From an uncultured Eubacteriales bacterium (GTDB taxonomy: Bacteria > Bacillota > Clostridia > Oscillospirales > Acutalibacteraceae), in NCBI GenBank assembly GCA_900316435.1, contig ONCY01000013.1, forward strand, positions 1 to 41,423: a stretch of 41,423 nucleotides of DNA. The letters are read 5' to 3'. Every line of letters begins with the position of its first letter. Positions within the stretch are counted from its first letter, which is position 1. Below the pieces are notes generated by a model. That model saw only the letters and a program-made list of their open reading frames with translations. It was not told the DNA's origin and made no database searches. The translations under genes were made by a program, and so were the position numbers. Below are positions 1 through 41,423 of this stretch, in pieces.

Positions 1-2
1 TT

Positions 3-389
3 TATGAAACACCCGGCGGCACCATCCTTTACGCGGCTCACGACAAGCTTGAGGAAATCTGCCTTGACAAGGACACCCTTCACTACAAGAAGAACCTTGC
101 GAACACCTTTGCCGATTTGGTATACGACGGCAAGTGGTACACACCCCTGCGCGAGGCTATGTCAGCCTTTGTTGACAGCACCCAGGAGTATGTAACAGGC
201 GAGGTTAAGCTTAAGCTGTACAAGGGCAACATCATTGACGCGGGCGTAACCAGCCCCTACAGCCTCTATGATGAGGAAATCGCCACCTTTGACGAGGACG
301 AAGTTTACGATCAGAACGACAGCGCAGGCTTCATCAATCTGTTCGGTCTTCCCATCAAGGTTCGCGCTAAAAAGGGCTTGATTAAATAA
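3..389 (+). CDS. argG: Argininosuccinate synthase, C-terminal part (gene enters from the left edge)
   Basis: ArgG joins citrulline and aspartate with ATP to make argininosuccinate, the penultimate step of arginine synthesis. Only about the last 128 codons are in the window; the frame is open from base 3. Recognisable family pieces are [17 protein letters not shown] near the left edge, the [15 protein letters not shown] segment, and a C-terminus with [12 protein letters not shown]. The gene ends 117 bp before argH, the next enzyme of the pathway, with a hairpin between them. The N-terminal ATP-binding half lies outside the window, so integrity of the whole gene cannot be judged. Confidence 0.95.
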
Positions 390-413
390 TCAAAGGTTTC
401 AATAAACATTTTC

Positions 414-436
414 GGGCAGGGGTAACACCCCTGCCC
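414..436 (+). terminator. Strong hairpin between argG and argH
   Basis: Perfect 10-bp inverted repeat (GGGCAGGGGT / ACCCCTGCCC) with an AAC loop, 24 bp after the argG stop. No clear T-tract follows, so it may be an attenuator, an RNA-stabilising hairpin or a dispersed palindrome rather than a full intrinsic terminator. Confidence 0.55.
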
Positions 437-506
437 ATATAGTGTTTAATAGGGGTATCTTTTTTCTGTCAGAATCACAATTATTCACGATACACGGAGG
501 TAAAAA

Positions 507-1883
507 ATGCAGCTTTGGAAAGGCCGCTTCAAAAAGGAGCTTTCAAAAACCACCAACGACTTCAACTCTTCAATTCCATTTGACAGCCGCATGTATAAAG
601 AGGACATCGAAGGCAGCATAGCCCACGCGACAATGCTTGGAAAATGCGGAATTATCAGCGAGGAAAGCAGCGCCGACATCATTCAGGGCTTGAAGGGAAT
701 CCTTTCGGATATTGAATCGGGCGCTCTTAAAATCGACATGGAGGCTGAGGACATCCACACCTTCATCGAGGGCGAGCTGACGAAGCGCATTGGCGACAAC
801 GGGAAGCGCCTTCACACCTCGCGCAGCCGCAACGACCAGGTCGCGCTCGACGTAAAGCTCTACCTCAAAAAAGAGGTCGTCAACGTCAAAAACCTTGTTG
901 TTGAGCTGATAAAAGTGATCGCGGATAAGGCGGAGCAGTACAGCGAAACTGTAATGCCCGGCTACACCCACCTTCAAAGAGCGCAGCCCATCGTGTTCGG
1001 TCATCATCTTCTGGCTTACGGCGAAATGCTGCTCAGAGACGTTTCCCGCCTAGAGGACTGCCTTAAGAGAATGGACGAAATGCCTCTCGGCTCCTGCGCG
1101 CTGGCTGGCACTACCTACCCCATTGACAGAACGATCACCGCAGAGCTTCTCGGCTTTGACAGAGTTACAAACAATTCGCTCGACGGCGTTTCAGACCGCG
1201 ACTTCTGCATTGAGTTCGCGTCGGTGCTGTCGATAATCATGGTGCACCTCAGCCGCTTTTCCGAGGAAATCATCATGTGGTGCAGCTGGGAATTCAAGTT
1301 TGTTGAGCTTGACGACGCTTTTTCAACAGGCTCGTCGATCATGCCGCAGAAAAAGAATCCCGACATTGCTGAACTGGTGCGCGGCAAGAGTGGCAGAGTA
1401 TTTGGCGACACCATGACCCTGCTTACCGTAATGAAGGGTATTGCCCTTGCGTACAACAAGGATATGCAGGAGGACAAGGAAGCGATTTTCGACGCGGTTG
1501 ACACCGTCAAGATGTGCCTTACCGCCTTTACGCCCATGCTCGACACCATGCGCGTTATCCCAGAAAACATGCGCAAGGCGGCTGCAGGCGGCTTTATCAA
1601 CGCCACAGACTGTGCCGACTGGCTGACAAAGAACGGCGTTCCGTTCCGCGACGCTTACAAGGCAACGGGCGAGCTTGTTGCGCGCTGCATTGAGCTCGGC
1701 ACCGATCTGGAAAATCTACCCATCGACGAATACAAAGCCGTCTGCGGCGTATTCACCGAGGATGTATACAACGCAATTTCGCTTGAAAAATGCGTATCAA
1801 CGCGCACCGCGTTCGGCGGCCCCGCGCCTCAGCTTGTAAAAGCACAGGCACAGCGCGTAAAACAAATTGCAGATAATTTGTAA
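507..1883 (+). CDS. argH: Argininosuccinate lyase
   Basis: ArgH cleaves argininosuccinate to arginine and fumarate, the last step of the pathway, in the cytoplasm. The 458-residue length is normal. The fumarase/aspartase superfamily signature GSSIMPQKKNPD is present around residue 277, and the early segments LWKGRFKKE and HTSRSRNDQVALD are typical of ArgH. The ATG is preceded by a good GGAGG ribosome binding site 7 bp upstream. It sits between argG and argC; argC starts 12 bp after its stop, so the two are very probably co-transcribed. Confidence 0.98.
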   Translation: MQLWKGRFKKELSKTTNDFNSSIPFDSRMYKEDIEGSIAHATMLGKCGIISEESSADIIQGLKGILSDIESGALKIDMEAEDIHTFIEGELTKRIGDNGKRLHTSRSRNDQVALDVKLYLKKEVVNVKNLVVELIKVIADKAEQYSETVMPGYTHLQRAQPIVFGHHLLAYGEMLLRDVSRLEDCLKRMDEMPLGSCALAGTTYPIDRTITAELLGFDRVTNNSLDGVSDRDFCIEFASVLSIIMVHLSRFSEEIIMWCSWEFKFVELDDAFSTGSSIMPQKKNPDIAELVRGKSGRVFGDTMTLLTVMKGIALAYNKDMQEDKEAIFDAVDTVKMCLTAFTPMLDTMRVIPENMRKAAAGGFINATDCADWLTKNGVPFRDAYKATGELVARCIELGTDLENLPIDEYKAVCGVFTEDVYNAISLEKCVSTRTAFGGPAPQLVKAQAQRVKQIADNL

Positions 1884-1895
1884 AGGAATGATAAC

Positions 1896-2930
1896 ATGAT
1901 TAAAGCAGGAATCGTAGGCGCCACGGGTTACGCCGGCGCGGAGCTGGTGCGCTTGCTCACAGCTCACCCCGAGGCGGAAATCGCAGCAATAAGCTCGGTT
2001 TCCTTTGAGGGACAAAAACTCAGCGACGTTTACCCCGCCTACACTTTTTTAAACGATATGGTATGTGAAAATCAGGACGCTGTCGTTGAAAAGAGCGACG
2101 TTATCTTCGCGGCGCTCCCTCACGGTCTTTCACAGGAATTAGCGGCTAAGTGCATCGGCGCGGGCAAAGCGTTTATCGACCTCGGCGCGGATTTCCGCCT
2201 TGAGAGCGAGGACGAATACACCGAATGGTACGGCGGCACTTATCTGGACAAGGCGCTCCACGAAGAGAGCGTATACGGACTTCCCGAGTTTTTCCGCGAT
2301 AAAATCAAAGGCAAGCGCCTTATAGCGAACCCGGGCTGCTACACGACCTGTTCGCCTCTGGCAATTGCGCCCGCAATTGCAAACGGACTTATCAGCACTA
2401 AGGGAATCATCTGCGACTGCAAAAGCGGCGTAACGGGCGCGGGCAGAAAACCCACTCAGGGCAACCACTTTCCCGAGCTTAACGAGGGCTTCCACGCCTA
2501 CAAGGTGGCAAGTCACCGCCACACCCCCGAAATTGAGCAGACACTTTCAAAGCTCAGCGGCGAGGACGTGACAATCACCTTCGTGCCCCACCTTCTGCCC
2601 GTAAACCGCGGCATTCTCGCTACAGTTTATGCCGACATCAAGGACGGCGTTACCTTTGAGGAGATCCGCAAAGCGTACGAGGACTACTATAAGGACGAGT
2701 TCTTTGTACGTCTGCTCGAGGACGGCAAGTGCGCCGACATCCACAATGTGCGCTATTCAAACTTCTGTGACGTTTCAATCCATCACGACAAGCGCGCGGG
2801 CAAGCTTGTAGCCTGCGCGGCAATCGACAACATGGTAAAGGGCGCGGCAGGTCAGGCTATCCAGAATATGAACATCATTTTCGGGCTGGACGAAAAAACA
2901 GGACTTGTTATTGTACCGCCTGCATTCTAA
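1896..2930 (+). CDS. argC: N-acetyl-gamma-glutamyl-phosphate reductase
   Basis: ArgC reduces N-acetylglutamyl phosphate to the semialdehyde with NADPH, the third step of the acetylated arginine pathway. The 344-residue product begins with a Rossmann dinucleotide-binding motif (GIVGATGYAGAELVRLL) and carries the active-site motif NPGCYTTC with the catalytic cysteine at residue 148. The C-terminal part contains HRHTPEIEQ and the conserved VPHLLPVNRGI segment. It is 12 bp downstream of argH and is followed by a dispersed intergenic element rather than directly by argJ. Confidence 0.98.
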   Translation: MIKAGIVGATGYAGAELVRLLTAHPEAEIAAISSVSFEGQKLSDVYPAYTFLNDMVCENQDAVVEKSDVIFAALPHGLSQELAAKCIGAGKAFIDLGADFRLESEDEYTEWYGGTYLDKALHEESVYGLPEFFRDKIKGKRLIANPGCYTTCSPLAIAPAIANGLISTKGIICDCKSGVTGAGRKPTQGNHFPELNEGFHAYKVASHRHTPEIEQTLSKLSGEDVTITFVPHLLPVNRGILATVYADIKDGVTFEEIRKAYEDYYKDEFFVRLLEDGKCADIHNVRYSNFCDVSIHHDKRAGKLVACAAIDNMVKGAAGQAIQNMNIIFGLDEKTGLVIVPPAF

Positions 2931-2932
2931 TG

Positions 2933-3020
2933 AACGTGACGTTCCATCCAAAGCCGCCTTTGGATAACTTTATTTATCATAAAAGTTTCTGCAACGGCGT
3001 GTCATATCTCGCGTGTTTGG
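2933..3020 (+). repeat. Post-stop intergenic element, copy A (after argC)
   Basis: Begins 2 bp after the argC stop with the palindrome AACGTGACGTT, then the hairpin CCAAAGCCGCCTTTGG, an AT-rich stretch, then TTTCTGCAACGGCG and a CTCGCG block. It closely matches copy B after argB and shares modules with the elements after guaB, dnaA, mnmE and the 11.3-kb lipoprotein gene. Confidence 0.8.
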
Positions 3021-3088
3021 AAAGGTAAAAAATTACCCCATCAAAACGCGGCACGCAGCTTTATAATATTATATTTTAGGTATCTATC

Positions 3089-4369
3089 ATGAACAACTAC
3101 ACCTTCATCAACGGCGGCGTAACTTCGCCGCAGGGCTTTACCGCCAACGGAATTTGCGCAGGCGTAAAACAGGCGACCTCCGCCGCAATTACCAAAGCTA
3201 TAAAGGCAAACGACTCCTCGGTTATTCCGAACGGCAAGCGCGACCTTGCGCTTATCGCGTGTAACAAGCCCTGCTCTGCAGCGGCGATCTTCACAAAGAA
3301 CCTCGTAAAATCCGACACTATCTACGTAACGCAAAAGCACCTTGAAAACGGTGTGGCTCAGGCTGTAATAGTAAATTCCGGCAACGCCAACGCCTGCAAC
3401 CCCGACGGCTATGAAAAGGCGGAGGCGATGGCTAAGCTTGCGGCAGACGCTCTCGGAATCGACGAAAACGACGTGATCGTAGCCTCCACGGGCGTAATAG
3501 GTCAGCCACTGCCCTTGGCTCCTATCGAAAGCGGCGTAATCGCGCTCAAGGATATTCTCTCCAAAGAAGGCGGCACAAACGCGGCTGAGGCGATAATGAC
3601 GACCGACACCGTCAAAAAGGAGTGGGCGGTTCAGACCGTAATCGACGGCAAGACTGTAACCATCGGCGGAATTGCAAAGGGCAGCGGAATGATCCACATA
3701 AACATGGGCACCACGCTGTCGTTTGTCACCACCGACGCGGCAATATCGGCTCAAATGCTGCGCTCGGCGCTTATTGAGGCAGCTGACGTGAGCTACAACA
3801 TGGTGAGCGTTGACGGCGACACCTCAACAAACGACACCTTGGCTATCCTCGCCTCGGGATATGCCGGCAACAAAGAAATCACCGATAAAAACGGGGACTA
3901 CAACATCTTCCTCGAGGCTCTTACAGCGGCGTTCAAAAAGGTAGCAAGGCTGCTCGCCTCTGACGGTGAGGGCGCTACAAAGCTGCTCATCTGTAACGTA
4001 AGCGGCGCTGCCGACGAAAAAGCGGCAAAAACTATCGCCAAAAGCGTTATCTGTTCAAGCCTTGTAAAGGCGGCGATGTTCGGCGCGGACGCTAACTGCG
4101 GCAGAATCCTCTGCGCAATCGGCTACAGCGGCGCTCAGGTAAACGACGTAAAGAAAATCGACGTTTTATATAAATCCTCAGCAGGCGAAATCCTTGTCTG
4201 CCAAAACGGCTGCGGACTTGCCTTTGATGAGGAAAAGGCTGAAAAAATCCTTTTGGAAAACGAAATTGAAATCATCATCACGCTTGGCGACGGCACATCA
4301 TCCGCCGAAGCCTACGGCTGTGACCTGACATACGATTACGTAAAAATCAACGGCGACTACCGCACATAA
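3089..4369 (+). CDS. argJ: Bifunctional ornithine acetyltransferase / N-acetylglutamate synthase
   Basis: ArgJ moves the acetyl group from N-acetylornithine to glutamate, regenerating acetylglutamate and making the pathway cyclic; some members also use acetyl-CoA. The 426-residue precursor normally self-cleaves before a threonine nucleophile. The cleavage region is visible as KGSGMIHINMGTTLSF, with the expected nucleophile at Thr208. It differs from the common KGSGMIAPNMATML form at several positions, but the Thr is kept. Other family segments are VNSGNANAC and STGVIGQPLP. Only a weak AGG ribosome binding site precedes the ATG. argB follows 27 bp after the stop. Confidence 0.96.
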   Translation: MNNYTFINGGVTSPQGFTANGICAGVKQATSAAITKAIKANDSSVIPNGKRDLALIACNKPCSAAAIFTKNLVKSDTIYVTQKHLENGVAQAVIVNSGNANACNPDGYEKAEAMAKLAADALGIDENDVIVASTGVIGQPLPLAPIESGVIALKDILSKEGGTNAAEAIMTTDTVKKEWAVQTVIDGKTVTIGGIAKGSGMIHINMGTTLSFVTTDAAISAQMLRSALIEAADVSYNMVSVDGDTSTNDTLAILASGYAGNKEITDKNGDYNIFLEALTAAFKKVARLLASDGEGATKLLICNVSGAADEKAAKTIAKSVICSSLVKAAMFGADANCGRILCAIGYSGAQVNDVKKIDVLYKSSAGEILVCQNGCGLAFDEEKAEKILLENEIEIIITLGDGTSSAEAYGCDLTYDYVKINGDYRT

Positions 4370-4396
4370 GAGAGTTTAGTGTTTAGGAGCAACAAC

Positions 4397-5251
4397 ATGG
4401 ACAATAAAAAACGCGCAAAGGTATTAATCCAGGCAATGCCTTACATCAAAAAATGGTCGGGCGAGACCATTGTTGTTAAATACGGCGGCAACGCCATGAT
4501 AAACGAGGAGTTAAAATCCGCTGTTATGAGCGATTTGGTGCTCATGCAGCTAATCGGCATTAACGTTGTACTTGTTCACGGCGGCGGACCCGAAATCAAC
4601 GCTATGCTCAACGCAATCGGCAAAGAGAGTAAGTTTGAAAACGGAATGCGCGTCACCGATCAGGAAACGATCGACATCGTTCAGATGGTTCTTGCGGGCA
4701 AGGTAAACAAAAGCCTTGTTCAGCTTCTCGAAAGCCACGGCGGCAGAGCGCTCGGTCTTTGCGGACTCGACGGCAAAATGCTCATGGCTGACAAGCTCGT
4801 TTCGGGCGCGGCCGATCTCGGCTTTGTGGGCGAGATCCGCGAGGTCAATCCCGAGCCGCTTCAAAACGCAATGAAGGACGGATATCTTCCTATCGTAGCC
4901 ACCGTTGCCGGCGGTTATGACGGAAACGTTTATAATATCAACGCCGACCTCGCCGCCGCTCAGATTGCGGCTAAGCTCGGCGCTAAAAAGCTTATCCTTA
5001 TGACGGACATCCGCGGCCTTCTCCGCGATGTAAGCGACGAAGAAAGCCTTATTCCCGTTGTAAACGTCAGCGAGGTTCCCATGCTTAAGCGCGACGGAAT
5101 AATAAAGGGCGGCATGATCCCCAAAATCGACTGCTGTGTTGAGGCAGTGCGCAACGGCGTAAACCGCGCCCATATTATCGACGGCAGAATCGAGCATTCG
5201 ATCCTCCTTGAGCTTTTCAGCGACGAAGGCATAGGCACAATGTTCTACTGA
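4397..5251 (+). CDS. argB: Acetylglutamate kinase
   Basis: ArgB phosphorylates N-acetylglutamate, the committed step and usual point of arginine feedback. The product of 284 residues shows the amino-acid-kinase motifs VVKYGGNAM, LVHGGGPEIN and the C-terminal IKGGMIPKI, plus EGIGTM at the end. The ATG at 4397 is chosen over an upstream in-frame GTG because AGGAG lies 7 bp before it. The extended N-terminal helix (AKVLIQAMPYIKKW) is the type seen in hexameric, arginine-sensitive kinases; that sensitivity is an inference. A dispersed element starts directly after the stop. Confidence 0.97.
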   Translation: MDNKKRAKVLIQAMPYIKKWSGETIVVKYGGNAMINEELKSAVMSDLVLMQLIGINVVLVHGGGPEINAMLNAIGKESKFENGMRVTDQETIDIVQMVLAGKVNKSLVQLLESHGGRALGLCGLDGKMLMADKLVSGAADLGFVGEIREVNPEPLQNAMKDGYLPIVATVAGGYDGNVYNINADLAAAQIAAKLGAKKLILMTDIRGLLRDVSDEESLIPVVNVSEVPMLKRDGIIKGGMIPKIDCCVEAVRNGVNRAHIIDGRIEHSILLELFSDEGIGTMFY

Positions 5252-5371
5252 AACGTGACGTTTCATCCAAAGCCGCCTTTGGAAAGGTTTTAATTATCAA
5301 AATGTTTCTGCAACGGCGTGCCCAATCTCGCGGGAACATAGGGTTTGTTAATATCAAACGTCTGATTCGCG
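5252..5371 (+). repeat. Post-stop intergenic element, copy B (after argB)
   Basis: Starts at the base after the argB stop. Order of modules: AACGTGACGTT, the CCAAAGCCGCCTTTGG hairpin, AT-rich spacer, TTTCTGCAACGGCG, CTCGCGGGAA, GTTTGTTAATATCAAAC and CGTCTGATTCGCG. This is the most complete simple copy and shows that the copies after guaB and dnaA are the same family on the other strand. Confidence 0.85.
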
Positions 5372-5410
5372 ACTAAAAATCACATAAAAAAATTAAAGCG
5401 AGGTGTCCGC

Positions 5411-5824
5411 ATGATAACCATACGGCCAATGACAATTGAAGACTACGACGAGGTTTACGCGATGTGGCTTATCACCAGCAAGCGCGCGCTTTCCTCAGCG
5501 GATGAACGCGGACAAATCGAGCGGTACCTCAAACGCAACGAGGGGTTGTCGCAGGTTGCTCTCATCGACGGAAAAATCGTCGGCACGGTGCTTGCCGGGC
5601 ACGACGGCAGACGCGGCTTTATCCACCACATGGCGGTGCTTCCCGAATATCGCAGAAGGCACATCGGCCACGCCTTAGCTGAAAAGGCAATTGAAAAAAT
5701 CAAATCGGAGGGCATTGAAAAAACACATATTTTCTGCTACCGCGACAACGAAACGGGACAGAATTTCTGGCGCGATTTCGGCTTTGTAAAGCGCGACGAC
5801 ATCTTTGATTTCAGCTATCAGTAA
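5411..5824 (+). CDS. GNAT-family N-acetyltransferase inside the arginine cluster
   Basis: A 137-residue protein with a complete GNAT fold signature: ITIRPMTIEDYDEV at the start, MAVLPEYRRRHIGHALAEKAI (acetyl-CoA-binding loop, about residues 77-97) and a C-terminal NFWRDFGFVKRDD strand. It lies between argB and argD, with GAGGTG before the ATG. The position suggests a link to arginine metabolism, for example as a short N-acetylglutamate synthase, but ArgJ already supplies acetylglutamate, and GNAT proteins have many substrates. It could equally be a housekeeping acetyltransferase that moved in. Substrate unknown. Confidence 0.85.
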   Translation: MITIRPMTIEDYDEVYAMWLITSKRALSSADERGQIERYLKRNEGLSQVALIDGKIVGTVLAGHDGRRGFIHHMAVLPEYRRRHIGHALAEKAIEKIKSEGIEKTHIFCYRDNETGQNFWRDFGFVKRDDIFDFSYQ

Positions 5825-5854
5825 TCGCGTTTAAATCAGAAAAGAGGGGTTAAA

Positions 5855-7021
5855 TTGAATACGAAAGAAAAAGACTTAAAATATATAATGCACACCTACG
5901 GCCGCTACGATGTCGCACTTAAAAGCGGCAAGGGCGCCACAGCCTACGATGAGGATGGCAAGCGCTATATCGACGTAAGCTCGGGTATAGGCGTAAACTC
6001 TCTCGGCTACTGCGACGAGGGCTGGGTCAAGGCTGTATCACAGCAGGCAGGCACCATTCAGCACATGTCAAACTATTTTTACAGCTCACAGGCAAGCGAC
6101 CTTGCCGAAAAGCTCTGCTCGCTCACAGGCCTTGCCAAGATCTGCTTCGGCAACAGCGGCGCCGAGGCAAACGAATGCGCCATAAAAATCGCGCGCAAAT
6201 ACAGCTTTGACAAATACGGCGCCGAGCGCAACGAGATAATCACGCTCAAAAACTCCTTCCACGGAAGAACCGTAACCACACTCTCGGCTACGGGTCAGGA
6301 GGTTTTTCACAACTTCTTCTTTCCCTTCACCCGGGGCTTTAAATACGCCGAGCCCAACAACCTCGACGACGTAAAGAACAACATCGACGAAAAAACCTGC
6401 GCAATTATGCTTGAGGTCGTTCAGGGCGAGGGCGGCGTAAACATTTTAGACAAGGATTTTGTAAAGGGAATCGCCGACATCTGCTCACAGAGCGACATCC
6501 TGCTCATTATCGACGAGGTTCAGACCGGCGTCGGAAGGACAGGCAAGCTGTTCGCTTACGAGCACTACGGCGTAAATCCCGATTTGGTCACCGTAGCAAA
6601 GGGCATAGGCGGCGGACTTCCGATAGGTATCTGCATGTGCGGCGAAAAGCTCAAGGACGTAATGTCGCCGTCAACCCACGGAACCACCTTCGGCGCGAAC
6701 CCCGTTGTATGCGCGGGAGCAAATTATGTTCTCGGCAGGGTTTCCGACGAGACTTTCCTCAGCGAGGTTGAAAAAAAGGGAGCCTATCTTGAAGAAATGC
6801 TCCTTAAAATCGACGGCGTTAAAAACGTACGCCGACTGGGACTGATGGTCGGAATCGAAATCGAAAACGACGCCCACGACACAGCGGCAAAATGCGTCGC
6901 GAACGGCTTATTGATTATTACCGCAAAGGATCTGCTCAGGATGTTGCCTCCGCTTACAATCACAACAGCTGAGCTTGACGAAGCGGTCAACATACTGGAA
7001 AAAACATTAAAGGAGAATTAA
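5855..7021 (+). CDS. argD: Acetylornithine aminotransferase
   Basis: ArgD makes N-acetylornithine from the semialdehyde with glutamate as amino donor, using pyridoxal phosphate. The 388 residues contain the class-III aminotransferase pattern LLIIDEVQTGVGRTG and the PLP lysine in VAKGIGGGLPIG (Lys249), with CFGNSGAEANE for phosphate binding and FHGRTVTTLSATG. The start is TTG, supported by AGAGGGG 7-8 bp upstream; no ATG with a site lies nearby. argF starts 2 bp after the stop, so translation is probably coupled. Confidence 0.97.
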   Translation: MNTKEKDLKYIMHTYGRYDVALKSGKGATAYDEDGKRYIDVSSGIGVNSLGYCDEGWVKAVSQQAGTIQHMSNYFYSSQASDLAEKLCSLTGLAKICFGNSGAEANECAIKIARKYSFDKYGAERNEIITLKNSFHGRTVTTLSATGQEVFHNFFFPFTRGFKYAEPNNLDDVKNNIDEKTCAIMLEVVQGEGGVNILDKDFVKGIADICSQSDILLIIDEVQTGVGRTGKLFAYEHYGVNPDLVTVAKGIGGGLPIGICMCGEKLKDVMSPSTHGTTFGANPVVCAGANYVLGRVSDETFLSEVEKKGAYLEEMLLKIDGVKNVRRLGLMVGIEIENDAHDTAAKCVANGLLIITAKDLLRMLPPLTITTAELDEAVNILEKTLKEN

Positions 7022-7023
7022 AA

Positions 7024-7956
7024 ATGAAACACCTGCTTAAGCTTGAAGACTGGTCAACCGAGGAAATAATCAGCACCCTAAACCTCGCCGACCAGCTTAA
7101 ATACGAGCAAAAACACGGAATCGAGCACAAGCTGCTCAAGGGCAAAACACTGGGCATGATTTTTGAGAAGTCAAGCACCCGTACCCGCGTATCGTTTGAG
7201 GTAGGCATGACTCAGCTGGGCGGCTATCCGCTGTTCCTCAGCTCAAACGACCTGCAGATCGGCAGAGGCGAGCCCGTTGAGGACACCTCGCGCGTTCTGT
7301 CTCGCTTTATCGACGCAATTATGATCCGCACCTTTGCCCAGAGCGAGGTCGAGGATCTCGCAAAATACGGCTCTATCCCGATCATCAACGGTCTTACCGA
7401 CTACTGTCACCCCTGCCAGGTTCTTGCCGACTTAATGACTATCCGCGAGTTCAAGGGCAAGCTCGAGGGACTTAAAATGTGCTTTATCGGCGACGGCAAC
7501 AACATGCTCAACTCCCTTGCGGTAGGCGCTCTGCGCACAGGCATGTCGTTCTCGGCGGCGTGCCCCGACGGATATTTCCCCCCCGAGCACATCATGGAGT
7601 TCGGCAAGCAGTTCGGCGATAAGTTCCAAATTGTAAACGACCCGATGGAAGCCGCCAAAAACGCCGACGTTATCTACACCGACGTATGGGCTTCAATGGG
7701 ACAGGAAGAGGAAAAGAAGGCTCGCGAGGCTGTATTTGCCGGCATTTATCAGGTAAACGACGAGCTGATGTCCGTCACCAACGACGAGTGCATGGTGCTC
7801 CACTGCCTGCCGGCTCACCGCGGCGAGGAAATCACCGCAGATGTGTTTGAGGCTCACGCAAACGAGATCTTTGAGGAAGCCGAAAACCGCCTCCACGCTC
7901 AGAAAGCCGTCCTTGTTGAATGTCTGCTCGACAAAAAGGACGAAGACGTAATTTGA
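7024..7956 (+). CDS. argF: Ornithine carbamoyltransferase
   Basis: ArgF condenses ornithine and carbamoyl phosphate to citrulline. The 310-residue product has the carbamoyl-phosphate motif SSTRTR near residue 46, the ornithine-loop motif DYCHPCQVLAD, and the C-terminal VLHCLPAHRGEEIT containing the catalytic Cys. Length and motifs are ordinary. It is the last gene of the arginine cluster; only a weak A/T-rich hairpin (TTTTAG/CTAAAA) follows the stop. The biosynthetic context argues against a catabolic arcB role. Confidence 0.97.
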   Translation: MKHLLKLEDWSTEEIISTLNLADQLKYEQKHGIEHKLLKGKTLGMIFEKSSTRTRVSFEVGMTQLGGYPLFLSSNDLQIGRGEPVEDTSRVLSRFIDAIMIRTFAQSEVEDLAKYGSIPIINGLTDYCHPCQVLADLMTIREFKGKLEGLKMCFIGDGNNMLNSLAVGALRTGMSFSAACPDGYFPPEHIMEFGKQFGDKFQIVNDPMEAAKNADVIYTDVWASMGQEEEKKAREAVFAGIYQVNDELMSVTNDECMVLHCLPAHRGEEITADVFEAHANEIFEEAENRLHAQKAVLVECLLDKKDEDVI

Positions 7957-8026
7957 TATTTTAGATATTCTAAAACTTTTGGTTTAGTTTTACTCCGTAT
8001 GATTTGGTAATTCAAAACAGCGTTCC

Positions 8027-8056
8027 TTGACATTTACCGTATAACTGTTTTATTAT
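8027..8056 (+). promoter_or_regulatory. Sigma-A type promoter for the serine-hydrolase lipoprotein
   Basis: TTGACA at 8027 and TATTAT at 8051 with an 18-bp spacer, about 32 bp before the ATG at 8088. It marks the end of the arginine transcription unit and an independent start for the next gene. Confidence 0.75.
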
Positions 8057-8087
8057 ATACATAACATGATTGGTAAGGAGAGATACC

Positions 8088-9224
8088 ATGAAAAAGGTTT
8101 TGGCATTATTATTGAGCGGCGTTATAACAGCTTCCGTGTTTGCCGGATGCAGCTCATCGCCGTCGGAAAGCTCCTCATCCGCAGCAGCGGATACCTCGGC
8201 AACCGAGCAAACGGAACCGCAGACAACAGTTCAGCCGCTTGCCGACAGCGTCAAGAAGCAGCTTGATGAGGCTCTGTCAAAAGAGGCGTTCAAGGGCGTT
8301 ACACAGATCGTGCGCGGCGACACGGTGATTTATCAATACACCGACGGCAGCGATGATAACGGACAGCCTATGACTATCGACGCTTCTCTGCCGATCGGCT
8401 CGGTGTCAAAACAGTTCTGCGCCGCCGCAGTAATGCTCCTTTGCGACCGGGACAAGCTGAGTGTGGACGACAAGCTTGATAAGTATTATTCCGATTATAA
8501 ATCAGGTAATAAAATTACGATCAAAAATATGCTTAACATGAGTTCCGGAATCCCCGACTATTACGAAATGTTTATGGATGGCTCAAAGCTGGGCGCGGAT
8601 GAAGCGGAAAACATCAAAAAAATCAAGGAAATGCTTTTTGCAGAAGAGCTTAATTTTGAGCCGGGAGACGACTATGGTTATTCCAACTCCAACTACCTCC
8701 TGCTTGCGGATATCGTAGAACAGGTCAGCGGAACTCCTTATCACGAGTTTATTAGAAAAAACATTTTTGAACCGCTTGAAATGACCCATACCGGCTTTGT
8801 GGAAGATATAAAAGACAGCCCCGAATGGGCGTCGGCGCTTTCCAAAACGGAACTAATGACAGAGACTTCCTGCCCGGGTTTGACAAAGGGCGCGGGCGAT
8901 ATTGTAATCAACGCCGCAGACATGGACAAGTGGATGCACGGACTAAGCGGCGGAAAGGTCATTTCGTCCGAAAGCTATAAGAAAATGACAGAGGACGTCA
9001 ATGAAAACAGTTATGAGGATTACTGCTACGGCTTATACAAAATGTCTTACGACGGAGTAGGTCACGTCGGGCAGATACCGCCCCACTTCGGCGCAGTGGA
9101 CTATTTCAGTACCGAGCAGGGAATATACCTGTTTGCCGCGTCAAACGACCCGCGCGGAAGCTCGTTTGTGCAGCAGCTCCCGCAGACGCTTCTGGATATC
9201 CTGATGGGTAATACTAATTCCTAA
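8088..9224 (+). CDS. Lipoprotein serine hydrolase, beta-lactamase / D-alanyl-D-alanine carboxypeptidase family
   Basis: A 378-residue exported protein. The N-terminus is a lipoprotein signal (hydrophobic stretch to SVFAGC, Cys21) followed by a Ser/Thr-rich linker. The catalytic domain has the class-C-like SxxK motif SVSK (Ser105, Lys108), the YxN motif in GYSNSNYLLL, and HVGQ where the third K/HxG box is expected. This points to a penicillin-binding-like esterase or peptidase outside the membrane rather than a drug-resistance enzyme. The ATG at 8088 has AAGGAG upstream and fits the signal peptide better than the GTG six codons earlier. It has its own promoter and terminator. Confidence 0.88.
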   Translation: MKKVLALLLSGVITASVFAGCSSSPSESSSSAAADTSATEQTEPQTTVQPLADSVKKQLDEALSKEAFKGVTQIVRGDTVIYQYTDGSDDNGQPMTIDASLPIGSVSKQFCAAAVMLLCDRDKLSVDDKLDKYYSDYKSGNKITIKNMLNMSSGIPDYYEMFMDGSKLGADEAENIKKIKEMLFAEELNFEPGDDYGYSNSNYLLLADIVEQVSGTPYHEFIRKNIFEPLEMTHTGFVEDIKDSPEWASALSKTELMTETSCPGLTKGAGDIVINAADMDKWMHGLSGGKVISSESYKKMTEDVNENSYEDYCYGLYKMSYDGVGHVGQIPPHFGAVDYFSTEQGIYLFAASNDPRGSSFVQQLPQTLLDILMGNTNS

Positions 9225-9233
9225 TAAAAATCT

Positions 9234-9268
9234 GACCGGACAACCCCTAAGGGCTGCCCGGTCTTTTT
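9234..9268 (+). terminator. Rho-independent terminator after the serine-hydrolase gene
   Basis: GACCGG pairs with CCGGTC around an inner CCC/GGG stem, followed directly by CTTTTT. It lies 10 bp after the stop codon. Confidence 0.85.
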
Positions 9269-9383
9269 CATTTTAATGGAAAGTTAATATATCGGCAGGG
9301 TTTCTGCAAGCGCAACTCAAGCAGCGGCATTTTCGTCACAAAGAAACAAATCTGATTTCGGTGAACACCTGCCGCTGCCGCCT

Positions 9384-9402
9384 GACAGGGGCAAGCCCTG
9401 TC
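9384..9402. repeat. Short palindrome in the 416-bp gap before guaB
   Basis: GACAGGG and CCCTGTC separated by GCAAG, followed by ACTAC. It resembles the small dispersed palindromes common in gut Clostridia. The rest of 9270-9469 shows no convincing coding frame or RNA gene. Confidence 0.5.
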
Positions 9403-9469
9403 ACTACAATATAAACCTCATTGTTTGCTGCTAATTTAATTCCGTATTCCGCATTGTTAAGTTGCGCCG

Positions 9470-9640
9470 GTCGCGTGACGCGACGGACAAGACGCGCAAG
9501 CGTGACGCTTGATCCATGACGCGAATCAAACGTTTGATATTAACAAACCTTATATTCCCGCGAGATATGATGCGCCGTTGTACCAAGTTTTCCAATTAAC
9601 CCGACTTTTCCAAAGGCGCGCTGGATAAAACGTCACGTTT
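9470..9640 (-). repeat. Post-stop intergenic element, copy C (after guaB)
   Basis: Read on the minus strand it starts directly after the guaB stop: AACGTGACGTT, CCAGCGCGCCTTTGG, an A/T-rich spacer, ACAACGGCGCATC, CTCGCGGGAA, GTTTGTTAATATCAAAC, CGTTTGATTCGCG, then two extra hairpins, AAGCGTCACGCTT (9498-9510) and GTCGCGTCACGCGAC (9470-9484). Same orientation relative to its gene as copies A and B. Confidence 0.85.
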
Positions 9641-11134
<1,494 letters not shown>

Positions 11135-11155
11135 TCATCTTTTAATTTATCCTTT

Positions 11156-11184
11156 ATTATAACAAATAGTTTGACTCTAATCAA
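11156..11184 (-). promoter_or_regulatory. guaB promoter
   Basis: On the minus strand TTGATT, a 17-bp spacer and a perfect TATAAT, about 37 bp before the start codon. Confidence 0.8.
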
Positions 11185-11251
11185 CAGCTTTTTTGCAATT
11201 AGTCGATTATTTTTCGTTTTTTTCCGCACTGCTTATTCGGCAAAATTATTG

Positions 11252-11280
11252 TTGACTTTTTTTGTATAAAATACTACAAT
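11252..11280 (+). promoter_or_regulatory. Promoter for the two-domain lipoprotein gene
   Basis: TTGACT, 17 bp, TACAAT, 30 bp before the ATG. It is divergent from the guaB promoter across about 70 bp of A/T-rich DNA. Confidence 0.75.
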
Positions 11281-11310
11281 ATTAGAAATGAAATTTTAAA
11301 GAGGTAGTAT

Positions 11311-12099
11311 ATGAATAGACTATTTTTTAAATTAACCTGCACTGTTGCGGCAGTCATCCTTGCCGCTTCGCTTACAGCGTGCTCCGGCGACTCATCAAAC
11401 AATAAAGAGCCTGAGACCACAGCCGCTCAAACCCAGGCAACCGAGCCTTTGACTACAACTGCAAAAGACCTTAAAAAAGAAACCGACCTTACAAAGCTCC
11501 ACAAACCCGACGAAAAAAAAGATCAGTTCGCCGGATACTGGAAAATAACCGAAGGCACGGGCTCTCAGCTTAAAAGCTTCACCTTATGCTTTGACGGCGA
11601 CGGAAAGTCGTTTATGCTGATAGGCACTATGGGTTACCGAGGAGGATATGAAATAAAAGAAAAAGACGGCAAGTCAGTATTCAGCTCACAGATGACCTTC
11701 GGTTTGGACGGCGACTTCACCTACGAGTTCAACAAAGAACGAACAAGCGTGGTGCTCACCAACACTGCCGACAACAACAAAACAACAATGGTCAGAGAGG
11801 AAAGCTACAACAGCATTCCCGAGCCTGAAAAGAACCCCGTAATTGACGAAAAGCTTTTGGGCGCGTGGAAAGACGACACGGGCGCCTACCTTTACTTTGA
11901 CAAAAACGGCATAATGTACGCCAATCAGGTCGGCGTGAATTTCTCGTTCTACAACTACTCGGCAAAGGACGGAAAAATCACCCAGACCTATACAATGAAG
12001 GAAAAGACCACCGAGGAAGCTACCTACAGCTTTGACGGAGAAAAGCTGCTTTACAACAACTACGAATATCAAAGGATATCTGCCGACGAATTGGTATAA
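11311..12099 (+). CDS. Lipoprotein with two lipocalin-like repeats, function unknown
   Basis: A 262-residue secreted lipoprotein. A signal peptide ends in the lipobox LTAC (Cys24), followed by a linker rich in Thr, Glu and Gln. The rest looks like two related beta-rich units: one from about residue 73 (FAGYWKITEG) and one from about residue 187 (LLGAWKDDTGAYLYFD). Each starts with a G-x-W motif and has short Gly/Asp turns, as in lipocalin-like or DUF5640-type domains. RBS AGAGGTAG. It has its own promoter and terminator. It is probably on the outer face of the membrane; ligand and role unknown. Confidence 0.8.
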   Translation: MNRLFFKLTCTVAAVILAASLTACSGDSSNNKEPETTAAQTQATEPLTTTAKDLKKETDLTKLHKPDEKKDQFAGYWKITEGTGSQLKSFTLCFDGDGKSFMLIGTMGYRGGYEIKEKDGKSVFSSQMTFGLDGDFTYEFNKERTSVVLTNTADNNKTTMVREESYNSIPEPEKNPVIDEKLLGAWKDDTGAYLYFDKNGIMYANQVGVNFSFYNYSAKDGKITQTYTMKEKTTEEATYSFDGEKLLYNNYEYQRISADELV

Positions 12100-12178
12100 G
12101 GCAGCGTGCAGCATGACGCTGCACCCAACGCCGCCTTTGTAAAGCTCGGTATTATAGGAAACCGCGGCACAACGGCGG
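12100..12178 (+). repeat. Post-stop intergenic element, copy E (after the lipoprotein gene)
   Basis: Starts at the base after the stop with a hairpin of arms GCAGCGT/ACGCTGC, then CAACGCCGCCTTTGTAAAG and GCACAACGGCG. The first hairpin replaces AACGTGACGTT of copies A-D, while the middle modules are recognisable. Shortened relative to copy B. Confidence 0.65.
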
Positions 12179-12211
12179 GTCAAAATAATGCAAATATCTG
12201 TAACGTTAAAA

Positions 12212-12247
12212 CAGCGTGCGATTCAACCTATCGCACGCTGCTTTTTT
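12212..12247 (+). terminator. Rho-independent terminator
   Basis: Perfect 11-bp stem CAGCGTGCGAT / ATCGCACGCTG with a 7-nt loop, followed by CTTTTTT. It ends the lipoprotein transcript; the element lies between stop codon and terminator and would therefore be transcribed. Confidence 0.9.
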
Positions 12248-12332
12248 ATAAAGTCATTCTTTAACTATATAAAGGCGCACACATGAGTACGCCTCTACAT
12301 TCTAATAACTATTTACTAAAAACAAAAAACTA

Positions 12333-13055
12333 CTAACTGTATTCCTTCAGCTTCCATTCGTTCTTCAGACTGTCGGTTATGGGGAACACCCTGAACAGCA
12401 TAATGTTGTTTTTGCTGTCGTTATCGTCCTCTTTTGTGCTCATGTTAAAAACATAGTCCTTGTACCACAGCGAATCGTCGCTTTCGGTAGTCGTTTTAAA
12501 GAAAATATCCTGCAAAACGGTTTCGCTGCCCTCTTCAAAGCCACAGGCAACCTCTGCCATCAGCGCGGCTTTTCCCAGGATAATGTCACTGTTTTTCCTG
12601 TCGCCGTCCATGCCCATGAACTTGCTCATGGTAGTTCCGCAGCCTATGTTTACAAGCTTCTGCGAAGCTGTTTCAACCGTGGCGGTAAAACTAACGTTAT
12701 CGTCGTTATAGTACCAGTATTGAATATCAACGCCGTTGTCATCCTTTGTTGCTTCGCTGTTTTTCTTCCAGTTGCTGAAGAAAATGCGATCGTTTTCTTT
12801 GCGGCGATCTTTAGCGTTGTTGTATTTTGTTGTAAACTCATGCAGAGTAAGATTAAACCTCTTTCCGTTTACGTTTGGGCTTGCCTCTACAGCGTCCTTC
12901 CGGGCTGAAACATCTGCCTCGTCGGACGTAGCTGCTGTTTTCGGTTTTTCGATATCCTTTATGCCGTTGCTGCTTTCACCGCCGCCGCATGCCGCAAGGC
13001 TCAGCGCGGTTGCAAAAACAAGCAGCGCAGCGGCAAATACTCTGATTTTCTTCAT
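12333..13055 (-). CDS. Small secreted lipoprotein, function unknown
   Basis: About 240 residues. The N-terminus is a clear lipoprotein signal: KK, a hydrophobic stretch, then LSLAAC with the modified Cys near residue 23. The mature part is hydrophilic, with no catalytic motif that I recognise; it contains NGKRFNLTLHEFTTKYN and a conserved-looking GCGTTMSKFMG segment. The start at 13055 is chosen because AGGTGA lies 6-7 bp upstream and the signal begins there; an upstream ATG at 13082 would add nine residues without its own site. It follows gyrA on the same strand after a hairpin with arms GCGGCA/TGCCGC. Confidence 0.75.
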   Translation of the reverse strand: MKKIRVFAAALLVFATALSLAACGGGESSNGIKDIEKPKTAATSDEADVSARKDAVEASPNVNGKRFNLTLHEFTTKYNNAKDRRKENDRIFFSNWKKNSEATKDDNGVDIQYWYYNDDNVSFTATVETASQKLVNIGCGTTMSKFMGMDGDRKNSDIILGKAALMAEVACGFEEGSETVLQDIFFKTTTESDDSLWYKDYVFNMSTKEDDNDSKNNIMLFRVFPITDSLKNEWKLKEYS

Positions 13056-13111
13056 ATTATCACCTGACAATTGCGGCAACACCCTTTTAAGAATGCTGCC
13101 GCTTTTTATTG

Positions 13112-15610
13112 TTATTCTTCTACGGGTTCCGCTGACTCTGCGGGTTCTTCACCCTCAGTATTTTCGGAATTCTCGTTTTCCTCAACATGAGGTGAACGCG
13201 CTATGGTAACAACCCTGTCGCCCTCGCCTACCTTCATTACGGTAACGCCCTTTGACGGACGCGAGCAAACGCGGATAGACTCGGCGGCTATGCGGATGAT
13301 AATGCCGTCCTGCGAGATCATAATAATATCATCGTCAATGTCAACAACCTTGATTGCGGCTACCTTTCCGTACTTTTCAACATGATAGTTGATAATACCC
13401 TTGCCGCCGCGCGACTGGAGACGGTAATCGTCGGGACTTGAAAGCCTTCCGTAGCCTGTTTCGCTGACGGTCAGCACCAGACCGTTCTCGCGTACAACGC
13501 TCATGCCCACAACCTCGTCGCCGCTCTTAAGAGTAAGAGCTTTTACGCCTCTTGCCTGTCTGCCCATGGGGCGGACGTCGGTTTCCTTAAAGCGGATGGC
13601 TGTTCCGTTGCGCGTTGCGACAATAACGTTCGCGTTTCCGTCAGTCATTCTTACCCAGGCAAGCTCGTCGCCCTCGTTAAGCTCAAGCGCTATAAGACCG
13701 CCCTTGCGCGCTGTGTTGTAGGCGTTAAGAGCAATTCTCTTAATAATTCCTCGGCGTGTTACCATAACAAGGAACTTGTCCTCGTCAAACTCGGGCACGC
13801 GAATCATCGAGGTAACCTTTTCATCAGGTGAAATAGGAAGCAGGTTTGCGATATTGAGTCCCTTTGACTGGCGAGTTCCCTCGGGAACCTCATAGCATTT
13901 CAGGCGGTAAACCCTGCCCTTATCGGTGAAGAACAGAACATAGTCGTGAGAGTTGATAATAAACATCTCCGTGGCAACGTCCTCCTCGCGTCTGGACATG
14001 CCCGAAACGCCTCTGCCGCCTCTGCGCTGAATCTTATATGTATCAACTGCAAGGCGCTTAACATATCCGAACTGAGTAAGAGTCAGAACGCACTCCTCCT
14101 GAGGAATAAGATCCTCGATGTCAACCTCACCGCTGATTGCGCAGATTTCGGTGCGGCGCGGATCGGCGTACTTGTTGCGGATAGCGGTAAGCTCCTCCTT
14201 AACGATCTCAAGCTTCTTTGTGTCGCTTGCTAAAATCTCGTTATATTCGGCGATTTTTGCCTTGAGAGCAGCTATTTCGTCCTCAATTTTGGCGCGCTCC
14301 ATGTTGGTGAGCTGTCCCAAGCGCATCTGAACGATAGCGTTTGCCTGGATCTCGTCAAGCCCGAAGCGCTCCATAAGGGCTGTTCTGGCGCTTGGCAGAT
14401 CCTTGCTCTTTCTGATGATAGCAATAACCTCGTCGATAAAGTCGATAGCTATTTTCAAGCCCTCTAAAATATGGGCTCTGTCCATCGCTTTTTTCAGGTT
14501 GTACTGAGTTCTGCGGTGGATGACCTCCTCCTGGAAGTCGATATAGCAGCGCAGCATATCCTTCAGCGTGAGGATTTTAGGCTGACCGTCAACGATAGCC
14601 AGCATAATTGCGCCAAAGGTTACCTGAAGCTGAGTGTAGCTGAAAAGCTGATTGAGCACTATCTGAGCCGAAGCGTCGCGCTTTACGTCGATTTCAATAT
14701 GCATTCCGTTTCTGTCGGAATGATCCTCAATATTTGAAATACCCTCAAGCCTTTTGTCCTTTACAAGGTTAGCGATATTCTCAATTAGTCGAGCCTTGTT
14801 GACCTTGTAAGGCAGCTCGGTAACGATAATTTTATATCTGCCGTTTTTCGCCTCAATAATCTCGGTCTTGGCGCGGACGGTGATCCTGCCGCGGCCTGTA
14901 GCGTAAGCGGCGCGGATTCCGCTTCTGCCCATTATCATGCCGCCTGTCGGAAAATCGGGGCCGGGCAGACACTCCATAAGCTCGGGAAGCTCTGCATCGG
15001 GATTATCTATTAAAGCGCAGACCGCGTCGATTGTTTCTCCGAGGTTGTGCGGCGGAATTTCGGTAGCCATACCGACAGCGATACCGCTGGAGCCGTTTAC
15101 AAGCAGATTCGGAAAACGGCTGGGAAGCACCGTCGGCTCCTTAAGTCTGTCGTCGTAGTTGGGGACAAAGTCAACCGTATCCTTGTCGATATCGGTCAGC
15201 ATGTCCATCGAGATTTTGCTCATGCGAGCCTCGGTGTATCTGTAAGCCGCAGGCGGGTCGCCATCGACCGAACCGAAGTTACCGTGGCCGTCAACAAGCA
15301 TATATCTCATTGAGAAGTCCTGCGCAAGACGCACCATCGCGTCATAAACCGACGCGTCGCCGTGAGGGTGATACGAACCCAGCACCGAACCAACGGTGTC
15401 GGCGCATTTATGGTACGGCTTTGAGGGCTCAAGACCTCTTTCATACATTGTGTAAAGAATACGTCTGTGAACGGGCTTAAGTCCGTCGCGCACATCCGGA
15501 AGGGCACGCGCAACGATAACGCTCATCGAGTAGTCAAGAAAGCTCTTGCGCATCTCGTTTTGCAGATCGACGTCTATTATTCTTTTTTCATTCAACTGTT
15601 CATCCATCAT
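13112..15610 (-). CDS. gyrA: DNA gyrase subunit A
   Basis: GyrA is the breakage-reunion subunit that introduces negative supercoils with GyrB. At 832 residues the length is normal. The catalytic tyrosine is Tyr125 in [10 protein letters not shown], and the C-terminal wrapping domain has the GyrA box [10 protein letters not shown]. The quinolone-determining region reads [10 protein letters not shown] (residues 81-90), with Ala86 at the position of E. coli Ser83 and Asp90 at that of Asp87. The tail is acidic. AGAGG precedes two successive ATG codons. It follows gyrB and a thioesterase gene in the same direction with short gaps, so it probably belongs to the dnaN-gyrA unit. Confidence 0.98.
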
Positions 15611-15634
15611 AGTACCTCTGCTTTTCTACTCAAA

Positions 15635-16066
15635 TTAAATCTCTTTAATATTTCCGTTCATCTTTTCATACAGCTCGGGAAGGCGTTTTTTTATGTTGCA
15701 GGGCTTAAATGTAACACTGTCAACAACGCCGTGCTCGGTGGTACCGTAGCCCAGCTCTTCCTCGGTACCGTCGTCAAGAATTCTTTTTACGGAATACGCG
15801 AATTCAATTCTCGCCGCCGTCATGTGAATGCACCAGGTGCGAACAATAAGCCTGTCCTCATATAAAGCGGGCTTTCCGTAGTGGCAGGTAAGGTTTATAA
15901 CGGGCGTCATAACGCCCGCGGCTTCCATTTCGGTGTAGGTAGTGCCGAACATCTTAATAAAGTCGGTTCTTCCAACCTCATACCACACGGGATAATTTGC
16001 GTGATGAGCAACGCCCATTCTGTCGGTTTCCGCATATCTGACGGTTATATAAGATTTTGAATGCAT
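15635..16066 (-). CDS. Acyl-CoA thioesterase, YbgC/FadM hotdog family
   Basis: A 143-residue single hotdog domain. The 4-hydroxybenzoyl-CoA thioesterase motif YAETDRMGVAHHANYPVWYE (residues 10-29), with its catalytic Asp, is complete, and the segment RTDFIKMFG follows. Members hydrolyse acyl-CoA thioesters in the cytoplasm; the substrate cannot be read from sequence. It is inserted between gyrB (11 bp away) and gyrA (24 bp away), all in one direction, so it is probably co-transcribed with the gyrase genes although unrelated in function. Confidence 0.9.
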   Translation of the reverse strand: MHSKSYITVRYAETDRMGVAHHANYPVWYEVGRTDFIKMFGTTYTEMEAAGVMTPVINLTCHYGKPALYEDRLIVRTWCIHMTAARIEFAYSVKRILDDGTEEELGYGTTEHGVVDSVTFKPCNIKKRLPELYEKMNGNIKEI

Positions 16067-16077
16067 ACGGTACCTCC

Positions 16078-18413
<2,336 letters not shown>

Positions 18414-18415
18414 TA

Positions 18416-19156
18416 TCAAAACCTTCTGTTGCCTGAATATTTATTTGTGTCCGGCTTAATGTATTCTTTTACGTCGTCATCTTCTGCTCCATCGTCAGTA
18501 GTTTCAGCTTCTTCCATCGGAGGCAGATAATGCCTGCTGCGTACAGGAGCTCCCTCGGAATGGATTTTTTTAAGAGGAACCGCTGTTGTTGAGGCATGAT
18601 CCTCGCTTACATCATCAATAACATGAACATAGCTGTCTTTGTCGATTGTTTCGGAGTGTGAAACAATCTCCTGACTTTCAGCCTGTTTTTTTGCTGATGA
18701 ACGCTCCGACTTGATCTGATTAAACAAATCGGAATTAATTTTGAACTTCATGCTGTTTTCAAGCGACATGTTAATTTCCTCGTCAAATTCAGCAGCAACT
18801 AAATTATCCGAGTATTCCATTCCCGCTTTTTTTGCTTCCATTGATTTTTTATACTTTTTCAGCGGTTCAAGATATACAAACTTAGGCGTGAAAAGCAAAA
18901 ATATTACCAAAGGAGCGGCAACAAGCAATATTCCGAGAGGATTGCTTAAAAGCTTAAATAAAAACCACAAGCCCATTATTGCCAGCGAAATAACCGCCAC
19001 AATAATAAACACGGGAATAATAATCTTAGAAATTACAACTCTGCTCTCTTTTCCGCAGCGCGTACAGGTGTACTGAGCCTTGCGTCTGCTGAAATAAGCA
19101 TTTATATATGACATTCTTCTTCCGCAGTACGGACATCTTTGTTTTTTACGATTCAT
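18416..19156 (-). CDS. Zinc-ribbon membrane protein, function unknown
   Basis: A 246-residue protein with a four-cysteine ribbon at the N-terminus (CPYC at 8-11 and CTRC at 31-34), two transmembrane segments at about 44-68 and 73-90, and a long polar C-terminal part, low in complexity and rich in Glu, Ser and Asp. The arrangement suggests a membrane protein with a cytoplasmic zinc finger and a disordered tail. It lies between remB and gyrB in the presumed dnaN-gyrA unit, where Bacillus has no such gene. No enzymatic motif seen. Confidence 0.75.
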   Translation of the reverse strand: MNRKKQRCPYCGRRMSYINAYFSRRKAQYTCTRCGKESRVVISKIIIPVFIIVAVISLAIMGLWFLFKLLSNPLGILLVAAPLVIFLLFTPKFVYLEPLKKYKKSMEAKKAGMEYSDNLVAAEFDEEINMSLENSMKFKINSDLFNQIKSERSSAKKQAESQEIVSHSETIDKDSYVHVIDDVSEDHASTTAVPLKKIHSEGAPVRSRHYLPPMEEAETTDDGAEDDDVKEYIKPDTNKYSGNRRF

Positions 19157-19174
19157 AGGTAATCCTCTTTTAAC

Positions 19175-19423
19175 TTATCCAAATCTTCTGTTGCTAAGGG
19201 TTTTTGTGGAGAGCTGGGAGATATAAACAACATTCCTGCCGTTTTCTCTGCAAACCACAAACGAGCGCGGCAATTCAAAGGACACATTAACGACCTCGCC
19301 GTTTTTTTGTGCCGCCGCCAAAAAATCTCTTGTTTTTTTAGACACGGTGCACGCGTCGATATCAAACATAGCAATTATGTTTTTATCGTCAATTACAGTG
19401 TCCTGCCCGAGATGTAAATACAT
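19175..19423 (-). CDS. remB: RemB/YaaB-type regulatory protein (DUF370)
   Basis: An 82-residue protein beginning MYLHLGQDTVIDDKNIIAMFD, the pattern of the DUF370 family to which B. subtilis RemA and RemB (YaaB) belong. RemB helps activate extracellular-matrix genes in B. subtilis; the role here is inferred. The place between recF (10 bp upstream) and gyrB matches yaaB in Bacillus and strengthens the call. A second frame over the same bases is a shadow. Confidence 0.88.
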   Translation of the reverse strand: MYLHLGQDTVIDDKNIIAMFDIDACTVSKKTRDFLAAAQKNGEVVNVSFELPRSFVVCRENGRNVVYISQLSTKTLSNRRFG

Positions 19424-19433
19424 ACCTTCCTCT

Positions 19434-20534
19434 TTATTCGGTAACGTTTCCTTTGCTTACAAAGAATACTTTTCCGTTTTTAAGCTGTTCTTTATTTGAT
19501 TTTTCACAGCAGGTAATAAAAACCTGACTGTCCTTTAACTCATTTAGAAGAAAATCCTGTCTGCCGCTGTCAAGCTCAGATAAAACGTCATCAAGCAGAA
19601 TTACGGGCTCCTCGCCCATTCGCTCTCTAAGCACAGCCGCCTCGGCAAGCTTAAGAGAGAGCACGGAGCTGCGCTGCTGCCCCTGAGAGGCAAACGCCTT
19701 AGCATTTTTGCCGTTGATCAGAATTTCCATATCGTCGCGGTGAGGCCCCGAAAGAGTCACACCCAGGTGAATATCGTTTTTTCTGTTTTGAGCGCACTTT
19801 AATGCAAACTTTTCTTTTATTTCTTCAAGGCTGTCGCCGGGCTCAATATCTTCGGTCGATATATACCTTATGCTCAGCTTTTCTCTGCCGCCCGATATTC
19901 CGTTGTGATAGAACTCGGCTTTTTGCGACAGCATTTTCATGTAATCAAGCCTTTTTTTAATCAACAGCGCGCCGTAGCTTACAAGCTGCCCGTCCCAGAT
20001 ATCAAGCGTATCCTCCAAGGCGGGCTTTCTTGAAATATCCTTAAGCAGGGTGTTGCGCTGATTAAGCATGCGGTTGTACTTTGACAAAATAACCGCGTTT
20101 TGCAGCTTTTCTCTGCAAATTGCGCTGTCAATAAATCTTCGCCGTTCTCCCGGTCCCCGCTTTATTAAATTAAGGTGCTCGGGAGAAAACACAACAGCGC
20201 AGAATTTTTCGATAAGCACGGACGCCGAGCTTTTTTCAACGCCGTTTACCTTGACCGACTTTTTTCCGCCGCTGAAGCTGAGAGTCGCGTTTTGTTCTCT
20301 GCCCTGACCGAAAAAATCCAAATCAAGCCTTGCAAAGCTTTTATCCCACTTTATTACATCGCTGTCCTTTGAAGTTCTGAACGAATGACCGCCGCAGAAC
20401 AGCCAAAGCGCTTCAAGCATATTTGTTTTTCCCTGAGCGTTGTCGCCGTAAATCACATTTACGCCCTCGCAGGGAACAAGCTCAAAATCCTCAAGATTTC
20501 TGAAATTCTTAAAATTGATTTTTAATACTTTCAA
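19434..20534 (-). CDS. recF: DNA replication and repair protein RecF
   Basis: RecF is an SMC-like ATPase that helps load RecA at gaps behind stalled forks. The 366-residue product shows the Walker A motif GDNAQGKTNMLEALW (from about residue 30), the ABC signature region SQGQQRSSVLSLKLAEAAVL, and Walker B VILLDDVLSELD. It begins 3 bp after the stop of the S4 protein and is followed by remB after 10 bp, as in Bacillus. Nothing unusual in length. Confidence 0.97.
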   Translation of the reverse strand: MKVLKINFKNFRNLEDFELVPCEGVNVIYGDNAQGKTNMLEALWLFCGGHSFRTSKDSDVIKWDKSFARLDLDFFGQGREQNATLSFSGGKKSVKVNGVEKSSASVLIEKFCAVVFSPEHLNLIKRGPGERRRFIDSAICREKLQNAVILSKYNRMLNQRNTLLKDISRKPALEDTLDIWDGQLVSYGALLIKKRLDYMKMLSQKAEFYHNGISGGREKLSIRYISTEDIEPGDSLEEIKEKFALKCAQNRKNDIHLGVTLSGPHRDDMEILINGKNAKAFASQGQQRSSVLSLKLAEAAVLRERMGEEPVILLDDVLSELDSGRQDFLLNELKDSQVFITCCEKSNKEQLKNGKVFFVSKGNVTE

Positions 20535-20537
20535 TGT

Positions 20538-20750
20538 TTATTCTACAACAATCTTTATATCATCAAATTGCGCGAAGTCTCCCGGTCTCATTTTTTTGCC
20601 GCGCATGGTGCATACCTCATTGTTTACAAGCACCTCGCCGTTCTGAATAACGATTTTCGCCATTCCTCCGGTTGAACAAACTCCCGAGAGCTTAAGTAGA
20701 TCCTGTAAACGGATAAACTCGCTGTCAATATGAATTTTTTCAACCTTCAT
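20538..20750 (-). CDS. yaaA: S4-domain RNA-binding protein YaaA
   Basis: A 70-residue protein consisting of a single S4 RNA-binding domain (LQDLLKLSGVCSTGGMAK, then IQNGEVLVNNEVCTMRGKKM). Its start overlaps the end of dnaN by 11 bp and recF follows 3 bp later, exactly the Bacillus dnaN-yaaA-recF order. B. subtilis YaaA is linked to large ribosomal subunit assembly; the role here follows from family and position. Confidence 0.92.
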   Translation of the reverse strand: MKVEKIHIDSEFIRLQDLLKLSGVCSTGGMAKIVIQNGEVLVNNEVCTMRGKKMRPGDFAQFDDIKIVVE

Positions 20751-21846
20751 TCGCCAACCTCACGGGAACAACTATGCTTAAAAAGCTGTCGCCCTTAACA
20801 GGCTTGATAACGATCGGCGAAACAGCTCCGTTGAGCACCATCTTTACCTCATCGGTATCGGTGTTCTTAAGCGCCTCTAACATATAACGGTTGTTAAAGC
20901 CGATTTCAACGCTCTCGCCGATAACGGGAACGCTGATCACATCATTTGCCCTGCCAACAGCGGAAGCGCATGACATCCTTATTTCATTCTCATTAAACTT
21001 ACACCTTACGGGACTTTGGATCCTCTCGCTGTTTAAAAGCGACATTCTCTCAACCGAATCGATCATCATCCTCGTGTTGATAACAAGCTCGGTCTTTTCA
21101 CCCGTGGGAATAGTTGACTTGTAATCCAAAAATGTACCTTCTATAAGGCGTGAGATAACCATATAGCTGTTGATTTTAAATGTGATATGCCTCTGACCGA
21201 CAATGATCTCGACATTTTCATCATCATCGGTTATAAGCTTAAGAACCTCAAGCTGTGTCTTTCCCGGAACAACAAATGAAGTATTGCTTTCACTGTCAAC
21301 ATTTTCGCTGCGGATTGCCATTCTGAAACCGTCGATAGCAACGATTCTCAATACGCCGCCTGAAATTTCAAAAAGAGAACCCGTGTAGATTGGCTTTGAA
21401 TTATTATCGCTTACCGCGTAAACCGTCTGACGGATCATATCTCTTAATATCTTGGCGTTGAGAGTGATTTCGTCGGTCTGCTGGAATGTGGGCAAGTCGG
21501 GATACTCAACCGACGACATACCAACTATCTGATAATCGACTTTTCCGCAGGTAATATATGTAACCATTCTGTCGTCTGTTTCAATCATCACGATTTCTTC
21601 GGGCAGGCGGCGCACAATATCAAGAAACAGTCTGGCGCTGAGAACGATCTCGCCCTCCTGCTTGACAGTCGCCTCAACATCCGTTGTGATGCCTATCTCC
21701 AAATTATAACCCGAAATATTAAGTTTGCTGTCATATGCTTTTATCAATACACCTTCAAGAGCGGGTATTGAGGCTTTAGCCGAAACAGCTCTCGACACAT
21801 TTGAAACAGCAGAAACCAAATCTGTTCTCAAACACGAAATTTTCAC
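20740..21846 (-). CDS. dnaN: DNA polymerase III sliding clamp (beta subunit)
   Basis: DnaN forms the ring that tethers polymerase to DNA. The 368-residue product begins MKISCLRTDLVSAVSNVSRAV, with ASIPALEGVLI in domain 1 and the C-terminal PVRLANEG, where PVR belongs to the hydrophobic pocket that binds clamp-interacting peptides. The start codon is GTG at 21846 with GAGAGG about 9 bp upstream. It is separated from dnaA by 547 bp, an unusually long gap for this pair, filled mostly by a dispersed element. Confidence 0.97.
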   Translation of the reverse strand: MKISCLRTDLVSAVSNVSRAVSAKASIPALEGVLIKAYDSKLNISGYNLEIGITTDVEATVKQEGEIVLSARLFLDIVRRLPEEIVMIETDDRMVTYITCGKVDYQIVGMSSVEYPDLPTFQQTDEITLNAKILRDMIRQTVYAVSDNNSKPIYTGSLFEISGGVLRIVAIDGFRMAIRSENVDSESNTSFVVPGKTQLEVLKLITDDDENVEIIVGQRHITFKINSYMVISRLIEGTFLDYKSTIPTGEKTELVINTRMMIDSVERMSLLNSERIQSPVRCKFNENEIRMSCASAVGRANDVISVPVIGESVEIGFNNRYMLEALKNTDTDEVKMVLNGAVSPIVIKPVKGDSFLSIVVPVRLANEG

Positions 21847-22096
21847 AGTGATAAACCTCTCTTATCTTTTTATTATTTATTTTATTAGTAATAGTAGGGG
21901 ATGTGGAAACCAACTAAATTCATAATTTTCCGCATCTTTATCGGCATTTTTAATCAACACCAAAACAAGGATACAGCATGAATAAACGTGAATGCCAAAT
22001 TTGATATATTAACAATAGATTTGACATCTTTTATAATCATTCAATATTTATCCTAATTTTAACAATCAATCCTATGTTGAAACCTGTGAATACAAG

Positions 22097-22373
22097 GTCG
22101 GCTGAGCCGACGGACAGGACGCGAATCAGACGTTTGATATTAACAAACCTTCTGTTCCCGCGAGGCAGCGTGACGCTGCACCCAAGACGCGCAACTGAAA
22201 AATGTGAAAAAGGCAACCGTCATACCCGCGCAAACGTAACGCTTGATTCACGACGCGAATCAGAAGTTTGATATTAACAAGCTTTTTGTTCCCGCGAGTT
22301 ATGATGCGCCGTTATACCGATTTTTCCTACAAACCGACTTCTAAATAGGCGCGCCGTATGGAACGTCACGTTC
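22097..22373 (-). repeat. Post-stop intergenic element, copy D, composite (between dnaA and dnaN)
   Basis: Read on the minus strand, about 20 bp after the dnaA stop: GAACGTGACGTTC (22361-22373), GGCGCGCCTATTTAG, ATAACGGCGCATC, CTCGCGGGAA, GTTAATATCAAAC, CTGATTCGCG, a decayed AAGCGTTACGTTT hairpin, then a second partial copy containing GCAGCGTCACGCTGC (22165-22179), AATATCAAACGTCTGATTCGCG split by a few bases, and GTCGGCTCAGCCGAC (22097-22111). It looks like one element with another inserted or fused. The remaining part, 21847-22096, is A/T-rich with no gene visible. Confidence 0.8.
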
Positions 22374-22393
22374 CCGCGCTTCGAGTAATGTAA

Positions 22394-23713
22394 TTACCTG
22401 TCGCGGATGTTTTTTATTATGTCGTCGATAAGCTCTTTTACTTTACGGTCATTTTCAATCTGCTTCTGGATTTTCTGAATCGAATATATAATTGTGGAAT
22501 AATGCCTTCCGCCGAACTCGTCGCCGATATTAACCATCGAAAGAGCGGTGATTTCTCTTGTAATGTAGATTGCAATATGACGGGCGTTGCTGATATTAGC
22601 GCTCTTGTTTTTCTGAGAGCGGATTTCGTCAGCGGAAACGCCGAAGGTGCGGGCAACCTCGTCGATAACGCGTTCAACGGTAACCTCGGGCGGAACGTCG
22701 TTGTTGAGAATATCCGAGATAACCTCCTGAGCCGACGAAATGGTAATTTTTTCGTGATTAAGCAGATACTTTGCCTTGAGCTTTTTAACTGTTCCCTCGA
22801 GCTGACGGATATTTGATTTAAGCTTTGAGGCAATAAACTCGCATACCTCGTTTGAAAGCTCAACGTCGAGCAGCTCAGCCTTGCGCTTAATGATAGCTAT
22901 CCTTGTTTCAATATCCGGCGGCTGGATATCCGCGATAAGATCCTGCTCAAAGCGTGAACGCAGGCGGTCGGCAAGAGTTTTTATTTCTTTAGGAGGACGG
23001 TCGGATGTCAAAACAATCTGTTTGTGAGCGTCGTAGAGAGCGTTGAAGGTGTGGAAGAATTCCTCCTGCATACCTTCCTTGCCGCCTAAGAACTGAACGT
23101 CGTCCACAAGAAGAACATCGACCTGGCGGTACTTCTGGCGGAACTCGATCATAGTTTTCATTTTAAGCGACTCAACAAGCTCATTGATGAAGTCGTCAAT
23201 TTTTATGTAGCAGATATTTTTGTCGGGATAATTTTTTTTGATTTCGTTTTGGATTGCAAAAAGAAGGTGGGTTTTACCCAGTCCCGAGTTGCCGTATAAG
23301 AACAGAGGATTGTAGGCGTTTGACGGATTTGTAGCCACAGCCATGCAGGCAGCGTGAGCAAAATTGTTTGACGAGCCCACAATAAAGGTATCAAAGGTGT
23401 ACTCATAGTTGTTGCCGATTTCCTCAACCTTTTTTTCAACGTGATCCTTCTCGCCTATTTCATCGGGGGTTTTAAGCTCGATTTTAAACTTGTTATCAAA
23501 AATCGCTTCAAATGCCTCATTAAGCAGCGGAATATAGCAGCGGGTGATGGTCTGACGGTGAAAATCGTTGGGAACAAGAAGATAAGCGGTGTTGCCGTCA
23601 AAATCAAGATCCAGCGGTTTAATACGAACAATCCAAGTGTTGTACGCGACGTCGGTTATTTTCGATTTACAGTAGGAGCAGACCAGCTCCCAAGCGTCGC
23701 CGAATGAATTCAT
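22394..23713 (-). CDS. dnaA: Chromosomal replication initiator DnaA, with divergent DNA-recognition residues
   Basis: DnaA binds the origin and melts it in an ATP-dependent way. The 439 residues show domain I (about 1-80), a short linker, the AAA+ domain with Walker A GNSGLGKTH (141-149) and Walker B VDVLLVDDVQFLG (198-210), and the C-terminal helix-turn-helix domain IV (about 345-439). Domain IV is clearly aligned with E. coli DnaA but differs at box-reading residues: Lys370 for Arg399, His379 for Gln408, His404 for Asp433, Tyr405 for His434, Ser406 for Thr435; Arg378 and Thr407 are kept. The family signature GRDHTT reads GRHYST. The gene has a good promoter and a long leader. Confidence 0.98.
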   Translation of the reverse strand: MNSFGDAWELVCSYCKSKITDVAYNTWIVRIKPLDLDFDGNTAYLLVPNDFHRQTITRCYIPLLNEAFEAIFDNKFKIELKTPDEIGEKDHVEKKVEEIGNNYEYTFDTFIVGSSNNFAHAACMAVATNPSNAYNPLFLYGNSGLGKTHLLFAIQNEIKKNYPDKNICYIKIDDFINELVESLKMKTMIEFRQKYRQVDVLLVDDVQFLGGKEGMQEEFFHTFNALYDAHKQIVLTSDRPPKEIKTLADRLRSRFEQDLIADIQPPDIETRIAIIKRKAELLDVELSNEVCEFIASKLKSNIRQLEGTVKKLKAKYLLNHEKITISSAQEVISDILNNDVPPEVTVERVIDEVARTFGVSADEIRSQKNKSANISNARHIAIYITREITALSMVNIGDEFGGRHYSTIIYSIQKIQKQIENDRKVKELIDDIIKNIRDR

Positions 23714-23815
23714 AATCGTTACTTCCTCTCATACAATTTAGATATCTGTATTCCTCATTTTCTGGTTAATCGGGAGCAAAAAATTTTGATAAATTAATTA
23801 TTATTTTAAGTAAGC

Positions 23816-23842
23816 AAATCGGTGATTATTAATCACTGATTT
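23816..23842. promoter_or_regulatory. 27-bp dyad in the dnaA leader
   Basis: AAATCGGTGAT and ATCACTGATTT around TATTA form a palindrome with one mismatch, about 105 bp upstream of the dnaA start and downstream of its promoter. A possible autoregulatory DnaA site or RNA hairpin. One ATCGGT motif lies in its left arm. Confidence 0.5.
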
Positions 23843-23897
23843 CATCGGTTTTTATCAAAGTCGCAAATGAACCCACATTAACATCATATACCTCATT

Positions 23898-23926
23898 ATT
23901 ATAGCAAATTTATCCCGAAAAATCAA
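23898..23926 (-). promoter_or_regulatory. dnaA: dnaA promoter
   Basis: On the minus strand TTGATT, exactly 17 bp, then TATAAT; transcription would start near 23890, giving a leader of about 175 nt before the ATG. Confidence 0.8.
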
Positions 23927-24092
23927 GTAAATTTACCCATTAAAAATCGCTTTCAGCCCGATAAATAATAGATTTTTAAGGACATTTATAAACATTATTC
24001 AACATTATTCAACGTTGAAAACATGGAGTGTTATTTATGCAACTTTGGGTGAAAAGATATAATTCAAATTAATTAAAAAGTAAAATATGCAC

Positions 24093-24139
24093 TTTACAAA
24101 CTAACAGTATTAGCATTATAATAACTAACGCTGTTAGTT
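24093..24139 (+). promoter_or_regulatory. Promoter with two TetR-type operators
   Basis: TTTACA at 24093 and a perfect TATAAT at 24117 with an 18-bp spacer. A perfect inverted repeat AACTAAC-GCT-GTTAGTT lies just downstream of the -10 (24123-24139), and a second, 5-of-7 matching site AACTAAC-AGT-ATTAGCA fills the spacer (24099-24115). The centres are 24 bp apart. The layout is typical for auto-repression by a TetR-family protein, which is the next, broken, gene. Confidence 0.75.
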
Positions 24140-24158
24140 TGTTTTTTTGGAGGGAAAA

Positions 24159-24504
24159 ATGAGTACAAAATGATTAACAAAAGAGATAATCATAGCCGAA
24201 GCGATTGCCTATATTGAGGAGAGCGGGCAATCAAAAGTTTCGCTGCATGAGCTGGCGCGGAGTCTGGGCATTAAAACCCCTTCTCTACTATGATGACAGC
24301 GATATTTTAGATTTGTGCAATGGGCTTGTTCTGCAGCAATCTTATGGTTTGCGTACATTTTGGAACTTACAGCAAAATCAAGAAATACAAAAAGATGAAG
24401 AATGGCAGAAAAAGATAATTGATATTGAAATGAGGGTATCACAAAACCCGGATTTTCAGAGGATTGCGTTCTTTCATCATTTGATTTTTGAAAAACGAGG
24501 TTAA
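24159..24504 (+). pseudogene. Broken TetR-family regulator
   Basis: A good start with GGAGGG 5-6 bp before the ATG at 24159 leads into codons for MSTK, then an in-frame TGA (24171-24173), then a clear TetR N-terminal helix-turn-helix: LTKEIIIAEAIAYIEESG and SLHELARSLGIKTPSL, where the frame ends at another TGA. From about 24286 the +1 frame continues open to 24504 with a helical segment (YGLRTFWNLQQNQEIQKDE, then FFHHLIFEKRG) that I cannot assign; it may be the rest of the same regulator after a deletion, or another gene's remnant. A premature stop plus a frameshift make a functional repressor unlikely. Confidence 0.75.
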
Positions 24505-24505
24505 T

Positions 24506-24928
24506 ATGGCTTATAAATTTGAAAACTGCGCAGATGGCGACGCAGATTATATCATTGACAGACTTGTCGAGTACAACCTCTCCCAAGTTTCTGCAGAACA
24601 GAAAACATTGTTTGATACACTCGACAAAAAGATAATAGACGACAATGGAAAGATAATCGCCGGATGTGTTGCGAGAATGTATTGTTGGAATGTCGCCTAT
24701 CTTGATACACTGTTGGTTGATGAGAGATATCGAGGTAATGGCTTTGGCTCAAAACTGCTTATAGAAGTCGAAAGAACTGCCAAAGAAAAGGGCTGTTATC
24801 TGATACATCTTGATACATTTGATTTTCAAGCAAAAGGGTTTTATGAAAAGCAAGGTTATGAGGTGTTTGGTGTATTAGAGGATTGTCCGAAAAATCATAG
24901 AAGATTTTATTTGAAAAAAGAGATATAA
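24506..24928 (+). CDS. GNAT-family N-acetyltransferase
   Basis: A 140-residue protein with the GNAT core YLDTLLVDERYRGNGFGSKL (acetyl-CoA loop, about residues 70-89), then VERTAKEKGCYLIHLDTF and FYEKQGYEVFGVLED typical of the C-terminal half. The ATG at 24506 has GAGG a few bases upstream and follows the stop of the broken upstream frame by 1 bp, so it was probably expressed from the TetR-type promoter. Acts in the cytoplasm; substrate unknown. It points opposite to the surrounding core genes, and its A/T-rich codon use is unlike theirs, which suggests acquisition. Confidence 0.88.
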   Translation: MAYKFENCADGDADYIIDRLVEYNLSQVSAEQKTLFDTLDKKIIDDNGKIIAGCVARMYCWNVAYLDTLLVDERYRGNGFGSKLLIEVERTAKEKGCYLIHLDTFDFQAKGFYEKQGYEVFGVLEDCPKNHRRFYLKKEI

Positions 24929-24971
24929 AAAACAATGGACTACCTTAGGATAAATTTAATTTTTTGCTGTC

Positions 24972-25049
24972 AAAGGAGAATTGACAGCATTTTCATTTGT
25001 CTGATAACTGAAAGGAGAATTGACAGCATTTTCATTTGTCTGATAACTG
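24972..25049. repeat. Perfect tandem duplication of 39 bp
   Basis: Two identical, adjacent 39-bp units (24972-25010 and 25011-25049), each starting AAAGGAGAATTGACAGC. The unit is 13 codons long, and a minus-strand open frame (24956-25138) would carry the repeated peptide SYQTNENAVNSP, but that frame has no good ribosome binding site. A recent duplication with no base differences. Nothing else is recognised in 24929-25284. Confidence 0.85.
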
Positions 25050-25284
25050 ATTTTCTCAGGTTTAATGCGGTTTTCTGCTGCCTCTCTGACTGCATATGAC
25101 AGCAAATTTGACTGCATTTTAAGCTGATTAAAGCTCATCTGACTAAACTCAACTTAATCGTAGGAAATCGCAGAACCTCAGTATTCAAACCGTTTTCGGG
25201 TATTTTAGGAAAATTTGCAAAAGAAAAAAGACGCAAATTGCAATAGCAAGTTGAAACAATTTTTTAGTCTGTAGTAGATTGCCG

Positions 25285-25329
25285 CGAGTTTTTCGAGGGA
25301 GGAGCGTAGCGACGAGCGAGGAAAACTCG
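25285..25329. repeat. 45-bp imperfect palindrome
   Basis: The ends CGAGTTTT and AAAACTCG pair perfectly; between them lies a purine-rich stretch with GGAGGAGCGTAGCGACGAGC. It sits just beyond the tRNA terminator. It looks like a small dispersed palindrome rather than part of the tRNA unit. Confidence 0.55.
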
Positions 25330-25339
25330 TGTAATAATC

Positions 25340-25361
25340 AAAAAGACTGTCAAAGACAGCC
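25340..25361 (-). terminator. Terminator of the tRNA operon
   Basis: On the minus strand GGCTGTC-TTT-GACAGTC (7 bp, one G-T pair) followed by TTTTT, 6 bp after the tRNA-Glu CCA end. Confidence 0.85.
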
Positions 25362-25367
25362 TTTTCG

Positions 25368-25442
25368 TGGTGACCCGGACGGGAATCGAACCCGTGTTAC
25401 CGCCGTGAAAGGGCGGTGTCTTAACCGCTTGACCACCGGGCC
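25368..25442 (-). tRNA. tRNA-Glu (anticodon TTC)
   Basis: Seventy-five bases including an encoded CCA. The acceptor stem GGCCCGG pairs with CCGGGTC (one G-T), the anticodon loop is CTTTCAC, and the T arm has GGGTTCGAATCCC. It lies 3 bp downstream of tRNA-Met and is co-transcribed with it. Confidence 0.96.
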
Positions 25443-25445
25443 GTA

Positions 25446-25522
25446 TGGTAGCGGAAATAGGACTTGAACCTACGACACTTCGGGTATGAACCGAATGCTC
25501 TAGCCAACTGAGCTATTCCGCC
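25446..25522 (-). tRNA. tRNA-Met (anticodon CAT), elongator type
   Basis: Seventy-seven bases with an encoded CCA. The acceptor stem GGCGGAA pairs with TTCCGCT through a G-T first pair; the anticodon loop is TTCATAC on a TTCGG/CCGAA stem, without the three G-C pairs and the 1-72 mismatch of an initiator. A CAT anticodon could also belong to a lysidine-modified tRNA-Ile; the sequence alone leaves that slightly open. Confidence 0.9.
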
Positions 25523-25550
25523 ATTTATGCTGTCAAAATCAGCAAGGTTC

Positions 25551-25579
25551 ATTATACCTTATTGTGTGCCTTTTGTCAA
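25551..25579 (-). promoter_or_regulatory. tRNA operon promoter, full consensus
   Basis: On the minus strand TTGACA, 17 bp, TATAAT, 28 bp before the tRNA-Met gene. Both hexamers match the sigma-A consensus at every position, as expected for a stable-RNA promoter. Confidence 0.92.
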
Positions 25580-25634
25580 GCCCTTTTCATTTAATTTATA
25601 AAATTATTTTTCTAATAAAGAATGATTTAGTGTT

Positions 25635-26270
25635 TTAAAGCATTGAAATTCCGTAACTGTTTACAAGAGCCTCTATCTTTTCACCGTTTTTGCATTTCGG
25701 GCAGTGGTGCGGCTTGTAGCTTTCGTAGTCGCCCAAGTCCTTCGGGTCAAAAATAGAGTGAACGGGATGTCCGTCACATTCTTCAACGGTCGCGAATATC
25801 GCCGATACGCCTACAACATAGCCGCCGTAATACTTAATAGCGTCTATAGCCGCAAGAGCGCTTTTACCTGTTGTAACCGAAGCCGCCAGAATAAGAACAT
25901 GCTTGCCTGCCAGCATGGGAGTCAGGTTATCGCGGAACATCATCTGTCCGCCGCCGATAAATTCGGGCGATACAACATAAATAGTCTGGTGAGCGTTCAT
26001 GTTGAGATAGTTGTCCTTTGTAAGCTCGCTTGCCATGCACGCGCCGATGACCTCGGTTCCGTCAAGGCAGAGGATTGTGTCGATAATTGTATTTGAGCGG
26101 TAATCGTGAACAAGCTGTTCGGCAACTGCTCTCGCCTCTGACAGACGGGTTTTCTGTGTTGTTACGTCGATGTAGTAGTTTGTGTGGATATGCATTGTAG
26201 CAAAATGTCCCTTTGCTACGCGCAGAAATACGTTTTTGTTTTTAGTACGTATTTTATACATTTCAGCCAT
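25635..26270 (-). CDS. Phosphoribosyltransferase-like protein, orotate PRTase related
   Basis: A 211-residue protein with the fold pattern of type-I phosphoribosyltransferases: a hood segment with YYIDVTTQKTRLSEARAVAE, a core strand DTILCLDGTEVIGACMA, and the loop VLILAASVTTGKSALAAIDA (about residues 125-144). In active PRTases the PRPP loop normally begins with two acidic residues; here that pair is Ala-Ala. The C-terminal end has CPKC (residues 189-192), a possible metal site. It has its own promoter and follows serS. It may be an orotate PRTase with a divergent site or a non-catalytic relative. I leave the symbol empty. Confidence 0.7.
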   Translation of the reverse strand: MAEMYKIRTKNKNVFLRVAKGHFATMHIHTNYYIDVTTQKTRLSEARAVAEQLVHDYRSNTIIDTILCLDGTEVIGACMASELTKDNYLNMNAHQTIYVVSPEFIGGGQMMFRDNLTPMLAGKHVLILAASVTTGKSALAAIDAIKYYGGYVVGVSAIFATVEECDGHPVHSIFDPKDLGDYESYKPHHCPKCKNGEKIEALVNSYGISML

Positions 26271-26299
26271 TGTAAAGCCCCCAATTATTTTATATGATT

Positions 26300-26328
26300 A
26301 TTTTACACTATTTTTTAATAAATTGCAA
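26300..26328 (-). promoter_or_regulatory. Promoter for the PRTase-like gene
   Basis: On the minus strand TTGCAA, 17 bp, TAAAAT, 30 bp before the ATG and just after the serS terminator. Confidence 0.65.
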
Positions 26329-26338
26329 TGGGATTTTG

Positions 26339-26378
26339 TAAAAAAATACACAACCGCCAGATTAAAGCGGTTGTGTAT
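26339..26378 (-). terminator. serS terminator
   Basis: On the minus strand a 12-bp perfect stem ATACACAACCGC / GCGGTTGTGTAT with a 9-nt loop, running into a T-tract, 11 bp after the serS stop. Confidence 0.95.
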
Positions 26379-26389
26379 GATAAAGAGCA

Positions 26390-27670
26390 TTATTTGATGA
26401 TTTCTTTTCCGCCCATGTAAGGTCTGAGAGCAACGGGAATGTTGATTGAGCCGTCCTCGTTAAGATTGTTTTCAAGGAAAGCAATAAGCATTCTCGGGGG
26501 AGCTACAACGGTGTTGTTAAGGGTGTGAGCAAAGTACTTGCCGTTCTTGCCGCCGTTTACTCTGATTTTCAGGCGGCGAGCCTGAGCGTCGCCGAGGTTG
26601 GAACATGAGCCGACTTCAAAATATTTTTTCTGTCTGGGCGACCAAGCCTCAACGTCGAGTGAGCGGACCTTAAGGTCGGCAAGGTCACCTGAGCAGCATT
26701 CGAGTGTGCGCACGGGAATGTCGAGCGATCGGAACAGATCGACCGTGTTCTGCCAGAGCTTGTCAAACCACATTTTACTTTCTTCGGGTTTGCAGACAAC
26801 TATCATCTCCTGCTTTTCAAACTGATGAATACGATAAACTCCTCGCTCCTCGATTCCGTGAGCGCCCTTCTCCTTGCGGAAGCAGGGTGAATAGCTTGTC
26901 AGGGTGTAAGGAAGCTCCTCCTCCTTGTGAATGGTGTCGATGAACTTACCGATCATTGAGTGCTCGCTGGTACCGATAAGATAGAGATCTTCGCCCTCGA
27001 TTTTATACATCATTGAATCCATCTCGGCAAAGCTCATAACGCCTGTTACAACGTTTGAGCGAATCATAAACGGAGGCACGCAGTAAGTAAAGCCGCGGTC
27101 AATCATGAAGTCACGCGCGTAAGAGATAACCGCGCTGTGAACTCTTGCAATGTCGCCCATCAGGTAATAGAATCCGTTGCCCGCAACCTTTCGCGCCGCG
27201 TCAAGGTCGATGCCGTTGAGCTTTTCCATGATCTCGGTGTGATACGGAATCTCAAAATCAGGCACAACGGGTTCGCCAAAGCGCTCGATTTCTACGTTTT
27301 CGCTGTCGTCCTTGCCAATCGGAACCTCGGGGTCGATGATCTGCGGAATCTGCATCATAATCTCGGTTACCTTTGCGCTGAGCTCGGTTTCCTTAGCCTC
27401 AAGCTCTTTAAGCTGCTCTGCCTGACGGTTTACCTCGTCTTTGAGAGCCATTCCTTCTTCCTTTTTGCCCTGAGCCATCAGCTTGCCGATTTCCTTTGAA
27501 ATCTTATTTCTGTTTGCGCGCAGGTCGTCTGCCTGCTGCTTTACGGCGCGGCTCTGAGCGTCAAGCTCAATAACCTCGTCAACCAGGCCGAGCTTGTTGT
27601 CCTGATACTTCTTTTTGATGTTTTCCTTTACCGCGTCGGGGTTTTCTCTTAAAAATTTAATATCGATCAT
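26390..27670 (-). CDS. serS: Seryl-tRNA synthetase
   Basis: SerRS charges tRNA-Ser. The 426-residue product has the N-terminal coiled-coil arm (about residues 30-100, rich in Lys, Glu and Ala), the class-II motif 2 CFRKEKGAHGIEERGVYRIHQF and motif 3 near MLIAFLENNLNEDGS, ending LRPYMGGKEII. AAGGAG precedes the ATG. It starts 27 bp after parB on the same strand, with no promoter or T-box leader visible, so it is probably read with parA-parB. Confidence 0.97.
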   Translation of the reverse strand: MIDIKFLRENPDAVKENIKKKYQDNKLGLVDEVIELDAQSRAVKQQADDLRANRNKISKEIGKLMAQGKKEEGMALKDEVNRQAEQLKELEAKETELSAKVTEIMMQIPQIIDPEVPIGKDDSENVEIERFGEPVVPDFEIPYHTEIMEKLNGIDLDAARKVAGNGFYYLMGDIARVHSAVISYARDFMIDRGFTYCVPPFMIRSNVVTGVMSFAEMDSMMYKIEGEDLYLIGTSEHSMIGKFIDTIHKEEELPYTLTSYSPCFRKEKGAHGIEERGVYRIHQFEKQEMIVVCKPEESKMWFDKLWQNTVDLFRSLDIPVRTLECCSGDLADLKVRSLDVEAWSPRQKKYFEVGSCSNLGDAQARRLKIRVNGGKNGKYFAHTLNNTVVAPPRMLIAFLENNLNEDGSINIPVALRPYMGGKEIIK

Positions 27671-27697
27671 TTTATAATCTCCTTTTTAATTGGTAAT

Positions 27698-28549
27698 TTA
27701 ACTTAGTTTATTTGATAACTCGGTCAGTTCCTCGTCCGAGTAGAATTCAATTTGTAAAACGCCGCCCTGTTTTCCTTTTGTCTTGGTGACGCTTATTTTT
27801 CTGCCCAAAGCCTCGGAAAGACTAAGCTCGACCTCTTTGTAGTAATTCGGAACTTTTTCCGCAGGTTTCTCGGGCTTCTTTTCCGATGTCAGCTTTTTAC
27901 AAAGCTTTTCGGTTTGGCGCACGGACAAATCATTCTTTACGATTTGCTCGCATACATCCTTCATGATTTCTTCATTCGGAAGTGTGAGCAGTGCTCTTGC
28001 GTGACCCGCGGATATCTTGTCTGCTTTAAGATATTCTGCCGCGCTTTCAGGAAGCTTTAAAAGTCTGAGGGCGTTTGCCACCGCGGGACGGGATTTTCCG
28101 ACCGAGCGGGCAACCTCCTCCTGGGTAAATCCGTGCTCGTTCATCAGAACCTCGTAGCCCAGCGCTTCTTCAAGCGGAGTCAAGTCCTCGCGCTGCAAGT
28201 TCTCAATAAGCGCAAGTTCCATTGTCTCTGACTCGCTCAGCTCTCGAATAATTACGGGAACCTCTGTAAGTCCTGCCATTCGGGACGCGCGGTACCTCCG
28301 CTCACCAGCTACAATTTCATAGCCGCCGAGCGTCAGCGGACGGACAAGTATCGGCTGCAATAATCCGTGCTTTGAAATACTGTCTGCAAGCTCGCTCAGC
28401 GCCACTTCGTCAAAATCCTTTCGGGGCTGAGAGCGGTTCGGCTCAATTTCCGATATTTTTATGTTTACTGTGCCGTTGTTTTCTTCGTTATCGTTTTCTA
28501 TAAAAATCGCGTTAAGCCCTTTTCCAAGGCCGCCCAGTTTTTTTGCCAT
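27698..28549 (-). CDS. parB: Chromosome partitioning protein ParB (Spo0J)
   Basis: ParB binds parS, spreads along the chromosome as a CTP-dependent clamp and loads condensin. The 283 residues begin [14 protein letters not shown], then show [10 protein letters not shown]-type box I ([11 protein letters not shown]), box [17 protein letters not shown] (CTP-binding region), and a helix-turn-helix [23 protein letters not shown]. The C-terminal dimerisation part follows. Its ATG overlaps the parA stop by 1 bp (TGATG), and AAGGAG lies inside the parA end, so translation is coupled. Confidence 0.97.
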
Positions 28550-29316
28550 CAGCGACGCTCCTTTGCTATAATTTCTTTTGCAAGCTCGGTGTATGCTAAG
28601 CTGCCCTTACAGTTTTTGTCGTAGTATATAACGGGCATTCCGAAGCTCGGCGCCTCCGACAGCCTGACTCCCCTGTTTACCACGGTTTTAAACACCTTTC
28701 CGGGGAAAAATTTTTTTACTTCCTCAACTACCTGCTGAGTCAGGTTCAGTCTGCCGTCATACATTGTCAGGAGCACGCCTTCAAGCTCGATCGAGTAGTT
28801 ATACTGCCTTTTAATACGCCTTACGGTGCTCATAAGCTGAGACAGACCTTCAAGCGCGTAGTATTCACACTGAATGGGCACAATGAAGCTGTCTGCAAGC
28901 GTAAGAGCGTTTGCCGTAATAAGACCGAGCGACGGCGGACAGTCGATAATAATGTAGTCGTAATACTGTTTTATCGGCAGTATTGAGTTTTTAAGCAGAG
29001 CTTCTCTGTGCGGTTTTTCCGCTATTTCAAGCTCCGCTGCAGCAAGGCTTATGCTCGACGGTAAAATGTGAAGGTTTTGGTACGGTGTTGTAAGCACGCA
29101 TTCTTCTGCCTTAACGCCGTCTACCAATATGTTGTAGGTTGAAAACTTTACCTTGCTTTTGTCGATTGCCACGCCGCTTGTGGCGTTACCCTGAGGGTCG
29201 GCGTCGACAAGCAAGGTCTTTTTGCCGAGAGCTCCCAAGCACGCAGCCAAGTTTACGGCGGTAGTGGTTTTACCCACTCCACCTTTTTGATTTGAAATCG
29301 CTATTATCTTTGCCAT
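28549..29316 (-). CDS. parA: Chromosome partitioning ATPase ParA (Soj)
   Basis: ParA/Soj is a DNA-binding Walker ATPase that positions ParB-parS complexes and in Bacillus also controls DnaA. The 255-residue protein starts with the deviant Walker A motif NQKGGVGKTTTAVNLA and continues with VDADPQGNATSG and IIIDCPPSLGLIT. No N-terminal helix-turn-helix is present, so it is the chromosomal type. It has its own promoter with an extended -10, and a parS site lies about 180 bp upstream. Confidence 0.97.
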   Translation of the reverse strand: MAKIIAISNQKGGVGKTTTAVNLAACLGALGKKTLLVDADPQGNATSGVAIDKSKVKFSTYNILVDGVKAEECVLTTPYQNLHILPSSISLAAAELEIAEKPHREALLKNSILPIKQYYDYIIIDCPPSLGLITANALTLADSFIVPIQCEYYALEGLSQLMSTVRRIKRQYNYSIELEGVLLTMYDGRLNLTQQVVEEVKKFFPGKVFKTVVNRGVRLSEAPSFGMPVIYYDKNCKGSLAYTELAKEIIAKERR

Positions 29317-29331
29317 AAAATCACCTTTTTG

Positions 29332-29360
29332 ATTATAACATAAATCAAGATAATTTTAAA
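29332..29360 (-). promoter_or_regulatory. parA promoter
   Basis: On the minus strand a perfect extended -10 (TGTTATAAT) with a weak -35 TTTAAA 17 bp upstream, 15 bp before the start codon. The spacing leaves a very short leader with an AAGGTGA site. Confidence 0.7.
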
Positions 29361-29497
29361 TAGCTTATTTATAACTTTTAAAAATTTCTTATTATTATAC
29401 TAATATCCAATAAAACCCTTTAACATCTGTTTTAAAGCGTTTTAATGGAAATTAGTATTATTTCAAAAAGCGAAAATAACAGAGATGTTTCTAAAAA

Positions 29498-29513
29498 TGT
29501 TTCACGTGAAACA
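29498..29513. promoter_or_regulatory. parS centromere site 1
   Basis: TGTTTCACGTGAAACA, a perfect 16-bp palindrome identical to the B. subtilis parS consensus, in the intergenic space between noc and parA. Confidence 0.97.
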
Positions 29514-29516
29514 CGC

Positions 29517-29547
29517 AAAAAGACGCACACAAAAGTGGGCGTCTTTT
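29517..29547 (-). terminator. noc terminator
   Basis: On the minus strand AAAAGACGC-CCAC / GTG-TGCGTCTTTT with a T-rich end; the A/T flanks on both sides make it potentially bidirectional. It lies 3 bp from parS site 1. The rest of the 309-bp noc-parA gap is A/T-rich and shows no gene. Confidence 0.8.
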
Positions 29548-29625
29548 CGCAAGGGGTTAGATAAGGAAATGGGTATGAGTGGAACGGATGCAAAAGCATC
29601 CAAGTGGAAAGTATATTAATTCGGC

Positions 29626-30459
29626 TTACGCCGTTTTTTCGGCTCGTTCTACCTTAGGCTTCGGAATTCTGATTGTGTATTCGATAAAATTGTCATGGTC
29701 TGTTTTGTGTGTTTCAGCGTCAATTCCCGAAAGGCGCATGGTGTCAACGGCCTTGTTAATAGTGTTCACAAAAATTCTTATATCTTTTATCACCGCTTTA
29801 CTTTTCCCCCTGTTTTGCTTTTTTGGGGTTGATTGAATCAAGCTGCCGACAAGCGTTTCTGTTTGAGATACATTTAGTCCGTCGGTAATAACTCTTGAAA
29901 GCGCCTCTCGTCTGATTGACTCGTCTTCCAGCCGAAGAAGTGCGCGGGCGTGGCGTTCACTCAGCCCTGTTTTTTCAATCCATTCCTGCTCCTCACTGCT
30001 TAACCTTAAAAGGCGCAGCTTGTTTGCAATCGTAGATTGTGTTTTGCCGAGCTTTTCCGCTGCCTGCTCCTGAGTTAATCCGTAGCGACGAATAAGTCTT
30101 GAAATCCCGCGGGCCTCCTCGAATATTCCGAGGTCGGCTCGCTGGAGATTTTCAAGGAGCGCATATACGGCAGACTCTTTGTCAGTGCACTTGACTACTA
30201 TACAGGGAACTTTTTTTAGTCCTGACATCGCTGAGGCACGCAAGCGCCTTTCGCCTGCTACAATTTCGTATTCCGCGGAACTTATTCTGCGAACTATCAA
30301 CGGTTGCAAAATTCCGTTTTCGGATATGGATTGCGACAGAGCTTTGAGCTCTGATTCATTGAACTGCTTGCGCGGCTGTGATTTGTTCGGTCGGATTCTA
30401 ATAATAGGAAGCTCGGTAATCTTGTTTTCGCTCTTAATAAAAAAATTCAACCGCATCAC
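29626..30459 (-). CDS. noc: Nucleoid occlusion protein / second ParB-family protein
   Basis: A 277-residue ParB paralogue: box I IRPNKSQPRKQF, box II IVAGERRLRASAMSG and a helix-turn-helix YGLTQEQAAEKLGKTQSTIANKL whose QSTIANKLRLLRL matches Noc more than Spo0J. The position directly between rsmG and parA is that of B. subtilis noc. Noc keeps the division septum off the nucleoid; that role is inferred. The start is ambiguous: GTG at 30459, ATG at 30456 or a TTG three codons on, because AGGG overlaps the first two. No perfect Noc-binding palindrome was seen here. Confidence 0.88.
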   Translation of the reverse strand: MMRLNFFIKSENKITELPIIRIRPNKSQPRKQFNESELKALSQSISENGILQPLIVRRISSAEYEIVAGERRLRASAMSGLKKVPCIVVKCTDKESAVYALLENLQRADLGIFEEARGISRLIRRYGLTQEQAAEKLGKTQSTIANKLRLLRLSSEEQEWIEKTGLSERHARALLRLEDESIRREALSRVITDGLNVSQTETLVGSLIQSTPKKQNRGKSKAVIKDIRIFVNTINKAVDTMRLSGIDAETHKTDHDNFIEYTIRIPKPKVERAEKTA

Positions 30460-30580
30460 CCTATGTCAGCTTCAGGCTTGTCCCTGTGCTGTTATAATAT
30501 CACATAAGGTGTGCGGCGTTTGTCGAACAGTGAGCAATTATTTGATTTTGTTTTTTAGAAATGAGCGTCTTTTTGTCGGA

Positions 30581-31294
30581 TTATAAGGGCTTGGCTTTTA
30601 TGCGTCCGTTGTTGCGCGGGTATTTATCGGGAGTCGGATGTATTTTTTCAATTTCAACAAGACTGCGGCAGCCTCCGTTAAATGGGAGTTCAAATGTATT
30701 GGCATTTATCAGCTTTCCTCCGAGGATTTGTATAGCTTTTTTTGATGAGCTGATTTCTTCGTCTGCGCTACTTCCTTTAAACGCTATGAATTTACCCGAC
30801 AGCTTTATAAACGGCAGACAGTACTCGCTCAATGTGTTGAGCTGAGCTACCGCGCGTGATACAACAAGATCAAAGCTTTCACGCAGGTCTAAATCCTGTC
30901 CGTACTCCTCTGCCCTGCCCTGCAAAAATTCCGCGTCAATGTCAAGCTCGGTCAAAAGTGCGTTGAGAAACAGAAAACGCTTTTTTAAACTATCCAGCAA
31001 ATGCAGCTCAATATCAGGTCTGACAATTTTCAGGACGACCCCGGGAAAGCCCGCACCTGTTCCGATGTCGAGCACCTTTGCGTTTTGAGGAATGTCACAG
31101 TAATTCAGAACGGATAAGCTGTCGGCAAAGTGCTTTACGGCTACGCCCTCGGCGTCGGTTATCGCGGTGAGGTTTATTTTTTCGTTCCATTCTTTCAGGA
31201 GTTTGTAGTAAATCTCAAATTTTGAAAGCTGTTTTTCTGTAAGCTGTATCTTGTAATCGGCTGTTGCCGAGATTAGTATGTCACGCATTTGCAT
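30581..31294 (-). CDS. rsmG: 16S rRNA m7G527 methyltransferase RsmG (GidB)
   Basis: RsmG methylates G527 of 16S rRNA with S-adenosylmethionine. The 237-residue product shows the SAM motif [17 protein letters not shown] and the conserved [11 protein letters not shown] near the start. The ATG at 31294 is preferred because AGAGGA lies 7 bp upstream inside the end of mnmG, giving a 14-bp overlap and translational coupling; the longest frame begins eight codons earlier without a site. The C-terminus, with its [15 protein letters not shown], is the usual ending. Confidence 0.96.
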
Positions 31295-33167
31295 GGTTTG
31301 ATCCTCTGTTTGCCGCAAGCCAAATCAGCAGGACGCTTATGTCTGCAGGTGATACTCCCGAAATCCGCGAAGCCTGACCGATATTTAGCGGCTTGATTTT
31401 ATTGAGCTTTTCCTGTGCCTCAAGGCGTAAGCCTTTAAGGGTTTTGTAATCGAAGTCGGTTGGCAGCAGTTTGTTTTCAAGCTTTTTCATCTGTTCAACC
31501 TGCTTTAACTGCTTTTGAATATAGCCCTCGTATTTTATTTCAACCTCGACTTGTTCAAGCAGGTTTTGTTCAAGAGCCGGTCTGTCTTTGTCAAACGGCG
31601 TTAAGCAGGAATAATCGAGTTGAGGGCGCTTCATTAAATCAATCAGGCGAACGCCCGTTGTGATTTCAGATGTTTCACGTGAAACAAGAAGTTTGTTCAA
31701 CTCTTCGCTCGGTGAGATGGTGGTTAATTTAAGGCGCTTGATTTCGACCGTTTTTTGTTCCTGTTTTTTAAGGAACTTTTGCCATCGCTTTTCGCTGATC
31801 AACCCGAGAGCGTAGCCTGTTGGAGTTAGGCGCTCGTCGGCGTTGTCCTGACGAAGCACAAGGCGGTACTCGCTTCGGGACGTCATCATTCTGTAGGGTT
31901 CATTTGCCCCCTTTGTTACAAGGTCGTCGACGAGGGTGCCGATATAAGAGTTTGCGCGCGTAAGGACAAGCGGTTCCTTGCCCTGAACCTTTAATGCGGC
32001 GTTTACGCCAGCGACAAAACCTTGAGCCGCGGCTTCTTCATAACCCGAGCTACCGTTAAATTGTCCTGCGCCGTATAGTCCGTTATAGTCTTTAAATTCA
32101 AGAGTGGCATTCATGGCGGTCGGGTCAACGCAGTCGTATTCAATGGCGTATGCCGGGCGCATAATAACGCAGTGCTCCAAACCCTTGATGGTCTGATAGA
32201 ATTTCAGCTGAACTTCCTCGGGTAGCGAGCTGCTCATGCCCTGCATGTACATTTCCTCGGTGTTTTCGCCGCAGGGTTCAATAAAGAGCTGGTGACGCGG
32301 TTTATCTGAGAAGCGCATGACCTTGTCCTCAAAACTTGGGCAATAGCGCGGGCCCACGCCTTCAATTCTTCCGGCGTATAAGGGCGAGCGGTGTATGTTG
32401 TCGAGGATGATTTGCTTTGTGCGGTCGTTCGTCCAGCTGATGTGGCAGTCGACCTTGTTTTCGCCGAGGCTTTCTGTTTCATAAGAAAACGGCTGCGGAG
32501 GTTCGTCACCTTTTTGAACCTCAAGTTCTGAGAAGTCGATGGAACGGCGAAGTATACGCGCAGGCGTGCCTGTTTTAAAGCGTCTTAAAGGCAGGTCGAG
32601 TTCCTTTAGAGAAAGAGCGAGCTTTGTTGCCGGAAACATTCCGTCGGGGCCGCTTTCGTAGCTGACCTCGCCGACGTATATTCTGCCGCCGAGGTATGTT
32701 CCGGTAGCCACAACAACGGTTTTGCAAAGATACTGAGCAAGCATTTGTGTTGTAAGCATCCAAGCGTTTTCGTGCTTTTCAATGCTGATTATTTCAGCCT
32801 GACGCAATTCAAGATTCTCCTGAAGCTCCAGCTTATGTTTCATTACCTCTGAGTATTTGCGACGGTCGATTTGAGCGCGGAGCGAATGAACGGCAGGGCC
32901 TTTTCCGCGGTTGAGCATTCTTGACTGCAAAAAGCATTCGTCGGCGGTTTTGCCCATTTCGCCGCCGAGGGCGTCAAGCTCGCGGACAAGGTGGCCTTTT
33001 GCTGTTCCGCCTATCGACGGGTTACACGGGCAGTTGCCCACAGCATCCATGTTGATTGTAAATATAGCTGTGCGGCAGCCAAGGCGTGCGGCGGCAAGCG
33101 CGGCTTCGATTCCCGCGTGTCCCGCGCCGATGACTGCTACATCGTAATTTCCTGCAAAGTATGTCAT
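31281..33167 (-). CDS. mnmG: tRNA uridine-5-carboxymethylaminomethyl modification enzyme MnmG (GidA)
   Basis: MnmG works with MnmE to modify the wobble uridine of several tRNAs, using FAD, folate and glycine. The 628-residue protein starts with the FAD motif [17 protein letters not shown] and has [14 protein letters not shown] and [21 protein letters not shown]. The ATG at 33167 fits an AGGGTG site 6 bp upstream better than the GTG three codons before. A perfect parS site is embedded in codons for LVSRETSE (31671-31686). A 203-bp gap with a large hairpin separates it from mnmE. Confidence 0.97.
31671..31686. promoter_or_regulatory. parS centromere site 2, inside mnmG
   Basis: TGTTTCACGTGAAACA again, identical to site 1 and about 2.2 kb from it. 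The site forces the local codons to read VSRET-like residues, so DNA and protein constraints coincide. Confidence 0.96.
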
Positions 33168-33201
33168 GTTTAACACCCTGTTTAATGGTTAGTGGTTTAG
33201 T

Positions 33202-33274
33202 GTAGGGGCGCACCCGTGTGTGCGCCCGAAAACGTATCTGATATATCAGGGCGCACACACGGGTGCGCCCCTAC
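33202..33274. repeat. Large perfect hairpin between mnmE and mnmG
   Basis: Two 26-bp arms that are exact inverse complements (33202-33227 and 33249-33274), starting GTAGGGGCGCACCCGTG, around a 21-nt loop. The loop contains GAAAACGTATCTG, shared in sequence with the neighbouring post-stop element, and CTGATATATCAG, itself a palindrome that reaches into the right arm. Similar GTAGGGGCG palindromes are dispersed in gut Clostridia. It is read through if mnmE and mnmG share a transcript. Confidence 0.92.
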
Positions 33275-33310
33275 GAATGTAATGGAAATGTTTTTATTAT
33301 TCTTTGTTTG

Positions 33311-33379
33311 GATGCGCCGTTGCAGAAACGTATCTGTTATATAAGGTTCTCAAAAGGCGCGCCGGTGCTACACCCGTAG
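33311..33379 (-). repeat. Post-stop intergenic element, copy F (after mnmE)
   Basis: On the minus strand it starts right after the mnmE TAG: CTACGGGTGTAG (a 4-bp stem), CCGGCGCGCCTTTTGAG, then TTTCTGCAACGGCGCATC. The first hairpin is different from copies A-D but the following modules match. It ends about 40 bp before the large hairpin. Confidence 0.7.
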
Positions 33380-34750
33380 CTATTTGCCTACGCAGAAGTT
33401 GTGGAATACTCGGTCGAGAATTTCATCGGAGGTGCGTTCGCCTGTCATTTCAAGAAGCTCCGAAATGGCATCTTCAAGACTTACCGTCACCGCGTCAAAG
33501 GTCATGCCGGCTTCCAGTGCGTCTTTTGCCTCGGTTACGGAGCGAAGAGCCGCCGATACGTTGGCGCGCTGGCGCTCGTTTGATAAAATCCCTTCGCTCG
33601 GGTTTAGTTGATTTGTTCCTGCGGCTGCTGCAATTGCCTTTATCAGCTCGTCTTTACCCTCACCTGTAACCGCAGAAACATATGCAATATTGCTTATATA
33701 AGATTCTATCTTGTCTATATCCAATTTGCTCGGCAAATCGGTTTTGTTGATTATAGCAATCGAAGGTATGTTTTTTGCGGATTCAAGGAGATGAAAGTCA
33801 AAATCTTCAAGAGCGCGGCTGTTGTCGAAAACCGCAAGAAGAAGTCCGCACTGTTCAAGGCGTTTCTTGGCGCGGTCAACGCCTATTTTCTCAACGGCGT
33901 CGTCGGTGTCGCGCAGACCCGCGGTATCGCTGAGCCTGAGAATCACATCGCCGGCAACTACGGTGTCCTCTACTATGTCGCGCGTGGTGCCGGGTATCTC
34001 GGTGACAATGCTCTTTTCGCTTCCCGAGAGAAGGTTCATCAGCGTGCTTTTTCCCACGTTGGGGCGTCCTGCGATAACGGTGTCTATCCCCTGCTTTACA
34101 GCCTGTCCGCTGTCGTAGGTGGAGAGCAGGCTTTGCAGCTCCTTTTGAGCATCCGAGCAGGTGCTGAGTATCATGTCGTCAGTCACCTCGGCAATATCCT
34201 CCTCGGGGTAGTCAGCCCAAGCGGAAAGGTGAGCCGCGAGTGAGAGCAGACTGTCTTTGACTTTGGTTATTCTGCGGCGCAGAACACCCTCTTTTACCGA
34301 AAGAGCGGCGCGCGCGGCGCTGCGGTTTTTGGCGCTGATTATATCGATTACGGACTCGGCCTCGGTGAGGTCAATTTTGCCGTTTAAAAACGCGCGTTTT
34401 GTAAATTCGCCTGCCTGAGCGGGAACTGCGCCCGCGTCAAGAACGGCGCGGAGAACCTGCTGTGTGATATAGATTCCGCCGTGACATGACAGCTCTACAA
34501 CGTCCTCGCCCGTATAGCTGTGCGGCGCTCTGAAAACAAGCGCCACCGCCTCGTCGATCGGCTCATTTTCCGCGATTATCTTACCGAACGCGGCAGTATA
34601 GCCTTTAAGACTGCTGAGCCTGCGGTCGTTAATGTTTTGAAAAACCCTGTCGGCGATTTTAACGGCGTCGCTTCCCGAAATTCGGATAACGCCTACTCCG
34701 CCCTCACCCTGCGCCGTACTTATAGCGGCTATGGTTGCGTTTTCGTTCAT
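33380..34750 (-). CDS. mnmE: tRNA modification GTPase MnmE (TrmE)
   Basis: MnmE is the potassium-dependent GTPase partner of MnmG. The 456 residues begin with the folate-binding domain (TIAAISTAQGEGGVGVIRISG), carry an inserted G domain with G1 GRPNVGKSTLMN, G2/G3 GTTRDIVEDT and DTAGLRDT, and NKTD, and end FCVGK, the variant of the C-terminal CIGK whose Cys is needed for tRNA modification. Length normal. It lies 48 bp downstream of jag behind a terminator-like hairpin. Confidence 0.97.
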   Translation of the reverse strand: MNENATIAAISTAQGEGGVGVIRISGSDAVKIADRVFQNINDRRLSSLKGYTAAFGKIIAENEPIDEAVALVFRAPHSYTGEDVVELSCHGGIYITQQVLRAVLDAGAVPAQAGEFTKRAFLNGKIDLTEAESVIDIISAKNRSAARAALSVKEGVLRRRITKVKDSLLSLAAHLSAWADYPEEDIAEVTDDMILSTCSDAQKELQSLLSTYDSGQAVKQGIDTVIAGRPNVGKSTLMNLLSGSEKSIVTEIPGTTRDIVEDTVVAGDVILRLSDTAGLRDTDDAVEKIGVDRAKKRLEQCGLLLAVFDNSRALEDFDFHLLESAKNIPSIAIINKTDLPSKLDIDKIESYISNIAYVSAVTGEGKDELIKAIAAAAGTNQLNPSEGILSNERQRANVSAALRSVTEAKDALEAGMTFDAVTVSLEDAISELLEMTGERTSDEILDRVFHNFCVGK

Positions 34751-34761
34751 GTTTAATCTCC

Positions 34762-34792
34762 GAAAAACAGAGCTGCCTCAAAAGAGACAGCT
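34762..34792 (-). terminator. Terminator or attenuator between jag and mnmE
   Basis: On the minus strand GAGCTGTCTC-TTTT-GAGGCAGCTC (10-bp stem, one G-T) followed by TGTTTTT, 6 bp after the jag stop and 11 bp before the mnmE ATG. Confidence 0.85.
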
Positions 34793-34798
34793 CCTTCA

Positions 34799-35593
34799 TT
34801 ACTTATCTATTCTGCCGTAAAGACCTGTTGCGCCGCCCTCGTTAAGCGGAACTCTGTCAGGATTAGGAGCAGGATTTGTGTAGCGGTTGCCGTAGCCGCC
34901 GCGCTTGCCGCCTCTGCGGTTGTTGTAGCCGCCTCTGCGGTTGTTTTTAGCCTTGGGGTCGGGGCCGATCACAACGTGACGCGCTGTGTTTTCACCCTCG
35001 CTCCATGAGGTGGCGCCGTTTACCTTCTGAACCGCCGTGTGAATGATCCTTCTCTCATAGGGATTCATGGGCTCGAGGCTTGTCTTTTTACCTGTTTTGA
35101 CCGCCTTGAAAGCGAGCTTTCTGCCGAGGATCTCAAGGGTTTTTTCACGCTTGTCGCGGTAATTTCCGACGTTAACGGAAACCTTTACATATTCCTCGGT
35201 GTTGTGGTTTGCGACAAGGCTGGCAAGGTACTGCAGAGCGTCAAGAGTTTCGCCGCGTCTGCCGATAACGAAGCCCTCTTCCTCTCCCGAAAGATTAAAG
35301 GTGAGGGTGTTTTCCTTTTCGTCAGTACCGCGCTCGATAGCGATGTCGGGAAGCCCCATTTTGTCAAGAACATTTCTTAAGAACCGTTCCGTTTTATCCT
35401 TGGGAGCTTCGTTAATGACGATAAAGGCTCTTACTTTAGCGGGACGTCCGCCGAAGAGACCGAACTTTTTCTTTTCTTCACGCTGAATGACTTCGAAATC
35501 GTATTCGTCGGTTTCGGTAACGCCAAGCTCAGCTTTCGCTTTTTCGAGGGCTTCCTCTACGTCTGCGCCCTCGCAAATTGCTTCTCTAATCAT
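34799..35593 (-). CDS. jag: RNA-binding protein Jag/KhpB with Arg/Gly-rich tail
   Basis: Jag (KhpB, EloR) is an RNA-binding protein linked to cell-wall elongation and sporulation. The 264 residues contain the Jag-N domain (about 1-50, with KKKFGLFGGRPAKVRAFI), a KH domain with GRRGETLDALQYLASLVAN, and an R3H domain with NPYERRIIHTAVQ and EGENTARHVVIGP. After about residue 212 comes an unusual tail with RRGGYNNRRGGKRGGYGNRY, the composition of RGG-type RNA-binding segments. It follows yidC by 25 bp as in Bacillus. Confidence 0.95.
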   Translation of the reverse strand: MIREAICEGADVEEALEKAKAELGVTETDEYDFEVIQREEKKKFGLFGGRPAKVRAFIVINEAPKDKTERFLRNVLDKMGLPDIAIERGTDEKENTLTFNLSGEEEGFVIGRRGETLDALQYLASLVANHNTEEYVKVSVNVGNYRDKREKTLEILGRKLAFKAVKTGKKTSLEPMNPYERRIIHTAVQKVNGATSWSEGENTARHVVIGPDPKAKNNRRGGYNNRRGGKRGGYGNRYTNPAPNPDRVPLNEGGATGLYGRIDK

Positions 35594-35618
35594 TATTATC
35601 TCCTGTTATTCGCGTTAA

Positions 35619-36617
35619 TTACTTACTTTTCTTTTTCTTTTTGGAGTTCTGCTGAGGCTCTCCCTGCGGCTTTTTAGGAGCGTAAATATAGGGGATCTTT
35701 GCCTCCTGTTCAAACATCAGCGCCGCGTGTCTTGCTTCGCTGTTTGCCGTCATGTGCGCGGGGCTGAACACCTTGCTTACGACGATGGACTGGAGCAGCG
35801 AGATCAGCGCCGAGATGATCCAGTAGAAGGAAACCGCGGTGGGAACGCTGTAGGCGATCCATGCCGAGAACAAAGGAAGAACATAAATTATAACCTTCAT
35901 GCATCCCTGTGACTGCATTGCCTGGTTCTGGCGGTTCATTTTCTGCATAATTACGGAAGAACCTACGTTGGAAAGGAAACATAGCACCGGGAAAAGCAGG
36001 TACCATGACCAGAATCCGTGCTGGTTGGGGATCGTAAGCAGATCTACGTTTCCGAAAATAGTAAATCCGTTTGCGAATTCGGTGATCCTGGAGATTTCGG
36101 CACTTGAAAAGATGCCTTGGATTTCCTGTGTGTTCTGGATTTGCGGAAAAATTTTCAGCAGCGAAACTTCCTGATATGTAGCGCTGCCCGCGGTGTGGGT
36201 GTAGCCGGGAATCGAATTGGCAAATTCAAGCGCTGAGCTTACATCGTTTGAATTAAGGTGGAGTGTGTTTGTAAGCGGAGCGGCTACCGCGTAGAAAATG
36301 CCGAGGAGGATGATCATGGGGATGAGTGTTGTCATACATCCGCCGGTAGGTTTAACGCCCTCTTTTTCGTAGAGCTTATTCATTTCCTCCTGGAGCTTCT
36401 GACGGTTGTTGCCGTATTTTTCACGAAGCTCTTTTTGTTTTTTCGCCATTCTGGCAGAGCCTGCCATTGATTTTTGCTGCTTGAGGGTGAACGGAAAAAG
36501 CGCGGCTTTTACGATAATTGTGAATACGATGATGGCGATTCCGAAGTTTTTGAAGATGAAGAACGCGCCCCAGAGTATATAGCCAAGCAGCCATCCGATG
36601 GAACCGAAAATTTGCAT
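35619..36617 (-). CDS. yidC: Membrane protein insertase YidC (Oxa1 / SpoIIIJ family)
   Basis: YidC inserts proteins into the membrane alone or with SecYEG. The 332-residue protein has five hydrophobic segments, the hydrophilic C1 loop with MAKKQKELREKYGNNRQKL, and a Lys-rich C-terminus (NSKKKKKSK) that may touch ribosomes. There is no lipobox cysteine, unlike B. subtilis SpoIIIJ. The groove arginine of the family appears to be Lys37 (FTIIVKAALFP), which conserves the charge. A long periplasmic-side insert lies between the second and third segments (about residues 117-190). Next to yidD and rnpA as usual. Confidence 0.95.
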   Translation of the reverse strand: MQIFGSIGWLLGYILWGAFFIFKNFGIAIIVFTIIVKAALFPFTLKQQKSMAGSARMAKKQKELREKYGNNRQKLQEEMNKLYEKEGVKPTGGCMTTLIPMIILLGIFYAVAAPLTNTLHLNSNDVSSALEFANSIPGYTHTAGSATYQEVSLLKIFPQIQNTQEIQGIFSSAEISRITEFANGFTIFGNVDLLTIPNQHGFWSWYLLFPVLCFLSNVGSSVIMQKMNRQNQAMQSQGCMKVIIYVLPLFSAWIAYSVPTAVSFYWIISALISLLQSIVVSKVFSPAHMTANSEARHAALMFEQEAKIPYIYAPKKPQGEPQQNSKKKKKSK

Positions 36618-36636
36618 AATTTTACCTCGTCATATT

Positions 36637-36897
36637 TTACTTCCGTTTTTCCGTATTCTTTTTCGGTTTTACGGTTTTTGCCCGTTTTTCGGGCACGGGG
36701 TCGTACCCTCCTTTGGAAAACGGATTACAGCGCAGAATGCGCCATATGGTAAGAGCCAAACCCTTGAACGCTCCGAACCGCTCAATAGCCTCCAGCCCGT
36801 ATTGAGAGCAGGTGGGAATATATTTGCAATGGGGTGCGGTGTGAGGGGAGATGGCCGACCTGTAGAATTTAATTAATGCCAGAAGTACCTTTTTCAT
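36637..36897 (-). CDS. yidD: Membrane protein insertion efficiency factor YidD
   Basis: An 86-residue protein with the family pattern [35 protein letters not shown] and the conserved [14 protein letters not shown]. It is a small amphipathic membrane-associated protein that aids YidC. It overlaps the end of rnpA by 29 bp and precedes yidC by 19 bp. Confidence 0.95.
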
Positions 36898-37252
36898 GGC
36901 TGTTATCCTCGCTGCTCTGAAACAGAACCCCCAAGGTTTTAAGATGCTGCCTCATTGCTTTGCATACAACCTGCGATTTAACATGGGGTGTTTTGCCCCT
37001 GGCGACAAAAATAAGGATATAGCCTGGCTTGATTTGGTCGAATAGCCGGAAGTACGAAGCCCTTATTACACGCCGTGCGCGCGAACGCTTTACGGCGTTG
37101 CCTACCTTTTTGCCCGAAGTGATTCCGTATCGCAGGACATTGCCCTTTGCTTTTAAAGCATAGGTTACCAAAACGGGACTGACGCAGGATTTTCCGCGGC
37201 GGTAAGCCAGCGAAAACTCCCTGTTTTCTTTAACGGTTGTGTACTTACTCAT
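36869..37252 (-). CDS. rnpA: Ribonuclease P protein component
   Basis: RnpA is the protein subunit of RNase P, which trims the 5' end of tRNA precursors. The product is about 127 residues. The RNR motif region is visible as [19 protein letters not shown], after [19 protein letters not shown]. The ATG at 37252 has AAGGGTG 6-7 bp upstream; the longer frame would start with a GTG inside that site. It comes after rpmH, from which it is separated by a terminator-like hairpin. Confidence 0.96.
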
Positions 37253-37315
37253 TAATTGCACCCTTCAGGTATCATGCGGTGTTTAGCCGCGCGTACAAAG
37301 CAGCCGCTTTGTAAC

Positions 37316-37343
37316 AAAAAAGACCACACCTGAAATTGTGGCC
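37316..37343 (-). terminator. Hairpin with T-tract between rpmH and rnpA
   Basis: On the minus strand GGCCAC-AATTTCAG-GTGGTC-like stem (6 bp, one G-T) directly followed by six T. It probably lets most transcripts stop after rpmH, so that L34 is made in excess of RnpA. Confidence 0.75.
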
Positions 37344-37395
37344 TTTCATACCGGGCGCCGAAAACGTCATATAACGCATTTGCCGGCACACGGTA

Positions 37396-37530
37396 TCAAT
37401 AAGACAACCTTTTTCTGCCTTTTGCTCTTCTTCTTGACAAAACTTTTCTGCCGTTGGATGTAGACATTCTCTTTCTGAAGCCGTGCTCTTTCTTTCTGTG
37501 GAGCTTTTTAGGCTGATATGTTCTCAACAT
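37396..37530 (-). CDS. rpmH: Large ribosomal subunit protein bL34
   Basis: A 44-codon gene found by reading the minus strand upstream of rnpA; it is too short for ordinary ORF listing. The product begins [20 protein letters not shown] and ends GRKRLSY, with the highly basic middle ([13 protein letters not shown]) characteristic of L34. GGGAGG lies about 9 bp upstream of the ATG, and a near-consensus promoter precedes it. As in other Firmicutes it heads the rnpA-yidC-jag-mnmE run of genes. Confidence 0.98.
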
Positions 37531-37571
37531 AAATGAAAACCTCCCTTCAAAATATAACCTTGCAATATAGC

Positions 37572-37600
37572 ATTATATCGTAATTTTACGCTTTAGTCAA
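37572..37600 (-). promoter_or_regulatory. rpmH promoter
   Basis: On the minus strand TTGACT, 17 bp, TATAAT, about 40 bp before the rpmH start. Probably drives the long minus-strand run, reduced by the attenuators after rpmH and jag. Confidence 0.88.
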
Positions 37601-37629
37601 GCATTTTTTCCAGTGAAAATGCGGCTTTG

Positions 37630-38739
37630 TTAAAAATCGGAGGCGTCGGCGTCAAGAGTGGGATATATGTTGTATGCCGGATATTTTTTTTGGATTTTTT
37701 CCACAATATCTTGAAAAATCTGCTTTCGGTCGTTTGTGTCAAAGTCAATTATTATGTCGAAATATATATGCTTTTTTTGTTCGTCAACCAAAAAACCGTG
37801 TAACTGCAACACGCGTTCGTCGGAGCCGATTATATCGCGCAGGTCGGAATAGACCTGATTTGACAACCGGTTGTCGGTACCCCGCGAGTAAACGCTTATA
37901 CCCGTAAGAGCGACGCCTGTTTTGCGGTAAACCTTTGAGTAAATGTCGCGTTCGAGTATGTCGAGCTGCCTGACGCTCAGGCTTTCGGGAAGCTCGATGT
38001 GGACTGAGCCGATTTGATTTTCGGGACCGTAGTTGTGCAGGATCAAATCGTAAACGCCCGAAACCTCGGGATAGGTGAGGATGATCTCCCGTATTTGCCG
38101 AGACAGCTCGCCCTCGACGCGCTCTCCCAGAATTGAGGAGACGCTGCCGCGAAGCATTTCAAAGCCCGATTTGATTATGACAAGCGAGATAACGGCAGCT
38201 AGCCACGCTTCAAGGCTTACGCCCCAAATAATGAAGACAGCCGCCGCTACAAGGGTGGAAGCTGAGATCACCGCGTCGAGCAGGGCGTCCTTGCCCGAGG
38301 CTACAAGGGAGTCGGATTTGACTTTTTCGCCGGTTGAACGGACGTAAATACCGAGCGCGATTTTGACCGCTACAGCTACGCCGATGATGATAAGCGCAAT
38401 CGGAGCGTAGTCCGGAGTTTCGGGCTCGATTATTTTTTTGACAGATTCAATAAGCGAGGTTATGCCCGCGTAAAGCACTATGACCGAAATCGTTACCGCG
38501 CTCAGATATTCAATTCTTCCGTAGCCGTAAGGGTGCTTTTTATCGGGAGTCTTGCCCGCAAGCTTGGTGCTGACGATCGTGATTACCGATGACAAGGCGT
38601 CGCTGAGATTGTTTATTGCGTCCATTGTTATGGCGATTGAGCCTGAAATAAACCCTATGACCGACTTGAACCCCGCGAGAAACAAGTTTGCGAGAATACC
38701 GATAGCGCCGGTACGGATTATTATCTTTTCACGATTCAT
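37630..38739 (-). CDS. Cation diffusion facilitator family transporter
   Basis: A 369-residue membrane protein with six predicted helices in the first 210 residues. The metal-site segment TMDAINNLSDALSSVIT of helix 2 has the CDF acidic pattern, and HPYGYGRIEYLSA after it is a family hallmark. The cytoplasmic part begins near residue 215 (EILTYPEVSGVYDLILHNYG) and seems to contain two ferredoxin-like units rather than one, making the protein longer than the usual 300 residues. It would export divalent metal such as Mn, Zn or Fe; the ion cannot be read from sequence. Not part of the rpmH unit. Confidence 0.92.
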   Translation of the reverse strand: MNREKIIIRTGAIGILANLFLAGFKSVIGFISGSIAITMDAINNLSDALSSVITIVSTKLAGKTPDKKHPYGYGRIEYLSAVTISVIVLYAGITSLIESVKKIIEPETPDYAPIALIIIGVAVAVKIALGIYVRSTGEKVKSDSLVASGKDALLDAVISASTLVAAAVFIIWGVSLEAWLAAVISLVIIKSGFEMLRGSVSSILGERVEGELSRQIREIILTYPEVSGVYDLILHNYGPENQIGSVHIELPESLSVRQLDILERDIYSKVYRKTGVALTGISVYSRGTDNRLSNQVYSDLRDIIGSDERVLQLHGFLVDEQKKHIYFDIIIDFDTNDRKQIFQDIVEKIQKKYPAYNIYPTLDADASDF

Positions 38740-38797
38740 AAATTATACCCCTTTGGTTTCATTATATATATACTCTGATGAAGCTTTAGCTTTTGAC

Positions 38798-38826
38798 ATT
38801 GTAGCACACAAATATTTAAAATGCAA
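38798..38826 (-). promoter_or_regulatory. Promoter for the cation efflux gene
   Basis: On the minus strand TTGCAT, 17 bp, TACAAT. Its -35 abuts the -35 of the divergent promoter at 38827, so the two RNA polymerases should compete. Confidence 0.6.
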
Positions 38827-38855
38827 TTGACGAAGCCGCAAAAATACAGTATTAT
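38827..38855 (+). promoter_or_regulatory. Promoter for the transglutaminase-like gene
   Basis: TTGACG, 17 bp, TATTAT, 31 bp before the GTG start at 38887. Back to back with the efflux-gene promoter. Confidence 0.7.
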
Positions 38856-38886
38856 TATAAAGGATTTCAAATAACAAGGTGATGGC

Positions 38887-40125
38887 GTGAGAATCAATAC
38901 AAAAGCGGCGGTGATAGCCGCGATCATTGCAGCTGTGGCTGCGCTGGGTATATTTTCCTTTTGTTCTTTTCAGGGGAAGTATTGGTTTAGGAGCGAGCCA
39001 AAGCTTAATAAGACGGTTGTTGACCTTGAAAAAAAGTCATTAAAAGACCGCGCCGCGCTTACCACACAACTGTGCCGCGAAAAACTGACAAGCGAGCCTC
39101 AGAGGAAGGTGTACGATACAATAGTCTCTTACTCCGCCGAGGCCGACAGAGATGAGTTCGATTTGGGCGAAGCCGGCAAAGACGACTTTGAAATCGCCCT
39201 TAACGCTTTTACCGCAGACCACCCCGAGGTGTTTTGGATAGATTCGGCGTCGGGCTATACGTTTTACGAGTATGAGGACAGACTGTGCGCCTCACTTCGC
39301 TATACCACATCCGGCGGAGAGCTGGAGAAGCAAAGGACAGAGCTTGACGCGGCTGTTGAAAAGGCAGCTGAGGGCGCTCCCGATAACGCCGACGACTTTG
39401 AGGTCGAGCTGTACCTCAACGATTATCTCACCGACAACTGCGCCTATAAAACAGACGCCGGAAATAAACACTCGGCTTACGGCGCTCTTGTGGGCGAAGG
39501 AGCTGTGTGCGACGGATACTCACACGCGTTCCAGCTGCTTTGCCGAAGGCTGGGTATCGAGTGTACGGTTATCGAGGGCACCTCGGATTTCAACAACGAC
39601 GCGGAAAACGGCCACATGTGGAACTGTATCCTGCTTGACTGCAACTGGTACCATATCGATGTAACATGGAACGACTCAACGGATTCCGCATGCGGAGTTG
39701 AACACTACTTTTATGTAAACCTTACCGATAAACAGATTTTGACCGACCATAAAATCAGCGCCGGATATTCGCAGCGAGATTCGGAAAAATCGATATTTTT
39801 TAATGTTTATGTTCCTAAATGCGACAGCACCGAGCTCAATTATATGACGCTGAATTTTGTGACGATAAAAGACCCGTCGGACGACGATCAGATCCTCGCC
39901 TCACTTATCGAGGCGTCGAGAAACAAAAGTCCCTACTGCGCTTATCTGATCGATGAGAGCGTTGACTTCAAAAAAACCGTGAAAGATATTACCGATAAAT
40001 ACGCCGGCTCATGGATCGGCGGAGCGAATTACTACACGGGCGGAAACCCTAAAATCTCCGACAGCGGCAAGGTGGTTTACTACGAAAACAAAAGGGTACT
40101 TGCAATTGTGTTTGATTACGAGTAA
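38887..40125 (+). CDS. Membrane-anchored transglutaminase-like protein
   Basis: A 412-residue protein with an N-terminal signal anchor (about residues 7-27), no lipobox, and a transglutaminase-like papain-fold core. The catalytic triad can be placed at Cys208 (GEGAVCDGYSHAFQLLC), His243 (GHMWNCILL) and Asp258 (YHIDVTWND). Such extracellular domains in Firmicutes act as proteases or cross-linking enzymes on surface or wall proteins. The start is GTG with AAGGTGA just upstream. The C-terminal 130 residues form an extra domain without a recognised motif. It is divergent from the efflux gene. Confidence 0.85.
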   Translation: MRINTKAAVIAAIIAAVAALGIFSFCSFQGKYWFRSEPKLNKTVVDLEKKSLKDRAALTTQLCREKLTSEPQRKVYDTIVSYSAEADRDEFDLGEAGKDDFEIALNAFTADHPEVFWIDSASGYTFYEYEDRLCASLRYTTSGGELEKQRTELDAAVEKAAEGAPDNADDFEVELYLNDYLTDNCAYKTDAGNKHSAYGALVGEGAVCDGYSHAFQLLCRRLGIECTVIEGTSDFNNDAENGHMWNCILLDCNWYHIDVTWNDSTDSACGVEHYFYVNLTDKQILTDHKISAGYSQRDSEKSIFFNVYVPKCDSTELNYMTLNFVTIKDPSDDDQILASLIEASRNKSPYCAYLIDESVDFKKTVKDITDKYAGSWIGGANYYTGGNPKISDSGKVVYYENKRVLAIVFDYE

Positions 40126-40158
40126 AATATAAACAAAATAAAAATTGGAGTGATATTT

Positions 40159-41354
40159 ATGGGAATGACAATGTCTCAGAAAATTCTTGCGGCTCACGCG
40201 GGACTGAGCGAGGTTAAGGCAGGTCAGCTTATCAACGCCAAGCTCGATATGGTGCTCGGCAACGACGTTACCTCGCCCGTGGCGATCAATGTTTTTGAGG
40301 AGAACGGCGCTACTGCGGTGTTTGACAACACAAAAATCGCAATGATCATGGACCACTTTACACCAAACAAGGACATCAAGGCGGCAACACTTGTTAAGCA
40401 GACGAGAAACTTTGCCGATAAATACGACATCAAGAATTTTATGGATGTCGGCATGATGGGAATCGAGCACGCTCTGCTTCCCGAAAAAGGCTTGGTAGGT
40501 CCGGGCTGCCTTTGCATCGGCGCGGATTCGCACACCTGCACCTACGGCGCGCTGGGCGCGTTCTCTACAGGCGTAGGTTCAACCGATATGGCGGCAGGCA
40601 TGATAAGCGGCAAGGCTTGGTTCAAGGTTCCGTCCGCAATCAAGTTCAATATCGTAGGCAAGCCTCAGGGCTATATCAGCGGTAAGGACGTTATTCTGCA
40701 TATCATCGGCGAGATAGGCGTTGACGGCGCTCTTTACAAGTCGATGGAATTCTCGGGCGAGGGGCTCAAGTACCTCAATATCGACGACAGGCTCTGCATT
40801 GCCAACATGGCTATTGAGGCAGGCGCCAAGAACGGCATTTTCCCGGTTGACGACATCACCAGAGAATACTGCGACGGCAGGTATCAGGGAACACCCGTTG
40901 AGTACACCGCCGACGAAGACGCTGAGTACGACGCCGAATATACGGTTGATTTGAGTACGCTGCGCCCGACCGTCGCGTTCCCTCACCTTCCCGAAAACAC
41001 AAAAACCGTTGACGAGATAGGGGAGACCGAGGTATTTTTAAAGGCAAAAAAGTCGCCAAGGGCGTGCGCTGCATTATAATTCCCGGCACACAGAAGATCT
41101 GGCTGCAGGCCATGCATGAAGGCCTGTTTGACATCTTTATCGAGGCGGGCGCGGTTGTTTCAACTCCCACCTGCGGTCCGTGCCTCGGCGGCCACATGGG
41201 CATTCTCGCGGCGGGCGAGAGGGCGATTTCCACCACCAACCGCAATTTTGTAGGCAGAATGGGTCACGTCGACAGCGAGGTTTACCTTGCGAGTCCCGCG
41301 GTCGCGGCGGCAAGCGCCGTAAAGGGCTACATCATCGACCCCGCTAAGGTTTAA
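40159..41354 (+). pseudogene. leuC: 3-isopropylmalate dehydratase large subunit, internal deletion with frameshift
   Basis: LeuC with LeuD isomerises isopropylmalate in leucine synthesis and needs a [4Fe-4S] cluster. The first frame runs from ATG 40159 (GGAG 8 bp upstream) with [23 protein letters not shown] and ends [10 protein letters not shown] before going out of frame; the second, in the next frame, resumes at about 41031 with [20 protein letters not shown] and continues through [12 protein letters not shown] to 41354. Family members carry between these parts a segment with GSCTNGR that supplies the first cluster cysteine; it is absent. Joined, the two parts give about 398 residues against the usual 420. 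Either a real lesion or an assembly error. Confidence 0.85.
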
Positions 41355-41367
41355 GGAGGATTTGACT

Positions 41368-41423
41368 ATGAACGCAAAAGGCAGAGTACATAAATTCGGA
41401 GACAACGTCGACACCGACGTAAT
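41368..41423 (+). CDS. leuD: 3-isopropylmalate dehydratase small subunit, N-terminal end (runs off the right edge)
   Basis: Eighteen codons are visible, beginning MNAKGRVHKFGDNVDTDV, the standard LeuD N-terminus. AAGGAGGA lies 7 bp before the ATG, a strong site, and the gap to leuC is 13 bp, so both belong to one leucine operon. Nothing can be said about the remainder. Confidence 0.93.
   Translation, partial: MNAKGRVHKFGDNVDTDV

Follow-up and report, generated by a model that had tools for sequence, protein, structure and literature searches.

A probable REP/BIME-like mosaic family of mobile palindromes at gene 3' ends, concentrated in one clostridial genus

A contig from an uncultured member of the Acutalibacteraceae carries six non-coding elements, each directly behind a stop codon, and the question they raise is whether such elements are 3'-UTR parts that act on transcripts or mobile repeats that target, or survive at, the 3' ends of genes. 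The original prediction placed them after argC, argB, guaB, an 11.3-kb lipoprotein gene, dnaA and mnmE, with one order of motifs and always one orientation. The window is the entire contig C83 (41,423 bases) of a 2.09 Mb host genome in 161 contigs, with 97.3% completeness and 6.8% contamination. Genes were called by a purpose-written script trained on the window, and the names argC, argB, guaB, dnaA and mnmE are presumed ones, in part carried over from the original prediction; RUG in the names of other genomes presumably denotes rumen genomes. The elements are likely to belong to a REP/BIME-like mosaic family of mobile palindromes that is concentrated in one genus and persists at gene 3' ends. 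A published description of the family was not found among the matches listed, and the letters of the unit sequence gave no match.

Each of the six sites was confirmed to carry a copy, oriented like the gene upstream and starting at that gene's stop codon, with the first hairpin starting between -4 and +1 nt of the stop-codon end. The copy after argC (2931..3020, forward strand) follows a TAA at 2928-2930 and comprises a hairpin at 2932-2944 (+1), a core at 2955-2999 and a truncated second module. The argB copy (5249..5372, forward) has its hairpin at 5249-5265 (-3), its core at 5274-5318 and its second module at 5327-5371, and the stem TGAAACG-TGA-CGTTTCA takes in the stop codon, the TGA at 5249-5251 forming part of the left arm. 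Both copies sit between closely spaced co-directional genes. In the guaB copy (9469..9641, reverse strand), the last A of the TAA lies in an arm of the hairpin (9641-9627, -1), which is followed by the core (9573-9618), a second module and two inverted palindromes on the 3' side. The predicted 11.3-kb lipoprotein gene proved to be a 262-aa frame starting at 11311 (11311-12099). The copy behind it (12101..12179, forward) has its lowest-energy hairpin at 12101-12122 (+1), with an alternative at 12106-12124, and a core at about 12132-12177. A double copy follows dnaA (22096..22397, reverse), where the first stem, GTAAT-TAC-ATTAC (22397-22385, -4), encloses the TAA stop; a second hairpin (22374-22360), a core with second module (22251-22353), inverted palindromes and another second module (within 22117-22193) complete it. 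The mnmE copy (33279..33380, reverse) consists of the hairpin GCTAC-GGGT-GTAGC (33380-33367, -1), the first base of which is the G of the TAG stop, and a core (33315-33359). The full series of motifs is not present in all six: GTTTGTTAATATCAAAC is confined to the argB, guaB and dnaA copies, occurring twice at dnaA, and the second module is missing behind the 11311-12099 gene and mnmE and shortened at argC. Searches against Rfam at gathering scores matched two tRNAs only in the window and no family for the elements, and 21900-22420 gave no match up to E = 1.

The six copies represent a large family. The pattern CGCCTTTGG-N10-40-CAACGGCG has 44 exact matches in the genome (19 forward, 25 reverse), while its reversed control has none. 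A covariance model, the search suggested with the original prediction, was built from 22 copies and gave 96 matches (E up to 0.01), which form 76 arrays when matches of one orientation less than 300 bases apart are joined; these counts are minimal because the model misses the copy at 12101 at E 0.01. None of the 76 arrays lies inside a called gene. The search bore out a family of considerable size but not a fixed orientation. Exact matches to the core pattern occur on 88 stretches of public genomes, titled mostly as uncultured Ruminococcus, Clostridiales or Clostridia, with a few under other titles (Lachnoclostridium sp. MSJ-17, an Oscillospiraceae bin and Ruminococcaceae bacterium P7). At E values up to 0.001, and with 24 candidates scored in each genome, the family is present in 54 of 161 genomes of the genus. 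With the limit at 0.01, 10 of 59 genomes of relatives, the host among them, gave matches, and none of the 23 from other families of the order did. The family, carried by a group of gut and rumen bacteria, is concentrated in one genus but, the titles of public matches being mixed, may not be restricted to it.

Each unit opens with a palindrome. A core (CGCCTTTGG...CAACGGCG) with folding potential (CGCCTTTGG...CTGCAACGGCG) comes next, a second module often follows it, and 40 of the 76 arrays also have an inverted palindrome. Perfect hairpins of at least 5 bp stand just before the core in 65/76 arrays, compared with 1.6% of shuffles and 10/290 decoy windows. Arms are mostly 5-6 bp and vary widely among copies, common forms being GGAACG, GCAACG and GCAGCG with the loop TGA and GCCGC with the loop CAC; TGA and CAC are also the usual loops overall, and a tail of ATCC, AGGA or ACCC follows 51 of 66 hairpins. 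The ends of the core can pair (CGCC-GGCG and TTG-CAA) in 22/22 copies, which were picked by that pattern. The second module, CTCGCGGGAA...GATTCGCG, was counted in 48/76 arrays, the model that finds the arrays itself including this module. The inverted palindrome lies within 80 nt of the model end in the 40 arrays that have it (36 do not), and the reversed control yielded none. Read as its reverse complement, one 3' module (H3e) includes a 5' unit (H5c), other kinds of 3' module resemble 5' units, and both palindromes and whole units stack and nest within arrays. The palindromes agree with the description of REPs as units of 20-40 nt that are mostly intergenic and present in high copy number, and the inverted palindromic units with linkers between them correspond to BIMEs and REPINs.

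A single orientation is a property of the six-copy sample, not of the family. For 7 of the 76 arrays one neighbour lies past the end of a contig or stretch; among the 69 with both neighbours known, 25 are sense and 18 antisense between co-directional genes, 20 are between convergent genes and 6 between divergent genes. With 18/43 co-directional arrays antisense and 6/69 arrays divergent, fixed orientation was discarded as a rule for the family. The sense excess in the host genome (25:18) has p = 0.36. In 88 public loci of relatives, some of which are orthologues of the host sites and so not fully independent, the model gave 142 matches in 108 arrays, none within a called gene: 33 sense, 16 antisense (p = 0.02), 25 convergent, 8 divergent and 26 with an unknown neighbour. 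Pooled, 58 of 92 co-directional arrays are sense and 34 antisense (p = 0.016). Convergent regions are over-used: they make up 6.4% of intergenic length and 9.4% of regions by count, yet hold 20/69 arrays (p = 7e-9 and p = 3e-6, respectively). Divergent regions are depleted by length (6/69 arrays vs 37.8%, p = 6e-8) but not by number of regions (p = 0.3), which counts against a REP/BIME-like family. The background for these figures is local, being 235 array-free intergenic regions (180 co-directional, 22 convergent, 33 divergent) from loci that were fetched because they hold arrays. Random orientation or frequent location in 5' regions had been named as outcomes that would speak against the original prediction; on this count the result is mixed, with few copies between divergent genes but only a slight bias in orientation between co-directional ones.

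The trait that is one-sided is position at the stop codon. The 5' edge lies within 15 nt of the stop it faces in 40/50 arrays and between -12 and +4 in 34/50. Of 18 co-directional antisense arrays whose 3' edge faces a stop, 5 have that edge as close as 15 nt (p = 1e-4); the scripts for the two edges differed slightly, and edges were located with a module library typed by hand. Among 45 arrays facing a stop, 33 have the 5' edge at or before +4 nt, where uniform placement would give 3.2, or 10.3 when 45 nt on the far side are taken as unavailable. Such exact hugging of the stop exceeds what purifying selection alone readily gives, and this counts against the REP/BIME-like interpretation, as does the weaker hugging in relatives, where 26 of 59 hairpin starts facing a stop fall between -9 and +5; by a like measure, 35/46 hairpin starts in the host genome are within 15 nt of the stop. 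The loop TGA is itself the called stop in five arrays (C16, C60, C74:41487, C116:4886 and C116:10409), and TAG stops are commoner beside arrays (12/42 vs 41/327, the 327 including the 42; p = 0.002).

Two further placements were seen by eye. Where a sense copy does not reach a stop, it often starts directly behind the T-tract of a terminator (C150:148, C102:10580, C73:38522, C113), and several antisense or divergent copies start beside a -35-like box of the opposite gene (C36:5157, C39:22305, C160, C161).

Comparison with relatives shows that copies are gained or lost between species. The gap between argC and argJ holds an element in the host, G006 and RUG081, but none was present in the other 28 of 28 loci of the genus examined, where the argC stop is in place. 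G024 has its own copy after argB, at a contig end. Empty sites were found for C36:6374 in G006, for C79 in RUG14363 and for guaB in RUG277; at the first, the one site compared by eye, there is no target duplication, and four bases (ATTA) are present only in G006. The concentration of the repeats at gene 3' ends was upheld, but not the fixed orientation.

Where copies are retained, the arms may be kept or replaced. The orthologous-site set comprises 82 comparisons at 22 sites, of which 17 have a core on both sides; among these (argC vs L203 being classed by eye) 6 have the same arms, and 4, at three sites, have changed arms with the pairing retained. In the other 7, at least one partner is without a perfect hairpin of 5 bp near the stop, so that pairing is not always kept, which counts against a REP/BIME-like family. 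Arms are unchanged between species at C60, C116:4886 and argB; at C60, where the element follows a gene directly upstream of a presumed dnaK-like start, three genomes share identical arms. Different palindromes occupy one stop in different species at C128:2826, C116:10409 and C150:7787. At C128:2826, four genomes combine, in register, TAG with GCCGC, TAA with AAAACG, TGA with TGAAACG and TAG with GGTGCG. The C116:10409 site has an imperfect copy in G006 and a nested one in RUG081, and in the comparison with L199, one of the four changed, the hairpin of the relative is a nested unit 2 nt further on. At some genes, then, arms differ between species yet stay paired, and elsewhere one partner is imperfect. 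The other 65 comparisons were labelled empty by a strict core pattern, although a hairpin, or an element that is stacked or diverged, can be seen in at least 7 of them (C37/L196, C52/L261, C76:276/L209, C149/L209, C128/L078, mnmE/L258 and argB/L229); 53 of the remaining 58 concern argC or argB.

These observations bear on the possibility that the elements are functional 3'-UTR RNAs, in which selection holds a hairpin in register with the stop, for control of translation termination or as a block to 3' exonucleases, and the repeat is raw material only. The register kept at C128:2826 across four genomes while the arms differ, the identical arms of C60 in three genomes, the over-use of TAG stops beside arrays and the mild pooled preference for the sense orientation (58:34) all agree with it. 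A selected RNA stem is expected to favour G.T pairs, but these are not in excess: among 141 distinct hairpins from the host and relatives, the first five pairs include 40 non-Watson-Crick cells, of which 6 are G.T, 13 A.C and 21 other. This comparison of pair types is limited because the hairpins were chosen by pairing (at least 4/5 Watson-Crick pairs), a limit that also counts against the REP/BIME-like reading. With 34/92 co-directional arrays antisense and most orthologous argC and argB sites lacking an element, a primary role as 3'-UTR RNA is rather unlikely. That the elements are intrinsic terminators that have multiplied is suggested by the hairpins directly after stops and, by eye, by the C37 array, which fills a gap that holds a terminator-like hairpin in RUG081. 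Yet the ATCC, AGGA or ACCC tails of 51/66 hairpins are not the T-tracts of intrinsic terminators, separate terminators stand before some copies and beyond others, and the argC and argB copies separate closely spaced co-directional genes. A terminator family was rejected and is very improbable. The idea that antisense copies are shielded by a terminator was also examined: terminators between stop and element were found for 7/20 antisense vs 4/30 sense arrays, a difference that is not significant (p = 0.09) with a scanner that misses some terminators.

An origin as ordinary GTAG or CGTC REPs moved by a RAYT agrees with the RAYT-like proteins in 11/25 genomes of the genus searched and with the GTAG-type repeats that occur in the same genomes. 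Nevertheless, GTAG is at the expected end of 1 of 66 hairpins and CGTC of 0 (8/66 with any side or strand allowed), no RAYT match was found in the host genome, which may be incomplete, and the core is present anywhere at only 3 of 14 RAYT loci of relatives (12 distinct places), so that such an origin is hardly credible. The three RAYT-like proteins that were scored all fall below the NCBIfam cut-off for REP_Tyr_transpos, and the element does not flank the RAYT genes found in relatives; that no transposase is linked to the family counts against the REP/BIME-like reading. RAYT-like matches occur in 8/14 genomes taken as copy-rich, in 2/10 without copies and in G013, which has few. The sole Y1 transposase found in the host genome bears the NCBIfam name IS200/IS605, and Y1 genes occur in 13/24 genomes searched. 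RAYT and IS200 were both set aside as movers, there being no clear link between RAYT presence and copy number. Having failed the tag and RAYT tests, the family falls outside the GTAG and CGTC super-families, though its mode of action may still be similar.

The closest parallels remain REPs, BIMEs and REPINs. REPs lie mainly between co-directional and convergent genes and less than 20 bp from 3' ends, GTAG termini often supply a TAG stop, with G.T pairs often seen in GTAG stems, and CGTC REPs apparently have no dedicated transposase (PMC3733652). In the passages of that survey drawn on here, GTAG and CGTC repeats are placed mainly in Proteobacteria, and Clostridia are not among the taxa named (PMC3733652). 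The present family likewise is made up of short palindromes, which stand singly or as inverted pairs joined by linkers; they are intergenic, lie near the 3' end of the upstream gene and sometimes provide its stop codon. It differs in the missing GTAG or CGTC tag, the long conserved linker modules, the wide diversity of arms, the lack of a RAYT match in the host genome and the use of the loop TGA itself as the stop in five arrays. Ribosomes are stated to stall at REPs that lie within 15 nt of a stop (PMC12306157, citing its reference 17), and 446/4,072 E. coli REPs lie that close (PMC12306157). The hairpin of the present family is as near in 40/50 arrays whose 5' edge faces a stop, whereas its stem, unlike that of the E. 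coli repeats, often takes in bases of the stop codon. The study on ribosome stalling is reportedly that of Liang, Rudd and Deutscher from 2015. ERIC, YPAL, RUP, NEMIS and other MITEs resemble the family as repeats of about 100-200 bp that do not code for protein, have both filled and empty sites and are in some cases co-transcribed with their neighbours, and for MITEs such as ERIC orientation matters for mRNA stability (PMC2229807). MITEs are marked by terminal inverted repeats and target-site duplications. The present elements seem to differ, as their ends are palindromes of varying sequence and their modules stack; at the single empty site compared by eye no duplication of the target was seen.

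Taken as a REP/BIME-like family, the units behave like non-autonomous mobile palindromes, although their way of moving can only be surmised. Since no called gene is interrupted, copies appear to persist where coding sequence, promoters and terminators are spared, above all at the stop codon, a distribution that is directly seen and that purifying selection may have produced; the elements seem to occupy free space as far as the borders of functional sequence. Given the lack of a G.T excess among the mismatches, the arms are probably rewritten as matched pairs, either with other copies serving as the source or through template switching during replication, which can rewrite both arms at once (PMC8794818). 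In sense copies the transcribed hairpin would meet the terminating ribosome and could act on termination and on mRNA stability, an effect on mRNA that is proposed on the model of stop-proximal E. coli REPs (within 15 nt).

A more tentative idea, which is doubtful at present, is that the stop codon belongs to the structure of a palindrome that changes fast, and is rewritten between species together with the arms while the register is kept. If so, the elements would constitute a genome-wide layer of control on translation termination, set by pairing and place rather than by sequence and spread by a repeat. The family brings to the Clostridia the question of why REP-like repeats crowd at stop codons. 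Since many species can be compared, with the same genes having filled sites in some and empty ones in others and with palindromes changed at a fixed place, RNA selection, template-switch copying and target choice could be told apart.

An inverted pair formed by GTAGGGGCGCACCCGTGTGTGCGCCC and its reverse complement adjoins the mnmE copy of the element at positions 33202-33274 of the window and has the appearance of a REP pair of the GTAG type. Six other loci of the same genome also contain GTAGGGGC or its complement. Searches of this genome for genes resembling RAYT, the transposase associated with GTAG-type REPs, gave no match, unlike several relatives in the genus. In two of these, G013 and G024, a RAYT-like gene (L228:2778-3275 and L229:2769-3263) is located in the argJ-argB interval, shares bases with the stop codon of argJ, and includes GTAG repeats as an inverted pair within its reading frame. 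Further RAYT-like genes adjoin arg genes at L229:3-383, G066:C24:15911-16396, G076:C8:19885-20382 and in G121:C122.

Other arrangements in the genome include a tail-to-tail fusion of two element copies in inverted orientation (L097, G000:C84:28605-28885), and an exact 39-base tandem repeat in two copies at positions 24972-25049 of the window. Four near-alike short-form copies of the element (L131, L130, L129 and L127, at C30:3251, C36:6374, C52:15446 and C64:4633) are ∼110 bases long, lack the second module and end in ACAG followed by an A-tract. These copies perhaps represent a recently active subfamily.
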